64,000 bases of DNA, taken from Niastella vici. GTDB lineage: Bacteria; Bacteroidota; Bacteroidia; Chitinophagales; Chitinophagaceae. The stretch is taken from contig NZ_LVYD01000057.1 in assembly GCF_002077945.1 (NCBI RefSeq), forward strand, positions 1 through 64,000, written 5' to 3'. Positions 1 to 64,000 of this stretch are shown here, one piece after another. The translations under genes and the position numbers were made by a program. The notes beneath the pieces were generated by a model. The model was given only the letters and a program-made list of their open reading frames with translations, searched no databases and had not been told where the DNA came from. Every line of letters begins with the position of its first letter. Within the stretch, counting starts at the first letter, position 1.

Positions 1-30
1 AGTTTGCGCCCGTGCCGGGCGCACCAAAAT

Positions 31-68
31 AAAAAATGGCCCCCGACTTCAGTTGGGGGCCATTTTTT
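31..68. terminator. Bidirectional rho-independent terminator
   Basis: A perfect hairpin with arms ATGGCCCCC and GGGGGCCAT, flanked by an A-run on the left and a T-run on the right. It lies just beyond the stop of the leftward secreted-protein gene and can terminate transcripts from either side. A second small hairpin (TGCGCCCG/CGGGCGCA) lies at about 5-23. Confidence 0.85.
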
Positions 69-84
69 ATTCATAATAACTTTC

Positions 85-1137
85 TTACTGATACTGAATA
101 TAGATCGGTTGCGGTTTTAATTTCAGCACTTCAGCCGGCGTTAACACATGGCTTTTTGCTTCGCGCAGATCGTTCTTATAAAACAGTTTGAAACCGGTGA
201 ACTGTACCGGCTCTTTGTAAACGAACTGTTTGTAGGTGTTGAATTTACGAGCCTGGTGTCCCCAGCCATCCATATCCATAACGATCTGAACTTCAGGCTG
301 TAATTTGATCTGCTTATAGTTTGTCACCATACCCTGTGTAAAGCGGTGCACCACCAGGATCTTGGGCGGCAGGTTATTGGCCTTTACCAGTTTGGTGAGG
401 TAGTTGGATGTCCAGTTAATGTCGGTGGCATCCATGGTGCCGATCACCGTACCTGGCTTTTTACCCGTTTTCATGGAGAATTCGGGGTCAATACCCAAAT
501 GCACATTCGGCATCTTCAGGTATTTTTCCAGCATAGGGATCTCTTCTTCCAGTGTACTTAAAGCAACCTGTACATCAATGAATACCAACGCATTCATTTT
601 TTTGGCCATATTGATGGCCTTGTCGATCTGTGCAGGCCCCATACGCAGGCGGTATTTGCCAGCGTCGCCGGGACTGCCCTGTGCTGTTACTGCGATATAA
701 TGAATAGCAGGGATCACTTCCATGGAAGTATCGGCCGCCTGCCATTTTTTTATTTCTCCTTTTAATTTTTCAATGACCACATCCTCGGAATATTCACCCA
801 GTACGCCCATTTTCTTTGAATAGAAATTTCCATAATAGGCTACAATGCGTTTAAATGGCAATAGAGCGCCTGCGTTTGGATAAGCCCCTTTTACCGGCCA
901 TTTGCCAGAAGAGTCGCCATTGGCGTTCTGTTGCAGTTTAGCAAGAAATAAAGCGGTATCCAGTGGTGGCAATGAAGGTCTTGTAGCGTCGGTATCATTT
1001 TTTGCCGCGATCTTCCCACTATCTCCGGGCAGGCCTGTTTGTCCTTTGGCGACACCAGGTTTACACATACTGAATGATAAAGTGGAAGCGGAGAGTACGA
1101 ATAATGCGCCTGTCCAGATTAGGGCAGATTTCTTCAT
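85..1137 (-). CDS. Secreted protein of unknown family, barrel-enzyme-like body
   Basis: A 350-residue exported protein that I do not recognise. The frame is open up to 1230, but I use the ATG at 1135-1137 because it gives a basic-hydrophobic signal sequence (MKKSALIW, then a hydrophobic run ending in a Cys at residue 25). The context FSMC is a poor lipobox, so lipoprotein status is uncertain. A Gly/Asp-rich linker follows. From about residue 95 hydrophobic strands alternate with charged helices, with acidic strand ends such as LGIDPEF and VMDMDG. That resembles TIM-barrel glycosidase-like proteins, which is inference only. It is monocistronic, with a terminator directly downstream and a 300-bp spacer upstream. 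Confidence 0.75.
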   Translation of the reverse strand: MKKSALIWTGALFVLSASTLSFSMCKPGVAKGQTGLPGDSGKIAAKNDTDATRPSLPPLDTALFLAKLQQNANGDSSGKWPVKGAYPNAGALLPFKRIVAYYGNFYSKKMGVLGEYSEDVVIEKLKGEIKKWQAADTSMEVIPAIHYIAVTAQGSPGDAGKYRLRMGPAQIDKAINMAKKMNALVFIDVQVALSTLEEEIPMLEKYLKMPNVHLGIDPEFSMKTGKKPGTVIGTMDATDINWTSNYLTKLVKANNLPPKILVVHRFTQGMVTNYKQIKLQPEVQIVMDMDGWGHQARKFNTYKQFVYKEPVQFTGFKLFYKNDLREAKSHVLTPAEVLKLKPQPIYIQYQ

Positions 1138-1445
1138 GGTTTTTGATTTTTTAACAGAAGGCCTTGGCCGTTTGGGTGAATTCATAAGTTGCACTACGGA
1201 AGGGGTAAAGATCGGGTAATTTGCTAACAACGCATTACATGTGAATATATTTTAGCAGCCATGTGATTTAGCAAGTCTTTCACAGTATATAAATTAATGT
1301 TATGACCGGCCTGTTATGGTTAAAACAGGTGTAACTTTATAGAACGTTAATAAGCTTAGGCAAAGGCCGGGGCAGTTACTGGGTCAACCAGTTAATAGGT
1401 TAACGGTTTACCCATTAGCATTTTTCAAATTTTAAATGTTATGCC
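1138..1445. other. Divergent intergenic promoter region
   Basis: This spacer separates the leftward secreted-protein gene from the rightward DoxX gene. TAACTTTA at 1332-1339 is one base from the Bacteroidota -7 consensus TAnnTTTG and could serve the DoxX gene. I see no other element and no gene. Confidence 0.4.
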
Positions 1446-1877
1446 ATGGGTACGCTTCAACAAATTCAGCAGTGGAGCCTTACACACCATCCCCGTTGGC
1501 TCATTGTGTTGCGGGTAGCATTAGGGATCTGTCTCTTTTTTAAAGGCATCTTCTTTTTGGTAAATACGGCTACGTTGGAAGAACTGGTAAAAGGCAGCCT
1601 GGTTGCCAACCGCTCCGACTGGCTGGTAATTTTTATAACCTGGTCGCACCTGCTGGGAGGTTTTCTGATGATCATTGGCCTGCTCACCCGGTGGGCCGCA
1701 TTGCTGAATATTCCCATTTTGATGGGCGCCATTATTTTCATCAATACACAGCGGGATGCTTTTGGTGCTTTTGAGCTGCCATTTGCATTTATCGTATTGC
1801 TGTTGCTGATATTTTTCCTGATCGAAGGAGGCGGGCCCATTTCGCTCGACAACTTTTTCAGCAAGCACGAGGCGTGA
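1446..1877 (+). CDS. DoxX family membrane protein
   Basis: A 143-residue integral membrane protein with four hydrophobic segments (roughly residues 20-40, 58-78, 83-98 and 105-126). The layout, a first helix containing R-x-x-LG-x-x-FF-x-KG and a third containing LLTRWAALLN, is that of the DoxX/DoxD family. Family members are small inner-membrane proteins linked to quinone or sulfur redox chemistry, but this copy has no partner gene to say which. The gene ends KHEA-stop, and these last codons already belong to the heptad repeat array that fills the downstream spacer, so the C-terminus was probably reshaped by the repeat. It converges on queD. Confidence 0.85.
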   Translation: MGTLQQIQQWSLTHHPRWLIVLRVALGICLFFKGIFFLVNTATLEELVKGSLVANRSDWLVIFITWSHLLGGFLMIIGLLTRWAALLNIPILMGAIIFINTQRDAFGAFELPFAFIVLLLLIFFLIEGGGPISLDNFFSKHEA

Positions 1878-1970
1878 GGCACGAAGTATGAAGTACGAGG
1901 TATGAAGTAAGAAGAACCAGAATATTCCGGCCTTTGTCATACTTCTTACTTCCTATTTCTTACTTCATAT
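1864..1970. repeat. Heptad-arm palindrome, GAAGTAN family, copy 1
   Basis: The left arm is a run of 7-bp words (GCACGAG, GCGTGAG, GCACGAA, GTATGAA, GTACGAG, GTATGAA, GTAAGAA) that begins inside the last codons of the DoxX gene. The right arm at 1936-1970 is the inverted equivalent (TCTTACT, TCCTATT, TCTTACT). About 25 bp separate the arms. The RNA would fold into a long imperfect hairpin between two convergent genes. Confidence 0.75.
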
Positions 1971-1990
1971 TGTTGCGACATCAACACGTT

Positions 1991-2347
1991 CTATTCACCC
2001 TCATAGATGACACCCGAGGTAGGCGTTTCATGCAACTCAATGCGGTGCATGGCGGGCAGCGATGGCTTCAGTTGGTCCCAAATCCATACAGCGATCAGTT
2101 CGCAGGTAGGGTTTTGCAAACCGGGCAGATCGTTCATTAATTTATGATCGAGCTGGGTTACCACCGGTTTGATGATCTTTTTAAGTTCTGCGAAATCAAT
2201 GATCCAACCCAGTTGAGGATCGGGTTTGCCTTTCAGCCAAACGCGCAAACGGTAGGTATGACCATGAATGTTTTTACACTTATGCCCATCTGGCACATTA
2301 GGTAAAAAATGGGCTGAATCAAAGGTAAATTCTTTATAAAGCAGCAT
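1991..2347 (-). CDS. queD: 6-carboxytetrahydropterin synthase (QueD/PTPS family)
   Basis: A 118-residue enzyme of the 6-pyruvoyl-tetrahydropterin synthase family. It converts dihydroneopterin triphosphate to 6-carboxytetrahydropterin, the first committed step towards preQ0 and queuosine. The zinc ligands are visible as H13 (FDSAH) and H28/H30 (IHGHTY), the catalytic Cys is C24, and the LDHK and ELHET motifs are in place. The length is normal. queG, which acts at the end of the same pathway, lies 17 kb away in this window, which favours QueD over a biopterin role. A TAACTTTG -7 element lies 8 bp upstream of the ATG, so the mRNA may be leaderless. Confidence 0.92.
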   Translation of the reverse strand: MLLYKEFTFDSAHFLPNVPDGHKCKNIHGHTYRLRVWLKGKPDPQLGWIIDFAELKKIIKPVVTQLDHKLMNDLPGLQNPTCELIAVWIWDQLKPSLPAMHRIELHETPTSGVIYEGE

Positions 2348-2355
2348 AAGGCCCG

Positions 2356-2363
2356 CAAAGTTA
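2356..2363 (-). promoter_or_regulatory. Promoter -7 element for queD
   Basis: On the minus strand this reads TAACTTTG, an exact match to the Bacteroidota TAnnTTTG element. Only 8 bp separate it from the queD ATG, so transcription should start at or next to the start codon. Confidence 0.6.
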
Positions 2364-2429
2364 GGAAAGAATTGGGAGAAGCCACTGAGGAGGATCAGCC
2401 TGCCCGGAATTTGCGGTCAGCCAGGTTCT

Positions 2430-2825
2430 GCCCCGCCCCTCTGGGCCTACATTTATTATTTGCCCTGGACCTCTTACCTATGGGCCCGCATACACAATTC
2501 ACCATGGGCCTCTCACTTCTGGGCCAACTTTCATTATTTGCCATGAACCTCTTATCTCTGGGCCCATATTCATTATTCGCCATGAACGTCTTACCTCTGG
2601 GCCCGCATTCACCATTCACCATGGGCCGCTCACTTCTGGGCCAACTTTCATTATTTGCCATGAACCTCTTATCTCTGGGCCCATATTCATTATTCGCCAT
2701 GAACCTCTTACCTCTGGGCCCACATTCACAATTCACCATGGGCCGCTCACATTCATCATTCGCTATGATCTTCCCACTTCTGGGCCCGCATTCATCCTGG
2801 ACTTCTCGCCTTTGGGGCCCATATT
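2430..2825. repeat. 39-bp tandem repeat (minisatellite) with a 117-bp higher-order unit
   Basis: About ten units of 39 bp, each built round CTGGGCCCA and a CCATG-containing half (CACCATGGGCC or GCCATGAACCTC). Three units form a 117-bp higher-order repeat: the word GGGCCAACTTTCATTATTTG occurs at 2521 and again at 2638. Because 39 is divisible by 3, both strands have long open frames with 13-residue repeats, but neither frame has a credible start or domain. The minus-strand frame starts inside the terminator stem of the neighbouring gene. I regard the array as non-coding. Confidence 0.85.
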
Positions 2826-2831
2826 TGCCCA

Positions 2832-2868
2832 TAAAAAAAACCCCGGCAAACAAAGTTGCCAGGGTTTG
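2832..2868 (-). terminator. Rho-independent terminator of the DUF4382 gene
   Basis: Stem AACCCCGGCAA/TTGCCAGGGTT with one mismatch and a six-base loop, followed on the minus strand by a run of eight T. It lies about 20 bp after the stop of the leftward DUF4382 gene. Confidence 0.8.
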
Positions 2869-2889
2869 TATGGGTTTTTCGTGTTTAAC

Positions 2890-3747
2890 TTATTTATGCA
2901 GGGTAATTGTGCCAAGATCTGTTTCCTTGCCTACAGTTACCGATACATTGCTGATGGTTGTATCCTTGTAACCATTGCCGGCATTTACGAATACAGAATA
3001 AGTGCCTGAATTGAGCCCGCGTACTTTGAACTGGCCATCGCGCCATGGGAAGGCATAAGCCGTATCGGTTGCATTGTAAACAGAGATGATCGGATAGGCA
3101 TCATTTGGCTTAACGATACCTTTCACCGCACCCGATTCTTTAATAATGAAAGCCTTGATAAACGGCGCCAGGTAGAACGCGCCATCGCGCAGGCGAACAA
3201 TTGACCGGCCACAATCAAAATCAAGCCACAGCCTGTAGTGACCGCTCTGGAAATTGTCCCACTCATTACCAAACAATCTGATAGTGATGGTAGTTTGGTT
3301 ATTCAGCAGGTTCAGCGGATAAGAAACGCTATCCTTTACAATTGAGTTGTTGGTTCCAAGCGTAATAACAATTTTTCGGATAGTGCCGTCTGTTACAATA
3401 CCGCTACCCAGCAGGGTATCGATACCATTACGCAATGACAGCAGATCATATACACCGGGTTTTACCGCCAGTGAATCCCAAACAAAGCATTTCTTGGTGC
3501 TGTCCCAATTGTCCTGGCGTCTGCGGCTTCTGTCACAGGTATCAACCAATACCTTTACTGATTTAATATCGATCAGCACTTTGTCGAAAAAATCAGTTGG
3601 TCCGTCAGTAAGATAAAGGTTCAAACTTTGCTTACCTGAAGGCACAGATGAATTGTCGGAAGATTTTTCTTTAGAGCAGGCAAAAAAAATGATTGCTCCC
3701 ACGGCAACAACCATTACATACTTAAACAGGTTTCCCATTGATTTCAT
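2890..3747 (-). CDS. DUF4382 domain lipoprotein
   Basis: A 285-residue surface or periplasmic lipoprotein. The N-terminus is a classical Bacteroidota lipoprotein signal: a basic start, a hydrophobic run and a Cys in IFFACSKE at about residue 24. Residues 40-185 contain LNLYLTDGP and DKVLIDIKSVKV, characteristic of DUF4382. The last 80 residues (GAVKGIVKP to the end) look like a carboxypeptidase-regulatory/beta-sandwich module. No enzymatic motif is visible and the role is unknown. It has its own terminator. The second Met (residue 4) is an equally good start. Confidence 0.85.
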   Translation of the reverse strand: MKSMGNLFKYVMVVAVGAIIFFACSKEKSSDNSSVPSGKQSLNLYLTDGPTDFFDKVLIDIKSVKVLVDTCDRSRRRQDNWDSTKKCFVWDSLAVKPGVYDLLSLRNGIDTLLGSGIVTDGTIRKIVITLGTNNSIVKDSVSYPLNLLNNQTTITIRLFGNEWDNFQSGHYRLWLDFDCGRSIVRLRDGAFYLAPFIKAFIIKESGAVKGIVKPNDAYPIISVYNATDTAYAFPWRDGQFKVRGLNSGTYSVFVNAGNGYKDTTISNVSVTVGKETDLGTITLHK

Positions 3748-4143
3748 ACTTGCGTATTTAGTTGTGTTTAATCAAAAACATTTCACGAAAACTTTAACAA
3801 TTTTCATGCCTGTGTATTGAAAACAAACAACTTTAAATGTTGTTAACGACCCAACGCAATCATCCTATATACGTACACGCAGTTTCACTGATAAAATTCA
3901 CCCCGTTTCACTAAAAATTAACTACAACCCCATTAAACCTTCTGTAAAACGGGCAGTCTAACCCTTTTGCAATAAGCCCTGTTTTTATACTTTTTTAGTC
4001 CACCTTTTTTGTAGACTTAATAATTTGCTGTATCATTGTGATGAATTACACCACCATGCAACTATACTATTCAAAAGCCCGATGTTGATAAGGTATTAGC
4101 AGGCAGCTATACCATTTTCTTCAACTATTAAAAATATTGTCGC
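3748..4143. other. Divergent AT-rich intergenic region
   Basis: A 396-bp AT-rich spacer between two divergent exported-protein genes. It must hold both promoters, but I found no exact TAnnTTTG match, repeat or RNA structure that I would defend. Confidence 0.4.
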
Positions 4144-4467
4144 ATGAATCGCACTCATCGCAACAGCTGGCTGATTGCGTTGCCAGCCTTTATTTTGCAT
4201 ACATCAGAAATATATCCTGAACGCCCGCATACAATAACAGGAGCGGTCAGGAACAGCGCCACCGATAAGTATATAGAGAATGTATATATCTATATTACAT
4301 CGGGCGAAGAAGAAGCGTTATCGAACAATAAAGGGGCTTTTACCATTTCAACCTGGCAGGACCTTCCGGTAACACTTGTAATTGAACATCCAGTATATAA
4401 ACAAAAGAAGATCCGCATTACCGATGCATCACAATATCAACTTATAAAACTCGACCCAAAACAATAA
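4144..4467 (+). CDS. Small secreted carboxypeptidase-regulatory-like domain protein
   Basis: A 107-residue protein with a hydrophobic N-terminus (WLIALPAFIL) that may be a signal peptide. The rest (HTITGAVRN, then ALSNNKGAFTIST and a final beta-rich stretch) has the pattern of a single CarboxypepD_reg-like beta-sandwich, as found at the N-terminus of SusC proteins. No further domain follows. It sits 30 bp upstream of a sterol-desaturase-family gene and is probably co-transcribed with it. Function unknown. Confidence 0.7.
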   Translation: MNRTHRNSWLIALPAFILHTSEIYPERPHTITGAVRNSATDKYIENVYIYITSGEEEALSNNKGAFTISTWQDLPVTLVIEHPVYKQKKIRITDASQYQLIKLDPKQ

Positions 4468-4497
4468 AGTAATTATCCGCACCAATCTTTACCGGTT

Positions 4498-5721
4498 ATG
4501 AAATTGAATCTGCTTGCACTGGCAGTCCCTTTTTTTGTAGTGTTCATGGCGCTTGAATTTTTCATTGCCCGGCAGAAAAAAAAGCCCGTTTTTAATCTGC
4601 ATCATTCTATTGCAAACATCAGCGTAGGAATTGCAGAGCGGCTGCTGGATGTATGGGTAACGGGGTTGTTCTTTTTCATTTATGACTGGTTGCAGAAAAA
4701 GTTCGGGTTATTCACTATTAAACCGGGCATATTGTTGTGGATCGTGTTGCTGCTGTGCACCGATTTTCTCTGGTACTGGTACCACCGGCTGGCGCATGTG
4801 ATCAACCTGTTCTGGGCCGTGCATGTAGTGCATCACCAAAGTGAAGATTTCAATTATACGGTATCGGCCCGTATCACCGTATTCCAGGCTTTTGTACGCA
4901 CCGGGTTCTGGGCGGTACTGCCACTACTGGGTTTTCCGGCATCTATGATCACCAGTATTTTGCTGGTGCACGGGCTGTACCCTTTCTTTATACATACCCA
5001 GCTGATAGGCAAACTGGGTATTCTGGAATACATGCTGGTAACGCCTTCGCACCATCGCGTTCACCATGCCAGCAACGAAAAGTACCTCGATAAAAATTAT
5101 GGCGATGTGTTCATTATCTGGGATAAACTGTTCGGTACTTTTCAAAAGGAAGAAGATGGAGTTGCTATAAAATATGGATTAACGCATCCGCTGAAAAGCT
5201 ATAGTTTTTTATGGCAGCATTTTCACTTCATTGCGGAACTGCTGCTGGCTGCCCGCAAAACACCGGGCTTTGGGAATAAAGTGAAACTGATTTTCGGTAA
5301 ACCCGATCTGCTTGACCCCCAATTTCGCGAACAGGCCGAAGCAAGGCTGCTGGTACGCAAGAATGATATCCCGGTCAATAAGCCCCTGAACCGTTACGTA
5401 ATATGGCAGATCGCACTGAGCATTGTATTACTGTTTGTGTTCATTCTATTTGACAGCTATCTGCCCCTGCATCAACAGGTACTGATCACTATTGCCTTAT
5501 TGCTTACGCTGATCAATTGCGGGGCCATCATGGAACAAAAGCAATGGGTGGTACATCTTGAATTTTTGCGACTGCTGACCGTTACCATCGGGGTTATGAT
5601 CGCATATTCATCCTGGCGGTATAACCTGTTGCTGATACCGGCGGCAGCTATCCTGTTCACCTGGTATTTTGAAGATATAAGAACCTGGTACCTGCGATGG
5701 GTTTATTGGCGCGACAATTAA
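4498..5721 (+). CDS. Sterol desaturase / fatty acid hydroxylase family protein
   Basis: A 407-residue membrane di-iron oxygenase. The eight-histidine signature is present: HRLAH near residue 98, HVVHH near 111 and HHRVHH near 185. Several hydrophobic segments precede it. The family hydroxylates or desaturates lipid substrates, and the specific lipid cannot be told from sequence. After the catalytic domain there is an extra region of about 140 residues with four hydrophobic stretches, absent from the two shorter paralogues at 45.5-47.5 kb. The start ATG follows a short exported protein by 30 bp. Confidence 0.9.
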   Translation: MKLNLLALAVPFFVVFMALEFFIARQKKKPVFNLHHSIANISVGIAERLLDVWVTGLFFFIYDWLQKKFGLFTIKPGILLWIVLLLCTDFLWYWYHRLAHVINLFWAVHVVHHQSEDFNYTVSARITVFQAFVRTGFWAVLPLLGFPASMITSILLVHGLYPFFIHTQLIGKLGILEYMLVTPSHHRVHHASNEKYLDKNYGDVFIIWDKLFGTFQKEEDGVAIKYGLTHPLKSYSFLWQHFHFIAELLLAARKTPGFGNKVKLIFGKPDLLDPQFREQAEARLLVRKNDIPVNKPLNRYVIWQIALSIVLLFVFILFDSYLPLHQQVLITIALLLTLINCGAIMEQKQWVVHLEFLRLLTVTIGVMIAYSSWRYNLLLIPAAAILFTWYFEDIRTWYLRWVYWRDN

Positions 5722-5733
5722 AATAAGTTCACG

Positions 5734-5804
5734 AGTTACGTGGCCGAGTGGCGAGGCAGAGGCCGGCAAACCCTCCTACGGTGGTTCGACTCCACCCGTA
5801 ACTG
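5734..5804 (+). tRNA. Degenerate tRNA-Cys(GCA)-like gene
   Basis: A cloverleaf can be drawn. The acceptor stem AGTTACG/CGTAACT is perfect, the D arm is GCC-loop-GGC, and the T arm GGTGG-TTCGACT-CCACC is perfect. The D-arm sequence GCCGAGTGGC-AGGCAGAG resembles Bacteroidota tRNA-Cys. The anticodon loop at 5764-5770 is CGGCAAA, giving anticodon GCA at 5766-5768. Three features are abnormal: position 33 is G instead of the near-universal U, the bottom pair of the anticodon stem is C-C, and the discriminator is G whereas tRNA-Cys normally has U. It is either a decayed tRNA-Cys or a diverged variant. Confidence 0.6.
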
Positions 5805-5880
5805 CTGTTTTTCATATGGCAAGCAATCATTCATTCATTCAGGGCGGTGTTTCTACACTGCCTTCTTTCTTTTTAGGCAT

Positions 5881-5904
5881 AAAAAAAGCTCCCTGGCGGG
5901 GGAG
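5881..5904 (-). terminator. Rho-independent terminator (minus strand)
   Basis: GCTCCC/GGGGAGC hairpin with a run of T on the minus strand. It lies downstream of the unexplained 6.2-6.5 kb block rather than of any recognised gene. Confidence 0.65.
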
Positions 5905-6548
5905 CATCTATGAACAGGCAATCGTTATAATTTTAATTGATAACCAAAGTTTCTTTTTTCTATTGAAAATAACAAGCGTTAGCAGGTATAAAGGCGCCAA
6001 AGAGGCCTCTCAAACGTAATATTAAAATTAAATACATGTATGTGTTTTAAATAGGCAATCGATTGTTTAAGCCTCAAAACGCCAGTTCGAACAATAAATT
6101 ATTCACATTATTTATTTTCACCCCTATTATTTCGAAAATTTTATTGCTTTTTAGTAAGGATTCTTAAAATCAAGAACCCTGAAAAAATATTTTAATTTTT
6201 TTTTTAAAATTATGCCCCGACATGGCGTTTTTGGGGTCCTTCGGCTCCGTTCAGGGTGCTTAGGGGGTAAAAGGGGATCAGGCTGGGGGTGGGCGCCAGT
6301 TACATGCTACATTGATGGAAAGCTGGCGCAGATGGTTGCGTAATGGTAGCCGCATTGTCAGAAACTGGCAGCCTGATGGCCGGGGTACTATACCGGTATT
6401 TTCCAGAGAACCTACAGGGACCCTAGTACGCGCCAGACAATACCCAGAGCATATCCCTACCATCTCCAGGCAATAACTCTACAGCCTGTCTACATATATC
6501 GCCCATCCGGGTGCATCCAGCACCATTTCTCGCGCACCCTTCGCTCAC

Positions 6549-6576
6549 AAAAAAAGGTGTTGTAAAAACAACACCT
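6549..6576 (-). terminator. Rho-independent terminator (minus strand)
   Basis: Perfect 9-bp stem AGGTGTTGT/ACAACACCT, followed on the minus strand by seven T. It probably terminates the DsbA-like gene that ends about 110 bp upstream. Confidence 0.75.
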
Positions 6577-6684
6577 CTGTTAGACTTTAAAACCATCGGC
6601 CTTTCGGCCCTTCGATCCTTCGACTCCGCTCAGTACCGGCTTCACAAAAGACCGCCAACATAAGAACAATCCCGCTCCCAACAC

Positions 6685-7242
6685 TTAGGCCCTTTTACGT
6701 TTTGCACTATGGCACTCTTCCTCAATGGCCTTTGCCAGTTCGGGTTGGCTAAGCCTTCCATGATACTCGCGGTCGTTAATGAACAAGGTAGGTACCGACC
6801 GAACGCCTTTGTCAAGCGCTTCCAGCAAATCGGTCCTTACCGTCCAGCCGTACTTACTTTCAACCAGGTCGGGCAAAAAATTCTTGCTGATGACACCAGC
6901 TTCCCGGGCATACTCCCGTAAACTAATGCTGCCCAGGCGGCGATTATGCGCATACAACAGGTTATGCATTTCCCAGAACTTGCCTTCCTGGGCGGCGGCA
7001 ACAGCCGCTTCTGCCGCTTTATGTGCATGCTGGTGTATCTGGGTCATCGGGAAATGACGGAAATTGAACCTGATCTTCTTCCCATGCGATTCGAGCAGCT
7101 TTACAATTACCCGGTGCACTTTGGCACATTCATCACTCTCGTAATCGCCATATAAAACCAGGCTCACCGGCGCTCCAGCGTCGCCGGTCCAAATCCCTTT
7201 TGTAGAAATGATCTCCTTGTTCTTGTCATTTTTTATTGGCAT
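6685..7242 (-). CDS. DsbA-family thioredoxin-fold protein with altered active site
   Basis: A 185-residue cytoplasmic protein of the DsbA/Thioredoxin_4 type, with no signal peptide. The fold markers are APVSLVLYGDYE at the first strand, an inserted helical domain (HKAAEAAVAAAQEGKFWEMH) and the cis-proline loop RSVPTLFIND. The redox motif, normally CPYC after GDYE, is S36-D-E-C39 here. The N-terminal nucleophilic Cys is therefore replaced by Ser and only the resolving-position Cys remains. Classical disulfide exchange is unlikely, and a monothiol or non-redox role is more plausible. It lies downstream of clpB on the same strand, but terminators separate the two. Confidence 0.85.
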   Translation of the reverse strand: MPIKNDKNKEIISTKGIWTGDAGAPVSLVLYGDYESDECAKVHRVIVKLLESHGKKIRFNFRHFPMTQIHQHAHKAAEAAVAAAQEGKFWEMHNLLYAHNRRLGSISLREYAREAGVISKNFLPDLVESKYGWTVRTDLLEALDKGVRSVPTLFINDREYHGRLSQPELAKAIEEECHSAKRKRA

Positions 7243-7548
7243 ACGTACTCCTCTTTACTACTGCTTTTTAAAAACTGTAACGAATTGATTAAAAAAGGGC
7301 CGCTCTACTGGTAGCAGAGTGGCCCTGGTTCAAAAACTATCTTTAACCAACCTTTTGATCTTTCATATAAAGCCTGTCAGATCTTCCCCAAAATCCAATG
7401 CCCCGTAATTTCGATCTGACAGGCTTTTTGCTCACATGTTTTCTCTCACTCACTATTAAATTAATAACATACTACTGTCAATATGGTTTTTGAGCTACCG
7501 TAGTTTTCATTCTTTTAACGAATTATTGCATACTTCAACCGGGGTAGC
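7243..7548. other. Intergenic region with two terminator-like hairpins
   Basis: The first hairpin (GGGCCGCTCT/AGAGTGGCCC, about 7297-7326) has its T-run on the minus strand and suits clpB. The second has a long 15-bp stem (AAAGCCTGTCAGATC at 7370 and its complement at about 7410) with a T-run on the plus strand. Confidence 0.6.
7297..7326 (-). terminator. Terminator downstream of clpB
   Basis: A 10-bp stem with one G-T pair, followed on the minus strand by six T. It is the first strong hairpin after the clpB stop. Confidence 0.7.
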
Positions 7549-10161
7549 TTATTTCACTTTTTCCGGCGCTTCATTCCTGAACACCACTACCCCATCAAAT
7601 ACGTCGACCATTACCGGCGTTGATCTATCGATATCGGCCGCCAGGATCTTTTTACTCAGCGGATTCACGATCTCCTTCTGGATCAGCCGTTTCAACGGCC
7701 GGGCGCCAAACTGTATATCGAATCCCTGCTCGGCCAGGTATTCCAGGGCATAATTGCTGAACCGAAGGTCGATGCCATTGGCTTCCACCTGCTTTTTGAG
7801 GTGGTTCAACTGTATTTGCACAATACCCACAATATCCTTTTTCAGCAATGGCTGGAACATGATCACTTCATCGACCCTGTTCAGGAATTCGGGCCTGATG
7901 GTTTGCCGCAGCAGGTTCATCACTTCTACTTTAGCCCGCTCAGTAGCCTTCTCCACATCCTGTTCTTTTACATCTTCAAACGCCTCCTGAATAAGATGGC
8001 TACCAATATTGCTGGTCATAATGATGATGGTGTTCTTGAAATTCACCACCCGGCCTTTGGCATCGGTGAGGCGGCCATCATCAAGTACCTGCAACAATAC
8101 ATTCCATACATCGGGATGCGCTTTTTCTATTTCATCGAGCAGCACCACACTATATGGTTTACGTCGAACTGCTTCGGTAAGTTGCCCGCCTTCTTCATAC
8201 CCCACATAACCCGGAGGCGCACCAACCAAACGGCTTACGGTATGCTTTTCCTGGTATTCGCTCATATCAATACGGGTCATCATACTTTCATCATCAAAAA
8301 GGTAATCGGCGAGGGCCTTTGCCAGCTCGGTTTTACCCACACCGGTAGTTCCCAGAAAAATAAATGAACCGATCGGCTTTCTGGGATCATGCAATCCCGC
8401 CCTGCTTCTGCGAATAGCATCAGCTACGGCTGTGATCGCTTCATCCTGTCCTACCACCCGCTCGTGCAGCTTTTCTTCGAGGTTCAACAATTTCTCCTTA
8501 TCACTCTGCAACATGCGGCTCACAGGAATACCGGTAGATTTTGCTATTGTTTCGGCAATATCTTCTGCATCCACTTCTTCTTTCATCAACCGTTTGTTCT
8601 CACTGATGGCATTCAGCTGCTTTGAATACTCGTTGATCAATTGTTCCTGTTCTTTTATCTTGCCATAGCGTATTTCAGCAACCATGCCATAATCGCCATT
8701 CCTTTCTGCCTGTTCGGCCTGTATCTTCAGCTGCTCTACCTTTGCCTTTGCTTCCTGCACTTTATCAACCAGGTCTTTTTCTTCCTGCCATTTTGCTTTC
8801 AATGTATCGCGTTCAACACTCAGGTTGGCGATCTCGGTATTCAATGCCCTGAGTTTATCTTCATCATTCTCCCGTTTAATAGCCTCGCGTTCAATCTCCA
8901 GCTGACGTATTTGCCGTATCAGATTATCCAGCTCTTCGGGCATTGAATTCATCTCGAGCCGCAATTTTGCCGCAGCCTCATCAATGAGGTCAATGGCTTT
9001 ATCGGGCAGGAACCGGTCGGTTATATACCGCGACGATAATTCCACCGCCGCAATAATGGCTTCATCTTTAATACGCACATGGTGGTGCGTTTCGTAACGG
9101 TCTTTCAAACCACGCAGAATTGATATTGCATCCTCAACCGATGGTTCATCTATCATTACTTTCTGGAACCTGCGTTCAAGGGCTTTATCTTTTTCAAAGA
9201 ATTTCTGGTATTCATTTAAGGTAGTGGCACCAATGGCCCGCAGCTCACCACGCGCCAGCGCGGGTTTCAGAATGTTCGCGGCATCCATGGCGCCTTCGCC
9301 GCCACCGGCCCCTACCAGGGTATGGATCTCATCAATAAATAACACGATCTCGCCATTGCTATCGGTTACTTCCTTCACTACGCCTTTCAGCCTTTCCTCA
9401 AACTCCCCTTTATACTTTGCGCCGGCGATCAGTTGTCCCATATCCAGCGCATATATAACTTTTGACTTCAGGTTCTCGGGTACGTCGCCATTTACAATAC
9501 GGTGCGCAATACCTTCGGCAATAGCCGTTTTACCTACGCCCGGCTCCCCTACCAGTATCGGGTTGTTCTTGGTACGGCGGCTCAAGATGTGCAGCGTTCT
9601 GCGGATCTCTTCATCGCGGCCAATTACCGGGTCCAACTTGCCGCGGCGGGCCAGGTCGTTCAGGTTGCGGGCATATTTATTCAGGGCATTGAACTGGGTT
9701 TCCTGGGTTTGCGACTGTACGGTTCCACCCTTACGTAACTCCTTAATGGCGGCCACCAGGCCTTTTTCACTTAAACCGGCCTCTTTCAGTAAACGTGCGG
9801 TAGAATCATTGCCCTGTACAACGGCCAGCAGCAAGTGTTCGGGGGTAATGAACTCATCACCGAACTCTTTGAGGGTGGCGCCGGCTCTGAGGATCACGTT
9901 GTTCGTTTCCCGGCTAACCATTTGCGCCGCATCGCCACTGGTTTTGGGCAGTTTATTAATTGACTCCTGTAATTTGTTCTCCAGGAGATTCAGGGTCACA
10001 TTATTTTTCTTTAATAAATATTCAACCGGCGAATCTTCCTGGTCGAGCAAAGCCTTTAACACATGCTCCGTTTCAATATTGGGGCTTTGTGAATTAAACG
10101 CCAATTGTTGCGCCTGTTGAAACGCCTCCGCTGCCTTAATGGTAAAATTTCCTAAGTTCAT
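7549..10161 (-). CDS. clpB: ClpB disaggregase (Hsp100)
   Basis: An 870-residue AAA+ chaperone that extracts proteins from aggregates together with the DnaK system in the cytoplasm. The order is an N-domain (Clp repeats, residues 1-150), AAA-1 with Walker A GEPGVGKT near residue 205 and Walker B in VLFIDEIHT, the long coiled-coil M-domain rich in E/K/Q (about 400-530), and AAA-2 with Walker A GTTGVGKT near 605 and the sensor region. The frame is open to 10224, but ATG 10161 starts the family-typical MNLGNFTIKAAEAFQ. The length matches bacterial ClpB. It is transcribed alone, divergent from a serine hydrolase. I see no CIRCE-type operator. Confidence 0.97.
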   Translation of the reverse strand: MNLGNFTIKAAEAFQQAQQLAFNSQSPNIETEHVLKALLDQEDSPVEYLLKKNNVTLNLLENKLQESINKLPKTSGDAAQMVSRETNNVILRAGATLKEFGDEFITPEHLLLAVVQGNDSTARLLKEAGLSEKGLVAAIKELRKGGTVQSQTQETQFNALNKYARNLNDLARRGKLDPVIGRDEEIRRTLHILSRRTKNNPILVGEPGVGKTAIAEGIAHRIVNGDVPENLKSKVIYALDMGQLIAGAKYKGEFEERLKGVVKEVTDSNGEIVLFIDEIHTLVGAGGGEGAMDAANILKPALARGELRAIGATTLNEYQKFFEKDKALERRFQKVMIDEPSVEDAISILRGLKDRYETHHHVRIKDEAIIAAVELSSRYITDRFLPDKAIDLIDEAAAKLRLEMNSMPEELDNLIRQIRQLEIEREAIKRENDEDKLRALNTEIANLSVERDTLKAKWQEEKDLVDKVQEAKAKVEQLKIQAEQAERNGDYGMVAEIRYGKIKEQEQLINEYSKQLNAISENKRLMKEEVDAEDIAETIAKSTGIPVSRMLQSDKEKLLNLEEKLHERVVGQDEAITAVADAIRRSRAGLHDPRKPIGSFIFLGTTGVGKTELAKALADYLFDDESMMTRIDMSEYQEKHTVSRLVGAPPGYVGYEEGGQLTEAVRRKPYSVVLLDEIEKAHPDVWNVLLQVLDDGRLTDAKGRVVNFKNTIIIMTSNIGSHLIQEAFEDVKEQDVEKATERAKVEVMNLLRQTIRPEFLNRVDEVIMFQPLLKKDIVGIVQIQLNHLKKQVEANGIDLRFSNYALEYLAEQGFDIQFGARPLKRLIQKEIVNPLSKKILAADIDRSTPVMVDVFDGVVVFRNEAPEKVK

Positions 10162-10337
10162 ATGTTTAATGTGATAATTAGATAATTGAATGCAGTTCCG
10201 GTAATTTCGAAGGGGTTTCACCAACCCTTTCTTTTTACTGAACGTACAAAGATCAAACCCGGTTCAACCCGGGGTATCTTTTTCAAATTGTTTTATTTTA
10301 CCTGCAAATCATAATCCAGGCCAAAATTCATGCATTT

Positions 10338-11390
10338 ATGTCATTAAAAACCAGTCCCTTCTGCCTCAGTTGCAGTTTTTTAACCGTACTCCTGTTATTC
10401 TTTCAGTTGTCCTATTCCCAAACCGATTTCAGCCAGTTGGATGCCATGTTGCAGAAAAACCAGAAACTGCTGGGTAACGATGTGGTAGCCCTGGTATATA
10501 AAGATGGGAAGATCATTCATTCCAAAGAGTTGGGTGAGTTCAATGCCAAAACCCAGGCGCCCATTGCCAGTTGCAGCAAATGGTTAACAGCCGCGCTGGT
10601 AATGATGTTTGTTGATGAAGGTAAACTGAAACTCGATGACCAGATTGGCAAATACCTGCCCATTATGAATAGTTACATGAAGGGTTATGTAACCATTCGC
10701 CAATGCCTGGCCCATACCACCGGTATTGAAAATGATAAAGGCAGTTTGCTGAAGATCCTGCAACGCAGCAAATACGCAACACTGGAAGAAGAGGTGAATG
10801 CTATTGCCGCTAAAGAGATCTCTAACAATCCGGGTAAGGAATTCCATTACGGCTCCTTTGGCCCCAACATAGTCGGACGGATACTGGAAGTGATCAGTAA
10901 AAAATCTTTCGAGCGGTTGATCGTAGAGAAGTTATTCAGACCGCTTAAAATGCGCTCAACCACTTTTGCGAATGATAATGGCAATGGGCCCAACCCTGCA
11001 GGCGGAGCCCGCAGTACCGCCAATGACTATATGAACTTTTTATCGATGATCCTTAACAAGGGTATGTTTGAAGGCAAACAGATCCTGAGCGCCAAAGCCA
11101 TTGAAGAAATGCAAACACCGCAGTTCACCAACCTGCCGGTGAAATACACGCCGAAAGTGGCCGAGGGCCTGCATTATGGTTTGGGAGAATGGATACAGGA
11201 AGAAGACGCCAGCGGAAAAAGCACCGTGGTAAGCTGCCCGGGATTGTTTGGCACCTGGCCCTATGTTGACAAGTGCCGCAATTATGCTGCGATCCTGTTT
11301 GTGAAGACCTTACTGGGCGAACAAAAAAAGGAGATCATGATGCAGTTCAAGAGCGCCGTTGATGATGTTGTAGGCGGCGGCTGTAAGTAA
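10338..11390 (+). CDS. Exported serine hydrolase, class C beta-lactamase/PBP-like family
   Basis: A 350-residue secreted protein. The signal peptide ends around SYSQ (residue 27). The mature part has the serine-protease beta-lactamase fold: the catalytic tetrad motif is S78-C-S-K81, followed by HTTGIEN and an FHYGS segment in the place of the usual Y-x-N motif (Ser instead of Asn). A C-terminal HYGLGEW stretch is also present. Family members include peptidases, esterases and beta-lactamases, so substrate and resistance function cannot be assigned. A strong terminator lies 37 bp after the stop. Confidence 0.85.
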   Translation: MSLKTSPFCLSCSFLTVLLLFFQLSYSQTDFSQLDAMLQKNQKLLGNDVVALVYKDGKIIHSKELGEFNAKTQAPIASCSKWLTAALVMMFVDEGKLKLDDQIGKYLPIMNSYMKGYVTIRQCLAHTTGIENDKGSLLKILQRSKYATLEEEVNAIAAKEISNNPGKEFHYGSFGPNIVGRILEVISKKSFERLIVEKLFRPLKMRSTTFANDNGNGPNPAGGARSTANDYMNFLSMILNKGMFEGKQILSAKAIEEMQTPQFTNLPVKYTPKVAEGLHYGLGEWIQEEDASGKSTVVSCPGLFGTWPYVDKCRNYAAILFVKTLLGEQKKEIMMQFKSAVDDVVGGGCK

Positions 11391-11827
11391 GCCCAGCCCT
11401 GAAAGGGGGAGTTATTACAATAAAAGAAGCTTCAATGAATAAGGAATATCACATTATTCATTGAAGCTTTTGTTATAAAAAAAGGGCATCCCGGAACCCA
11501 CCGGAACGCCCATGTTCATCATCAGTCCTTATTCGTTATGCAATACCCAGCTCTTTATCGTTGAAGTATCATCTGTTTCTTTATGCTGCCCGAAAAATAA
11601 TCACAATTAGTTGCCCCCGGGAGTGAGCTGACATTACAAATATTCCAAATACGCAAAATCACTTAATTCAGGTAGGAATTTATTCGGGCCGGTAAGTAGC
11701 TTTCACTTAGGCGCCTGCGTTGACGAACCGTGTCGCCGGTGCGCATACCCACTGACGCACCCGCCGGAAACCATAAACCAACCGGCCCGGTTCTTGCTTA
11801 TATTTTTTTAACCAAACTTCTATACTT
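11391..11827. other. Intergenic region with terminator and possible structured leader
   Basis: After the terminator at 11427-11469 I see no gene. An 8-bp inverted repeat (GGGCCGGT at 11686 and ACCGGCCC at 11781) encloses a GC-rich segment just upstream of the small lipoprotein gene. It is too weak to name. A TATATTTT near 11800 approximates the -7 element. Confidence 0.35.
11427..11469. terminator. Strong bidirectional terminator
   Basis: A perfect 16-bp stem (AAGCTTCAATGAATAA and its complement) with an 11-base loop, followed by a T-run on the plus strand and preceded by an A-run. It ends the serine hydrolase transcript. Confidence 0.85.
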
Positions 11828-12121
11828 ATGAAAACAGGAACCGTACTAACCGTGCTTTCCATTCCACTATTGATCTGCTGCACTACATTAAGCCCTGATC
11901 ATATAAAAGACCACCAGTGGTTATACGGAGGCGGGTACCGCATTGGCGATAAACTGCAGTTTGATAACAAGACCTTTAGTTTTCACGGTGATACCATTCT
12001 GAAAAGCGACCTGCCCGTTGCGGTTGTGGTAATGACCTCGGGCGATCTGTTAGGGAGCAATAATGATATTACCATTCAATCACTTGCCACGGGCGAAGAA
12101 GGGTTGTACCATGAGAAATAG
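11828..12121 (+). CDS. Small lipoprotein of unknown function
   Basis: A 97-residue protein with a lipoprotein signal (hydrophobic run ending PLLICC, Cys at about residue 18). The mature part, about 75 residues, contains GGGYRIGDKLQFDN and IQSLATGEEGLYHEK and looks beta-rich. I recognise no family. The octad repeat array downstream starts at its stop codon. Confidence 0.65.
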   Translation: MKTGTVLTVLSIPLLICCTTLSPDHIKDHQWLYGGGYRIGDKLQFDNKTFSFHGDTILKSDLPVAVVVMTSGDLLGSNNDITIQSLATGEEGLYHEK

Positions 12122-12203
12122 TTATTGAGTTTATTAGTTCGTAAGTTCATCAGTTAATCCCTGACAAGCGAACCAATAACTTAATAACATAATAACTCAA
12201 GAA
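12120..12203. repeat. Octad-arm palindrome, AGTTNNTN family, copy 1
   Basis: The left arm is a run of 8-bp words (AGTTATTG, AGTTTATT, AGTTCGTA, AGTTCATC, AGTTAATC) beginning at the stop codon of the lipoprotein gene. The right arm (AATAACTT, AATAACAT, AATAACTC) is its approximate inverse. The spacer between the arms is about 15 bp. Confidence 0.7.
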
Positions 12204-12328
12204 CCGGTAACCGATTCCAGTTCAATATCCTATCGCTATTAACAACCACTATTGTTAAATCCATGTATCCCCCTGTTCCGGGTATTGCAAAACCGGCCGG
12301 ATATCCTTATATTTAGTAGAGCAGATAT

Positions 12329-12354
12329 ATTCCGTAATTCCGTAATTCCGTAAT
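12329..12354. repeat. ATTCCGTA x3 direct octad repeat
   Basis: Three exact consecutive copies of an 8-bp word ending 15 bp before the ATG of the CAP-domain gene. There is no inverted partner. The position overlaps where a promoter or leader would be. Confidence 0.8.
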
Positions 12355-12369
12355 CAAGACCGTACTCTT

Positions 12370-12951
12370 ATGAAAGTTATTTCCTACATGGTTCCCGTGG
12401 TAATGCTTTTATTGTCATTCCTGTACAATAACAACCCATTTATAGTTAAAGAGGAAGCGCAGCAGGCTTTCCTGTTGTTGAATACCATAAGAAGCAATCC
12501 CGATCAGTATTATAAGGAGCTACACCTCAACGCCCAATTAAAGATCACCAAAACGCCTTTGCGCTGGAACGATACCCTGGCCAGGGTGGCCGAAGCCAAA
12601 GCGCTTGATATGGCCAAACGCAACTACTTTAACCATGTGAGCCCCGAAGGCGTTGGCATCAACTATCTCGTAAACCAAAGCGGTTATACGCTGAATACCG
12701 ACTGGCTAAAAGATAAAAAGGAGAATTTCTTTGAATCGCTGGGATCGGGTCATGATTCAGGCGTTGAAGCTGTTAAATCATTGATCATCGATAATGGAGA
12801 TGCAGCCAAAGGCCACCGCGATCATTTACTGGGTATTGGCGAATGGGACGCCTCCCTGGCCGATATCGGCATCGGCTTTGTAAAATGCGATGGCGAAGGC
12901 GGTAAATACCAGTCATACACCTGTATCATCATCGCCAAACACAACTGGTAA
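12370..12951 (+). CDS. CAP-domain (SCP/PR1-like) exported protein
   Basis: A 193-residue protein with an N-terminal signal or anchor (residues 1-20). A CAP/SCP domain occupies the rest: AFLLLNTIRSNP, LRWNDTLARVAEAKALDMA, NYFNHVSPEG and GHRDHLLG, the last carrying the conserved His. Bacterial CAP proteins are secreted; many bind lipids or act in the envelope, but the role is generally undefined. The domain is complete. The gene is preceded by the octad repeats. Confidence 0.88.
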   Translation: MKVISYMVPVVMLLLSFLYNNNPFIVKEEAQQAFLLLNTIRSNPDQYYKELHLNAQLKITKTPLRWNDTLARVAEAKALDMAKRNYFNHVSPEGVGINYLVNQSGYTLNTDWLKDKKENFFESLGSGHDSGVEAVKSLIIDNGDAAKGHRDHLLGIGEWDASLADIGIGFVKCDGEGGKYQSYTCIIIAKHNW

Positions 12952-12953
12952 TA

Positions 12954-12984
12954 AAAAAGCCATCCGCCCGCAGACGAATGGCCT
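12954..12984 (-). terminator. Terminator of the SSS transporter gene
   Basis: GCCATCCG/CGAATGGC stem with a T-run on the minus strand, about 30 bp beyond the stop of the leftward symporter gene. Confidence 0.65.
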
Positions 12985-13013
12985 CACACTATGTTTCGTT
13001 AAATAAACACAAG

Positions 13014-14639
13014 TTATTTCGCAATTCCCAATGGCGAGAAGTACATAAAGGCGGCAATAATAAACACCAACACCACGAACGTCAATATCACATCTTTCCG
13101 GTTCCAGCTTGCGCGCGAAGCTTTTTTATCCTCGGCCACTGTAGTAGCAAACGTCAACCCTTTTATGTTTGCTTCGTCGGGCTTTTCTGAAGCCAGGCTC
13201 ACTACGATCATCAGCACTATCGAGAATACGAATAAGGCAATACAGAAATATAAGAAGTTCATGGTGGCAAAATCGTACAATACGCCTGAAAGCTGGCCTT
13301 TCAATATTTCAAATGTCAGCTTCAGTATACCAATTATAAAGCCCACTACCATCGCGGTAAAGGCGCCTTTTGCATTGATGCGTTTTGAAAAAACACCCAG
13401 CAAAAATGCGGCTGCAATAGGCGGCGCCAGATACGATTGTACGCTTTGCAAATAACCATACAATCCTGCCGAGATATTTTTCATCAACGGAATCCATATC
13501 ATGCCCAGCAGCACCACAATACCGGTGGCAATACGGCCAACCCGCACCAGTTCGTGGTTACTGGCATGCGGTTTTACTTTCTGGTAAATATCCATGGTGA
13601 ATAAGGTTGAACAGGCATTATATACAGAAGCCAGCGAGCTCATTAATGCAGCCAGCAAACCACCGGCCAGCAGCCCCCTGAGCCCCACAGGCATGATCTC
13701 TTTTACCAGTGTGGGAAATGCCGTATCGGTATCGTTCAACACTAATTTACCCTGCTGATGCAACACGAAGGCAATTAAACCGGGGATCATGAATATAAAG
13801 AAAGGAAGCAGCTTTAAATAGGCGGCAAAAATAGTTCCTCTTCTCGCCTCTTTCTCATTGCGGGCAGCCAAACAACGTTGCACAATATGCTGGTCGGTGC
13901 ACCAGTACCATAACCCCACAATGGGCGAGGCAAACAAGATACCGGCCCAGGGAAAATCAGGGTCAGATAGCGGATGAAACATATTTAATTTTTCCTTGGG
14001 CAATGAACTCATCAACGTTCCCCAGCCCCCTACTTTATCGAGGCCAATAAACAACAGCACAGCAGAACCCAATAACAACACGATGGCCTGAATGGCTTCG
14101 GTATACATTACCGCATGCAAGCCACCGAAGATCGTATACACGCCGGTGACTACAACCAGGATGATGGCGCCCGTCCAGAAGTCGATACCCAACAGGGAAT
14201 TAAATACCAGGGCGCCTGCATAAATGGTTACAGCTGCCTTGGCAATAACATAGCTTATAAGCTGAATGATGGATAATAACCATCTTGCTTTTGCATTGAA
14301 ACGCTTTTCGAGGAACTCGGGCATGGTATACACCATGCTGCGCATATAGAAAGGCACAAATACCCAGCCCAACGTAAGGATGATCCAGGAATGCAATTCA
14401 TAATGCCCCATCACTACCCCGGTGTTGGCGGCGGTGCCGGCCAAACCCACAATATGTTCAGACCCTACGTTTGAGGCCAGAATGGAGGCGCCGATCACAA
14501 ACCAGCCCAGGTTACGGTTAGCCAAAAAATAATCAGACGGTGAGTCTTTTGCTTTTTTAATTGACCAGATGGAGACGGCTGCGATCACAGCCATGTACAG
14601 GCCTATGAATAGCCAATCGATTGGACCAAGAAAATGCAT
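13014..14639 (-). CDS. Sodium:solute symporter (SSS/SGLT family), probable xylose or other sugar uptake
   Basis: A 541-residue inner-membrane protein with about 14 hydrophobic segments. The N-terminus (DWLFIGLYMAVIAAVSIW, then FLANRNLGWF and GSEHIVGLAGTAA) and the internal YWCTDQHIVQRCLAA are typical of SGLT-type sugar/Na+ symporters. It lies directly downstream of xylA and xylB on the same strand, which makes xylose a good guess for the substrate. A 290-bp spacer with a nested palindrome separates it from xylA, so expression may be partly uncoupled. Confidence 0.88.
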   Translation of the reverse strand: MHFLGPIDWLFIGLYMAVIAAVSIWSIKKAKDSPSDYFLANRNLGWFVIGASILASNVGSEHIVGLAGTAANTGVVMGHYELHSWIILTLGWVFVPFYMRSMVYTMPEFLEKRFNAKARWLLSIIQLISYVIAKAAVTIYAGALVFNSLLGIDFWTGAIILVVVTGVYTIFGGLHAVMYTEAIQAIVLLLGSAVLLFIGLDKVGGWGTLMSSLPKEKLNMFHPLSDPDFPWAGILFASPIVGLWYWCTDQHIVQRCLAARNEKEARRGTIFAAYLKLLPFFIFMIPGLIAFVLHQQGKLVLNDTDTAFPTLVKEIMPVGLRGLLAGGLLAALMSSLASVYNACSTLFTMDIYQKVKPHASNHELVRVGRIATGIVVLLGMIWIPLMKNISAGLYGYLQSVQSYLAPPIAAAFLLGVFSKRINAKGAFTAMVVGFIIGILKLTFEILKGQLSGVLYDFATMNFLYFCIALFVFSIVLMIVVSLASEKPDEANIKGLTFATTVAEDKKASRASWNRKDVILTFVVLVFIIAAFMYFSPLGIAK

Positions 14640-14724
14640 ATGGCAAGTTTTAGTTTAGTGTTTGTAACAATCGTTTTGCAAGGTTTAATCAATGGATGAT
14701 GGATAAATGGAGTGTCCTTAAAAT

Positions 14725-14890
14725 GAAGTAGGAAGTAAGAAGTAATTTCTGATTTTGAGATTTAGAGATCTTGTGATTTGCTCCGGTTTGAACTTTCCGA
14801 TAAATCTCAAAATCTCTAAATCCCGAAATCTCTAAATTCTTTACTTCCAACTTCCTACCTCTTACTTCTTACCTCCTGCCTCTTATTCTT
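14725..14890. repeat. Nested palindrome: GAAGTAN heptads outside, GATTTNGA octads inside
   Basis: The outer left arm is GAAGTAG, GAAGTAA, GAAGTAA (14725-14745). The outer right arm is the inverse heptads at about 14841-14888. Between them lies a second palindrome: octads GATTTTGA, GATTTAGA, GATCTTGT on the left (from 14751) and inverted AAATCTC-type octads on the right (to about 14838). It lies between xylA and the symporter gene. Confidence 0.8.
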
Positions 14891-14931
14891 TTCTCCTCTA
14901 TGTTTCATTTATCTCTTAACTCAGCTATCTA

Positions 14932-16260
14932 CTAGATATACTGATTGATAATATTCTCCAGCCACTCCTGCTTACCGCTGGTTTGTTTGGGTTCGCCGTT
15001 CGAGAGCGCAAACTCGCGCAGGTCTTCCAGCTTCAATAAACCGGTTTCAAACTCTTTTCCTTTACCGCTGTCGAAAGAAGCATAACGGTCTTTGCGGAAT
15101 TTCAGGTAAGGCGATTTCTGCATTATTTTATCGGCGATCACCAGTGCACGGGCAAAAGTGTCCATACCGCCGATATGTGCCATAAAGATATCTTCGAGGT
15201 CAGTTGAGTTACGGCGTGTTTTGGCATCGAAGTTCACGCCACCACCTGCAAAGCCACCGCCTTCGAGAATGATGAGCATGCTTTCAACCAGCTCATTCAG
15301 ATCGATGGGGAACTGGTCGGTATCCCAGCCGTTCTGGTCATCACCGCGGTTGGCATCGATGCTGCCCAGCATACCTGCATCGGCAGCCACCTGTAATTCG
15401 TGCTGGAAGGTATGTCCGGCCAGTGTAGCGTGGTTTACTTCAATATTCAGTTTAAAGTCTTTATCGAGCCCGTAATGGCGTAAGAAACCGATCACGGTAG
15501 CGCTGTCATAATCGTATTGGTGCTTGGTAGGCTCACAGGGTTTGGGTTCAATAAAGAACACGCCTTTAAAGCCTTGTTTGCGGGCATAATCACGGGCCAT
15601 GGTCAGGAACTGGGCCAGGTGATCGAGCTCGCGTTTCATATTGGTGTTCAGCAGGCTCATATAACCTTCGCGGCCGCCCCAGAACACATAATTTTCACCA
15701 CCCAGTGCAATGGTAGCATCCAGTGCATTTTTAACCTGCGTGCCGGCATAGGCTACAGCAGCAAAATCGGGGTTGGTAGAGGCGCCGTTCATATAACGGG
15801 GGTTCGAGAACACGTTAGCGGTTCCCCACAACAACTTTACACCGCTGGCACTTTGTTTTTGTTTGGCGTAATCAACGATGGTTTGCAGGCGGCTTTCATA
15901 TTCCTTTAAGTTAGCGCCTTCATCAACCAGGTCAATATCGTGAAAGCAATAGTAAGGAACACCCAGTTTGGTAATGAACTCAAACGCGGCATCCATTTTA
16001 TCTTTTGCGCGTTGTACGGCATCGCCGGCCGCATCCCAGGCAAAATGTTTTGTACCGGGGCCAAACGGATCGGCGCCGGTGTTGCAGAACGTGTGCCAGT
16101 AGCAAACAGCAAAACGTAAATGCTCTTTCATGGTTTTGCCAGCTACTACCTTGTTTTCATCATACCATTTAAAGGCCAGTGGGTTATCGCTCTCCACGCC
16201 TTCATACTTAATGGAACCAATACCTTTAAAGAATTCCTTGTCGCCAGTAATGATTTTCAT
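14932..16260 (-). CDS. xylA: Xylose isomerase
   Basis: A 442-residue cytoplasmic enzyme that interconverts D-xylose and D-xylulose. The catalytic CFHDID motif is at residues 105-110 (H107, D108). The metal-binding signatures WGGREGY and IEPKPCEP follow, then [12 protein letters not shown] and SIDANRGD. The length and N-terminal extension are those of class II xylose isomerases. It is preceded by xylB with a 33-bp gap, consistent with a xylB-xylA operon, and followed by the sugar symporter. Confidence 0.97.
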
Positions 16261-16293
16261 ATGCGTTGTTTGTTATTTACTTGAGATTATTTT

Positions 16294-17775
16294 CTATTTA
16301 TCCAGCACATTATCCAATAGCTCCTTCCATTCTTCATACACAGCCTTGTACTCTTTCTTCTTCGTGGGCTCAATGACTGTGAGTGGTTTTGCCTGGGTGA
16401 ATGCTTCTTTCGGTGTTTTATATACGCCTGCGCCAATACCTGCACCAATTGCGGCGCCTACACTGCCATCGCAGTTGTATAATTCAACAGGAACGTGGGT
16501 GGTGTTCACAAACGCTTCTATAAACAGCTCGCTGAGGAACAGGTTGGCCTTACCGGCCCTTATCACCTGCGGGTTCATGCCATTCTCACGCATAATATCC
16601 AGTCCGTACCGGAATGCGCAGGCAATGCCTTCCTGGGCTGCGCGGAATAAATGCGCCTGAGAATGCAGGTTCAGATCAATATGATGAAAATGCACGCCAA
16701 TGATCTGGTTATTCAACATGCGCTCGGCGCCATTCCCAAAAGGTAATACCCGTAATCCATCAGCGCCAACAGGCACTTTGGCTGCCTCACTGTTCATTTG
16801 CGAATAGCTGATGGCCGGCGTGAAAATATTTTTTACCCAGCGGTTCAATATGCCGGTGCCGTTTATACATAACAGCACGCCCAACCGCTTTTCATCATTG
16901 GTATAATTAACATGCGCAAACGTGTTCACGCGTGATTCGGGATCGCAGGTAAGTTCATCGCTTACGCCATAAATAACGCCCGATGTTCCGGCTGTGGCGG
17001 CTACTTCGCCCGGTTCCAGCACATTCAGCGATAATGCATTATTAGGCTGGTCGCCTGCTTTATAAGTTACCGGTATGCCAGCGGGTAACGACAGCGCTGT
17101 AGCCACGCTTTCTTTCAGGCGGCCATGGTCACTGAATACATCCTGCACAGCGGGGATCAGCTTTTCATCAAAATCAAAATATTCCATCACATCTTTGCTG
17201 ATGCGGTCTTTTTTGAAATCCCAGAAAATGCCTTCCGACAAAGCTGAGATGCTGGTAGTGATCTCGCCCGTCATTTTCATGGCAATGAAATCACCGGGCA
17301 GCATGATCTTTACAGCCTTTTTATAAGTATCAGGCTCTTCATTCTTTACCCACGCCAGTTTCGACGCGGTAAAGTTTCCGGGAGAATTCAACAAATGACC
17401 CAAACTGGTCTTTTTGCCAATAGCTTTAAATGCTTTATCGCCAATTTCAACGGCCCGGCTATCGCACCATATAATAGAATTACGTAAAGACTGTTGGTTT
17501 GCATCAACCATTACCAATCCGTGCATCTGGTACGAAATACCGATGGCGCCAATATCAGCCGGGTTATAGGCCTTGCTGGCATGGGCCTTTTGAATAGCCT
17601 GCTGAACATGTTCCCACCACATTTCGGGCGATTGTTCGGCCCAACCGGGTTGAGGCGATATAATGGGCGACTCTGATTCGGGAAATTGGGCAGAAGCTTT
17701 GCACTGTTGTGTTTGGGCGTCTACTACGGATACTTTAATAGAGGACGTGCCTACATCAATTCCAAGAAGTAGCAT
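16294..17775 (-). CDS. xylB: Xylulokinase
   Basis: A 493-residue FGGY-family kinase that phosphorylates D-xylulose to xylulose 5-phosphate. The N-terminal phosphate-binding GIDVGTSSIK (residues 5-14), the substrate region YQMHGLV, and the C-terminal ATP-binding region (NCDGSVGAAIGAGIGAG) are visible. It is the first gene of the xylose block, with a divergent AraC-type regulator upstream, the usual place for a pathway regulator. Confidence 0.95.
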   Translation of the reverse strand: MLLLGIDVGTSSIKVSVVDAQTQQCKASAQFPESESPIISPQPGWAEQSPEMWWEHVQQAIQKAHASKAYNPADIGAIGISYQMHGLVMVDANQQSLRNSIIWCDSRAVEIGDKAFKAIGKKTSLGHLLNSPGNFTASKLAWVKNEEPDTYKKAVKIMLPGDFIAMKMTGEITTSISALSEGIFWDFKKDRISKDVMEYFDFDEKLIPAVQDVFSDHGRLKESVATALSLPAGIPVTYKAGDQPNNALSLNVLEPGEVAATAGTSGVIYGVSDELTCDPESRVNTFAHVNYTNDEKRLGVLLCINGTGILNRWVKNIFTPAISYSQMNSEAAKVPVGADGLRVLPFGNGAERMLNNQIIGVHFHHIDLNLHSQAHLFRAAQEGIACAFRYGLDIMRENGMNPQVIRAGKANLFLSELFIEAFVNTTHVPVELYNCDGSVGAAIGAGIGAGVYKTPKEAFTQAKPLTVIEPTKKKEYKAVYEEWKELLDNVLDK

Positions 17776-18033
17776 ATGGCAGCTGAATTACAGTATTCTA
17801 AGGTTGAGAAATGTGATTTGCAGATTCAGAAAAGGCAGCAAGCTTCGAGATGTCTGATTCTACACCCTACACCTGCTGCCCTGTTAACCAAAAACCTTTA
17901 TCGAAGACTCGAAATTATCAGAAATTACTAATATAGCCTACCACTTTATTTTCGAAAACCTAAACTATTTTAATATAATCGAGATGTTATATGTTTATTT
18001 TTGCTTAATATAGTGTTCTTTTCACCCGCAGTC

Positions 18034-18927
18034 ATGAAACCAATAGTTGAAAAATTACCGCTTTCGCAAAATACTTCTTTTGTGGCGCGTACCTACCGCA
18101 CGCCGCATTTTGAAGTGCCCTGGCATCAACACATTGAATATGAGCTCATCCTGTTCCTTGAAGGGGAAGGCACCGCCTTTATCGGTAATTATATAGGCGA
18201 GTTCAGGACCGACGATGTGTTCTTTTTGGGCAGCAACCTGCCCCATACCTTTCAGAAAGCCCATAAAGACCTGGTCACCGCCGCCGTGGTGGTTCAGTTC
18301 ACCGATGACTTCTGGGGACCCGGTTTTATGCAATTGCCCGAAAGCAAAAGCATTCTCAAACTGTTTACCGTGGCCATGCAGGGGTTGAATGTACAGGGCG
18401 CTGCGCGGCAGCAATTAAAGTCGCTGTTAATTGAGCTGGAACATTTACAGGGATTTGCGCGCATTATAAGGTTGTGCGAATGTTTACAGTTGATAGCCAC
18501 CACCCATGAATACGAAACGGTGAGTACACAGGAAGTAAAGACCTTTCATGCAAAGAACAAGGACCGCATCGACAGAATATTCCAGTTTACCATTGATAAT
18601 TTTCAGGAACCCATTGCCCTCAACGATGTTGCTTCAACAGCCGGAATGAGCGTGCCTGCTTTTTGCAGTTATTTTAAAAAATGTACGAAGAAGACCTATG
18701 TCGATTTTTTGAATGAAGTGCGTATTGGTCATGCCTGCAAACTGCTCATCGATACGCAAAAAACGGTATTGGAGATCAGCTATGAAAGTGGTTTCAATAC
18801 CCTGGCAAACTTCAACAAACAGTTCCTGAAACTGAAACAGCTTACCCCATCGGGTTTCCGCAAAAATTTCCGTATACAGGAACAGTCCTCATATTCAACC
18901 GATGAATACCGCACACTAAATCAATAA
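18034..18927 (+). CDS. AraC-family transcriptional regulator with cupin sensor domain
   Basis: A 297-residue protein. The N-terminal cupin (HFEVPWHQHIEYELILFLEGEGTAFIGN) should bind the inducer, and the C-terminal 100 residues form the double helix-turn-helix of AraC/XylS proteins (DVASTAGMSVPAFCSYFKK and ISYESGFNTLANFNKQF). A TTG at 18001 could extend the frame, but ATG 18034 puts the start at the family-typical position. It is divergent from xylB and is the obvious candidate regulator of the xylose genes. It has no periplasmic-binding-protein domain, unlike enterobacterial XylR. TATGTTTA near 17992 is a near-match -7 element. Confidence 0.88.
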   Translation: MKPIVEKLPLSQNTSFVARTYRTPHFEVPWHQHIEYELILFLEGEGTAFIGNYIGEFRTDDVFFLGSNLPHTFQKAHKDLVTAAVVVQFTDDFWGPGFMQLPESKSILKLFTVAMQGLNVQGAARQQLKSLLIELEHLQGFARIIRLCECLQLIATTHEYETVSTQEVKTFHAKNKDRIDRIFQFTIDNFQEPIALNDVASTAGMSVPAFCSYFKKCTKKTYVDFLNEVRIGHACKLLIDTQKTVLEISYESGFNTLANFNKQFLKLKQLTPSGFRKNFRIQEQSSYSTDEYRTLNQ

Positions 18928-18941
18928 TCCTCTTTTTAAAG

Positions 18942-19286
18942 ATGTACGAACACAAAAAACAACCACTGGCGCCCAGGAAAGTGTTCTATCAAAGGATCTT
19001 AAAAAATTTGATAGTGGCCCTTTTTATCATGGCTCTTTGTTTGTTGATAGGTGTTGTAGGATTTCACAGTACCTGCGCAAACATTCGCTGGCTCGATGCT
19101 TTTCATAACTCAGCCATGCTGTTATCAGGTATGGGCCCGGTATTACCCAATTTATGCGATACAGGCATTTGGTTCTCCTCGTTCTATGCTTTGTTCAGCG
19201 GGGTGGTTTTTATTACCAATATAGGCGTGATACTGGCGCCGGCCATTCACCGGTTCTTTCATAAATTGCACCTCGAAGCCAAATAG
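18942..19286 (+). CDS. Small membrane protein, two to three helices, unknown function
   Basis: A 114-residue inner-membrane protein: a basic N-terminus, a first helix at about residues 23-45, a hydrophobic re-entrant-like stretch (FHNSAMLLSGMGPV), and a last helix at about 80-103. The helix, short hydrophobic loop, helix layout is reminiscent of two-TM pore modules, but the potassium-channel filter TVGYG is absent. I do not assign a channel function. It follows the AraC gene by 14 bp and is likely co-transcribed. Confidence 0.7.
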   Translation: MYEHKKQPLAPRKVFYQRILKNLIVALFIMALCLLIGVVGFHSTCANIRWLDAFHNSAMLLSGMGPVLPNLCDTGIWFSSFYALFSGVVFITNIGVILAPAIHRFFHKLHLEAK

Positions 19287-19313
19287 CCATCAGCATATCA
19301 ACCATTTTTAAAT

Positions 19314-20246
19314 TTGTCGAACACTTCATACCATACCCAACAAATAAAGAGTTTTGTGCGCGAGCTGGGGTTCGATTTTTGCGGCATAGCCCGGGCACAG
19401 CAACTGGATGAGGAAGCCCGGCGCCTTGAGCAATGGCTGAAGAAAGGATTACATGGCAATATGCAGTACATGGAAAATTATTTCGACCTGCGCATCGATC
19501 CTTCCAAACTGGTACCCGGCGCAAAATCGGTGATCACCGTATTACTGAATTATTTTCCGCAACAATCTCAGCAGGCGGGCACGCCCAAAATTTCAAAATA
19601 TGCCTGGGGAAAAGATTACCATGAAGTGATCAAAAAGAAGCTGCATGCCCTGCTGGCCCTCATTAATGAGCATATTGGCGAAGTACAGGGACGCGGTTTC
19701 GTTGACTCAGCACCGGTGCTCGAACGCAGCTGGGCGCACCGCAGCGGCCTGGGCTGGATCGGGAAGAACGGCAACCTGATAACCCGGCAACAGGGTTCCT
19801 TCTTCTTTATTGCCACCCTCATCGTTGATCTTGAACTGGAATACGATGACCCTATCGCAAAGGATTATTGCGGCAGTTGCCGCCGCTGTATTGAAGCCTG
19901 CCCTACCGGCGCCATTTCGGAAGGCAAAGTGATCAACGGCAGCCAGTGCATCTCCTATTATACCATTGAATTAAAAGACCTGTTGCTGCCCGATGATAAA
20001 AAGGGACAATTTGCCGACTGGATGTTCGGCTGTGACGTATGCCAGGATGTTTGTCCCTGGAACCGCTTTTCCCAACCCACGCGCGAAGCGGGGTTTGCTC
20101 CCATACCCGAGATCCTGAATTTCACTACCAAAGAATGGGAATCACTGACCGAAGAAGCGTTCAAACAAATATTCAGGCATTCCCCGCTGAAGCGGGCTAA
20201 ATACCAGGGCATACAACGCAACGTAAAATTCCTTCAACACAAATAG
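19314..20246 (+). CDS. queG: Epoxyqueuosine reductase
   Basis: A 310-residue cobalamin- and iron-sulfur-dependent enzyme catalysing the last step of queuosine synthesis, reduction of epoxyqueuosine in tRNA. It shows the N-terminal cobalamin-binding region (FDFCGIARA, then VITVLLNY), the WIGKNGNL motif, and two [4Fe-4S] clusters: C-x-x-C-x-x-C-x-x-x-CP in CGSCRRCIEACPTG and CDVCQDVCPWN. The start is a TTG, because no ATG precedes the conserved N-terminus. It ends one base before a convergent gene. queD lies elsewhere in the window. Confidence 0.94.
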   Translation: MSNTSYHTQQIKSFVRELGFDFCGIARAQQLDEEARRLEQWLKKGLHGNMQYMENYFDLRIDPSKLVPGAKSVITVLLNYFPQQSQQAGTPKISKYAWGKDYHEVIKKKLHALLALINEHIGEVQGRGFVDSAPVLERSWAHRSGLGWIGKNGNLITRQQGSFFFIATLIVDLELEYDDPIAKDYCGSCRRCIEACPTGAISEGKVINGSQCISYYTIELKDLLLPDDKKGQFADWMFGCDVCQDVCPWNRFSQPTREAGFAPIPEILNFTTKEWESLTEEAFKQIFRHSPLKRAKYQGIQRNVKFLQHK

Positions 20247-20247
20247 C

Positions 20248-20841
20248 TTAAAACTGAAACCCCAGTTTTACCGTTAGCCGGTGGAAATATTTTTTGTAGT
20301 TATAATAAAGTTCACCGCAGGTTGGGCCTGTACAACCACTGCCTGGATTTATGACTTTATAGGATCCCTCTTTATAACTATAACCGGTGCTAAATACCCA
20401 GTGCACCTTTGAATGAAAACCAAAAGCATACCCAACGCCCCCATCGCCATAAAAACTATTACTATACTCGTTCTGCGTCCAGGCATTTATTTTTTCGTTT
20501 CTTTTAACAGGTAAATGAACGCCTGCATCTACGTACAGGAACAAGGCACCGGGGTTATCTAATATATTCTTTCGAATATCTACAAACAACGGAATGCCCG
20601 GCCGGTAATAGAAATCAAGCCCCGCTCCCAGACCGGCAAACCAGGTCTTATATCGTATACCATTAATGATCTGGGCCTGAAAATAACCGCCCCGGCTACC
20701 ATGCAATATACCACCCTGAATAATAGCGCTGAAAGAACAGGAACAGCCTTTTTTTGCCGGCTGCTCCTGTTTTGCTTCCTGTGCACTGGTTACAATCACA
20801 CATGAGATAAGAACAACTAAAAGAAGAAGGAATTTTTGCAT
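20248..20841 (-). CDS. Exported outer-membrane beta-barrel-like protein
   Basis: A 197-residue protein with a signal peptide (cleavage near VTSAQ, residue 21) and a beta-rich mature part of alternating aromatic strands ending in LTVKLGFQF, a C-terminal Phe typical of outer-membrane barrels. Cys residues cluster in KKGCSCSF and GSGCTGPTCG. It is the fourth and last gene of the sigma-factor operon, 9 bp after the LVIVD lipoprotein gene. Function unknown. Confidence 0.75.
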   Translation of the reverse strand: MQKFLLLLVVLISCVIVTSAQEAKQEQPAKKGCSCSFSAIIQGGILHGSRGGYFQAQIINGIRYKTWFAGLGAGLDFYYRPGIPLFVDIRKNILDNPGALFLYVDAGVHLPVKRNEKINAWTQNEYSNSFYGDGGVGYAFGFHSKVHWVFSTGYSYKEGSYKVINPGSGCTGPTCGELYYNYKKYFHRLTVKLGFQF

Positions 20842-20850
20842 AAGGGATGA

Positions 20851-22116
20851 TTATTCCAAACCTATTTTGCTGAGTAACCTGATGTCGATCTTTGAATAAT
20901 CATACTGGTACAGCCCATCTTTCGCCACTACCAACGCCCTCGAGTTTGTAGCGATCACATCATAACTTTCCATACCGGTTATCCGTTTTATCAATTTCGC
21001 ATTATTTACATCTGCCGCATCATACACTTTAATACCATCTTTGCCATCACAGATAAATAATTTATTTCCATCTTTTCCCAAACCATGCGGGTTGGTCATG
21101 CCGTAGCTTTTTATTAAAACTGGTTTTAAAACATTAGAAACATCAATTACATCCAACTGGTTGGTAAACCCATTACAGGTAGTACCGGAACGCAGGGTTA
21201 CAAAGGCGGTGTTACCATCTGCAATCACAGGATCACAACTGCGCGCATGCGCGAACTGGGCCTGTTGCACCGGGTTGCCGGGGGTTGATACATCATAGAT
21301 GTACATACCGTTAGTTGACCCAATGAACAATTTATCTTTGAACGGATAGATGGTCTCAATATTCCAGTTACCGATGTTAGCTTGTTTTACCAGGTGAGGG
21401 TCCTGTGGAACCGAAATATCAAAGGCATACAGTTCACTGTTAGACACAGTGTACATATAATTGTTCATGAGGGTGAACCGGGCCATGGAACCGCCTGTAC
21501 CCGTCTTGGTGCTGTTTGATTGTGCGGCATTGGCCACTGCCAGATAATCGAAATACATAGGACCGTTATAACGTTGATCAGGATCATAGTCGATAGTAGA
21601 TTCGTGCCTCGTCCAGCCTACGACCACTTTTATAGAATCAGTATTGGCCGGCCTGCTGTTACCTCTATAATTGTAATATGGATTTCGATAAGGGAACATG
21701 TTATCGAAAAACTTTTTGGCAGTGACTGCCAGGGGGTTACTGATATTTAAAACTACCAGGTCACTGTACGAATCGGCATAAAGGGTATTATCTTTTACCG
21801 CCAGGTCAACGTTGCCGGGAACGGGAATAAAGGCGATGTTCTTTGGCGCTGTAGGCGAACTGTTATCAATAATATGGATGCCTTCATTTGTTTCGCTCAG
21901 GAAAATGTAATTTCCGAATATGTATATTTTGCCGGGGTTCTTCAAACCCCTGGCTGCACTGCTTACCATTTCGGCCCGCACTTCGGTAAGTGATTTGTAA
22001 TTGGGCGTATACCAGATATTTGTTTGGGTGGCTTTTTCTTTATCGCAGTTAGTTAAAAGAAAAGACAGCATTACAGTCACCATTAACTGTAGTGTCAATG
22101 CAGGATGCTGTTTCAT
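20851..22116 (-). CDS. LVIVD-repeat lipoprotein
   Basis: A 421-residue lipoprotein with signal sequence and lipobox in SFLLTNCDKE (Cys near residue 24). The mature part has beta-propeller-like repeats with the LVIVD pattern: GIHIIDNSSPTAPKNIAFI, DLVVLNISNPLAV, LYAFDISVPQDPHLV, MYIYDVSTPGNPV, LDVIDVSNVLKPVLI and IKVYDAADVNNAKLI. Such proteins are probably surface or periplasmic binding propellers, and no activity is known. It is third in the operon below the ECF sigma factor. Confidence 0.9.
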   Translation of the reverse strand: MKQHPALTLQLMVTVMLSFLLTNCDKEKATQTNIWYTPNYKSLTEVRAEMVSSAARGLKNPGKIYIFGNYIFLSETNEGIHIIDNSSPTAPKNIAFIPVPGNVDLAVKDNTLYADSYSDLVVLNISNPLAVTAKKFFDNMFPYRNPYYNYRGNSRPANTDSIKVVVGWTRHESTIDYDPDQRYNGPMYFDYLAVANAAQSNSTKTGTGGSMARFTLMNNYMYTVSNSELYAFDISVPQDPHLVKQANIGNWNIETIYPFKDKLFIGSTNGMYIYDVSTPGNPVQQAQFAHARSCDPVIADGNTAFVTLRSGTTCNGFTNQLDVIDVSNVLKPVLIKSYGMTNPHGLGKDGNKLFICDGKDGIKVYDAADVNNAKLIKRITGMESYDVIATNSRALVVAKDGLYQYDYSKIDIRLLSKIGLE

Positions 22117-22190
22117 GAGTTTAGCGTTTTGTTAACTGACAAACCAGCTGAAACAAGCGTTGCCTCATCAAGGTAATTTGCAGAAAACTT

Positions 22191-23855
22191 TTATAACCTG
22201 CCCAAAGACATTTTTACGCTGATACCCGTTGACCACAGGTATTGCCCGGTTGATACTTCTTTTTTAACCAGTCCATTGAGTGAATAACGCAGGGTAGGAC
22301 CAATCCAGATCGGATGTTTGCTTCGTTGTAGTAAGCCAACACTTAACCCGGTTAAAAAATTGAACTGGGTTTTATTGAAAAGATCGTCATTCTGATAGTA
22401 AACGCCTTTTATCCCTTCGTAATGCAACGCATTCACTGTAAGCAGGCGCGCATAGGATACACCGCCTTCAAATACAATTGGTGGTAATCTTCTTCCCTTA
22501 TTCACCTGCCAGTTGACGGTCAGCGGAATTTCTATGTAATGAAAACGATACCTGTAAGTTTGACTGTAAAAGGTGCTTTGGTAGTTACTGCCATTAACGC
22601 CTGAACCTTCGTAGCCGGGGATCTTATAATACTGCCGAACCGTATCAACCATAGAAGTACCCATATTCACAACGATGGGCGCATCTACCTTTTGCCCTAC
22701 CTGGGTATTCACGCTCATATAAGAATACTCAAGGCCAAGCGATAATTTTAGCCGGGGCGATAATGTGCGTTGCACAAAAACACCGGCTGAAAAAGAAAAA
22801 TCGGCCTGAATGGGTGATGCAGTTTTTTTAGATGCCGCCGCTGAAGTACTGGACCCCTGATAATTGATGAATGCTGAACTGTTGGTGCCGGGAACATCAC
22901 TTCGGGCCGACAGATCTTCGGCCAGGTATTTATCTTTACCCAGCAATCCCCGCAATTGAAACAGTTTGTTTTCAGAAATGCGCGAATAGCCCGCATCGGT
23001 TACCACACCCCAATGCCACAAAGATGGCCGGTTGCGTTGAATGGGCGTGGCAGTAGCGGTGTGGGAGCCTGCTGAATCGGGCGCCAGTAACAACGATTGA
23101 GTGTTAAAAGGTGTTACTGCAGCTTTGTTGGTGACAATGGACCTTTCCGCCTCAATTGCCTTTGCAGGCACGGTGGCGGTCAATTCATGTTGCTCCTGTT
23201 GAGCAGCCTCAGTGGTTGCCATAAGCGGTTGCTGAACGTTTTCGCTATGGTTAACAGCCACTGGTTGTACTGCATCTCTTTTTCTGTTCCCACTTTTTTT
23301 ATGGGTATTCACCTTGTTAGGCCTGCTTACAAACGATCCCATTTCAAGATCGTAGGCAGTCTGTGGCTTGTGAACAGCCTTTTTATTATGGAACCCGATT
23401 GTTTCTTTCCTGTTAGTGGCGTTTGTTGAGGTAACAGCAATGGCCGGTTGTTGATCAGTTGGTACAGCGGTTACAGAAGCAGCCTTTGTTTCCTGTGTTT
23501 GCGGTAATGACCGGGTAGCCGCATTGCCGGAAGCTGGCAGATTGTTTTGGGAAGCAGGTTGTATAGGGGTTGTTGTTTGAGTAGAATTGGTCGATGATTC
23601 AGCAATGGTTTGGTTTGATAATACAGGAACAGCCTGAGCAATCGTAGCCGGTTGATTATTGGTATAACGATAGAGAAGATAAGCGCTTGTAGTTAAGAAT
23701 ATAAAGATGCCGGGTATCCACAGCCACAAAAAGCGGCGGCGGCGTTTATCCTGGCGGATATTTTTTTCCACCTCCATCCATACGGTATCAGAAGGCCGCA
23801 ACTTCAGCTCCTCCAGCTTCTGATGTACCTGTTTCTCAAATTCATGGTCGGACAT
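22191..23855 (-). CDS. Membrane-tethered anti-sigma-like protein fused to a beta-barrel domain
   Basis: A 554-residue protein in three parts. Residues 1-41 are a charged cytoplasmic segment (DHEFEKQVHQKLEELKLRPS, then DKRRRR). Residues 42-62 are one hydrophobic helix. A Thr/Gln/Ala-rich linker runs to about residue 270, and the last 280 residues are rich in aromatic beta-strands resembling an outer-membrane beta-barrel. Its start overlaps the ECF sigma gene by 14 bp, the usual arrangement for a sigma/anti-sigma pair. The layout matches the dual membrane-spanning anti-sigma factors (Dma) described in Bacteroides, in which one chain crosses both membranes. That assignment is inference; the segments are seen. 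Confidence 0.8.
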   Translation of the reverse strand: MSDHEFEKQVHQKLEELKLRPSDTVWMEVEKNIRQDKRRRRFLWLWIPGIFIFLTTSAYLLYRYTNNQPATIAQAVPVLSNQTIAESSTNSTQTTTPIQPASQNNLPASGNAATRSLPQTQETKAASVTAVPTDQQPAIAVTSTNATNRKETIGFHNKKAVHKPQTAYDLEMGSFVSRPNKVNTHKKSGNRKRDAVQPVAVNHSENVQQPLMATTEAAQQEQHELTATVPAKAIEAERSIVTNKAAVTPFNTQSLLLAPDSAGSHTATATPIQRNRPSLWHWGVVTDAGYSRISENKLFQLRGLLGKDKYLAEDLSARSDVPGTNSSAFINYQGSSTSAAASKKTASPIQADFSFSAGVFVQRTLSPRLKLSLGLEYSYMSVNTQVGQKVDAPIVVNMGTSMVDTVRQYYKIPGYEGSGVNGSNYQSTFYSQTYRYRFHYIEIPLTVNWQVNKGRRLPPIVFEGGVSYARLLTVNALHYEGIKGVYYQNDDLFNKTQFNFLTGLSVGLLQRSKHPIWIGPTLRYSLNGLVKKEVSTGQYLWSTGISVKMSLGRL

Positions 23856-24402
23856 ACGATTCCTTTTTTGTTTCTACGGTCGTTTTTTTTAACCAGCTAA
23901 TCAATAGTGCTCTCGCACGGGCATATTGTGACCGGGAAGTTCCCTCGTTAATACCAAGCAATTTTCCGATTTCAACATGAGAAAAACCCTCAACGGCGTG
24001 CAGGTTAAATACAGTCTGATAACCCGCCGGTAATTGGCGGATCAGTTCAGCCAGGTCCTTGGCCTGCAATGTCACTTCGGGGTTATCATCTGACACGGGG
24101 TGCAGGCTCGTTTCAGTAAAGGATAGATCTGTTTGGTACCGGCTGTTCTTTTTAAGATAATTCAATGCTGTATTCACCATTATCCGGCGGATCCATCCGC
24201 CCAGCTCGCCTTCGAATTTAAACTGGTGCAGGTTACGAAAAATTTTAATAAATCCTTCCTGCAAAACATCCTCTGCATCGGCAACAGACTTGGTATAACG
24301 ATAACAAACGCCCAACATACTCTCAGCAAAATGCTCGTAGAGCTGTCGTTGGGCTTCCGGCAGCCCCTTTAAACAATCTTTTACCAGCCTGTTATAATCC
24401 AT
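23842..24402 (-). CDS. ECF-type RNA polymerase sigma factor
   Basis: A 186-residue sigma-70-family protein. Region 2 is visible as YRYTKSVADAEDVLQEGFIKIF, and region 4 as LPAGYQTVFNLHAVEGFSHVEIGKLLGINEGTSRSQYARAR, a helix-turn-helix for -35 recognition. I use ATG 24402 (MDYNRLVKDC), since the upstream extension to 24447 is not family-like. It is first in a four-gene leftward operon and translationally overlaps the putative anti-sigma gene, so it should be held inactive by that protein until an envelope signal arrives. Confidence 0.92.
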   Translation of the reverse strand: MDYNRLVKDCLKGLPEAQRQLYEHFAESMLGVCYRYTKSVADAEDVLQEGFIKIFRNLHQFKFEGELGGWIRRIMVNTALNYLKKNSRYQTDLSFTETSLHPVSDDNPEVTLQAKDLAELIRQLPAGYQTVFNLHAVEGFSHVEIGKLLGINEGTSRSQYARARALLISWLKKTTVETKKESYVRP

Positions 24403-24502
24403 TTCTTGATAGAGGTTGACAGCTACAGCAGGTAAACCGTTGCACAATTTTCAAAAACTATTAAAAAACAGAAAATATGGTGATTTTTAAATATAAGATA
24501 GC

Positions 24503-24645
24503 GAATGGTGAGTGGCCGGTGGTTAGTCGCCAGTTACCGGTTTTCGGTTCCCGGGCCTTTAATTACAGAATGCCCGCCTGAAATCAGCCTGTTATTAATT
24601 TGAGCCCGGCATCTGGTACTTGTAACCGGCAACTGATCTAAGAAC
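24503..24645. repeat. Heptad-arm palindrome with conserved core, GGTAACC family, copy 1
   Basis: The left arm is heptads (GCGAATG, GTGAGTG, GCCGGTG, GTTAGTC, GCCAGTT, ACCGGTT, TTCGGTT). A roughly 50-bp core runs from 24556 to 24605 and contains CAGAATGCCCGCCTGAAATC. The right arm has CTGGTAC, TTGTAAC and CGGCAAC. The core is shared with the copies at 33.3 and 35.8 kb. It lies between the divergent sigma-factor and bioA genes. Confidence 0.75.
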
Positions 24646-24671
24646 TTAGAACTAAAAAACCAATGAACACT

Positions 24672-24679
24672 TACCTTTG
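24672..24679 (+). promoter_or_regulatory. Promoter -7 element for bioA
   Basis: TACCTTTG, an exact TAnnTTTG match ending 8 bp before the ATG of bioA. Transcription would start at or within a few bases of the start codon. Confidence 0.6.
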
Positions 24680-24687
24680 CCCCCTTT

Positions 24688-25959
24688 ATGGCAGCATCAC
24701 TTACAGAAAGAGATAAACAGGTAGTGTGGCATCCCTATACCCCGCAAAAGGCTATGCCCGAACCCATTCCGGTTGTAAAAGGTGAAGGGGTGTATATTAT
24801 AGATGAGAACGGAAAAACCTATATCGATGCCATCAGCAGCTGGTGGGTAACCATTCATGGCCATGCCAATGCCTATATCGCCGAAAAAATATACGAACAG
24901 GCCAAAACACTGGAACAGGTAATTTTCGCCGGGTTCACCCATGAACCGGCTGTTCGCCTGGCCGAACGCCTGCTTGAAATACTGCCCGGCGAATTCAGTA
25001 AAATATTCTACTCAGATAATGGTTCCACCGCTGTTGAAGTGGGGGTAAAAATGGCCCTGCAATACTGGTGGAATAAGGGCGATAAAAAAAGGAACAAGAT
25101 CCTGGCGCTCAACCGTTCTTATCATGGCGATACGTTTGGAACCATGAGCCTCAGCGATCGCAGCGTGTTCACGCTCGCCTTCCAGGACAAACTCTTTGAA
25201 GTGATCTTTATTGATCCGCCTGTGCCCGGGGCTCCTTTGTACAACGGTTCCTGGGATGAGTTGGCCTGTATCATTTACGAACCCCTGTTGCAGGGAGCCG
25301 GAGGCATGAACATGTACGATGCCGGCGAATTGAACAGCCTTTTGCAACAATGCCATGCCCACGATGTAATTTGTGTGGCCGATGAAGTGATGACGGGTTT
25401 TGGCAGAACCGGAAAACTGTTTGCCAGCGAATACATGGAAGAAAAGCCGGATATCATTTGCCTTTCGAAAGGATTAACCGGCGGTACTATGGCGCTCGGC
25501 GTTACTGCCTGCACGGCAAAAATACATAGTGCGTTTGTTGATGAGGACCGGAAAAAAACCTTCTTTCACGGACATTCCTTCACCGCCAACCCCCTTGCCT
25601 GCACGGCAGCGCTCGCCAGTCTGGACCTGTTGCTGAAAAGGGATTGTCAGTTGCAAATTGACAGCATTGCCCAACAGCATAAACAATTCATTCAACAGTT
25701 AGGCGCCGATGCCCGGTTCGCAAAAAATGTAAAGAACCTTCGTTCAATAGGCACTATTATGGCTTTTGAAATTGAATCGGGCCGCGATGGGTATTTGAAT
25801 AATATCGGTTTGGAATTTACGCGCAAAGCCCTGGAACAGGGTGTATACCTGCGGCCATTGGGTAATACCGTATATATTATGCCGCCATATTGCATAACGA
25901 AGGAACAATTGCAACAGGTGTATGCAGCTATTGATCAGGTGCTGGTAGCGGTTATATGA
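24688..25959 (+). CDS. bioA: Adenosylmethionine-8-amino-7-oxononanoate aminotransferase
   Basis: A 423-residue PLP enzyme of biotin synthesis that converts KAPA to DAPA with SAM as amino donor. It shows the N-terminal VWHPYTPQ, the substrate motif SSWWVTIHGH, the cofactor-binding YHGDTFGTMS and the PLP lysine K261 in LSKGLTGG. The length is normal for BioA. No other bio genes are in the window. A lysine-rather-than-SAM donor variant cannot be excluded from sequence alone. Confidence 0.94.
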   Translation: MAASLTERDKQVVWHPYTPQKAMPEPIPVVKGEGVYIIDENGKTYIDAISSWWVTIHGHANAYIAEKIYEQAKTLEQVIFAGFTHEPAVRLAERLLEILPGEFSKIFYSDNGSTAVEVGVKMALQYWWNKGDKKRNKILALNRSYHGDTFGTMSLSDRSVFTLAFQDKLFEVIFIDPPVPGAPLYNGSWDELACIIYEPLLQGAGGMNMYDAGELNSLLQQCHAHDVICVADEVMTGFGRTGKLFASEYMEEKPDIICLSKGLTGGTMALGVTACTAKIHSAFVDEDRKKTFFHGHSFTANPLACTAALASLDLLLKRDCQLQIDSIAQQHKQFIQQLGADARFAKNVKNLRSIGTIMAFEIESGRDGYLNNIGLEFTRKALEQGVYLRPLGNTVYIMPPYCITKEQLQQVYAAIDQVLVAVI

Positions 25960-25984
25960 GTAGAACAGTTTACAATAGGGAGGT

Positions 25985-27346
25985 TCATCTCCATTTTCGT
26001 TTGGCAATTCTTTTTTCGCGTATTTGTTTTAGCGTTTCTTCTTTATGGGGTGCATCACCGGTTATTTTGGCAACCATAACCCGTTGTGCCGGATAAATGC
26101 CAGAATGACCACTGAAATAGTAAGCGGTAAAACAGGCAATGGCATAATATAGAATATTGCCTCCGCCAAATAATTCAACCCCCATTAATGTACAGGCTAC
26201 AGGTGTATTGGTAGCCCCGGCAAAAACGGCAATAAAACCCAAACCGGCAAACAGATCAACCGGTGCGCCAAACAGAACGGCCAGCGTATTTCCTAAAGTG
26301 GCGCCAATAAAAAAGAGTGGTGTCACTTCTCCGCCTTTGAATCCCATTCCAAGGGTAATAGCCGTAAACAGCATTTTCAACAACCAGCTCCAGGTAGAGG
26401 CGCCACCTGAATGAAAAGCAGAAACAATACTTACACTGCCGGCATTTTTTCCATGTACGCCCAACCCTGTATAATCGGTAGTACCGGTTAAATAACAAAG
26501 TGCTATGATCAATAAACCACCAATTACCGGTATAAGCCATTTCATCCCGCTGCGCGGGATGAACCGATTGGCGTAATTTTTAATCGTATGCATTAGCCCG
26601 GCAAACATATAACTCGCCAAACCAAAACAAAGGCCCGCTATAATAACTTTTACGATCAATAATACATCAACATGCAGAAAAGAAAGCAGGTCGTTGGCAG
26701 AACCGGAAAAAAGAATTTGATAGTGAGTATGATGAATACCCCAGGCAGCAGTAGTGATATCGGCAAAAACGGCGGCAATAAGGCAGGGAATAAGTGCACC
26801 GTACCGCATTTCTCCGATGGCCAGCACTTCCAGCGCAAAAACAGCGCCGGTAACCGGGGTGCCAAATACAGCTCCAAAACCTGCGGCCACCCCTGTCATT
26901 AGCAGTATCCGCAGATCCTGTTCATTTAATTTGAACCATCGCCCAAATAAATTGGCAATGCTGCCACCCATTTGAACCGCTGTACCTTCCCGCCCGGCCG
27001 ACCCGCCAAATAAATGGGTGACCACCGTAGTAAATAAAACCAATGGGGCCATTCGTGCGGGCACCCCACCGCCAGGCTGATGAATTTCCTCTATAATGAG
27101 GTTATTTCCTGCATCGGAATTTTTACCGAGGTATTTGTACAGTAAGTAGATCGGAATACCCGCCAGCGGCAATAAGAATAACAACCATTCATGCTGCCAC
27201 CTGATTTGGGTCACTTTTTCAAGCAGCCAAAGGAATAAAGCCACGAGTGAACCAACCGTAAGCGAAATGGGAATTACGAGTAATGTCCATTTAACTAAAT
27301 GAGAAACAATAGATATCTGCTCAAAAGAATAGAAGAATTTTTTCAT
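25985..27346 (-). CDS. CLC-F-type fluoride/proton antiporter (CLC family)
   Basis: A 453-residue CLC transporter with about ten hydrophobic helices. The gating glutamate is in [11 protein letters not shown]. The helix-N loop reads GGEVTPLFF, an E-x-T arrangement in place of the GxFxP of chloride-type CLCs. The fluoride-exporting CLC-F branch carries functional Glu and Thr residues two apart at this site, and the chloride-type GSGIP motif is not seen upstream. The decisive context is a fluoride riboswitch directly upstream (27348-27452). The role is therefore export of cytoplasmic fluoride in exchange for protons. It converges with bioA. Confidence 0.88.
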
Positions 27347-27347
27347 T

Positions 27348-27452
27348 GCCTACAAACAATTAATAACTGAATAAATAAACCAGTCTATTTGTAGGCGCCA
27401 TCAGTCGCGAGTTGAATCGGGACGGTTCAAATAGGAAGACACCATTTCCTTT
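27348..27452 (-). promoter_or_regulatory. Fluoride riboswitch (crcB motif), probable translational control
   Basis: Read on the minus strand, the region contains the conserved aptamer parts in order: GGAAATGGTGTCTTCC (27434-27449), AACCG (27423-27427) and CTGATGGCGCCTAC (27391-27404). The aptamer's 3' end, GCCTACAAA (27388-27396), is exactly complementary to TTTGTAGGC (27348-27356), which ends one base before the ATG of the CLC-F gene. Without ligand, this pairing would bury the translation-start region. With fluoride, the aptamer would hold GCCTAC and free the start. The motif is seen; the switching model is inference. Confidence 0.87.
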
Positions 27453-27535
27453 GCGATGTAAAATAAGAAGGCTTTTTACTAATTGCCAAAAATTATTTTA
27501 TCCGCATTTGCCGGGAAAAAAGGTGCAGGAGGTTG

Positions 27536-27970
27536 TTAAACACCCCAATCCTCAGCTGTTAATTCGAACCGCAGTTCGCCATTTGGCTGCACCCCGGCCT
27601 CCTTCCAGCCAAACGACCGGTAAAAGGTCGCAGCCCGGGTATCGGGTGCTGTACTTAACCAAATGGTTTCATTGGTATTGCTGTAATACCAGTCGAGCAG
27701 TAAAATAAGTAATTCCCGGCCTATGCCCTGCCCTTCGTAGCCAGGCTGCACAAACAGGGCCCATACATTATTTTTTACCAGGTCGCCAATGGCAAAGCCT
27801 ACCACCTGACCATCGATCTCGCAAACCCAGCCTTTGCCGCGTTCTGATAAAAAATCAACATAATCCTGCTGAGTCACCAGGGCCGGATTGGATAAAACAT
27901 TTTCTTTCACCGCCAGCCGCACTGCTGACATTTGTGGTATATCGGTTATTAGGGCTTCTCTGAATTGCAT
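27536..27970 (-). CDS. GNAT-family N-acetyltransferase
   Basis: A 144-residue acyltransferase. The acetyl-CoA-binding motif A is visible as VQPGYEGQGIGRELL (about residues 79-93), followed by the motif B region LSTAPDTRAATFYRSFGWKE. The substrate is unknown. It follows the SemiSWEET gene by 9 bp and is probably co-transcribed with it. The CLC-F riboswitch begins about 80 bp downstream. Confidence 0.9.
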   Translation of the reverse strand: MQFREALITDIPQMSAVRLAVKENVLSNPALVTQQDYVDFLSERGKGWVCEIDGQVVGFAIGDLVKNNVWALFVQPGYEGQGIGRELLILLLDWYYSNTNETIWLSTAPDTRAATFYRSFGWKEAGVQPNGELRFELTAEDWGV

Positions 27971-27979
27971 GTATTGATT

Positions 27980-28252
27980 TTATCTACGTCTTCTTTTTCC
28001 AAAAGACTTGATCTTTAATGTAAATATTATGCCTGATAAACTGGCTGTTATTCCGTTGGCCAACATCAAAGGCGTATCGTGAATATACAAACCATAAATG
28101 AACCAACAGATAGTTCCTGCAAAAAGCATTGAAAAAGTAACAATTGACAGGTCCTTCGTCGATCGTGTTTTAATGGTCTTATATGCCTGTGGAATATAAG
28201 CGCCAGTGGTCAACAAAGCTGCAACCATTCCAATAGTGGAAATATTTATCAT
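27980..28252 (-). CDS. SemiSWEET-type PQ-loop sugar transporter
   Basis: A 90-residue membrane protein with three hydrophobic helices and the PQ motif at P21-Q22 (AYIPQAYKTIKTRST), followed by TICWFIYGLYI. This is the MtN3/SemiSWEET architecture; such proteins dimerise to form a sugar uniporter. The basic tail KRRRR is cytoplasmic. The -7 element lies 7 bp upstream of the ATG. The sugar is unknown. Confidence 0.9.
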   Translation of the reverse strand: MINISTIGMVAALLTTGAYIPQAYKTIKTRSTKDLSIVTFSMLFAGTICWFIYGLYIHDTPLMLANGITASLSGIIFTLKIKSFGKRRRR

Positions 28253-28259
28253 AGGTGCG

Positions 28260-28267
28260 CAAAAATA
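28260..28267 (-). promoter_or_regulatory. Promoter -7 element for the SemiSWEET-GNAT pair
   Basis: The minus strand reads TATTTTTG, an exact match to TAnnTTTG, 7 bp upstream of the ATG. Confidence 0.55.
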
Positions 28268-28315
28268 TTCATTAATTGCCAGTAAACCCAGCTCATACAG
28301 AAACAGAAAAAATAA

Positions 28316-28343
28316 AAAACCCCGCCGTAAAAACAGCGGGGTT
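28316..28343 (-). terminator. Terminator of the susC/susD operon
   Basis: AACCCCGC/GCGGGGTT stem with a T-rich tail on the minus strand, about 35 bp after the SusD stop codon. Confidence 0.8.
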
Positions 28344-28376
28344 GTTCATCTTAAAACGAAACTGTTGTATGACTAA

Positions 28377-29684
28377 TTAAAAAGTTGGATCAACGGGGGT
28401 ATTGGTGTTATTATCCCTTTCAATGAACGGATACGGGAAGAAGTTACGCTTACGCTCACCGTTTGGCCGGCTAAACCGGCGCATATCAGCCAGTTTTAAA
28501 CCCGACAGATACAATTCAATGCAACGATGCCGGTATATTTGGTCGAGTAGCTGGGCCTGTGTATACGGACCAGGATCAGCCGGCAGGTCGGCCCCTACAC
28601 CAAAGGGATCATTGGCCGGTTTTTTCGTAATGATCTTGTTCAGCTCAACCAGCGCATTCACCAGGTCGGGAGTACTCATACGCGCATAGGCTTCGGCTTT
28701 GATCAGCGTCATTTCACCGGGCAAATAAACAGGGAACGATGAATTCAAAGCTGCACCAAAACCATTTATGCGAAACCGCGGTGCAACAGTAGCATTGATT
28801 GCGATATAAAAAGGCTCCCGCTTATCGGCCAGGTTGGGTTCAAGTGCAACCGGTAAACCCATGGTAGAATCTATTGGCTGATACACATTGTTGGTAGAAG
28901 TAGCCGTTTCAAATATGGGATTCAGGGTAACTGCATCAAAATTAAATGTCGACTTTTTGGTAAGATCAACGGCATTGGCTTCTGACAGCGCCTGCGCATA
29001 ATTACCTGCGTTCAGGGAATACCGTGCTTTTAATGCATGCAGGGTATTCACGATATCAATACCTGCCGGCACATTTGATACAAATGAAGCGCTGATGGGT
29101 GTTGCATTTACAACAGCCAGCGCATTATTCAACACGGCAATGGCCCTGTTGAATCCTTCGGCACTTGTTACAAAGCCAACATTGAGGCCAATTGAGTCAG
29201 GAACATTATCCCAATAGGAAGCCATATTGCCCAGCGCCAGTGCTTTAAAAATGCTGGCATAGGCAATTAATCCGCTGGCATAACCCTGATCGGCTAAATT
29301 GGGCGCATTTTTAATTACATTATTGGCATCATAAATTATCTTATTGCTGCTTGTCCAGAAACTGGCCAATATGGTATTGGTTCCGTCAACGGAGTTTCCG
29401 CCAAGGTATAACTGGTATTCAGCAGTATTACCCTGGTTAATGATATTAAGCAACCTGGTTACAAAGCCATCTGCCGTTACCTGGTTGTATAATGAACCTG
29501 CCCGGCCGGCAGTATATACGCGGTGAAGGCCGGTAACCACACCTGTTAATCCCCTGGCAGTCGTCAGCGCTGCATTCTGTGGCACTTTGGTTGGATCTGT
29601 ATAATCCTTTTTACAGGATGTAGTTTGTATAAGTACTGCTAACAATAAAAAGTATGGTACTCGTTTTATATTGTATAATTTCAT
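28377..29684 (-). CDS. SusD/RagB-family nutrient-binding outer-membrane lipoprotein
   Basis: A 435-residue lipoprotein with lipobox in LIQTTSCKKD (Cys near residue 24). The N-terminal TPR-like helices and the C-terminal region with YRHRCIELYLSGLKLADMRRF are typical of SusD/RagB proteins, which cap the SusC channel and bind the ligand at the cell surface. It is short for the family, and many sugar-binding SusDs are over 500 residues. It is paired with the SusC gene 18 bp upstream. No glycoside hydrolase or peptidase gene is nearby, so the ligand is open. Confidence 0.93.
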   Translation of the reverse strand: MKLYNIKRVPYFLLLAVLIQTTSCKKDYTDPTKVPQNAALTTARGLTGVVTGLHRVYTAGRAGSLYNQVTADGFVTRLLNIINQGNTAEYQLYLGGNSVDGTNTILASFWTSSNKIIYDANNVIKNAPNLADQGYASGLIAYASIFKALALGNMASYWDNVPDSIGLNVGFVTSAEGFNRAIAVLNNALAVVNATPISASFVSNVPAGIDIVNTLHALKARYSLNAGNYAQALSEANAVDLTKKSTFNFDAVTLNPIFETATSTNNVYQPIDSTMGLPVALEPNLADKREPFYIAINATVAPRFRINGFGAALNSSFPVYLPGEMTLIKAEAYARMSTPDLVNALVELNKIITKKPANDPFGVGADLPADPGPYTQAQLLDQIYRHRCIELYLSGLKLADMRRFSRPNGERKRNFFPYPFIERDNNTNTPVDPTF

Positions 29685-29702
29685 AAAATCTGATTTGAGG
29701 TG

Positions 29703-32700
29703 TTAAAATTTGGCGGCTACATTCAAACTGAAAGTGCGCGGAATGGGTACAGCGCCAAAATCAATACCACGTAACACCGTACTTTGCCCCGCGGCATTTA
29801 CCTCGGGATCGTATCCTTTGTAATTATCCCAGGAGATCAGGTTGCGTCCACTGGCGCTAACCGTTAGATCATTGAAAAATTTCAACTTGCCAAAGTTATA
29901 GCTCAAACTCACTTCACGCAGCTTTACAAACGATCCATCGTCTATACGCCATTGCTCAATCTGGTATACACTGTTGATATACCCACGGGGCACCTGGCCC
30001 AGGTCTTCCTGTTGGGCTACTTTACCATTGCCAACACCCTGCCTTGTTCTAAAATCGGCATTGAACACATCTACTCCCTGAACAGCATCCAACTGCACAC
30101 GAAGGCCAAACTTTTTATAGCTCACTTCGTTTACCAGCGAAGCGGTATAATCAGGATTCGGGTTACCAATGATCTTTCTTAATGTAGTACCGGTTGGCAA
30201 CCCATTGGCATCACGTTGCGTGGTATACTCCATGGGCGATTTCTGGGTTCCCTTTTCAATTTGCGGAAAACCGGCGGGGTTCTTGACCTGGTTACCACTG
30301 CCATCAACGGCAAAGAAGGTACCGTAAAATACGCCTATCGGTTGGCCTTCCAGGATGGCCACCGGAGCGCCGGCGTTGGTACTTAATAAAGTGAGGGCCT
30401 GCCCTATTTTTACCGCTTTATTCCTGTTATGGTTGAAAATGCCGGTAACATCCCAGCGTATATCCTTATTTTTCACCGGCGTGCCGGTCAGTACAATTTC
30501 AAAACCTTTATTTTCCAGCGAACCCAGGTTATTCAGATAGCTGGAGAAGCCATTTGTAGGTGCCGTTACCCGGCTTATCAGCAAATCGCTTACTTTCTTT
30601 ATATAGTAGTTGAATTGCAGTCCCAGCCTGTTATTCATAAATGCCAGATCGGTACCCAATTCCAGCTCATTTTGCCGTTCGGGTTTTATATCCGGGTTTA
30701 CCAGCTGGCTGCTTGAATAGATCGCTGTTCTTCCAATAAATGCATTGGTGCTATAGGAATTAAAACGGGCATAAGGTCCTATACCGGTAAGGTTGCCCGA
30801 TTCACCATAAGCGATACGAAGCTTGGCCAGGTTCCACCATTTTGATAGAGGCTGCTTATTCCAGAACTCCGATTCAGACAATACATAACTTCCACTTGCC
30901 TTTACATATACCTGGTTACGTTGATCCTTTCCAAAAACCGATGAACCGTCCATTCGCACTGCACCGGTTACAAACAACTGATTTTTGAATTTAAAATTCT
31001 GTTGCAGATATACACCGGAAACCGACAATTCACTTCTGTCATCTACTCCCGGCAAAATGGTGCTGGCGCCATTGGCTGTTTCAACAAACGGAGCCAATCC
31101 CCTGCCCTGCAATAATGAATAGCCGTTCTTTTCATATTGTTGCGAAAAACCAGCCTGCGTAGTAGAACCGAGGTCGCCGGTAATATTAAACTGGTAAGTA
31201 CCATTCACTTCATTGTTTATCTGGAAGAAGTTATTGGTACCCGTACTGGCATATCCATTGAGTGTAGGATCCAAAGAAAGGCCACCACCCCAGAAAGCAG
31301 TATTTACGTTATAAGTAAATGGAGGCATTACCGTGGTACCCCGCTGGCTATAGTTATCGATACCCAGGGTATAATCGAAGGTCAACCCTTTAACCGGCTT
31401 TAGTTTAAACGAAGTGCTGGCTATAAGCCGGTTGGTTTCCTGGCGTTGTTTAAAATCTTCAATCACTGATACCGGGTTAACACGGCCACGTTCCCCAACA
31501 GCCATTAAGTTCCCAATACCATCGCGTTGCCAGATGTTATGAAAATTGCCCAGAATGGTAACGGAGTTCATAGGTGAAAAGAAGGAGTTGCCATCGGGTT
31601 TTTCATTGGCGGTGCTATTAACATAGTTGAGCCCAACGCTAAAACTCGCCCATTTGTTAAATTCATGGTCAAGGTTGGTACGGAAACTGAAACGCCTGAA
31701 ATCGGTATTCTTAATAATTCCCTGATTAAAGAAATAGGAAGCCGAGGTATAATATTTGGTTTTATCTTTTCCACCGGCTACCGATACGTTGTTATCGGTT
31801 CCCAAACCTGTATGGAAAATATAATCCTGGTAATCGTAGCGGGTTACAGGCGTTGTATTGGTGGGTAACTGTGGAGGCGTACCAACAGCAGTGATAATAT
31901 CCTGTGTAAGTGCGCCCGCTCCATCAGGCGGCCCGCCAAATTTTACCGGCGCCTCGTTAACATCGAGCTTTTTACGCAGGTGGCTAACCATAAAGCTGGT
32001 TGAAAAGTTAACAACGGGTGCTCCCGTGCTTCCCCGTTTGGTGAATATCTGGATAACGCCAGCATTGGCCCGCGAACCGTAAATGGCTGCAGCGGCCGCC
32101 CCATTTAATACTTCAATATGGTCAATGTCGGCGGGGTTTATATCTACCATCCGGCTTTGCCCTACGGTTCCAATAAAATTACTGCCATCGTAGCCACTCT
32201 GCGTATTGGTAACCCTGTTAGTAGCATTGTTTACAATAACGCCATCAACGATATATAGGGGGTCTGAACCGCTGTTTATTGAGCTAATGCCACGCAGGCG
32301 TACAGAAATTCCACCGGCAGGATCACCCGAATTCTGAATGATTTGCGCACCGGCTGTTTTACCTTGTAATGCGGCCAGCACATTACCCGTTGCACCTTTA
32401 TTCAACTGATCGGCTTTGATGGTACTGATATAACTACCCAGTTGTTTACGGGTGGTACCCTGTGAAGTACCGGTAACCACCACTTCTTCCAACCCCAGGG
32501 CATCTTCGGCCATGGTAATATTTACGGTATAATTTTCGGCACTGCCGATCTGCAGGTTTTGCGTTATCGCTTTAAAACCCACACCCGAGAACTCAAGCTG
32601 ATAGCTGCCCGGTTTTAACGGGGCAGTAATGGAGAAGTTACCCGATGCATCAGAGGCTGAGCCAAAACTGGTATTCCTGACAGTTGCTGAAATACCGGGC

Positions 32701-32837
32701 AGCGGCTGGTTGTTCGTCCCGGTTATCTTTCCACTAATATGAACCTGGGCCAGGGTCAGGCTCACCATTAGCTGACAGAACAGCAATAAGCCTATTGCTT
32801 TTACTGGCCGGCCATTCAATGATAAAAATTGGGTCAT
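29703..32837 (-). CDS. SusC/RagA-family TonB-linked outer-membrane transporter
   Basis: A 1044-residue outer-membrane receptor. A signal peptide (to about LTLAQ, residue 31) is followed by a carboxypeptidase-regulatory-like domain (HISGKITGTNNQPLPGISAT, about 32-110), the motif LEEVVVTG, and the plug domain with LRGISSINSGSDPLYIVDGV and EVLNGAAAAAIYGSRANAGVI. The C-terminal 22-strand barrel ends in FSLNVAAKF. It imports a large ligand, captured with the downstream SusD, using TonB energy. There is no sigma/anti-sigma domain or FecR pair next to it. Confidence 0.96.
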   Translation of the reverse strand: MTQFLSLNGRPVKAIGLLLFCQLMVSLTLAQVHISGKITGTNNQPLPGISATVRNTSFGSASDASGNFSITAPLKPGSYQLEFSGVGFKAITQNLQIGSAENYTVNITMAEDALGLEEVVVTGTSQGTTRKQLGSYISTIKADQLNKGATGNVLAALQGKTAGAQIIQNSGDPAGGISVRLRGISSINSGSDPLYIVDGVIVNNATNRVTNTQSGYDGSNFIGTVGQSRMVDINPADIDHIEVLNGAAAAAIYGSRANAGVIQIFTKRGSTGAPVVNFSTSFMVSHLRKKLDVNEAPVKFGGPPDGAGALTQDIITAVGTPPQLPTNTTPVTRYDYQDYIFHTGLGTDNNVSVAGGKDKTKYYTSASYFFNQGIIKNTDFRRFSFRTNLDHEFNKWASFSVGLNYVNSTANEKPDGNSFFSPMNSVTILGNFHNIWQRDGIGNLMAVGERGRVNPVSVIEDFKQRQETNRLIASTSFKLKPVKGLTFDYTLGIDNYSQRGTTVMPPFTYNVNTAFWGGGLSLDPTLNGYASTGTNNFFQINNEVNGTYQFNITGDLGSTTQAGFSQQYEKNGYSLLQGRGLAPFVETANGASTILPGVDDRSELSVSGVYLQQNFKFKNQLFVTGAVRMDGSSVFGKDQRNQVYVKASGSYVLSESEFWNKQPLSKWWNLAKLRIAYGESGNLTGIGPYARFNSYSTNAFIGRTAIYSSSQLVNPDIKPERQNELELGTDLAFMNNRLGLQFNYYIKKVSDLLISRVTAPTNGFSSYLNNLGSLENKGFEIVLTGTPVKNKDIRWDVTGIFNHNRNKAVKIGQALTLLSTNAGAPVAILEGQPIGVFYGTFFAVDGSGNQVKNPAGFPQIEKGTQKSPMEYTTQRDANGLPTGTTLRKIIGNPNPDYTASLVNEVSYKKFGLRVQLDAVQGVDVFNADFRTRQGVGNGKVAQQEDLGQVPRGYINSVYQIEQWRIDDGSFVKLREVSLSYNFGKLKFFNDLTVSASGRNLISWDNYKGYDPEVNAAGQSTVLRGIDFGAVPIPRTFSLNVAAKF

Positions 32838-33264
32838 AATCCTTTTTTTCGAATTAATAATTAAATACCATGAAGCGGTTTAAGGACAGGTTTCTGAAAT
32901 TATTTTTTCGTGTAGTTGTTGCTGTAGGGACCGGATGTTGCAAGGGTTCAATAAACCGGTTGATTGCAATAATGATAATGATTTGGAGAGGCGGCTGGAT
33001 TAATTAGTTGGTATGTATTTCCGGTAGAAATAACAGGTTGGTTGCTGTTGCCGGAACAGGGATCAATTCGCCATAATTGTATATCCTTTCTAATGTTGTA
33101 ATGCATGACATAGCAGTTAGTTGACACCAAATTCAGCATAAAAATGCAAAACACCAAAACAAAAAGCAGATACCTGCGGCTTTATGCAGGAATAAAATTA
33201 AACTAAATAGTAATACTTCTTCTTCCGGCTAAACCATGCAGAACTAGGAAAGAATTGGGGGGAA

Positions 33265-33388
33265 TCGGGGTAGGTTGCCAGTTACCAGGTACCAGTTACC
33301 AGGTCTTAAATTAATTGCAGGTTGATTACAGGCAAACATTCCGCATCGTGGGCCTGGTATCCGGTAACCGGCAACCGGTACCAACAAA
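33265..33388. repeat. Heptad-arm palindrome with conserved core, GGTAACC family, copy 2 (inverted)
   Basis: The left arm is CCAGTTA, CCAGGTA, CCAGTTA, CCAGGTC; the right arm is GGTATCC, GGTAACC, GGCAACC, GGTACC. The core at about 33303-33353, read in reverse complement, contains GCGGAATG, GCCTGTAATCA and ATTAATTT, matching the cores of the copies at 24.5 and 35.8 kb. This copy is therefore inserted in the opposite orientation. Confidence 0.8.
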
Positions 33389-33423
33389 AAGAGCCATCCT
33401 TCGCTAACGCTCAGGACAGCTCC

Positions 33424-33496
33424 TTATAAGTTTTTTAGTTTTTAAGTTTGTTAGTTCTTTAGTTGGTTTGAAATTAACTAACAAACTAATTAACCA
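33424..33496. repeat. AGTT-word palindrome, copy 2
   Basis: The left arm has repeated TTAGTT/TAAGTT words with 7-9-bp spacing. The right arm (AACTAACAAACTAATTAACC) is its inverse. It sits immediately after the stop of the DUF2911 gene and could act as its transcription end signal. Confidence 0.65.
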
Positions 33497-33499
33497 GGA

Positions 33500-34009
33500 C
33501 TATTGTACATTGAAAGCAACCTGTTCATTTCCCCACAACAATGCTACCTTACCACTCTTATCAACGGTGAACGTCATACGTTCAGTGAACTGAGGCGCTT
33601 TACCGGGTTTTACCTTTACGCGTAATGCATCATCGGCTTCTGCGTATTTGGTACCCCACTGATTCCAGGTTTTATTGAAGATGATCACCCATTCGTCTTT
33701 GCCCGGAATGCTGTACAGGCCATACTTACCTGCAGGCAGCGCCTTTCCATCCACCTTTACATCCTTGCTTACTTCAAAAACGGTGGCTTCGTTGGCGCCT
33801 GTTCTCCAAACCTGACCATAAGGGGCAATTTCTTTTCCGATCTCCCGGCCTTTAACGGAAGGCTGGCTATAATCAATGGTGATCACTACACCACTCTTGG
33901 TTGTTTCAGTTACCTTGGCGGGCGGACTGGGTCTTTTTGATTTATCACCCTGCGCCTGAACGCCTATTGTTACCAGTGCTATGGCAATTAAAAGCAATAC
34001 TTTCTTCAT
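33500..34009 (-). CDS. DUF2911 domain exported protein
   Basis: A 169-residue secreted protein. It has a cleavable signal peptide (to GVQAQ, residue 20) and a beta-rich body with SQPSVKGREI, YGQVWRTGANEATVFEVS, KALPAGKYGLYSIPG and WVIIFNKTWNQWGTKY, the conserved landmarks of DUF2911. No function is known for the family. A 33-bp gap separates it from the upstream SRPBCC gene on the same strand. Confidence 0.92.
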   Translation of the reverse strand: MKKVLLLIAIALVTIGVQAQGDKSKRPSPPAKVTETTKSGVVITIDYSQPSVKGREIGKEIAPYGQVWRTGANEATVFEVSKDVKVDGKALPAGKYGLYSIPGKDEWVIIFNKTWNQWGTKYAEADDALRVKVKPGKAPQFTERMTFTVDKSGKVALLWGNEQVAFNVQ

Positions 34010-34042
34010 ACGTTAAATAATTTAGGAATGAAAAATAGGCCA

Positions 34043-34537
34043 TTATGGATTTTTCTCCAGCAACTTTTTCAGATTGCCCAGCGATTTCTCCATAGGCGGC
34101 CCCAATTGCTTATCAAAAACTATGCTACCAAATTTTTCCCAGGGATACCAGCGTAATTTTATATCAAAATACCATTGCAGCACCAGTTGGTCATTGACCC
34201 CGGTGCAGGTAAACCCACTGTTAAGCACCCGCGCATTCTTTTGCTGCCATTCGGTGAACAGGGTATCGCCCACCTGCCCTTTTCCCGTTATTTTCAGCAG
34301 ATCACCCGAGATTTGATTTTCGGTGTATTGCTGATTACTACTATCTGAATTATTCACCAGCACATTCCATTGTTTCCATTGCCGCATATCGGCAACAGCC
34401 GCCAGTACACTATCCCTGGGGGCAGAAATACTGATCGCCCTTGAAATACGCACCGTAGAGGGTATCATTAAGGAAAAAAGATAAACAATAATAAAAAGAA
34501 CGACCCCACTGATGAGGGCCAGTTTCACAAAACGCAT
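34043..34537 (-). CDS. Membrane-anchored SRPBCC (START-like) protein
   Basis: A 164-residue protein. Residues 5-26 form one N-terminal membrane helix. A START-like ligand-binding domain follows (SISAPRDSVLAAVADMRQWKQW, then a beta-sheet with WYFDIKLRWYPWEKF and a C-terminal helix ending LKKLLEK). Polyketide-cyclase/SRPBCC proteins bind hydrophobic ligands, and here no ligand can be named. It is probably co-transcribed with the DUF2911 gene. Confidence 0.85.
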   Translation of the reverse strand: MRFVKLALISGVVLFIIVYLFSLMIPSTVRISRAISISAPRDSVLAAVADMRQWKQWNVLVNNSDSSNQQYTENQISGDLLKITGKGQVGDTLFTEWQQKNARVLNSGFTCTGVNDQLVLQWYFDIKLRWYPWEKFGSIVFDKQLGPPMEKSLGNLKKLLEKNP

Positions 34538-34550
34538 AATGAAAATTTTT

Positions 34551-34648
34551 TGATTTTGGGATTTTTGGATTTCGCGATTTGAGATTGCGCTTGAGGCTTA
34601 TGATTAAATAAATCCCAAAATCTCTAAATCTCGAAATCAGAAATCTAT
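34551..34648. repeat. Octad-arm palindrome, GATTTNGA family, copy 2
   Basis: The left arm is octads GATTTTGG, GATTTTTG, GATTTCGC, GATTTGAG. The right arm is AAATCCCA, AAATCTCT, AAATCTCG, AAATCAGA. The loop is about 22 bp. It fills the spacer between the ABC permease stop and the SRPBCC start and touches the permease stop codon. Confidence 0.8.
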
Positions 34649-35739
34649 TCCCATTTAAATATCCTTATCAACAGGCTGTACCCCACCAAACACCATACAA
34701 TAAGAATGGTTATTTCCTTACCCACGCCCAGCAAATGCATGCCTTCGAACGATACTTTACGCATGGCATCATTCAGCGCCGTTAATGGCAGGTAATTGAT
34801 AATGGCCTGCAAACCTGATGGTAACAGTCCTTTCGGGAAAAAGGTGCCCGATAAAAAATACTGGGGGAACATGAACAGGTTGGCATAAATGGGAATCACA
34901 TGCTGGTTTTTGGCAACACTGCTGATGATAAAGCCAAACCCCATAAATACAGCAATACCCAGAAAACTCAGCACCAGCAGCTCAAGGAAAGTGACGAACC
35001 CATGTGCAAGGGTGAAATGATAAAAGAGGGTGCCGAATAAGATCAATACAATGGAAGTGGTTAACTGGAATGCTACGCGGCCCAAACTTTCGCCCAGCAC
35101 GATAAACGTTTTACGTACCGGCGTGGCAAACATGCGTTTTAATACCAGCGTTTCGCGTAAACTGAAAAAAACGAATGCAACCCCAAAAACGGCTGAACCG
35201 ATCAGGGAGAAACCCAGCATACCCGGCAAATAAAAATCGATCATGCGGTAAGGACGGCCTGGAATCACTTCTTCTGAAATAAAAGCCACTTTATTAGACA
35301 CGGCACCGGCGGTAGCCTCGTTTATAATGCCGTTTAAGATATTTCGTACTGCAGGCAGGTCGCGCTGACTGGCTGAGGTAGATTTTAAATGGATCTCATA
35401 CTGGCTGGCGGTATTTCCTTTCGCTTGTTTAACGTCGATAATGGCAGTTATGCGGCCTTTCTTTAACCGGTCCATCAATTCCTGCTCATTGGCCTGGTTA
35501 ATATCCAGCAACGGACTGCTTTTTATGCGCAAATACACTTCGTTCAGGGAATCGCTTTTGGCATCAAAGGCAACATCGTACCCTTTTCCCCCACCGCCGG
35601 CCAATGCGCCAAATACCATGATCAGCACAATTGGGAAGAACAGGCTAAAGAAAATGGCCTGGGGGCTTTTAAAAATGGCCCGCACCGTGGCCTTGCTGAT
35701 AGCCCACATGGCCGTCCATTGGTTATATTGACCAGACAT
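34645..35739 (-). CDS. ABC-2-type transporter permease
   Basis: A 364-residue membrane protein starting at ATG 35739 (MSGQYNQW); the longer frame to 35784 would overlap the promoter element. One N-terminal helix (FFSLFFPIVLIMVFGAL) is followed by a periplasmic domain of about 130 residues (ISEEVIPGRPYRM at its end), then five helices with FYLPGMLGFSLIGSAVFGV and PQYFLSGTFFPKGLLP. This is the ABC-2/YhgE-like permease layout. No ATPase gene is adjacent, so the partner is encoded elsewhere. The substrate is unknown. Confidence 0.9.
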   Translation of the reverse strand: MSGQYNQWTAMWAISKATVRAIFKSPQAIFFSLFFPIVLIMVFGALAGGGGKGYDVAFDAKSDSLNEVYLRIKSSPLLDINQANEQELMDRLKKGRITAIIDVKQAKGNTASQYEIHLKSTSASQRDLPAVRNILNGIINEATAGAVSNKVAFISEEVIPGRPYRMIDFYLPGMLGFSLIGSAVFGVAFVFFSLRETLVLKRMFATPVRKTFIVLGESLGRVAFQLTTSIVLILFGTLFYHFTLAHGFVTFLELLVLSFLGIAVFMGFGFIISSVAKNQHVIPIYANLFMFPQYFLSGTFFPKGLLPSGLQAIINYLPLTALNDAMRKVSFEGMHLLGVGKEITILIVWCLVGYSLLIRIFKWE

Positions 35740-35761
35740 AAGTTGGTTGAGAATTAGGCCG

Positions 35762-35769
35762 CAAAGGTA
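35762..35769 (-). promoter_or_regulatory. Promoter -7 element for the ABC permease gene
   Basis: The minus strand reads TACCTTTG, an exact TAnnTTTG match, 22 bp upstream of ATG 35739. It supports that start over the longer frame. Confidence 0.6.
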
Positions 35770-35773
35770 ATCG

Positions 35774-35933
35774 GCAATCGGCAAACGGCAATCGGCAAAG
35801 TTGCCGGTTACAAATTGCAGGTTACCAGTTTCCGGTTTCCGGTTACCAGGACTTTAATGCGGAATGACCGCCAATAATCAGGCTGTTCTAAATTTGCGCC
35901 CCGGCAACTGGTATCTGGCAACCGGTAACTGTT
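35774..35933. repeat. Heptad-arm palindrome with conserved core, GGTAACC family, copy 3
   Basis: The left arm begins with GGCAATC, GGCAAAC, GGCAATC, GGCAAAG and continues with GGTTACC, AGTTTCC, GGTTTCC, GGTTACC. The core at about 35852-35900 holds GCGGAATGACCGCC and AATCAGGCTGTT. The right arm is GGCAACT, GGTATCT, GGCAACC, GGTAACT. It ends at the stop of sppA. Confidence 0.85.
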
Positions 35934-35934
35934 T

Positions 35935-37689
35935 TTATTCTATCGTCATCTCAAACGGTAACCTCGCCTGCGTTACGCCCATCATTTGTTTCACCCGTTT
36001 AATGGTTTGGTAGGTTTTCATGCCATCTTCGCCCAATTCAGCCTTCATAGCCGAATGGGTGGCATCCTTCTCATAACTACCGAAGATCATTTCCAGCACA
36101 TTGTGTGGTTCGGGGTATTCCCGCAAACGGTAATCGCTTACCTTGGCCATGCGGGCGGCACAGGCAATGGCATCATCCAAACCGCCCAGGCGGTCAACCA
36201 GCCCCAGTTCTATGGCGCGGGCACCGGTCCATACCCGTCCCTGCCCAATGCTGTCGATATAGCCTACATTTTTTTTACGGCCTTCCGCCACTCTTTGTTT
36301 AAAGGTGAGATAGATGGAATCAACACTGTTTTGCATATAGATCCTTTGCGCCGGCGTTAACGGTTTGGTGGCAGATAACATGTCGGCCTGGGGCGCTGTT
36401 TTAACCCCATCGAAGGTGATGCCCAGCTTTTCGTTAAAAAATTTCTGCATATTCGGCAGCATGGTGAAAACCCCGATAGAACCGGTAATGGTATTGGTTT
36501 GGGCGAAAATGCTATCGGCATTGCACGAAAGATAATAAGCGCCGGAAGCGGCCACATCACCAAAGCTTACTACTACAGGTTTTGCTTTGCGGGCCAGGGA
36601 TAGTTCGCGCCAGATGTTCTCACTGGCCAGGGCGCTGCCCCCGCCCGAATTAATGCGCAGCACAATAGCTTTTATTTTGTCGTCGAGGCGGGCTTTACGC
36701 ACCAGCTCGCGATAAGTGGCGCTGCCAATCCTATCCCTGTCGCCTTTGCCATCGATGATATCGCCCTGGGCATAAATAACGGCGATCTTATCGCGGCCAT
36801 CGCGTTTATAGTCTACTGCATTAACGTATTTCTGCAGGGTAACAAAATTGATCTTGTCGAGCTTTATGCCGCCGAGCTTTTTGGCGATCTCTTCCTTTAC
36901 CTCGTCATCATATTTCAGGCCATCTATCAAATTATAGGTTACGGCATCGGCTGCCTGCTGAATGCGGTAGTCATTGGCGTATTGATGCAGCGTGGCCGTA
37001 TCGATCTTGCGTCTTTCGCCGGTTTGCTGTAACAAACGGCCATACATATCGCTCAGCAGCACCGATAACTGCAGCCGGTTGGCATCGGTCATGGATGTTT
37101 CCCTGAAAGGTTCCGTAGCGCTTTTGAATTTACCGGCATAAAAGATCTGCGGTTCTATTTCCAGCTTTTGCAGCAATCCTTTTACATAGGCCATCTGAAT
37201 GGCAAAACCCCGCCAGTCGACCCCACCCTTGGGATTGCAATATATTTTGTCGGCAACATTCCCTACCGAATAAGCGGTTTGGGTAATTACATCGCCATAC
37301 GCGTAAATGAACTTGCCTGAGGTCTTGAAGTTTATCAAAGCATTGCGGATCTCCTGGCTGTTGCCCATACCATTGGCATTGCTACTGCACTTGAGGTAAA
37401 TGCCTTTTATCGCCGTATCGGTTTTGGCATGGTTAATCAGCCGCACTACATCGTATAAGGATGGTATGTCACCATCTTCTTTATTACTCAGCCGGGCTAG
37501 CGGGTTCTCCACACCGATCTCGGGATAATCCCGGGCCAAATCGATCACCAATACGGCCGTGCCGCCGGTTTTCACCTTTTTGTCGGCGGTTAAACCGCTC
37601 ACAATACCCACCAAAACGAAAAAGATGATCAAACAAAACACCACCAATGCCACAAACGAGGCCAGGAATATTTTAAAAAAGCTCTTCAT
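35935..37689 (-). CDS. sppA: Signal peptide peptidase SppA, 67-kDa type
   Basis: A 584-residue inner-membrane serine protease that degrades cleaved signal peptides. One N-terminal helix (residues 4-30) is followed by two tandem S49 domains. The catalytic Lys lies in the first domain (NPKGGVDWRG), and the nucleophilic Ser in SGGGSALASENIW-x-E-L with the GDVAASGAYY segment of the second. The length is that of the long E. coli-type enzyme. ATG 37689 is preferred over the in-frame TTG at 37695. It is divergent from folK. Confidence 0.94.
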   Translation of the reverse strand: MKSFFKIFLASFVALVVFCLIIFFVLVGIVSGLTADKKVKTGGTAVLVIDLARDYPEIGVENPLARLSNKEDGDIPSLYDVVRLINHAKTDTAIKGIYLKCSSNANGMGNSQEIRNALINFKTSGKFIYAYGDVITQTAYSVGNVADKIYCNPKGGVDWRGFAIQMAYVKGLLQKLEIEPQIFYAGKFKSATEPFRETSMTDANRLQLSVLLSDMYGRLLQQTGERRKIDTATLHQYANDYRIQQAADAVTYNLIDGLKYDDEVKEEIAKKLGGIKLDKINFVTLQKYVNAVDYKRDGRDKIAVIYAQGDIIDGKGDRDRIGSATYRELVRKARLDDKIKAIVLRINSGGGSALASENIWRELSLARKAKPVVVSFGDVAASGAYYLSCNADSIFAQTNTITGSIGVFTMLPNMQKFFNEKLGITFDGVKTAPQADMLSATKPLTPAQRIYMQNSVDSIYLTFKQRVAEGRKKNVGYIDSIGQGRVWTGARAIELGLVDRLGGLDDAIACAARMAKVSDYRLREYPEPHNVLEMIFGSYEKDATHSAMKAELGEDGMKTYQTIKRVKQMMGVTQARLPFEMTIE

Positions 37690-37714
37690 TAACAAATTTA
37701 TTTTAAACGAAATT

Positions 37715-37722
37715 CAAAGATA
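37715..37722 (-). promoter_or_regulatory. Promoter -7 element for sppA
   Basis: The minus strand reads TATCTTTG, an exact TAnnTTTG match, 25 bp upstream of the sppA ATG within the 50-bp divergent spacer to folK. Confidence 0.55.
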
Positions 37723-37739
37723 TTTGACCCTTCGGGGGA

Positions 37740-38237
37740 ATGCAATATATGAATAAAGTCTTTTTACTGATAGGCGGCAATATGGGGCACCGGTTGCAAA
37801 ACCTGCACCAGGCAATTGACCTGCTGGCAGCTACCTGCGGCCCTGTTATACAACAATCGGCCGTGTACGAAACGGCTGCCTGGGGAAAAACCGACCAGGC
37901 TGCGTTCCTGAACCAGGCGCTTGCCCTTATGACCAACTTAACCCCACAGGAGCTTATAACCACCATTTTGTCGGTTGAAGAGAAAATGGGCCGCCACCGC
38001 ACCGAAAAATTCGGCCCCCGCGTAATTGATATCGATATTCTGTTTTACAATGATGTAATTATGCAGGAGCCGCACCTCACCATTCCCCATCCGCAGTTGC
38101 AAAACCGGCGGTTTGTGCTGGTGCCCATGCAGGAGATTGCGCCCAACTATATGCATCCCGTATTTAAGAAGACTATTGAGCAGTTGTTAACGGAATGTAC
38201 AGATGAACTGGCAGTAGCCCGTTTTGTTAACCATTGA
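37740..38237 (+). CDS. folK: 2-amino-4-hydroxy-6-hydroxymethyldihydropteridine pyrophosphokinase
   Basis: A 165-residue folate-synthesis enzyme transferring pyrophosphate from ATP to hydroxymethyldihydropterin. Conserved features are the N-terminal LLIGGNMGHR, VYETAAWGKTDQAAFLNQ, the RTEKFGPRVIDIDILFY signature with catalytic acidic residues, and HPQLQNRRFVLVPMQEIAP. It is full length. Met 4 (37749) is an alternative start. It is followed 36 bp later by the deoxynucleoside kinase, probably in one transcript. Confidence 0.95.
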   Translation: MQYMNKVFLLIGGNMGHRLQNLHQAIDLLAATCGPVIQQSAVYETAAWGKTDQAAFLNQALALMTNLTPQELITTILSVEEKMGRHRTEKFGPRVIDIDILFYNDVIMQEPHLTIPHPQLQNRRFVLVPMQEIAPNYMHPVFKKTIEQLLTECTDELAVARFVNH

Positions 38238-38273
38238 CCACTTGTTCGCCGAAGCACTGGCAAAGGCGGATCC

Positions 38274-38918
38274 ATGATTCACAATATGAAGTATCACTTT
38301 ATAACAATCGAAGGAAATATCGGGGCAGGAAAAACAACGCTCGCGCACTTGCTGGCCAAACATTTCAATGCCCGTTTGATACTGGAAGAATTTGCCGATA
38401 ATCCTTTTTTGCCCAAATTTTACGAGAACCCGCAACAATATGCGTTTCCGTTGGAGCTGTTCTTTATGGCAGAACGTTATAAGCAATTGAAAGAGCTCAT
38501 CCATACCAACGATCTGTTCCAAAGCGTAACCATTACCGATTACCTGTTTACCAAATGCCTGTTATTTGCAAAGATCAACCTGCCCGAAGAAGAATACAGG
38601 CTGTATCAAAAACTGTTCGAGATCATTCACCAGCAACTGGTGCAGCCCGATCTGCTTATTTACCTGCATGCACCCGTTAACCGCCTGCAGCAAAATATAA
38701 AGAAGCGGAACCGCTCCTACGAACAAAGCATCCCCGATGAATACCTGCTGAATATTCAGCAAACCTATACGCATTACATAAAGCAACACAATATCAAAAC
38801 GCTGTTCATAGATGCCAGCAATGCCGATTTCCTGAGCAACCCCAAACATTTACAGGTTGTCATCGAAGCACTTGATCAGGATTATGAACAGGGGCAGCAT
38901 TACTTTACATTACCATAA
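38274..38918 (+). CDS. Deoxynucleoside kinase (dAdo/dGuo kinase family)
   Basis: A 214-residue salvage kinase that phosphorylates deoxyribonucleosides. The P-loop is EGNIGAGKTT. LEEFADNPFLPKFY and the region SVTITDYLFTKCLLFAKINL follow, then the lid with RNRSYEQSIPDEYLLNIQQTY. These are typical of the bacterial deoxyadenosine/deoxyguanosine kinase group. The base specificity cannot be settled by eye. Met 5 (38286) is an alternative start. Its 3' end lies three bases from the convergent membrane-protein gene. Confidence 0.9.
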   Translation: MIHNMKYHFITIEGNIGAGKTTLAHLLAKHFNARLILEEFADNPFLPKFYENPQQYAFPLELFFMAERYKQLKELIHTNDLFQSVTITDYLFTKCLLFAKINLPEEEYRLYQKLFEIIHQQLVQPDLLIYLHAPVNRLQQNIKKRNRSYEQSIPDEYLLNIQQTYTHYIKQHNIKTLFIDASNADFLSNPKHLQVVIEALDQDYEQGQHYFTLP

Positions 38919-38921
38919 AGT

Positions 38922-39551
38922 TCATTGCTTATTACTGCTCACCTTTTCCTCTTTTTTTACTGGTGGAACGGGCGCCTGTACTTTCGGCTTCACTACATTA
39001 TTATTATTGGCTGGCACAGCATGGTTGTTATTTTTGATAACAGGAACGACAGCATGATGGTTCCTGCCCATTTTAAAGGCCACATACAACAGGGACAGCG
39101 TAACAATAAATTGGATGAACGTGAGTGAATTGGAGATAACGTGTATGGCCGGACTGATCGCTTTTTTCATTTGCGATTCACTCATGGCCGACAGCGGTGG
39201 AAATACGCCGGAATCACCGAAATAAACTATCTCGGAAATGATCACCTGCTTATTGATAGTAGCAATCAGCAATATAAGAATGGAACCCGCTACAAGCATA
39301 ATGATGTTCGACGCTCTGCGGCTGAACTGATGTCTTATTTCCTTTACCAGGTAAATAAAAAAAGCGAAGAACACATACAACGGTAAAACAATTTTCCAGG
39401 AAGAAATGGTAAAGTAGGTCTCGTGCAGGCGAATGTCGAAATGATTGCTGAGGAAGGTCCAGCCAAAAAGAAATATGGTCACCAGAACGGTTGCGTTCAG
39501 AATAAGACCCAACCAGATCAGTTCAATGAGTACCGGCTTAAATTTTTGCAT
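38922..39551 (-). CDS. Four-helix membrane protein of unknown function
   Basis: A 209-residue membrane protein with hydrophobic helices at about residues 8-33, 52-68, 83-101 and 141-160, and a Pro/Lys/Asn-rich cytoplasmic tail. Between helices 1 and 2 is HFDIRLHETYFTIS (residues 37-50). It strikingly resembles the D-I-x-L-H-D-T-Y-F segment of cytochrome oxidase subunit I, but the later heme/copper histidines are missing and the protein is far too short. I do not assign an oxidase function. Confidence 0.75.
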   Translation of the reverse strand: MQKFKPVLIELIWLGLILNATVLVTIFLFGWTFLSNHFDIRLHETYFTISSWKIVLPLYVFFAFFIYLVKEIRHQFSRRASNIIMLVAGSILILLIATINKQVIISEIVYFGDSGVFPPLSAMSESQMKKAISPAIHVISNSLTFIQFIVTLSLLYVAFKMGRNHHAVVPVIKNNNHAVPANNNNVVKPKVQAPVPPVKKEEKVSSNKQ

Positions 39552-39659
39552 AGGTTAATCAGGCTTGTGTTAAATATAACAAAAATCATGCGATAAAAGC
39601 CTGCCATTAACCCCGCGCAAATATTATAAAAAATGAACACACATAATTAACCTGAGTAT

Positions 39660-40532
39660 CTAGCCAAACAGATCACTGCTCAGGTACCTGTCGCCCCGGT
39701 CGCAAACGATAAATACGATTACGCCTTTCGTAAGTTCCTTTGCCAGCCTCAGGGCAGCCGAAGCTGCTCCCCCACTGCTCATACCGGCAAAAACACCTTC
39801 CACTTTGGCCAGCTGCCGCGTCATAATGGTAGACTCCTGTTGCGATACATCAATGATACGGTCGACCCGGCTGGCATCAAAGATCTTTGGCAAATATTCC
39901 TTTGGCCAGCGGCGGATGCCTGGTATGGATGATTCTTCGGTGGGTTGACAACCCACGATCTGAATGGCCGGGTCCTTCTCCTTAAAGAACATGGAACACC
40001 CCATTATAGTACCGGTAGTACCCATGGAGCTTACAAAATGGGTGATCGTTTGATTGGTATCGCGCCATATTTCAGGGCCCGTGGTCTTATAATGCGCTTT
40101 GTAATTATCAGGGTTTGAAAACTGGTTCAGGATATGAAATTCACCGGTGGCTGCTTTTTCTTCCGCATAATCGCGGCATTTCTCAATACTTTCCAACAAT
40201 GTTACTTTGGCGCCAAACGCTTCCATCGTCAACGTTCTTTCGCGGGTTGAAGTGGAAGGCATCACCAGTTCTATATCAAGATTGAACAAACGGGCTACCA
40301 TCGCCAACGCAATGCCGGTGTTGCCGCTTGTTGCTTCAATTAATTTTGAACCTGGTTTAATTTCGCCCCTTTCCAATGCAGACCGTATCATGTTCAATGC
40401 AGGCCGGTCCTTCACACTACCACCGGGATTATTCCCTTCCAGCTTTGCATATATAGTGACATTCGGATTGGGATTGAGCTGCTTGATCTCTACCATCGGG
40501 GTATTGCCTACCAGGTCTATAATGCTTGCCAT
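39660..40532 (-). CDS. cysM: Cysteine synthase B (O-acetylserine sulfhydrylase)
   Basis: A 290-residue PLP enzyme that makes cysteine from O-acetylserine and a sulfur donor. It shows LEGNNPGGSVKDRPAL with the PLP lysine, the substrate loop EATSGNTGIALA, the phosphate-binding SSMGTTGTIMGC, and the C-terminal MSSGGAASAALRLA. The PGGSVKDRPA form and the length favour CysM over CysK. It is transcribed alone. Confidence 0.93.
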   Translation of the reverse strand: MASIIDLVGNTPMVEIKQLNPNPNVTIYAKLEGNNPGGSVKDRPALNMIRSALERGEIKPGSKLIEATSGNTGIALAMVARLFNLDIELVMPSTSTRERTLTMEAFGAKVTLLESIEKCRDYAEEKAATGEFHILNQFSNPDNYKAHYKTTGPEIWRDTNQTITHFVSSMGTTGTIMGCSMFFKEKDPAIQIVGCQPTEESSIPGIRRWPKEYLPKIFDASRVDRIIDVSQQESTIMTRQLAKVEGVFAGMSSGGAASAALRLAKELTKGVIVFIVCDRGDRYLSSDLFG

Positions 40533-40867
40533 TTTGAGTATTTAAACAGATTGTTGAAATTACCACTTTTATAATTTCCATATGTGTTCAACCGGAAACT
40601 ATTTATTCTATCAGTGTGATAGATTATAGCATTTTGCAGATCTCTCACGGCAGAAAAAACTTATATGTGGGATACAATCTTTACAATTACCGGAACAATT
40701 TGGTTCATTCAATGGACCTTAAATTTTCATTAGAATTTAATACGCTGGTTTAAAGCATAGTTACACACAGTTTTATACCGGTTGTACTTTATGCCGCTTT
40801 ACATATAAGCAATAACCTTTAATTTTGCGATCATTTTCACTTTAGCTGATCATCAAATTGTTATAGC
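40533..40867. other. Divergent promoter region between cysM and the MFS gene
   Basis: AT-rich spacer with an exact -7 element for the rightward MFS gene at 40820-40827. Otherwise I see no gene, repeat or RNA structure. Confidence 0.4.
40820..40827 (+). promoter_or_regulatory. Promoter -7 element for the MFS gene
   Basis: TAATTTTG, an exact TAnnTTTG match, 40 bp before the ATG, with TTTA about 19 bp further upstream as a possible -33 element. Confidence 0.55.
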
Positions 40868-42124
40868 ATGTCAACCGATCCTGGTACCAATAATCCTTCG
40901 AGCCCCTTTGTTTCATTGAGCGTTAAAGAATTTCGACTGTATATTATTCAACGGTTCTTTTTTATAATGGCCATGCGCATGATTGGCACCGTAACCTGGT
41001 GGAAAATGTACCAGATCACTAAAAGTCCGCTGGCATTGGCTTTTATCGGACTTTCAGAAGCCATTCCCGCCATTTCCCTGGCCCTGTATTCGGGCCATGT
41101 GGTCGACAAAAGCGACAAACGCACCCTGCTGTTCAGAAGCATCTTATTATATTTTTTGTGCGCGGCTGCCCTCATGTTCGTTACGTTGCAACACACCGAA
41201 GTAAGCCTGGGTAAACACTTCGTTCAGTTTGCTATTTACCTGGTAGTTTTTTGCACGGGCATTCTCAGGGCATTTTCGGGCCCGGCCTCCAGTTCCATAC
41301 TGGCGCAACTGGTGCCCAAAACTATTTTACCCAATGCAGTGACCTGGAGTTCAGGTACCTGGCTGTCAGCTTCTGTACTAGGACATGCTTCTGCCGGTTT
41401 CCTCATCGCCTATACCGGTTATACCGGCACTTTTATTTTGATCATGTCATATATGGCCATTGCAGGTATTGCCATGTACCAGGTAGACCGTAAACCTATT
41501 GCACATAGCAACAAGGAACAAAACACCTGGGACAGTGTAAAAGATGGGTTGCGCTATGTTTTCAATACAAAAGAATTGCTGGGCGCTTTTTCGGTCGATA
41601 TGTTTGCCGTATTGTTTGGCGGCGCGGTGGCCATGATCCCATTTTATGCCGGGGAGATCCTGCATGTGGGCGCCATCGGTTTTGGCTGGCTGAACGCGGC
41701 AGCCGATATTGGTTCCATCGGTATTATTCTCACCCTTACCTTTTACCCACTACGCAGAAAACAGGGACTTACTCTTATGTATGTGGTGGCTGGTTTTGGT
41801 CTCTGTATCATTACATTCGGGTTATCGAAAGTATACTGGATATCGTTCCTGGCATTGATGATGAGCGGTATGCTCGATGGCATCAGCGTAGTGATACGCG
41901 GTACCATTCTGCAATTAAAAACACCCGATGAAATGCGCGGCCGCGTATCATCGGTAAACTCCATGTTCATCAATTCCAGTAATGAGATCGGCAACTTTGA
42001 AAGTGGCGTTGCCGCTAAATTAATGGGCATCGTGCCGTCCGTGGTTTTCGGCGGCGCCATGACCTTACTGGTGGTAATGGTAATGTGGTTTAAGGCACCT
42101 ACGTTGAGAAAGTTTGAATACTAA
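40868..42124 (+). CDS. Major facilitator superfamily transporter (EntS-like exporter group)
   Basis: A 418-residue inner-membrane transporter with about 12 hydrophobic helices. The motif-A-like loop reads GHVVDKSDKRTLL (about residues 75-87), and LVPKTILPNAVTWSSGTWLSASVLGHASAG is characteristic of the MFS_3 group that includes the enterobactin exporter EntS. No siderophore genes are present, so the exported compound is unknown. Convergent with the DUF4242 gene through a heptad palindrome. Confidence 0.9.
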   Translation: MSTDPGTNNPSSPFVSLSVKEFRLYIIQRFFFIMAMRMIGTVTWWKMYQITKSPLALAFIGLSEAIPAISLALYSGHVVDKSDKRTLLFRSILLYFLCAAALMFVTLQHTEVSLGKHFVQFAIYLVVFCTGILRAFSGPASSSILAQLVPKTILPNAVTWSSGTWLSASVLGHASAGFLIAYTGYTGTFILIMSYMAIAGIAMYQVDRKPIAHSNKEQNTWDSVKDGLRYVFNTKELLGAFSVDMFAVLFGGAVAMIPFYAGEILHVGAIGFGWLNAAADIGSIGIILTLTFYPLRRKQGLTLMYVVAGFGLCIITFGLSKVYWISFLALMMSGMLDGISVVIRGTILQLKTPDEMRGRVSSVNSMFINSSNEIGNFESGVAAKLMGIVPSVVFGGAMTLLVVMVMWFKAPTLRKFEY

Positions 42125-42154
42125 TCCCCTGGTCTTCGCGGCAGGGAAGAAACC

Positions 42155-42275
42155 GAAGTAAGAAGTAGGAAATAAGATGTAAGAAGGGGCTGAATGTCGA
42201 AGCTCATAATCAATCGCTATTTGTTACGAGTCTCGAATTTCGCGTACTTCCTACTTCATACCTCCTACTTCATAA
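42155..42275. repeat. Heptad-arm palindrome, GAAGTAN family, copy 3
   Basis: The left arm is GAAGTAA, GAAGTAG, GAAATAA, GATGTAA, GAAG (42155-42187). The right arm is inverse heptads at about 42242-42275. The core contains CTGAATG, TCGCTATTTGTT and CTCGAAT, in the same order as the reverse complement of the core at 53.08-53.13 kb. It sits between convergent genes. Confidence 0.85.
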
Positions 42276-42294
42276 ACCTATAACAATAAAACAT

Positions 42295-42576
42295 TCACAC
42301 GGCCACTTCAGCAGTACTGGGATCTATGATCGAATGCACCCGGCTTATTTTATTGGCAGGAAAACCAGATTGTTCCGCATGCTGTTTCACAGTGGCTTCA
42401 TCAGGCGCCTGATAAATGCAATAAATCTTATTATCGGTTACATAGCTGTGGATCCATTGGATCTGCGGGCCCATATTCATTAAAACGTTGCAGGATGTTT
42501 GTGCAGCTTCGTGTAGTTGTTGTTGTGAAAGATTGCCTACTCCCGGCATATCCCTTTCAATAACGAATTTTGGCAT
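42295..42576 (-). CDS. DUF4242 domain protein (small ferredoxin-like, possible metal binder)
   Basis: A 93-residue cytoplasmic protein. KFVIERDMPGVGNLSQQQL, IQWIHSYVTDNKIYCIYQAPDE and KQHAEQSGFPANKI follow the DUF4242 pattern, a family of ferredoxin-like folds related to the nickel-binding SCO4226. Metal binding here is inference from the family. It lies 67 bp upstream of the antiporter gene on the same strand. Confidence 0.88.
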   Translation of the reverse strand: MPKFVIERDMPGVGNLSQQQLHEAAQTSCNVLMNMGPQIQWIHSYVTDNKIYCIYQAPDEATVKQHAEQSGFPANKISRVHSIIDPSTAEVAV

Positions 42577-42643
42577 GGCAATTAAAATTTACTATAAATT
42601 TAATTATAGCCGGCTTGCCAAAAAACTGACCTTGGACAGTATC

Positions 42644-44875
42644 TTATCTCATTCCGCTGTCTTTCAGCTCTTCTAACTTTTTGCGGTCGCCAACGATCCA
42701 AACAATATCATCCCATTCAAACACGGTAGTGGAATCGGGGTTCAGGATGCGTTGGCCATTGCGTTCAATACCCACTACCAGGCCATTGGTGGCCTCCCTG
42801 ATGCCACTGGCGCGAAGGGTTTTCCCCCGCACAGGAATGTGTTCATCAACGATGAACTTGTTCAGGATGATCTCCTGCTCCCCATTCTTCGACGGCAAAA
42901 TGGCCGAGTCGAGTATCGTGCGGAATTGCTCCAATTGCACATCGGTGCCTATCACGGCAATTTTATCGAAAGGATACAGCACATCTGACCGGGCCGGGGC
43001 AGTAATGGTTATTGAGCCGCGTTCAATATACGCGATATTAATGCCGTATTGCTCACGCCAGGCAAGGTCCTGCAGCGCTTTGCCTACCACCGTTGATTCG
43101 GCCGGCATGGTAAAGAACGCCATATGCGCATCCCAGGGCGACAGGTCGCCACTGCCCGATGACTGCATTTGCTCCCGCTGATTAAGATTTGATAAGAACC
43201 GTTTTTCGATGCGCGCATAAAAAGAATTCAACCGCCGGGCAAATACGAACAATACAATAACGATCACCGGTAAAATGGCTACCAGGGCAATCATGGTGCT
43301 CATCAGCCGGTCAACCATAAACCCAACCAGCACAACCAGCAATAGATTTCGCACTACTTCAAGCATTACCAGCGGACCATGGTTGTATTTTTTATCGAGC
43401 CATAAATTTCTATACGATAGGGAGTGTAACCGGCGAATGGCCAGTCCCCAGAAAAACGGAGCGGTTGCAAACAGGGTAATGGCCACGGTTAATATAGCCG
43501 GTAGTTGTTCACCGGAGAAATTCGCCTGTAAAACCGGCAATAAATAAGTGGCCGATAACAATATCATGGCAATAATGATCACCGAATTGGAAGCCATCAT
43601 TAACAAATACTGCCGTAATACAATGCGCCAGTCGCTTTCGGCCTGTATGGTTTGCGCACCGGTACTGTACTGGTTAATAGCCGTTCGCCATTTCATGGGC
43701 AGTTTGGGCGCCAGCCAATTGAAAAAAGGTTCAGCCAGCCTTATCATATACGGTGTGGTGAATGTAGTGATCACCGACACGCCCACGGCTATCGGGTATA
43801 AATATTCGCTGGTAACCTGTAAACTTAACCCCAGCGTGGCAATAATGAAAGAGAACTCCCCTATTTGCGCCAGGCTCATCCCGGCCTGTAACGATTGCTT
43901 TAATGGCTGACCCGATAACAGGGCGCCAATGGTAACATTCAGTGTTTTTCCTCCTATCACCACCAAAGAAATGACGAAAACCGGCCCAATGTATTTCATC
44001 AACAGCTCCGGTTCAATCAGCAAACCCACCGATACAAAGAAGATGGCGCCGAATAAGTTCTTCACCGGTTGCACCAGGTGTTCTATTTTTTCGGCCTGTG
44101 TTGTTTCGGCCAAAATAGAGCCCATAATGAATGCTCCTAATGGGGCAGAAAAACCGGCATAGGTGGCTACCACCACCATCAGTAAACACAAACCCAGCGC
44201 AACCACCAGCATGGTTTCATCACTCATTAATTTGCGGCCCCACCGTAGAAAACCGGGTATCAGAAAAATACCGGAGAGGAACCACAGCACTAAAAAGAAC
44301 ACCAGCTTTAATACAGACTGCAACATCTCCATACCGGCCGACTCACGGCTTACCGCCAGCGTTGACAGCAACACCATCAGCAATACGGCCATCAGGTCTT
44401 CAACTACCAGCACACCCAGTACCACACCGGCGAATTGTCGCGTTTTTACGCCCAGCTCATCAAATGCCCTTATGATTATAGTGGTGGAAGAAATAGCAAT
44501 GATGCCCCCGAGGAATATACAATCCATTTGCGGCCAGCCCATGAGCCGCCCGGTCAAATAGCCTAACCCCACCATACAAATGATCTCGAAGATGCCCGTT
44601 ACGCCGGCCGTGCCGCCAATTTTTACCAGCTTTTTAAAACTGAATTCAAGGCCCAGACTGAACAACAAAAATATTACCCCTATATCGGCCCATACTTTCA
44701 CGCCTTCGAGGTCAGAAATGGAAGGCAATAAGGAGAAATTAGGTCCTACCAGCAAACCGGCCAGAATATACCCCAGCACCACAGGTTGTTTCAGCTTTTT
44801 AAATAACAGGGTGGTTACGCCGGCAATGGCCAGTATCAATGCGAGGTCCTGTATGAGGGTTGGTAAATGCGACAT
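42644..44875 (-). CDS. CPA2-family cation:proton antiporter (KefB-like) with two C-terminal RCK_C domains
   Basis: A 743-residue inner-membrane antiporter. The first 390 residues carry about 12 helices with the CPA2 marks KQPVVLGYILAGLLVGP, LFSLGLEFSFKKL and LVVEDLMAVLL. A second group of hydrophobic segments follows (about 410-545). The C-terminus has two tandem RCK_C/TrkA_C-type modules: MPAESTVVGKALQDL to the first GTD-x-x-L, and VDEHIPVRGKTLRASGIREA to VGDRKKLEEL. There is no nucleotide-binding TrkA_N domain. It is likely a K+ or Na+/H+ antiporter gated by a small ligand. The ion is not determined. Confidence 0.92.
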   Translation of the reverse strand: MSHLPTLIQDLALILAIAGVTTLLFKKLKQPVVLGYILAGLLVGPNFSLLPSISDLEGVKVWADIGVIFLLFSLGLEFSFKKLVKIGGTAGVTGIFEIICMVGLGYLTGRLMGWPQMDCIFLGGIIAISSTTIIIRAFDELGVKTRQFAGVVLGVLVVEDLMAVLLMVLLSTLAVSRESAGMEMLQSVLKLVFFLVLWFLSGIFLIPGFLRWGRKLMSDETMLVVALGLCLLMVVVATYAGFSAPLGAFIMGSILAETTQAEKIEHLVQPVKNLFGAIFFVSVGLLIEPELLMKYIGPVFVISLVVIGGKTLNVTIGALLSGQPLKQSLQAGMSLAQIGEFSFIIATLGLSLQVTSEYLYPIAVGVSVITTFTTPYMIRLAEPFFNWLAPKLPMKWRTAINQYSTGAQTIQAESDWRIVLRQYLLMMASNSVIIIAMILLSATYLLPVLQANFSGEQLPAILTVAITLFATAPFFWGLAIRRLHSLSYRNLWLDKKYNHGPLVMLEVVRNLLLVVLVGFMVDRLMSTMIALVAILPVIVIVLFVFARRLNSFYARIEKRFLSNLNQREQMQSSGSGDLSPWDAHMAFFTMPAESTVVGKALQDLAWREQYGINIAYIERGSITITAPARSDVLYPFDKIAVIGTDVQLEQFRTILDSAILPSKNGEQEIILNKFIVDEHIPVRGKTLRASGIREATNGLVVGIERNGQRILNPDSTTVFEWDDIVWIVGDRKKLEELKDSGMR

Positions 44876-44942
44876 GCAGGCGTGGTTGGTTAACGTGGTG
44901 AATCATGAATTCCTTCGGATGGCTTACGGCCTCTTACTTCCT

Positions 44943-45458
44943 TTATTTCTCATTCCCCAGCAATCTTTCCATCACATAATATACCGCGGGGCAAAATGTG
45001 GAATTCTTCAATGTCAGCTGAGGACGTTTCAGTATCACATCCTCATTGGTATACGGGAACCGTTCGCAATCACTGGGGCGAACTTCATAAATGCTGCAAT
45101 AGTTATCAGCACCCAGGAACGCACAGGGCGTTTGCTTCACTACATAATCGCCCTCTTCATCTAACCGCAAATAAGTGTCAATAAAAGCACTCTCCTTCAT
45201 TTTAAGATGCTTGCTGATACGCTTGATATCAGGCGTCTTAAAACGGGGTGAATAGTTTTTACAACAGGCGGCACATTGCAGACAGTCGATCTTTGAAAAC
45301 GCTTCTTCATGCAGATCGGGCAAATTTTTCAACACTTTATTGCGGTCGGCACGTTTTAACAGATTTTTATACTGCTTCTGGTGCTCGGCACTTTTCTTTG
45401 GCCAGTTGCCATCCTCAATACCCGGAACGGGTTCATTTTTATCACGATGTGCTGCCAT
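44943..45458 (-). CDS. YkgJ-family cysteine-cluster protein
   Basis: A 171-residue cytoplasmic protein with the cysteine cluster C-L-Q-C-A-A-C-C near residue 56, followed by TPCAFLGADNYCSIYEVRPSDCERFPY. This is the YkgJ/UPF0153 (CxxCxxCC) pattern, thought to bind a zinc or iron-sulfur centre. The role is not established. It is divergent from the tandem sterol-desaturase genes. Confidence 0.9.
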   Translation of the reverse strand: MAAHRDKNEPVPGIEDGNWPKKSAEHQKQYKNLLKRADRNKVLKNLPDLHEEAFSKIDCLQCAACCKNYSPRFKTPDIKRISKHLKMKESAFIDTYLRLDEEGDYVVKQTPCAFLGADNYCSIYEVRPSDCERFPYTNEDVILKRPQLTLKNSTFCPAVYYVMERLLGNEK

Positions 45459-45535
45459 TTATTTCACTGTATTTCACCTGCAAGTTAACCTATCTGTGAA
45501 ACATACATGGTTTGGTTTTTGATTTTTTAATACCT

Positions 45536-46465
45536 ATGCACGTACTATATGATCAATTAGTGTTGCTTTTATCGACCCCGTTGTACATTGTAATTATCGG
45601 GGCCGAACTATTGATGAGTCACCTCGAAGGTGTTAAAGCCTATACCTGGAAAGATACCTTTCAAAATTTCTGTTTAAGCTTGTTCACAGGTTTAACAGAC
45701 GTGGCCATGCGGGGCGTAAGTTTACTTGCACTCACCTTCTTTTTCAGCTATAGTTTTTTCAACTGGCAACATGCTGTTGCCTATTGGGTAATACTGCTGC
45801 TGTTTACCGATATGATGCATTACTGGTTGCACCGCCTGGGACATCAATGCCGGCTCTTCTGGGCAGTGCATGTAAACCACCACACTTCTACCCATTTTAA
45901 TTTCACGGTGGGCTTTCGAAGCGGCGTGCTGGAACCATTTTACAGTTTTCTGTTTTTTATTCCCGTGGCGCTGATGGGGTTCCGCCCCGTGGATATCTTC
46001 TTTATGTATTCCGTATGCCAGGTATGGGGCATATTGACCCATACTGAAAAAGTTAAAAAGCTGGGCTGGCTCGAATATATTTTCGTGACCCCCTCCCATC
46101 ACCGGGTACACCACGCCAGCAACCCCAAATACCTCGATAAAAACCTGGGCACCGTATTTATTTTCTGGGATAAACTGTTTGGTACTTTTCAATCCGAATT
46201 GCCACCGCAGCAATATGAACCTATTCGTTATGGCATCGTTCACCCGCCCGACAACGACTCTATACCTACACTTATTTTTCACGAATGGGCGGCTATAGTA
46301 AAAGATCTGCGGCGCCCCGGCACCAGTTTCCGGCAAAAATTAATGTATCTCTTTGGCCCACCAGGCTGGAGCCACGATAGAAGCCGCATGACGAGTGAAG
46401 ACCTGCGTAAACAGGATAAGAATTTTCAGGACGTCAAACCATTAAAGAATGTAATATGTAAATGA
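45536..46465 (+). CDS. Sterol desaturase family protein, tandem copy 1
   Basis: A 309-residue membrane di-iron oxygenase beginning at ATG 45536 (MHVLYDQLVLLL); the frame upstream to a TTG at 45512 is not conserved in the paralogue. Histidine clusters are HRLGH, HVNHH and HHRVHH. The core NFTVGFRSGVLEPFYSFLFFIPVALMGF is nearly the same as in the next gene. The C-terminal LFGPPGWSHDRSRMTSE is also shared. The lipid substrate is unknown. The 65-bp gap to the next copy contains a separate promoter element. Confidence 0.92.
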   Translation: MHVLYDQLVLLLSTPLYIVIIGAELLMSHLEGVKAYTWKDTFQNFCLSLFTGLTDVAMRGVSLLALTFFFSYSFFNWQHAVAYWVILLLFTDMMHYWLHRLGHQCRLFWAVHVNHHTSTHFNFTVGFRSGVLEPFYSFLFFIPVALMGFRPVDIFFMYSVCQVWGILTHTEKVKKLGWLEYIFVTPSHHRVHHASNPKYLDKNLGTVFIFWDKLFGTFQSELPPQQYEPIRYGIVHPPDNDSIPTLIFHEWAAIVKDLRRPGTSFRQKLMYLFGPPGWSHDRSRMTSEDLRKQDKNFQDVKPLKNVICK

Positions 46466-46511
46466 TTTACTAATGGGGGTAACCAAACTATGATATTTCA
46501 ATTACAAAGTT

Positions 46512-46519
46512 TATTTTTG
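46512..46519 (+). promoter_or_regulatory. Promoter -7 element for the second tandem desaturase gene
   Basis: TATTTTTG, an exact TAnnTTTG match, 11 bp before the ATG. It suggests independent transcription of the second copy with a very short leader. Confidence 0.5.
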
Positions 46520-46530
46520 CCCCGCTCTAC

Positions 46531-47469
46531 ATGAACTCCCTGCGCGAACAAATATTGATTCTTACCAGTACGCCTATTTACGCGATCATTATCGGGTTGG
46601 AATTATTATTAAGCAATTACCATCACAAGAAATTATACAGCTGGAAAGATACCGCAGCCAATGTTTACCTGATGTTGCTGAATGCCCTGCTCGATCTGTT
46701 GTTTCGCGGGATTTATGTGGTGATCCTCGATTTCCTGTACCGCCACAGTATGTTCTCATTTAGTCATGTGGTGGTATACTGGGTAATGTTGTTATTGCTC
46801 GAAGATTTCATGTATTACTGGCTGCACCGCTTCGATCATGAGATCCGCTTTTTCTGGGCCGTGCATGTAACCCACCATTCATCGGAACATCTGAACTTTA
46901 CAGTTGGCTTCAGGTCGTCGGTATTTCAACCATTATACCGGTTCCTGTACTTCATTCCCCTGGCATTAATGGGCTTCAAGCCAATGGATATTGTGTTCAT
47001 TTATTCGGCCACACAGATCTGGGGTATTTTTGTACATACCAAACTGATCAATAAAATGGGCTGGCTCGAATACTTTCTGGTAACGCCCTCCCATCACCGG
47101 GTGCATCATGCTTCGAACCCCAAATACCTCGATAAGAACATGGGCATGTTCCTGATCATCTGGGACAAAATGTTTGGAACATTTCAACCCGAACTTACAG
47201 AGCAGGAATACCAACCTATTAAATTCGGGCTCACCAAACCCATTGAAAAGGAAACACCGCTTACGATCATCTTTCACGAATGGACACAGATGTGGAAAGA
47301 CGTAGCCCGTAAAGACATTGGCTTTAAAGAAAAATGGAACTATCTGTTCGGTCCGCCAGGCTGGAGCCACGACGGCAGCCGCCAAACCAGCGAGGAAATG
47401 CGGGCAGAAGAAAACGGCGGGGTACCCGCTGAGTTACAAGAGGAACGGGTTATAAGTTCAAAGTTCTAA
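46531..47469 (+). CDS. Sterol desaturase family protein, tandem copy 2
   Basis: A 312-residue paralogue of the preceding gene. Histidine clusters are HRFDH, HVTHH and HHRVHH, and the same tail signature LFGPPGWSHDGSRQTSEEM is present. The last codons (VISSKF-stop) are formed by the octad repeat AGTT array that continues into the spacer, so the C-terminal five or six residues are probably not functional sequence. The tandem pair looks like a duplication, and the copy at 4.5 kb is more distant. Confidence 0.92.
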   Translation: MNSLREQILILTSTPIYAIIIGLELLLSNYHHKKLYSWKDTAANVYLMLLNALLDLLFRGIYVVILDFLYRHSMFSFSHVVVYWVMLLLLEDFMYYWLHRFDHEIRFFWAVHVTHHSSEHLNFTVGFRSSVFQPLYRFLYFIPLALMGFKPMDIVFIYSATQIWGIFVHTKLINKMGWLEYFLVTPSHHRVHHASNPKYLDKNMGMFLIIWDKMFGTFQPELTEQEYQPIKFGLTKPIEKETPLTIIFHEWTQMWKDVARKDIGFKEKWNYLFGPPGWSHDGSRQTSEEMRAEENGGVPAELQEERVISSKF

Positions 47470-47561
47470 GTTATTAGTTTTTAGCTTGTTAGTTATTGGG
47501 TTGCGTTTCATCAGACTCACGAACTTAAAAAGGTACAAACTCAATAACTTATTAACTGCCA
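47449..47561. repeat. Octad-arm palindrome, AGTT family, copy 3
   Basis: The left arm consists of repeated AAGTT/TTAGTT words from 47452 to about 47512, starting inside the last codons of the desaturase gene. The right arm has GAACTTAA, CTCAATAACTTATTAAC. It lies at the 3' end of the tandem desaturases, upstream of gcvP. Confidence 0.7.
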
Positions 47562-47636
47562 GTCATTAATACAATTCTTCACATTCTCTCCCAGTAGCTT
47601 TTCAACACTCATTCCACCAATGATCCCAAACAGGTG

Positions 47637-47664
47637 TTAGTCTGCCGGTTTAGTATTAACTTTG
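47637..47664 (+). promoter_or_regulatory. Promoter of gcvP
   Basis: TAACTTTG at 47657-47664 is an exact -7 element. A TTA at 47637 may serve as a weak -33 element about 17 bp upstream. The leader to the gcvP ATG is about 70 bp. I see no glycine riboswitch fold in it. Confidence 0.55.
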
Positions 47665-47738
47665 CGGCCTTATACCCTAAAATTCCAACAGGCCAGTAAG
47701 TATTAGGAAACATATAAACTACAAACATAAACGGGATT

Positions 47739-50654
47739 ATGAATCTTTTTGAACAACAGAATACTGAATTCATCCGTCGCCACATTGGACCCACTGAATC
47801 TGAAACCCGCCAAATGCTTCACGCCATTGGCGAAAACAGCCTCGATGCGCTGATCGATAAAACAGTGCCGGCCGGAATACGCATGAACAGTTCACTAAAC
47901 ATTCCACCTTCTATCAGTGAATATGAATACCTGCAGCTGATAAAAGACATCTCGCTAAAAAATAAAGTATACAGGAACCATATTGGGCAGGGGTATTACG
48001 ATACCATTACGCCCAGCGTTATTTTGCGCAACGTTTTTGAGAACCCGGGCTGGTATACCCAATACACGCCGTACCAGGCCGAGATCTCCCAGGGCCGGTT
48101 AGAAAGCCTACTCAACTTTCAAACCATGGTAAGCGACCTCACCGCCTTACCGCTTACCAACGCTTCGCTGCTCGATGAAGCTACCGCTGCCGCCGAAGCC
48201 ATGACCATGTTCTTCAATTCGCTGAATAAAGATCATGAGCATATTACCCGCCCGAAATTCTTTGTTGATGTTGACACCTTCCCCCAAACAAAAGATGTGC
48301 TGGTAACCCGTGCAGTACCGGTTGGTATTGAAGTAGTGTTTGGCGATTACCGCACCGCTGCCATCGATCAGCAGTACTTCGGGGCGCTGGTGCAATATCC
48401 AAACGACAAAGGCGCCATTGAAGACTATCGCGACTTTATCAATAAAGTGCACCAGGCCGGCGCTTATATCGCCATGGCTACCGATCTGCTGGCACTCACG
48501 CTGCTGACCCCGCCCGGTGAACTGGGCGCCGATGTAGCCTTCGGTTCGGCCCAACGCTTTGGCGTGCCGCTCGGTTTTGGCGGCCCGCACGCTGCTTTCT
48601 TTTCGGCCAAAGATGAATTCAAGCGCAATATTCCCGGCCGTATCATCGGCGTAAGCATCGATGCACAGAACAACCGCGCTTTGCGCATGGCCCTGCAAAC
48701 CCGCGAACAGCACATCAAACGTGAAAAAGCCACCAGCAATATCTGTACAGCCCAGGCGCTGCTGGCCAACATGGCCGCCATGTACGCCGTTTATCACGGA
48801 CCTACGGGTTTAAAGAACATTGCCAAACGCATTACGGTGCTTACCAATGCCCTGGCCGAAGAACTGGAAGCAGAAGGCTATGAAGTATTGCATAAGAGCT
48901 TCTTCGACACCATCGTATTCAGAGCAACCAATGCCGATACCATTCGCCAGAAAGCAGAAGCAGCCCAATTCAATTTCCGTTATTATGGCAATAACCTCAT
49001 CGGCATATCGCTCGATGAAACCACCGGCCTCAGTGATGTACTGGATATTCTGTTGCTGCTCGATCAGCCCAATGACCATAACGTAGCCAGCTTCGATGTA
49101 AGTGAAGATGCCGTTTTATACAATATTCCCAATACACTCACCCGTACCAGTCATTTCATGACCAACCCGGTGTTCAATACGCACCACAGTGAAACAGAAA
49201 TGATGCGGTACATAAAAATGCTCGAGAACAAAGACCTGTCGCTGAACACTTCGATGATCTCACTGGGAAGCTGTACCATGAAGCTGAATGCCGCCAGTGA
49301 AATGATACCCTTAAGCTGGCAGCACTGGAGCAAAATGCATCCCTTTGCACCCGAAGATCAAACAGAAGGTTATAAGCAGATCACCGATGAACTGAGCCAG
49401 TACCTGTGCGACATTACCGCCTTTGACGCCTGCAGCCTGCAGCCAAACAGCGGCGCCCAGGGTGAATATGCCGGTTTGCTCGTGATCCGCGCTTATCATG
49501 CCAGCCGCGGCGAATCGCATCGTAATGTAATGCTCATTCCCATTTCAGCACACGGCACCAACCCGGCCAGCGCCGTAATGGCGGGCATGAAAGTGGTTGT
49601 GGTAAAAGCGTTGGAGAATGGTTACATTGATGTAGAAGATCTGAAAGCCAAAGCCGCCCAATACAGCAATAACCTGTCGGGCATCATGATCACCTACCCC
49701 AGTACCTATGGTGTTTATGAAGAAACAGTAAAAGAGATCACACATATAGTTCACCAACATGGCGGACAGGTTTACATGGATGGTGCCAATATGAATGCGC
49801 AGGTTGGTTTAACCGCGCCCGGCCTCATCGGCGCCGATGTTTGTCACCTGAACCTGCACAAGACCTTTGCCATTCCGCACGGCGGTGGCGGTCCCGGCAT
49901 GGGCCCCATTTGTGTGAAAGCGCACCTGGCTAAATTCTTACCCGGTCACGTATCAATAGGCAATAAGCAAACCGCATTAAGCAATGGAAGCGCTGACGGT
50001 ATTCAGCATGCGGTAAGCGCGGCGCCTTATGGTTCTGCATCCATCTTGCTTATCAGCTACGCATACATCAGAATGCTGGGCGCCGAAGGCGTTCGCAAAG
50101 CCAGTGAATACGCCATTCTGAATGCAAACTATATGCGTTCGCGCCTGGAAGGACAATACGAAATATTGTACACCAACCATAATGGCGAATGCGCCCATGA
50201 ATTCATCGTTGACCTGCGTCCGTTCAAAAAGAGCGCTGAAATAGAAGCCGAAGACGTAGCCAAACGGTTGATGGATTATGGCTTCCACGCGCCTACCCTC
50301 AGCTTCCCGGTACCGGGCACTATTATGATAGAACCTACCGAAAGCGAAGACAAAGCCGAGCTCGACCGCTTCTGCGATGCGCTGTTAAGCATTCGCGAAG
50401 AGATCCGCGCTATTGAAGAAGGCAAGGCCGATAAAAAAGACAATGCATTGAAAAATGCACCGCATACGCAACACGCGGTTATCAGCTCGCAATGGGCGCA
50501 TACCTATACCCGCGAACAGGCAGCCTTCCCGTTACCATACATTCGTGAAAATAAGTTCTGGCCCAGCGTGGCAAGAGTGAACAACACGTTTGGCGACAGG
50601 AACCTGATCTGTACCTGTGAGCCGGTGAGCTCGTATGTTGAAGAAGAAGCGTAA
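47739..50654 (+). CDS. gcvP: Glycine dehydrogenase (decarboxylating), P-protein
   Basis: A 971-residue PLP enzyme of the glycine cleavage system that decarboxylates glycine and passes the aminomethyl group to GcvH. Both halves are present in one chain. The PLP lysine is K708 in [20 protein letters not shown], and the C-terminal part includes [14 protein letters not shown]. The N-terminus [17 protein letters not shown] is typical. gcvT and gcvH are not in the window. A long terminator hairpin follows the stop. Confidence 0.97.
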
Positions 50655-50679
50655 TCCTTCGACTACTCAGGACTAATAT

Positions 50680-50725
50680 AAAATAAGAAGGAGAGTCATC
50701 TGCCGGCAGATGGCTCTCCTTCTTA
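50680..50725. terminator. Long-stem bidirectional terminator after gcvP
   Basis: A 23-bp inverted repeat (AATAAGAAGGAGAG... and its complement) with a single G-T pair and practically no loop, flanked by A/T runs. It serves gcvP and the convergent lipoprotein pseudogene. Confidence 0.88.
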
Positions 50726-50737
50726 TTAAAAAAGAGT

Positions 50738-51416
50738 TTAGATCAATTCAATGGTTATCAGCAATCCGGTAGTATCATTATAAAAAGTGCCGTTGGGGCC
50801 ATACCCTACCGCGAAATAAAGCATCTCCCCTTTTTGCAGGGAAATGGAGTCTTCAAAAGTGGCTGAAGGATGTGCGCCAACAGTGGCATGAAGAACAGGA
50901 TCGCCGCCATAGCCTTCGATCACCGCATCAAACAAATGCTGGCTATTCAGTAAAACATGTACATCGGTGGTGGATATTCTTACATGCACGCCCTCAAATA
51001 CCGCCTTAATACGATACTTCCCCATTTTAGGAACTGTAAACCGCAAAACACTGTATTGACCGGTGTTGCTTCCCTCCATGCCTATTTCCCAGGGCCGTAA
51101 TGCCCAGCTGTTACTTACATCAGTTTTTGTAACGGAATCCCTGTTTTGAGCAATATAGGGGTAATAGCCAGCCGATCCGGGGCCAGGGTGCCACATGTCG
51201 ACCCCCCTGTGTTTTATCGGCATATTGCATTAGCTGAAATGCAGAAGGATCTAAAGTATTACCGGTAGTATAACCAACTGCCCAATTATTAGCCTCATTT
51301 TCTGAAAACGACAAATGATTATTAATTATAGTATCCGGTACAGCAGCGCTTTCATGTGTGCAACTGATCAAACCTGCCGGCAACAGAAATAAGTAACATA
51401 TTTTCTTAAGGAGCAT
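50738..51416 (-). pseudogene. Frameshifted lipoprotein gene (poly-G tract)
   Basis: Two overlapping minus-strand frames, 51120-51416 and 50738-51223, make one protein when joined at the six-G tract read from 51197 to 51192. Upstream is a lipoprotein signal (GLISCTHE) and a segment ending MQYADKTQG. Downstream, in the next frame, is VDMWHPGPGSAGYYPYIAQNRDSV and a beta-sandwich ending YGPNGTFYNDTTGLLITIEL. Removing one G restores a 225-residue open frame. The C-terminal domain resembles the jelly-roll modules of extracellular proteins. It could be a true pseudogene, a phase-variable gene or a sequencing error. Confidence 0.85.
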
Positions 51417-51553
51417 GGTTATAAAGCTAATGATTTATCGCAAAGAAAAAGCGAATTAAAAAACAGGCAATAAGCTGCTTTTAATTCGCCTTCCTATAAA
51501 CCTATCCTGTATGGTCAGGTTATAACCAGGTTACATCTCTTACTCTTACATGA

Positions 51554-52189
51554 TCAATCGTTCTGCGCCTGGTCCAATGCACTGCGCATATCTTTAATAT
51601 CGTCTACAAGCCATTTTCCGTCCTTTTTCGAGATCCAGTACTTCAATCGCCCGGCAGAAGGTAATTCAATGATAATGCTTCCCTCATCGTTGGCAAGCTT
51701 CTCGAATTCGACTGTTGATTTTTCGATCTTCGCCAGGTCTTCATCGCAATCTTTCGACATCATTACCAGGTCAAAGTCGAGCCCCTGTAAAGGCGCCTGC
51801 GTTTGGGGCGACTTTTTGAGGTCGTCGTTACATTTCCTGAAATACGAACGCCAGCGGTTAATGTATTCGTCAGAAACAAACCCGCTTTTTTGCATAGCCG
51901 CCAGGTATTGCTCGGTACCTGTTTCATTGACAACATAATACTGCAAAGAATCAGGGTTGGTTGAATGACTCACCAACTGTATCTTTTTAAGCTGTGGTAC
52001 ATTAGCACGATACCATCTTAAAAAATTGAGGATGGTGCCCGCAGGTTGTTTGTTAAAAGCCTGATCAGAAGGTGGTGTAGCATTAACTGCATAACTGTTA
52101 CTGATATCCGGCGTGTTGGGTGTGGAGGCTGATGAGCAGGCAGCCATTAAAGCCCATATGCCGACAGCAAGATGATTCTGGAGTTTCAT
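51554..52189 (-). CDS. Lipoprotein of unknown function
   Basis: A 211-residue lipoprotein with lipobox ALMAACSS (Cys near residue 18). The mature domain has helices and strands with ILNFLRWYRANVPQL, YINRWRSYFRKCNDDLKK and a final beta-rich part (GRLKYWISKKDGKWLVDDIKDM). The order is reminiscent of DUF3828-like periplasmic proteins, but I am not certain of the family. It is transcribed alone. Confidence 0.72.
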   Translation of the reverse strand: MKLQNHLAVGIWALMAACSSASTPNTPDISNSYAVNATPPSDQAFNKQPAGTILNFLRWYRANVPQLKKIQLVSHSTNPDSLQYYVVNETGTEQYLAAMQKSGFVSDEYINRWRSYFRKCNDDLKKSPQTQAPLQGLDFDLVMMSKDCDEDLAKIEKSTVEFEKLANDEGSIIIELPSAGRLKYWISKKDGKWLVDDIKDMRSALDQAQND

Positions 52190-52334
52190 GGGTAGGGAGT
52201 TTTAGGTATATGTGAATATAATATTTAAAAAAGGATAATGCAAACAGCTGTTTGTTTTTATTTTAGTATGTTTTGGACGGCATTTTTTGTGACGCAGGTC
52301 ATAAAACTCTATAATAAAGCAGGTTACAGGACAT

Positions 52335-52342
52335 TATTTTTG
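52335..52342 (+). promoter_or_regulatory. Candidate -7 element for the NTF2-like lipoprotein gene
   Basis: TATTTTTG is an exact TAnnTTTG match in the AT-rich spacer, about 115 bp before the ATG. I see no clear -33 element. Confidence 0.35.
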
Positions 52343-52456
52343 ATAAACTATTACATTATCCATATATTAGATACACCTTATCTTTTTAATCCGGCGCCAT
52401 CCCCTCTACAAAAACTTCCCACCCTGCCTTTTTAATAACCCATAAACAATTGAATT

Positions 52457-53011
52457 ATGAGAACAATCCTTTTGGGAACAATTTGCCTTATTATGATTGC
52501 ATCCTGTAAAAACGAAGCAGAAAAAGCAACACCGGCATCAACGGCAATAGCCAGTGAAACCACTAAAACACCACCACCTGTAGAATTTGCCGATCAGAAG
52601 TATGTTGACATGGGAAAGAAATCACTGGCTGCATTTGCCAGCGGTGATATTGACGGCTGGGTCAGTGGATTTGCTGATAATGTTGTACTCAGGTGGTCGT
52701 CAGGAGATAGTTTGGCCGGAAAGGAAGCGATCGCTAAATACTGGAAAGATCGCCGGATGAATGTGGTTAAATCCCTTGAAACCAGTAAAGAGATCTGGCT
52801 TCCGGTAAAAGTGAATCAGCCGCAGTCGGTAGAAACCCAGGGCACCTGGCTGTTAAGCTGGTACCAGGTAAAGGCTACTTATAAAAACAATGAATCACTA
52901 ACGTTCTGGGTACATATCGATATGCACTATAACAATGAGATGAAAGTAGATGAAATGATCCAGTATGTTGACCGGGCGCCCATCAATGCGGCTATTGCGA
53001 AGAAGAAATGA
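52457..53011 (+). CDS. NTF2-like (SnoaL-type) lipoprotein
   Basis: A 184-residue lipoprotein with lipobox LIMIASCKNE (Cys about residue 17) and a Thr/Pro-rich linker. A cone-shaped NTF2-like domain follows (SLAAFASGDIDGWVSGFADNVVLRWSSGDSLAGKEAIAKYWKDR, then strands ending MHYNNEMKVDEMIQYVDR). The family holds ligand-binding proteins and small enzymes. No activity can be named. It is convergent with the next gene across a heptad palindrome. Confidence 0.88.
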   Translation: MRTILLGTICLIMIASCKNEAEKATPASTAIASETTKTPPPVEFADQKYVDMGKKSLAAFASGDIDGWVSGFADNVVLRWSSGDSLAGKEAIAKYWKDRRMNVVKSLETSKEIWLPVKVNQPQSVETQGTWLLSWYQVKATYKNNESLTFWVHIDMHYNNEMKVDEMIQYVDRAPINAAIAKKK

Positions 53012-53053
53012 AATTTAGTCAAACAAAAAGCATCATAAGAAATAATAGGATAC

Positions 53054-53166
53054 AGAAGTAGGAAGTACGAAGTAGGAAGTTCCTGATATTCGGGGCTCAA
53101 ACAAATAGCGAGGCTCATCATTCAGACTTTTCTTACTTCTTACCTCCTACCTCCTATTTCTTCTTC
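53054..53166. repeat. Heptad-arm palindrome, GAAGTAN family, copy 4
   Basis: The left arm is GAAGTAG, GAAGTAC, GAAGTAG, GAAGT (53054-53080). The right arm is CTTACTT, CTTACCT, CCTACCT, CCTATTT (53130-53162), running over the stop codon of the convergent gene. The core, in reverse complement, matches the core at 42.19-42.24 kb (CTGAATG, TCGCTATTTGTT, CCGAAT). Confidence 0.85.
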
Positions 53167-53576
53167 ATGAACCAGCTTCCCACTCCCTTGTAGGCAACTG
53201 CCTCACCCTGTGCATCCATCACCGTGGTAACGATCTCCCATTCTCCTTCAAACCGGTCATTTACAAATGTGCCTGAATAATTGATCTGTTGGGAAGGCAA
53301 TTTTGGCAGGAACCGCGGGCCTTCCATTTCATGTTGCCAGTAATGGGGGTAGCACTTTATAAAACTGATGTATTGGTCGTTTACAGAACCTTCAATAATA
53401 GCGGGTTGTTTAAAATGAGCAGTGGCCTCGCCATCGGTGCATTCGCCCATTATAATTCCATTAACAACTGTGATCTCCATTTCAAAAGCAACCGTTTTGC
53501 CTTTAACCGGTTCACCATAATCGGCCCCGTAGGAATAGGCCCCTACCCATTTACCGCTTAATTGCTGATCATTCAT
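53154..53576 (-). CDS. Small cytoplasmic protein of unknown function, beta-rich
   Basis: A 140-residue protein without signal peptide. LSGKWVGAYSYGADYG at the start, FEMEITVVNGIIMGECTD in the middle and YSGTFVNDRFEGEWEI near the end suggest a small beta-barrel with lipocalin-like strand order. I recognise no named family. The last codons (WFMKKK) lie in the right arm of the heptad palindrome. Confidence 0.7.
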   Translation of the reverse strand: MNDQQLSGKWVGAYSYGADYGEPVKGKTVAFEMEITVVNGIIMGECTDGEATAHFKQPAIIEGSVNDQYISFIKCYPHYWQHEMEGPRFLPKLPSQQINYSGTFVNDRFEGEWEIVTTVMDAQGEAVAYKGVGSWFMKKK

Positions 53577-53780
53577 AACGAATTATATTAAACTGGTAGT
53601 TATAAAAATAGCATTAAAGTTGTATCAGGAAAAGGTAAAATACCGCTAATTATTCACGGGCATAACTCATACATCTCCAGCTTTTTAAATATGGTTTTGT
53701 TAGTGAAATGTTATCATTGGTTTTTTCAGTTAACCCTAGCGTACTTTTTGAAGTCTTATAAAGGAATAAAAACCAGTAGT

Positions 53781-54164
53781 ATGAAAACAGTATCATTAAT
53801 AATAATCTTTGCATTGGGTATAACCTTACATGCATCGGCCCAAAAAGTGGTACGGGTGGTTCCTCATTACCCGCGAACCCATGTTGCAGTAGGTGTTGGT
53901 TTAGGCTATGGTTACGGCTTCGGTCCATATTACCCATGGTATAGCCCATGGTATGCTTATCCTCCGGGATACTATTATGGTTCACGGCCTACCAAGCTCG
54001 ACCTGGAAATACAGGATATCCAAAACGATTATAAGGATAAAATATGGTCTGCCAGGCATGATGAAAGCCTTTCCCGCAAGGAAAGACGGCAAAAAGTACA
54101 TGAGCTGAAACACGAACGCGACAATGACATTCTGCAGGCCAAAAAAGATTATTATAAGCGCTAG
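53781..54164 (+). CDS. Exported Gly/Tyr-rich protein with charged C-terminal helix, paralogue 1
   Basis: A 127-residue protein starting at ATG 53781; the open frame upstream to 53691 is not protein-like. A signal peptide (to HASAQ, residue 20) is followed by a Gly/Tyr/Pro-rich segment (GYGYGFGPYYPWYSPWYAYPPGYYYG) and a charged helix, KLDLEIQDIQNDYKDKIWSARHDESLSRKER ending QAKKDYYKR. The paralogue at 59.5 kb shares the same three-part layout and helix pattern. It may be a periplasmic or surface structural protein. Function unknown. Confidence 0.82.
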   Translation: MKTVSLIIIFALGITLHASAQKVVRVVPHYPRTHVAVGVGLGYGYGFGPYYPWYSPWYAYPPGYYYGSRPTKLDLEIQDIQNDYKDKIWSARHDESLSRKERRQKVHELKHERDNDILQAKKDYYKR

Positions 54165-54265
54165 TTAATCCAATGACCTATTCAAATGGAAATTTTGTGA
54201 TCACAGGTTTATGAAGTATGAGGTAAGCTTAGTTCTTACCTGGTTGTTTAGGTTATGTTGACAAG

Positions 54266-54290
54266 GCCTCCCGATACACCGGGAGGCTTT
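54266..54290 (+). terminator. Terminator after the Gly/Tyr-rich protein gene
   Basis: Perfect 8-bp stem GCCTCCCG/CGGGAGGC with a six-base loop and a short T-run on the plus strand, about 100 bp after the stop. Confidence 0.7.
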
Positions 54291-54344
54291 TGTTATTTTA
54301 AAAACTTATGATTTTGATTGGATACTGTGTGAATATAGGGTTGA

Positions 54345-54428
54345 GAAGTAAGAAATAAGATGTACGAGTAGGAAATACAAAATTCAAACTCTTCTTACCT
54401 CCTACATCTTACCTCCTGTTTCATCTCC
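54345..54428. repeat. Heptad-arm palindrome, GAAGTAN family, copy 5
   Basis: The left arm is GAAGTAA, GAAATAA, GATGTAC, GAGTAG, GAAATAC. The right arm (54390-54428) is CTTCTTACCTCCTACATCTTACCTCCTG. The loop is only about 10 bp, so it lacks the longer core of copies 3 and 4. It lies between convergent genes and ends next to the aldolase stop codon. Confidence 0.8.
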
Positions 54429-54430
54429 TA

Positions 54431-55399
54431 CTATATCGCAGGATCAGGTAATATCTGCGGCTCCATTATTCCACGGGTATCTACCGGCGTTATATTCAAC
54501 CGGCTGCACCATTGGGTAAAGCTGTCATAAATACCTTTAAGCACCTCTTTTTGTGCCGGCGTTAATTCCTGCACATAGGCCCGGCTGATAGTACGCACCG
54601 GTAAGCCGCGCAGTTGCAGAAAATATTTGGCGCTCATGGGATATGCCTGGTGTATCAGCGGGTCAACCCGGGTAAGCTCCGATTGCAGCCATTTCACATC
54701 TTCCTGCTTTGATGGGTCATTCGCGTTATTACACATCCAGACCAGCACTTCAGGATAAAAATTACCACTTATTGAAGACATGCCACGTGCGCCCATTTGC
54801 AGGCTGTACATGGCATTGGGTGTATGCGCATCAAAAAAGTCGAACCCCGGTACATTGGCGATCTGCAGCTTCTCCTTCACTTTGTCAAGATCAATGCTGG
54901 TATCCTTATGGTATTTCAACCGGCCCGATGACAATAATGTTTCAAACACCCCGGCCGATAAAATACGTTTGTAAGGCGCAGGGCACTCATAGGTACCCAT
55001 GGGTATGTTGGGCGTTAAAGAGAACATTTTATCGAACCGCTTCAACAAAATATCATCGCTGTCATCCACATTGGCAAAATGACCGGTGATCAACACTACG
55101 GCATCGATACCGGTATCATAGATCTTTTTGCTGAACTCGGCTTTATCTTCAATGGTGAGCCCGAACGAACCCGTAGCCACCACCGGTACCCTGTTATTTA
55201 CATACCGTACAATATGGGCCGTTAATTCAAGCCGCTCATCTTCACTGATGCTGTACATTTCACTGCTCAGGCAATTTGCAAAAAAACCACTAACACCAGC
55301 CGCCAGGTAAAAGTCGATCAACCGTTCCACCATATCAAAATCGATCTTGGCCTTCAGGTTGAACGGTGTTATCATTACCGGAACAAATCTTTTTTCCAT
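54431..55399 (-). CDS. DHDPS/NAL-family class I aldolase
   Basis: A 322-residue TIM-barrel enzyme of the dihydrodipicolinate synthase/N-acetylneuraminate lyase superfamily. The N-terminus reads FVPVMITPFN, and the Schiff-base lysine is in RLKYHKDTS. The usual tyrosine region reads GTYECPAPYKR in place of the YNVP or YNIP motif, a form seen in the less-studied branch of the family. The gene lies downstream of an SSS symporter on the same strand, so a role in breakdown of an imported sugar acid is more likely than lysine synthesis. The substrate is unproven. Confidence 0.88.
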   Translation of the reverse strand: MEKRFVPVMITPFNLKAKIDFDMVERLIDFYLAAGVSGFFANCLSSEMYSISEDERLELTAHIVRYVNNRVPVVATGSFGLTIEDKAEFSKKIYDTGIDAVVLITGHFANVDDSDDILLKRFDKMFSLTPNIPMGTYECPAPYKRILSAGVFETLLSSGRLKYHKDTSIDLDKVKEKLQIANVPGFDFFDAHTPNAMYSLQMGARGMSSISGNFYPEVLVWMCNNANDPSKQEDVKWLQSELTRVDPLIHQAYPMSAKYFLQLRGLPVRTISRAYVQELTPAQKEVLKGIYDSFTQWCSRLNITPVDTRGIMEPQILPDPAI

Positions 55400-55611
55400 C
55401 CGATTTATTTTGTGTGTTGTTATTAAGATTTCAGGCGCTTCCGCCTTCTAAAATTAAAAAGTAAATATTGTATTACAGACAATTACCGTATTAAAATCCG
55501 TTATTTAATATGCCTTGCCAGGCTATTGAAAATGAAGATATAGTGATTCTGCCGAAGTATCATCCTGATCACACCTGCATTGCCCGCCGAAGCCCTGGCG
55601 GAGGTGGGCAA

Positions 55612-57138
55612 TTAGCTGGGCTTGCGCAAACCGGCTAAAACCCTGCCGGTCAAAAATATAGTCAGGGTTCCAATGACGATGGTCATATTGGCGTGCAAAT
55701 TGATGCGCAGCCATGCGTAATTATCAGGCAACTGCCGCGAAAAAGTGATCCAGATGATCACCAGCACCCCTATAATGACGGCAATAACGGCTTCCATGTT
55801 CCGGGCTTTACGGGCCAGCAAACCCAGTAAAAACAACCCTAAAATGCCGCCCGAGAATATGCCTGCCAGCTTCCACCAGGCGTCGAGCAAACTTTTAACC
55901 CCGATCATCCCAATACCAAAACTGATGGCCATTACGCCCATAACGGCCGTAGCCAGATACAGCACCCGCATCTGCGCTTTTGACGAAGCGTTGGGGTTAA
56001 AATACCGCAGGTAAATATCTTTCAAAAAAACGGTGGCCGAACTGTTCATTCCACTGCTCATAGTGCTCATGGCGGCCGATAAAATAGCGGCGATGATCAA
56101 ACCCAGCAAGCCGCGGGGCACTTCATTGCGCATAAAATAGGGCAACACCCGGTCGCCATAATCGGCCGGCGTCAGGTTTTGTAAGGCAATATTCTTTTCA
56201 ACTGAAACCTGTTGCTGCAACGTCAGCATTCGATCAGGATGCTGATGGTAAAAAGCAAACAATGCGGTTCCAATAAAAAAGAACAGCATGCTCACCGGCA
56301 CATAGAACAATACGCACATCCAGATGCTGCGGCTGGCATCGCGGCTGTTGCGCGCCGTATGATACCGCTGGATATAATTTTGATCGATCCCGAAATTATT
56401 GAGGTTGATAAAAAAGCCGTACAGGAAGATGACCCAGAAAGTTGACATCGAAAACCCCGTCAAATTAAAACTGCCCAAACTGAATTTATCATTTGCCTTA
56501 CCGGTTTCAATGATATAATTAAAACCACCATCGAGTTGCGAAACAATGAGGTAAAGGATCAACAGCGCGCCCAGGGTTTTAATGATGGCCTGAAACACTT
56601 CTGTCCAGATGACCGCCTTCATACCACCCATCATGGTATAAACAATAATGCAGATACCGGTGGTGATCATGATGGCCGGCATCGAAAAACCGGTGAGCGC
56701 TTTCAGTGTAAGGGCAATGGAATAGAAAATAGTTCCCATGCGGGCCAGCTGTATCAATACAAAACAGATCATGGCATAGGTGCGCGCCCATGGGCCGAAC
56801 CGTTCTTCCAGGTGCGTATACGCGCTGATAGCGGCACTGTTGCGATAAAAAGGAACGAAGAACCGCGAAGCAATAAATGCGGCAAATGGCATCGACAAAC
56901 TGAATACAAATGAATTCCAGTTAGCTCCAAATGATTTTCCGGGATCGCCCAAAAATGTAATAGCGCTTAAAAAAGTAGCATAGAACGACATGCCCAAAGC
57001 CCAGCCCGGAATGGCGCCGGATGCTACCGTATATTGTTCAGACCCTTTATTTTTTCCGCTCAACACAATTCCCACACCTATCATGGCGGCAAAATACAGG
57101 ACAATAATTGTTAAATCTACAGTTGGTAAATGATTCAT
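55612..57138 (-). CDS. Sodium:solute symporter (SSS family)
   Basis: A 508-residue inner-membrane symporter with about 13 helices. Conserved SSS features are YTVASGAIPGWALGMSFYATFLSAITFLGDPGKSF near the N-terminus, GGMKAVIWTEVFQA, NNFGIDQNYIQRYHTARN and LSAAMSTMSSGMNSSATVF. The aldolase 212 bp downstream suggests that the cargo is a sialic-acid-like or other keto-sugar acid. This is inference from context. Confidence 0.88.
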   Translation of the reverse strand: MNHLPTVDLTIIVLYFAAMIGVGIVLSGKNKGSEQYTVASGAIPGWALGMSFYATFLSAITFLGDPGKSFGANWNSFVFSLSMPFAAFIASRFFVPFYRNSAAISAYTHLEERFGPWARTYAMICFVLIQLARMGTIFYSIALTLKALTGFSMPAIMITTGICIIVYTMMGGMKAVIWTEVFQAIIKTLGALLILYLIVSQLDGGFNYIIETGKANDKFSLGSFNLTGFSMSTFWVIFLYGFFINLNNFGIDQNYIQRYHTARNSRDASRSIWMCVLFYVPVSMLFFFIGTALFAFYHQHPDRMLTLQQQVSVEKNIALQNLTPADYGDRVLPYFMRNEVPRGLLGLIIAAILSAAMSTMSSGMNSSATVFLKDIYLRYFNPNASSKAQMRVLYLATAVMGVMAISFGIGMIGVKSLLDAWWKLAGIFSGGILGLFLLGLLARKARNMEAVIAVIIGVLVIIWITFSRQLPDNYAWLRINLHANMTIVIGTLTIFLTGRVLAGLRKPS

Positions 57139-57260
57139 GGTACAAGCAATCTATCCATTCAGGTAAATGTATGGATAAATAGACAACAGGCAATAGACAA
57201 TTTGATTATTGCCTGTTGCCTGGTGACAGCTTAATACCCCTTTAATATTTTTTTAATCTT

Positions 57261-59183
57261 TTAAAAAAATGAGTGTAGAAAAGGCAATGTCCTTTTTATT
57301 AATTGTTTTACCATTCTTTTGCGGCTGGTTGACAGTGAATGTATTTCATGATACAAACCGGCGATGTGATTTTGTTTTTCGTGTACCTGTACATACAGGT
57401 TGTTGATATCGGCCTGTTTATGATCAAGCTCACCTTCCAGGGTTACCAGTTGTCCCTCGAGCGAAGCCAGTTTCATTTGCAGCGACTGAATTTGATTATG
57501 CGATTCACTGATCTCGTTTATAACAGGCCGCACCCGCAACCTTGAAACCGCGCCTTTCACTGTTGTAATGGAAACAGGGGTCACGCTACGGGTTAACCTC
57601 GCTTCATTTTCATAATAATTATCGAGCAGGGAATCATTCAGTGTAAAGCCCAGGTAAGCAAACAAAGCGTAGAGGATATTCTCCACCTCACTATATTTCA
57701 TATCTGCCGGCGGTGCAACGCTCGATAATCTCGACAAACCAACATACACGGCCCTGAAAATAATATAACCCAGTTCAACATCTTCGTGCAGGTCGAGTTC
57801 CAGATCAATAAACCGGAAGCCATCATCCTGCATAATGAGGTTAATGGGCAATGCATCGAGGTACCGGCTTTTTACTTTCAGCCCAATGCGTGAAAAATCG
57901 GCATCCTTAAAACCATATGTGCCGGCCAGTTCCATCTTTAAACAATTGAACCAGGTCAATAACCACTCCCCAGCCTGTTCAATTGTCCAGTGGTTGCGGT
58001 TTATTGTTTCAACCAGACCATAATGGTGCAGGATGCCCGAATAAGCAGGTTCTTCCTGATCAAACGAGATCAACCCTTCGGCACGCAACGCATCGGTTAA
58101 GTAATTTCTTACCACTTTAACCGTATCGCCCTGCTGCCTGAATAATGTTTGTTTGCAATATTCTTTTTTAAGTTCGGTGCGATAGAAGGCGAAAAGCACC
58201 TCTTCATCGATCCTATGCTCAGGAGTATTCTGTGAAAAAATGCAAAAGGAATTGCTGAGATCGTATAACAGGTCATTCTGTGCAATTAGCGGCAATGCTT
58301 TGTCGAGTGAGAACAGGGGCATATTCTGCTGCTGGTCCTGGTACGAAATGTTCGACAGAATGCTTTCAATACTTACCTGGCAACGTTCATTTTTTTCGTT
58401 GAACCCGGGATAAAATACCAGCGTGGGCATTTTATAATCAGGAAAAGGAAGGAACAGCTCATTTTTTCCAAAGCCTGCCTGTTCAAAAACATTCAGCAGC
58501 TTCTTCCTGCCCATGGTAGTGGCTTCGCCGGGTTTGTAGTTATTATTTATGCTATGCATGATAACGCCGGCATGATCTTCCTGAAAGCCGGAGAAGTACT
58601 TTAACCCCAACTGGTTTTCTATAGCAGTAATTAAAAAACCATCGGCGGCTAAATATTTTTTCAGGTGAACCAGGAATTGAAAGGTAGCATCAGTTTCCTG
58701 CGAATACCGTGTAGCATATTCCAGCACGCCTACCTGTATTATGCCATCAAAAACGCGGTTACTTTGGAAATGAGCGATGTCATCACAGATTATAGTAACA
58801 TTGTTCAGATCGCGGCAACGCTCTGCAGCGATGCTGGCCCGGCGCAAACTGGGCTCAATGGCATACACCTGTGCGCAGCACTCACCTAAAAAACGGGTTA
58901 TGGCGCCGCCGCCACAGCCAACCTCAAGTATAGTTTTCCCCTTGAACAGGGCGGTAAAGGGGCGAAGCAGGTTGGCTCTTTTTTTTGAGAAAAAACATAA
59001 ACTTATCCAGTCATGAATATGTGACTCCAGTTCATCAGACAGCACCGATACGTCACTACATTTTTTTAGCTGCTCATAGATGGCTGTTTCAACAGCTGCA
59101 CCATCAGAATATTCGATTTGGTTTTCATAGTTTTTTCTGATCCATACTTTGGATTCCGGATCGAAACGATAAAGGCCTTCCAT
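57261..59183 (-). CDS. SAM-dependent methyltransferase with C-terminal coiled coil
   Basis: A 640-residue cytoplasmic protein. A class I methyltransferase domain occupies about residues 60-240, with SAM motif I ILEVGCGGGAITRFLG, VYAIEPS and IIQVGVLEY. A poorly defined region of about 300 residues follows, and the last 90 residues form a heptad coiled coil (IQSLQMKLASLEGQLVTLEGELDHKQ) ending in a basic-hydrophobic tail. Methyltransferase plus coiled coil is found in surface-polysaccharide chain-terminating enzymes of the WbdD kind, but there is no glycan gene cluster around it. The substrate is unknown. Confidence 0.85.
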   Translation of the reverse strand: MEGLYRFDPESKVWIRKNYENQIEYSDGAAVETAIYEQLKKCSDVSVLSDELESHIHDWISLCFFSKKRANLLRPFTALFKGKTILEVGCGGGAITRFLGECCAQVYAIEPSLRRASIAAERCRDLNNVTIICDDIAHFQSNRVFDGIIQVGVLEYATRYSQETDATFQFLVHLKKYLAADGFLITAIENQLGLKYFSGFQEDHAGVIMHSINNNYKPGEATTMGRKKLLNVFEQAGFGKNELFLPFPDYKMPTLVFYPGFNEKNERCQVSIESILSNISYQDQQQNMPLFSLDKALPLIAQNDLLYDLSNSFCIFSQNTPEHRIDEEVLFAFYRTELKKEYCKQTLFRQQGDTVKVVRNYLTDALRAEGLISFDQEEPAYSGILHHYGLVETINRNHWTIEQAGEWLLTWFNCLKMELAGTYGFKDADFSRIGLKVKSRYLDALPINLIMQDDGFRFIDLELDLHEDVELGYIIFRAVYVGLSRLSSVAPPADMKYSEVENILYALFAYLGFTLNDSLLDNYYENEARLTRSVTPVSITTVKGAVSRLRVRPVINEISESHNQIQSLQMKLASLEGQLVTLEGELDHKQADINNLYVQVHEKQNHIAGLYHEIHSLSTSRKRMVKQLIKRTLPFLHSFF

Positions 59184-59486
59184 TTAACAATTTTTTTCAT
59201 TGAATAATTTTGGGGGCCAGCGTTTAATTCAATCAATCAAAACATTGAATAAATTTTAGCGGCAGGGTTTAATTCATTCAATCAAAAAAGTTTGACGTTA
59301 CTTTTTCTTCGTTCTCTGCGCAACGTTATATAACAATTATAATGGAAGAATATTAAGGGTTTCGTCGAAAAAATAGGGCAGTTCATCGATACTCATTCCA
59401 TGTTTAAGGAAATATTTCACTTTCATCCCAACCCTTCCTGATTATTTTTCGTAACTTCTTGGTTGTATTTTTAAAATCGCACATTT
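59184..59486. other. Divergent spacer with a short direct repeat
   Basis: Two imperfect copies of TTTAATTCAnTCAATCAAAA at about 59222 and 59267. A TATTTTTA just before the rightward ATG is one base from the -7 consensus. No gene is seen. Confidence 0.45.
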
Positions 59487-59927
59487 ATGAAAAAGCTTTT
59501 AATATGTGGGCTGTCGATCATGATGGCTATGAGTGTTTCGGCGCAATATCATGGCGGTTACTATTATGCAAGGCCAAGGATATCAATAGGGATCGGCGGG
59601 TATTTTCCTGTATATCCATACTATGGATATTCTCCATTTTATGGGTATCCTCCATTAGGTTATCCTTATGGATATGGTTATGGCTATCGCTATAACCGGC
59701 CTGCGCCTTCCAAACTCGATCTGCAAATACAGGAAATAAATAATGATTACAACCACCAGATCTGGGAGGTAAGGCACGACAAAAGCATAAAACGTAAAGA
59801 ACGGAAAAAGCAGATCCATGAGCTGGAACATGAAAGGGATAAAGCGATCATTCAGGCTAAAAAGTCTTATTATGAAAAGCCACCGCAGCCGGCGCGCCGC
59901 CATAACTTCAACTCAAATAACGACTGA
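59487..59927 (+). CDS. Exported Gly/Tyr-rich protein with charged C-terminal helix, paralogue 2
   Basis: A 146-residue protein. A signal peptide (to SVSAQ, residue 19) is followed by a Tyr/Gly/Pro-rich low-complexity stretch (YFPVYPYYGYSPFYGYPPLGYPYGYGYGY) and a charged helix, KLDLQIQEINNDYNHQIWEVRHDKSIKRKER ending IQAKKSYYEK, then an Asn-rich tail. The helix aligns residue by residue with that of the 53.8-kb gene. Function unknown. A GGGAT-word palindrome follows the stop. Confidence 0.82.
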   Translation: MKKLLICGLSIMMAMSVSAQYHGGYYYARPRISIGIGGYFPVYPYYGYSPFYGYPPLGYPYGYGYGYRYNRPAPSKLDLQIQEINNDYNHQIWEVRHDKSIKRKERKKQIHELEHERDKAIIQAKKSYYEKPPQPARRHNFNSNND

Positions 59928-59934
59928 GATTTTT

Positions 59935-60057
59935 GGGATCAATGGGATGAGTGGGATAATACACTATGCCACTCATCCTATCATCTCATGATCCCAAATC
60001 CCGCAATCCCTTCATCTCATCGATCCCCGATCCCAACCATCCCACACATCACACTAT
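59935..60057. repeat. Palindrome with GGGAT-word arms
   Basis: The left arm is 9-bp words GGGATCAAT, GGGATGAGT, GGGATAATA. The right arm has repeated ATCCCA, ATCCCG, ATCCCT and CATCTCAT words extending to about 60055. It lies between the Gly/Tyr-rich gene and the porin-like gene. Confidence 0.7.
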
Positions 60058-60180
60058 CCCAGTAGTTAAACGCTCGTTAACCGGGCATATTATTATTGCT
60101 ACTATCGTAACAATCTGCTTTTTTGTCTATTATTTACCGGCGTTGATAGATTATAACTTTTAACATGAAAGCCTGGTAAA

Positions 60181-60188
60181 TATTTTTG
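60181..60188 (+). promoter_or_regulatory. Promoter -7 element for the porin-like gene
   Basis: TATTTTTG, an exact TAnnTTTG match, 36 bp before ATG 60225, with TTTAAC about 20 bp further upstream. It overlaps the TTG at 60186, which argues against that codon as the start. Confidence 0.6.
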
Positions 60189-60224
60189 ACCGTCTCACAA
60201 CATCATTCAAAACACATTCATTAC

Positions 60225-60851
60225 ATGACAAGCAAGCCCTTTAACAAATTCCGTATTATGATGAAGTCTTTAATGGTATGCACTGCTTTGTTGGGAACAA
60301 CCTTTTTGGCAAAGGCGCAAACATGGCATTTTGGTCCCAAGTTCGATGCAAATTATTCTACGATGAAAGGAGAAGGAATAAAGAATAAATTTTCACCCGG
60401 CTTTCAAATTGGCGGTTTTGCTGAATATAACATCACTAAACACCTGGCCATTCAACCCGAGTTGTTATACTCCTGGAACTCTTATAAGAAGAGCGATGAT
60501 TTTTTAACTTATTACGTTAACTCAGGCCGTAGTGCTGCCGGCAATAATGTAAATCTGGGTACAGTGAGCGTGCCGTTGCTGTTGCGTTATAACATAAATA
60601 ACTTTCTCAGTGTGCTGGCCGGCCCTCAATACAGCTATAAGATATATGATGATGAAGACCTGATAAAAGAAGGTAAGGAAGCTTTTAAAAATTCTGAAGT
60701 AAGCGCCAATTTTGGTTTTCAGGTAAATTTGAGTAACGTTGGTTTTTATGCCCGCTTCAATAAAGGCCTTAATAATATAAATGATATTGATGATCGCTAC
60801 GAGTGGAAATCGAGTCACATACAGGTAGGTATCGCTGTTAGAATAAAATAA
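60225..60851 (+). CDS. Porin-like outer-membrane beta-barrel protein
   Basis: A 208-residue exported protein. ATG 60225 is used because the upstream TTG overlaps the promoter; Met at 60258 is an alternative that gives a tighter signal peptide (cleavage after FLAKAQ). The mature part is a small barrel: HFGPKFDANYSTMKG, FQIGGFAEYNITKHLAIQPELLYSW, VSVPLLLRYNINNFLSVLAGPQYSY and the final IQVGIAVRIK, a pattern shared with outer-membrane beta-barrel (OMP_b-brl) proteins of Bacteroidota. The ligand is unknown. Confidence 0.88.
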   Translation: MTSKPFNKFRIMMKSLMVCTALLGTTFLAKAQTWHFGPKFDANYSTMKGEGIKNKFSPGFQIGGFAEYNITKHLAIQPELLYSWNSYKKSDDFLTYYVNSGRSAAGNNVNLGTVSVPLLLRYNINNFLSVLAGPQYSYKIYDDEDLIKEGKEAFKNSEVSANFGFQVNLSNVGFYARFNKGLNNINDIDDRYEWKSSHIQVGIAVRIK

Positions 60852-60937
60852 TAAAGTGTGACCACTAGTTGCCAGGCAAAGGTGGGTCGTCGTAGCCCAT
60901 GACGCCCACACTTTGCACCGGCGAGAGTACGGAATAC

Positions 60938-61064
60938 ACAATGAGATGAGGTGATAATGCTTCAAGGTCGCGCAGTTCCTATAAATGCGATGCGCATGCG
61001 TTAGCATTCATTAAATGCGGTATTTCGTTATCACATTATCGAATTATCTTATTATCTAATTGAC
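60938..61064. repeat. Palindrome with TTATC-octad arm
   Basis: The right arm is octads TTATCACA, TTATCGAA, TTATCTTA, TTATCTAA (61028-61060), running up to the stop of the convergent OB-fold gene. The left arm is shorter (GAGATGAGGTGATAAT at about 60943). A related half-element, TGATAATTAGATAATTG, lies upstream of clpB at about 10169-10190. Confidence 0.65.
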
Positions 61065-61466
61065 CAAACAGCTATTGCTAAGAACCACATCACTTAAATA
61101 CCCGGTACAAATACCTTTAACAGTGATCTTCTCACCAGGTTTTACCGGTTGGGCGCCAGGTTCTACCTGGCTTAATGAGCAGGCTACCCCAAACAGGGGG
61201 TCGCCGGTATTCAATATCACTACCGGCCCCGCATACCGTGAATTTTTAATGGTGAGAACCTGACCGCTTACCTGCAGTACTTTATTCAGATAGGCCTGAT
61301 TGGCCTGTATGTGATCGGAAGAAAATTGTGCATATAATTCAGTAGCAGTGACCGGAATACCGGTTTCTTTGGCCACATTGCGTGAAGGCTTACTATATAA
61401 GTGTATGAGAAGGCCGGCAAGAAATGCTACAAAGGTGCATCCAAGGGTGAAACTAATGTTCCTCAT
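61056..61466 (-). CDS. Membrane-anchored OB-fold (tRNA_anti-like) protein
   Basis: A 136-residue protein. Residues 5-24 form an N-terminal signal or membrane anchor. An OB-fold of the tRNA_anti-like type follows: YLNKVLQVSGQVLTIKNS, GPVVILNTGDPLFGVACSLS, PGEKITVKGICTGYLSDVVLSNSCLV. Despite the family name, such exported forms are not expected to bind tRNA. No function is known. Confidence 0.83.
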   Translation of the reverse strand: MRNISFTLGCTFVAFLAGLLIHLYSKPSRNVAKETGIPVTATELYAQFSSDHIQANQAYLNKVLQVSGQVLTIKNSRYAGPVVILNTGDPLFGVACSLSQVEPGAQPVKPGEKITVKGICTGYLSDVVLSNSCLVN

Positions 61467-61805
61467 AAGGCGAATTTTACGGTTACAAACAGGCCCTACG
61501 ATAAAGTGTTATTGGGGGGAATATTCATTGGAAATACAGGATAAAAGCACTTGTATATGGCCGGGAAGCGCATGCAGCCATTTGCGATGGATAAGGTAGT
61601 AACTGGTTCAACGCGAACGCGCGTTTATCTGTATAGGTAATGGAAGCGATTACAAAAATCCAAAAATGGTGCCTGAAATGGGATTGTTCAACCCATTGAT
61701 GTGTATAGCAGTAATTATCAATAAGTAAAGCCTTTTCGTTGGGGATAAATCAGGGATCTGTTTCTGATTATACATCACAAAAACCGAAAGCTTCAATAAA
61801 AAAAT
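61467..61805. other. Intergenic region between rnpB and the OB-fold gene
   Basis: About 340 bp without a recognisable gene or RNA. The T-rich stretch at its right end (read on the minus strand) is the terminator tail of rnpB. Confidence 0.4.
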
Positions 61806-62243
61806 TAACTACAAACCTGTAAGCCGGATTCTGTATCCCGATAATTACCGGGAGGCTATCATTTATCTTGCCCAGCCATTACTGACTGGATCGTTCTGCC
61901 TACCCACCCAACGTTCTTCCCGATAAATCGGGAAGGATCGAACGAGCCGCTCTTCAACGCTGGTATACATGGCATTTCAGCATGCAAGGTTTACCCGCCC
62001 CGCCGGTCACCCGGCAAAGCCGTGGGCTCTTACCCCACGTTTTCACCATCACTCTCCTCCCGGCTGAGCCGGGAAGACAAACCCCAACCGCAATGGCCGG
62101 GATGAAAGCTGTAATTTTCTGTGGCACTGTCTGTTCCTCTCCCCTGCGGAAAAGGACCCGGCTATTCACCGGTACATTGCCCTATGCTGTCCGGACTTTC
62201 CTCTTCCCGATAAATCGGGAGGCGATAGCCCGGTTTGTAGTTA
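61806..62243 (-). ncRNA. rnpB: RNase P RNA, bacterial class A
   Basis: The catalytic RNA of RNase P, which matures tRNA 5' ends. On the minus strand the 5' and 3' ends pair (AACTACAAACC with GGTTTGTAGTT, helix P1). The universal GAGGAAAGTCCGGAC (around 62190-62203) is followed by CATAGGGC, GGAACAGACAGTGCCACAGA, GGTGAAAACGTGGGGTAAGAGCCCAC and the 3' GGCTTACAG. The length is normal. Several peripheral helices end in near-identical CCCGAT-TATCGGG hairpins. A T-run after P1 should act as terminator. Confidence 0.95.
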
Positions 62244-62330
62244 ATTGTAAAGGTAATTAATTGTTACTGAGTTGCTTCGTAAACATGCAAGCGCAGCGTA
62301 ACACGCTTACCCCCTTCAGGGAGCTGGGGC

Positions 62331-63362
62331 TTAATACCCAAAATAGATCTCCGTAGCCCCATACCCATACGCCGGATGATACCGGTTGGTGAAACTCTTA
62401 ACCTCTTTACGTAACCTCAGCTCTTCATGGATCTCGTCGCGCAGCTTGCCACTTCCCACCCCATGAATAACAATAAGCCATGGAAGCCGGTGCGCTATGG
62501 CCAGGTCGAAGTATTTTTCGAAGGTCTTTAACTGTAACGTCAGGATCTCGAGGTTGCTCATCGACTCCCAGTCGGGCGTAAGCTTTTCAATATGCAGATC
62601 GACCTCCGATTTTGCCGCCTCCAGGTTCTGCCGCACTTTGCTGGCATCATAGATCTTAAACCCGGCCTTTGACAGGCTCGAGAGATCGAGCCCCGAGGGT
62701 TTGTCTTCGTATGGCCGGCCCGGATATTCATCGAACAATTTATAGGAAAACGTAGCCTCCCCTTTCCTGCGCACCTCTTCAATGCGCGTAAAAACCTGTT
62801 TGGGCTTTAATTTGAGGGAAGCTTCATAATAGTCAGCCTTGTGCTTGTTGGGTGTAAGCAGGGAGAATTCAAAGTTAAAAACCGGGCTGTCGTTCAGGTT
62901 TTCAAAAGGTACATCGTGCAGATAAATATCTTCAAAAGGATGTATCTGCAGGTTCATCAGCTCAAAATTGGTTTCGCCGGCATAGTTCAATTTATAAGTG
63001 AACAGGTAGCCATGTTCGGTACGGTTCGCCAGGTGAACCTTTAACTCGGTTACAATGTCGTCCCCAAATTCATCATTGACCATCACCGGAATATATGTGA
63101 GCCATACCCCGTCAACCACCCGCTGGGTGATCTTTTTCTTTTCCCGGGGCACGTCATCAATAAATTGCTTTTCCTTTTTTGGCGGAAATAGCTTCTTCTC
63201 GGTAAATCGCTTGAAATATGGAAAATCAAGCTGATCTACGTAGGCGGGGAACTTCACACCCCGCACTTCCACCATCACCATTTTTTCGTTAATGATGTCT
63301 ATTACTTCCCCTTCTTCGTTCGTTTGGTTCACCACAACCTTATCGCCAACCTCAAATTTCAT
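62331..63362 (-). CDS. DUF2027/Smr-domain protein
   Basis: A 343-residue cytoplasmic protein. The N-terminus (MKFEVGDKVVVNQTNEEGEVIDI) is an SH3-like barrel, the middle is the DUF2027 region (PFEDIYLHDVPFENLNDSPVFNFEF), and the C-terminal 85 residues form an Smr domain (DLHIEKLTPDWESM, IVIHGVGSGKLRDEIHEEL and HPAYGYGATEIYF). Smr domains are nucleic-acid-binding nucleases related to the MutS2 C-terminus. Here the MutS core is absent. The biological role is unclear. Confidence 0.92.
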   Translation of the reverse strand: MKFEVGDKVVVNQTNEEGEVIDIINEKMVMVEVRGVKFPAYVDQLDFPYFKRFTEKKLFPPKKEKQFIDDVPREKKKITQRVVDGVWLTYIPVMVNDEFGDDIVTELKVHLANRTEHGYLFTYKLNYAGETNFELMNLQIHPFEDIYLHDVPFENLNDSPVFNFEFSLLTPNKHKADYYEASLKLKPKQVFTRIEEVRRKGEATFSYKLFDEYPGRPYEDKPSGLDLSSLSKAGFKIYDASKVRQNLEAAKSEVDLHIEKLTPDWESMSNLEILTLQLKTFEKYFDLAIAHRLPWLIVIHGVGSGKLRDEIHEELRLRKEVKSFTNRYHPAYGYGATEIYFGY

Positions 63363-63421
63363 CGGTAATTGTTTGATTGCTAAATCGCAGCCTATCGGTG
63401 CTTTCTTTAATTAATAAGCTG

Positions 63422-63429
63422 CAAAGTTA
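63422..63429 (-). promoter_or_regulatory. Promoter -7 element for the DUF2027/Smr gene
   Basis: The minus strand reads TAACTTTG, an exact TAnnTTTG match, 59 bp upstream of the ATG. Confidence 0.6.
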
Positions 63430-63613
63430 AGGTGGAGCGGTCGAAGTTGGAAGGAAGCTGTAAGAAGGGAGAAAAAACAGGGTTTAGTATCAAACAAACA
63501 AAGCTTAATTACATAGGAGGCCTTATTATCATCTCTGCCTTCTTATCACTAATTTTTTCGATTAAATCATTGTATTTCAACATAATAATATTCTTTTTAC
63601 ATCACATTATTAC

Positions 63614-64000
63614 TTAAAATAATTCTCTTGCTTCCCTTTTAATATTCTCCCTGGCCCTTCCTGCATACAATTCCCTGAAAATTTCTGTTTGAAAAATAGA
63701 TTCCGATTGTAAACAATGTTCCAGGAATTGCAGGCGGCCGAAATAATACAACTTGTCGGGGTAAATGCGGTATTCGCGGCGCACCTGCTGCGTATAGGCT
63801 TCATACTTTGCCCATTCAGCGCCAAGGATCGACATATCAAAATCGAGGAATAATTGCAGGTCAGCAATATGTTTTACGGCATCAGTAACTTTATGCGTTT
63901 GGGTAGCCTCAATGTATAGTCTTACCTGTTCCGTTTTTTCGGGTGGAACCGATAAGGCCCGTAACCGTTTTACCGCTACCTGCGCACTCCGCGGCTCGTT
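63614..64000 (-). CDS. HD-superfamily phosphohydrolase-like protein, 3' part (runs off the window)
   Basis: The last 128 codons of a longer gene whose start lies beyond the right edge. The visible sequence includes YIEATQTHKVTDAV, LQLFLDFDMSILGAEWAKYEAY, IRREYRIYP-like VRREYRIYPDKLYYFGR and a tail IFQTEIFRELYAGRARENI. This is the C-terminal pattern of the predicted metal-dependent HD hydrolases of the COG4339 type. The metal-binding HD motif would be in the missing N-terminal part. The substrate is unknown. Confidence 0.82.
   Translation of the reverse strand, partial: NEPRSAQVAVKRLRALSVPPEKTEQVRLYIEATQTHKVTDAVKHIADLQLFLDFDMSILGAEWAKYEAYTQQVRREYRIYPDKLYYFGRLQFLEHCLQSESIFQTEIFRELYAGRARENIKREARELF

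Follow-up and report, generated by a model that had tools for sequence, protein, structure and literature searches.

Intergenic palindromes whose arms are tandem arrays of 7- or 8-bp words recur throughout the stretch of DNA analysed here from the soil bacterium Niastella vici (64,000 nucleotides, hereafter the window), and we think it probable that they represent many families of small foldback elements, locally copied, tolerated, and perhaps used, at transcript ends. An earlier note, made from the letters of the window alone, had listed 14 spacers with one architecture, namely a degenerate array of 7-9-bp words, a core and the inverted array. When each site was compared with dinucleotide shuffles (1000 for the best period of 7, 8 or 9, and 60 for the palindrome score; Table 1), the best period lay above the shuffles at all 14 (P 0.000-0.019), with weaker periodicity at 24.5 kb (P 0.019), 54.4 kb (P 0.007) and 60.0 kb (P 0.011), and the palindrome score exceeded all 60 shuffles at 12, the 33.45-kb site being borderline and the 61.0-kb site not significant.

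Table 1 Word palindromes and related features of the window.
Feature	Position	Strand	Remarks
GAAGTAN (7-bp) palindrome between convergent genes	1883..1969	.	arms 28 bp, 86% complementary; shuffles 0/60
AGTTNNTN (8-bp) word palindrome	12121..12204	.	per-site shuffle test
Nested palindrome, outer GAAGTAN arms, inner GATTTNGA (8-bp) arms	14720..14888	.	
GGTTACC-type (7-bp) palindrome	24501..24639	.	weakest periodicity of the set, P 0.019; palindrome 0/60
CCAGTTA/GGTAACC (7-bp) palindrome	33273..33384	.	core related to that at 35.8 kb: E 0.008, 70%
AGTTNNTN (8-bp) palindrome	33423..33496	.	palindrome borderline, 1/60 shuffles
GATTTNGA (8-bp) palindrome	34544..34645	.	orthologous spacer: arrays in 6/6 genomes, several families
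GGTTACC-type (7-bp) palindrome adjoining AATCGGC array	35796..35935	.	per-site shuffle test
GAAGTAN palindrome with 60-bp family core, one end of genome-specific inversion	42155..42274	.	
AGTT-type palindrome, downstream of gene	47448..47560	.	per-site shuffle test
GAAGTAN palindrome with family core	53055..53160	.	orthologous convergent spacer: arrays in 8/8 genomes, at least 4 families
GAAGTAN palindrome, conserved intrinsic terminator upstream of palindrome	54345..54422	.	per-site shuffle test
GGGATNNNN (9-bp) degenerate palindrome, the window's only 9-bp case	59924..60066	.	
TTATCNNA (8-bp) array	61017..61060	.	array real; inverse arm not significant, 6/60 shuffles
Segment inverted relative to 8/8 comparable congeners	38919..42124	.	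both ends are convergent-gene spacers

The note had allowed that the class might be matched by shuffled sequence or confined to the window, and neither proved to be so. A lag detector found 18 arrays in the window, with period 7, 8, 14 or 16, against none in 18 of 20 shuffled windows and one array in the other two. In a 464-kb sample composed of the window and 20 fixed-position 20-kb stretches, coding DNA included, there were 82 arrays, with period 7 (34), 8 (19), 11 (11), 14 (4), 16 (2), 9 (1) or another period (11), as compared with three when each stretch was shuffled once; noncoding DNA alone gave 63, with period 7 (28), 8 (17), 11 (10), 14 (4), 16 (2) or another (2). Genome-wide, the pattern GAAGTANGAAGTANGAAGTA had 509 matches versus 13 for the reversed pattern (at most one mismatch, overlaps counted). 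The syntenic region of nine congeners yielded 119 arrays in 180.5 kb, denser per kb than in the own genome, and similar arrays were present in scattered genomes of the family, in other Bacteroidota and at two cyanobacterial loci. Over the noncoding DNA of the own genome, the congeners and genome G003, 223 of 253 arrays had period 7 or 8 or the doubles of these, and 21 had period 11. The proposed word lengths held for 7 and 8 bp; 9-bp words were rare (one of the 82 arrays, and the 60.0-kb site alone in the window). An inverted partner within 160 bp was detected in three array sets for 39/57, 33/107 and 26/81 arrays (0, 0 and 1 with shuffled flanks), that is, for 98 of 245 in total, which means that many arrays have a single arm or have decayed. 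Rfam covariance models at the gathering score matched nothing at the palindromes, their sole matches to the window being RNase P and a fluoride riboswitch, and a full-text literature search, judged on titles and the starts of abstracts, returned no inverted word-arm elements in Bacteroidota, which falls short of proving their absence. Part of the 18 lag-detected arrays lie at places missing from the earlier list, as does another short palindrome of word-like make-up (57181-57221); nor did that list spell out that the 14.8-kb site consists of two families, one nested in the other.

Only for the GAAGTA family were unit limits and core determined. Its copies have a roughly 60-bp core and a word phase in common, and the arms travel with the core in a unit of about 125 bp. 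Fifteen copies of the core, 14 of which entered the alignment, were found in the own genome, with unrelated flanks except in one pair (L226/L228, 68%); a search of nine congeners, one of them only 61% complete (G007), gave no match, and the core, being present in one of the ten Niastella genomes searched, therefore looks recent. In the core-selected copies the words follow GA..TA., with four of the seven positions nearly invariant and three variable, and the 5' arm was of the GAAGTA type in 46 of 47 elements identified by a regular-expression search. At two loci (C24 and C43) arrays have expanded to about 75 and 100 words. The inner core of the nested palindrome at 14720..14888 resembles that of other GATTT elements, with similar cores in G004 (L064, 397-473) and L091. 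A single core for all families was rejected, as cross-family similarity was essentially none at E 0.01, and the 47 core pairs with different arms were mostly same-family or nested and otherwise marginal. The picture of one architecture in several mutually unrelated word families was upheld; the accompanying suggestion, that the palindromes arose otherwise than by descent of one element, holds between families, which are mutually unrelated, but fails within the GAAGTA family, whose copies have core and word phase in common.

Copies of the GAAGTA core were clustered: 12 of the 15 had a neighbour within 25 kb, and 10 pairs (the related-flank pair L226/L228 included) lay at most 25 kb apart versus 0.53 expected, a number reached in 0 of 20,000 simulations. 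Elements of the same word family also recurred within stretches of G003 (23 vs 12.2 expected, P 0.0012); over all word families of the own genome same-family clustering was not significant (12 vs 8.6, P 0.16). Moreover, two gene-end spacers of G003 about 3 kb apart have 104 bp in common with one mismatch, in inverted orientation and with 96 bp exact, and copies 1.6 kb apart in L091 have 56 bp exactly in common. Clustering and near-identical neighbours are the basis on which we propose local copying, and part of the clustering could reflect gene conversion between existing arrays instead of new insertion. The target-site duplication expected of a MITE of the DDE type was not found, at least 5 nt being common to 8 of 111 flank pairs (10.3 expected), and we therefore only infer the insertion step; no clean empty site was seen among the genomes compared, which include no closely related strain.

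Words that face each other within an element were less complementary than words from arms swapped between copies, with z -3.3 for identity and z +3.2 for folding energy over the two innermost words, the real hairpins being about 1.5-2.4 kcal/mol less stable than the arm-swapped ones; no G-U preference was seen at facing words. Because L001-L060 had been picked by arm regularity, a selection that could itself create such a deficit, core-selected copies were retested, giving z -1.9 for two words (n = 14), z -2.3 for three (P 0.005, n = 13) and z -1.4 for four (n = 7), with the word register possibly off by one in some copies. The deficit is evidence against mirror duplication, so an origin of the arms as mirror copies was rejected, and also against selection for strong hairpins. 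Both processes offered in the earlier note are at odds with these data: slippage plus inversion with the facing words and with the fixed arm order (46/47), and selection for long RNA hairpins, understood as strong stems, with the weaker pairing.

As the note had proposed, word arrays are located behind stop codons, at gene 3' ends and in convergent spacers, with only 2 of 46 divergent spacers carrying one. Several orthologous gene-3'-end spacers had arrays in every species compared, of differing word families, and three 3'-end spacers had none in any compared genome (34010, 0/4; 39552, 0/9; 46466, 0/9). Canonical terminators were found in 12/51 convergent spacers with arrays vs 29/67 without (P 0.032) and in 3/76 tandem spacers with arrays vs 34/236 without (P 0.013), counts that combine spacers of the own genome, the congeners and G003, of which the congeneric ones are not independent. 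Arrays and canonical terminators thus avoid each other in the pooled data, which leaves room for a role at transcript ends; convergent spacers of G003 alone showed no difference (6/15 vs 8/22). At the 54.3-kb site G001 and G005 lack the conserved terminator and have a GAAGTA hairpin followed directly by 6-7 T, several cores contain a terminator-like hairpin, and across the GAAGTA family T runs were not clearly enriched after the hairpin (8/53, vs 3/53 upstream). Both spacers bounding the 3.2-kb inversion of the window carry arrays in at least G002, G003 and G004 (six congeners were readable), and word elements may rearrange genomes in this way.

Much of this placement would be expected if the palindromes acted at RNA 3' ends, as terminators or as hairpins that stabilise the transcript, with selection on structure and none on sequence: they lie behind stop codons, different families occupy orthologous spacers, canonical terminators are rarer beside them in the pooled counts, a hairpin with a T run is present where one is absent in G001 and G005, and several cores contain a terminator-like hairpin. 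We nevertheless hold this to be unlikely, since real hairpins are weaker than arm-swapped ones, T runs are not clearly enriched, G003 by itself shows no terminator difference, insertion into terminators would leave the same anti-association, and such devices have no need of a family-wide core or of clustering. In-place slippage and inversion without mobile units, the view of the earlier note, would account for arrays that vary by words, including the two of about 75-100, and 7-bp arrays are the commonest long simple-repeat class in most genomes (Mrazek 2007, as quoted in PMC4679880); it is very improbable given conserved cores at unlinked sites, a single arm order, arms that are not mirror copies and period-8 families that are common too, and for the GAAGTA family the shared core largely refutes it. 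The near-invariance of GA..TA. in core-selected copies would suit arrays that serve as binding sites of an RNA- or DNA-binding protein, as has been suggested for TAACTGA repeats, but many unrelated word families per genome, replaced at orthologous sites, make this very unlikely.

Heptad repeat arrays of cyanobacteria are known as STRRs, and the word elements likewise contain degenerate 7-bp tandem words in spacers; STRRs are known only as direct arrays, whereas here 98 of 245 arrays had inverted partners and one did with shuffled flanks. The small dispersed repeats of Nostoc (21-27 nt), which Elhai reportedly described in 2008 as often lying inside heptameric arrays and as having nested copies, seem from that description to be alike in being tiny, dispersed, nested and tied to heptameric arrays; their arms are said not to be described as part of the unit. 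Eukaryotic foldback (FB) transposons have long inverted arms of short tandem subrepeats, but differ in being eukaryotic and larger and in using other enzymes. Heptameric/TAACTGA repeats, described from cyanobacteria and also from a few Bacteroidetes, resemble the word elements in their 7-bp words in spacers and mixed heptamers, but are reported to form direct arrays, with 169 direct sets against one indirect repeat in BOGUAY, and to lie there mostly immediately before start codons (PMC4679880), whereas the word elements have inverted arms and cores, include 8-bp families and sit at 3' ends. REPIN/REP elements with their RAYTs are presented as small, family-specific extragenic hairpins, each of inverted units that flank a spacer, which occur in many copies and are supposedly mobilised in trans by a Y1 HUH protein (PMC3116915, PMC6006769), and the word palindromes, too, are dispersed extragenic inverted pairs around a spacer that can form hairpins. 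Unlike REPINs, they have arms of tandem 7/8-bp words without a GT[AG]G tag, a strong 3'-end bias and apparently no general association of copies with the flanks of the Y1 gene; REP doublets are reported to be randomly placed in extragenic space, whereas word elements cluster locally.

It is doubtful that the word palindromes are mobilised in trans, as REPINs would be by RAYTs, by a Y1 HUH transposase of subclass 1.2 (Y---Q--HH), and the single-copy protein is a candidate copying enzyme on mixed evidence. Its gene occurs once in each of ten Niastella genomes (87-91% identity to own), between genes for DAHP synthase/chorismate mutase and 3-dehydroquinate synthase in the own genome (Pfam), and a word palindrome lies in the spacer preceding it in nine of the ten; among related Y1 loci outside the genus, however, arrays were found within 1.5 kb at only 2 of 30 (signature in 27/30), and 5 of 10 aro-slot orthologues had arrays. 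In 45 other genomes of the family noncoding 7/8-bp arrays numbered 48 in 705 kb from the 28 with PF01797 and 4 in 427 kb from the 17 without (Mann-Whitney P 0.014; Spearman 0.45, P 0.002), statistics that ignore kinship, with many sampled contigs known through carrying Y1; yet the sample contained no noncoding array from 13 of the 28 genomes with a Y1, and a clear word palindrome is present in a Y1-null draft genome (G086). Members of subclass 1.2 are reported to be low-copy, to lack IS ends as a rule and to come mostly from Cyanobacteria and Bacteroidetes (PMC6006769), the phyla in which heptad repeats are reported (PMC4679880). One Y1 gene would have to serve many word families, and GT[AG]G stood at 18 of 222 hairpin feet vs 11.5 at shifted positions (111 elements, some listed twice), a tag also said to be lacking in Y1 subclasses 2.6 and 3 (PMC6006769).

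For the locally copied foldback elements that we favour, a unit would comprise about four 7- or 8-bp words on one side and about four inverted words on the other, around a core that is specific to the family and usually some 20-65 bp long. Duplicative copying would place new copies mostly into spacers within about 25 kb, most plausibly through the copying of single-stranded hairpins at the replication fork, by a trans-acting Y1 HUH enzyme or by template switching between arrays. Copies would persist just behind stop codons, where a small insertion is presumably least harmful, and would fill gene-3'-end spacers, where families replace one another during species divergence, as seen at orthologous sites. 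Arms would later lengthen or shorten by whole words, probably through slippage, and facing words that pair too well would be lost or never fixed, perhaps owing to the instability of near-perfect palindromes. In sequence, the element encloses the terminator or takes its place at some loci, and it may do so in function. A bolder version, which we consider distinctly unlikely, holds that the orphan subclass 1.2 Y1 HUH proteins found in Bacteroidota and Cyanobacteria, which in Niastella would be represented by a single domesticated gene of the aro operon, copy word-armed hairpins as an unrecognised kind of mobile DNA, reading hairpin geometry at a 7-/8-bp beat instead of a fixed tag, hence tolerating many words, and supply interchangeable transcript ends.

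The 7-/8-bp beat (223/253 noncoding arrays, doubles included) and the facing-word deficit place quantitative constraints on any mechanism. If the proposed explanation is right, competing families of tiny hairpins that swap at the same places would make up a large share of the gene ends of a bacterial genus, and how 3' ends evolve, where the heptad repeats of Bacteroidota and Cyanobacteria came from and what an orphan subclass of HUH nucleases does would become jointly testable.

Tandem word periodicity, with a best period of 7, 8 or 9 bp exceeding that of shuffles, was confirmed at all 14 sites singled out in the earlier note, and the palindromes described there held at 12/14 sites, where they beat all 60 shuffles, were borderline at 33.45 kb (1/60) and failed at 61.0 kb (6/60). 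The window (contig C57) belongs to a genome of 10.06 Mb, in 464 kb of which a lag detector found 82 arrays of tandem words, with periods of 7 (34 arrays), 8 (19), 11 (11), 14 (4) and 16 bp (2) and at most three arrays for any other period, versus 3 arrays in the shuffled control (one shuffle per stretch). The class extends beyond the window, since 180.5 kb of syntenic DNA from Niastella congeners held 119 arrays (period 7 in 62, period 8 in 26; 0 after shuffling). When noncoding arrays of the own genome, the congeners and one congener kept as a separate set (G003) were pooled, the period was 7, 8, 14 or 16 bp in 223/253, 11 bp in 21/253 and 9 bp in 5/253; an 11-bp period is possibly a third word length. 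Of the arrays tested in the own, congeneric and G003 sets, 39/57, 33/107 and 26/81 had an inverted partner within 160 bp; when the flanks were shuffled, the counts fell to 0, 0 and 1.

Positions of annotated features and of further repeat structures (G000, own genome; C, contig; L, extracted locus)
Feature	Location	Strand	Basis or remark
Y1 HUH transposase-like gene	L239 2865-3293 = G000:C46:19865-20290		PF01797
RNase P RNA (class A)	window 61804-62241	-	Rfam
Fluoride riboswitch	window 27385-27458	-	Rfam
39-bp tandem repeat	window 2438-2740		about 8 copies
11-bp-period arrays	L074 14489-14627; L087 15697-16308; L068 185-239		examples
GAAGTA arm grown to about 75 words	G000:C24:288919-289442 (L026-L030)		
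GAAGTA arm grown to about 100 words	G000:C43:299089-299801 (L048)		
GGTAACC-type element in tandem	L088 18-493		88-bp spacing, at least 6 repeats
8-bp word palindromes	L136 3261-3917		Saprospiraceae MAG, far outside the genus
7-bp word palindromes	L181 7254-7880		cyanobacterium Nostoc sp., far outside the genus

Word families are lineages. The earlier note had preferred a process that generates or maintains the palindromes to descent of one element, a view not supported within the GAAGTA family (7-bp GAAGTAN words around a core of about 60 bp), whose copies have a common core, phase and words. With the 42.2-kb element as BLAST query, copies matching through the core were found elsewhere, and the core itself gave 17 matches in the own genome, 15 of them at E 0.002 or better. 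The flanks of these 15 best copies were unrelated, one pair excepted, and 14/15 aligned in a common phase with about four words on each side, beyond which similarity stopped; the arm order GAAGTA...TACTTC was seen in 46/47 elements. Cores were family-specific. None of nine congeners, of which one was only 61% complete, gave a match to the GAAGTA core at E 0.001, although GAAGTA words occur in congeners. Repeated or similar cores were also seen in other families, the limits of the unit being known for GAAGTA only.

Copies were often close together, as would be expected of local copying: the 15 core copies formed 10 pairs within 25 kb, including the pair with related flanks, while random placement gave a mean of 0.53 pairs and never reached 10 in 20,000 trials. 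Same-word pairs in 20-kb stretches were in excess in G003 (23 vs 12.2 expected, P = 0.0012), with no clear excess in the own genome (12 vs 8.6, P = 0.16). Two convergent spacers of G003 about 3 kb apart had 104 bp in common with one mismatch, in inverted orientation, and two own-genome elements of the 8-bp GATTT family, 1.6 kb apart, shared 56 bp exactly with a different 5' arm. A 3.2-kb segment (38919-42124) was inverted relative to 8/8 comparable congeners, with both breakpoints in convergent spacers. Among the six congeners in which both corresponding spacers were readable, same-type word arrays were found by eye in G003 and G004 and different types in G002; in G003 the spacers matching the inversion ends held near-identical inverted element copies.

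Arrays were found in 13/54 convergent, 18/169 tandem and 3/61 divergent spacers of the own genome and in 28/39, 31/60 and 2/46 of those of congeners, the spacer classes resting on greedy ORF calling. The 43 GAAGTA elements, often 5-40 bp from a stop codon, were spread over convergent (15), tandem (25) and divergent spacers (2), one having no called left neighbour. Word families turned over at orthologous spacers: word arrays were present at 53.0 kb (convergent) in 8/8 genomes with at least four families, at 34.5 kb (tandem) in 6/6, at 35.8 kb (tandem) in 7/8 and at 54.2 kb (convergent) in 4/6; three tandem spacers had none (34010, 0/4; 39552, 0/9; 46466, 0/9 genomes), and five divergent spacers had arrays in 2/46 genome-spacers. 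At 53.0 kb, G001 and G004 (85% identity) kept the GATTT family with rewritten arrays.

Under a mirror-copy origin of the arms (slippage plus inversion in the earlier note), or under selection for strong stems (the note's long RNA hairpins), words that face each other would be expected to agree more closely than words on arms taken from two different copies. The opposite was observed: for the two innermost words identity was 0.779 for facing arms vs 0.809 (z -3.3), with deficits also for three (z -2.8) and four words (z -1.3), and folding energies of facing arms were less favourable (z +3.2, +3.2 and +2.2 for 2, 3 and 4 words). These results argue against mirror copying and against stems kept for their strength. 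Since the collection was partly picked by arm regularity, the identity test was repeated on core-chosen copies, with z of -1.9, -2.3 and -1.4. Near-perfect palindromes are unstable in bacteria, and their deficit fits this instability as one candidate cause.

Canonical terminators were less frequent in spacers with arrays in pooled data, both convergent (12/51 vs 29/67, P = 0.032) and tandem (3/76 vs 34/236, P = 0.013), with no difference in convergent spacers of G003 alone (6/15 vs 8/22). Either substitution for the terminator or insertional damage may account for this. At the 54.3-kb site, G001 and G005 lacked the conserved terminator and had in its place a GAAGTA hairpin with 6-7 T behind it; some elements (L016, L023, L062, L202, L217, L218) enclosed a terminator-like hairpin. 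T runs 3' of hairpins showed no clear enrichment (8/53 vs 3/53 upstream).

A candidate enzyme for moving word palindromes is the Y1 HUH protein, encoded by one PF01797 gene in the own genome and single-copy in 10/10 Niastella genomes. Its HMH and Y---Q--HH motifs were seen in 9/10, the tenth being read in another frame; PMC6006769 gives Y---Q--HH as the signature of Y1 subclass 1.2. The own-genome gene lies between those for DAHP synthase/chorismate mutase and 3-dehydroquinate synthase. The preceding spacer held a word palindrome in 9/10 Niastella genomes (G009 excepted), with ATT[GC]ACC-type words in six and related ATTGCCG/ATTCACG words in three. Outside the genus, arrays lay within 1.5 kb at 5/10 loci of orthologues in this aro slot and at only 2/30 other related Y1 loci. 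Across 45 family genomes, 48 arrays were found in 705 kb with PF01797 vs 4 in 427 kb without, a comparison that ignores phylogeny and whose samples often came from Y1-bearing contigs, and a Y1-null draft genome (G086) had a clear word palindrome. Given these mixed locus counts, the uncorrected phylogeny and sampling, and the G086 palindrome, the link to Y1 is a lead.

PMC4679880 reports heptad arrays from Cyanobacteria, Beggiatoaceae and a few Bacteroidetes, and cites Mrazek 2007 for heptads being, in most genomes, more abundant than any other class of long simple repeat. According to PMC3116915, REPINs are small elements that form hairpins and are linked to Y1 genes present in one copy; PMC3733652 gives a survey of REPs with GTAG and CGTC tags. 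The GT[AG]G tag expected of REPs and REPINs was not found on the present elements, and their inverted partners place them outside a definition by direct arrays only; they combine features of heptad arrays and of REPINs.
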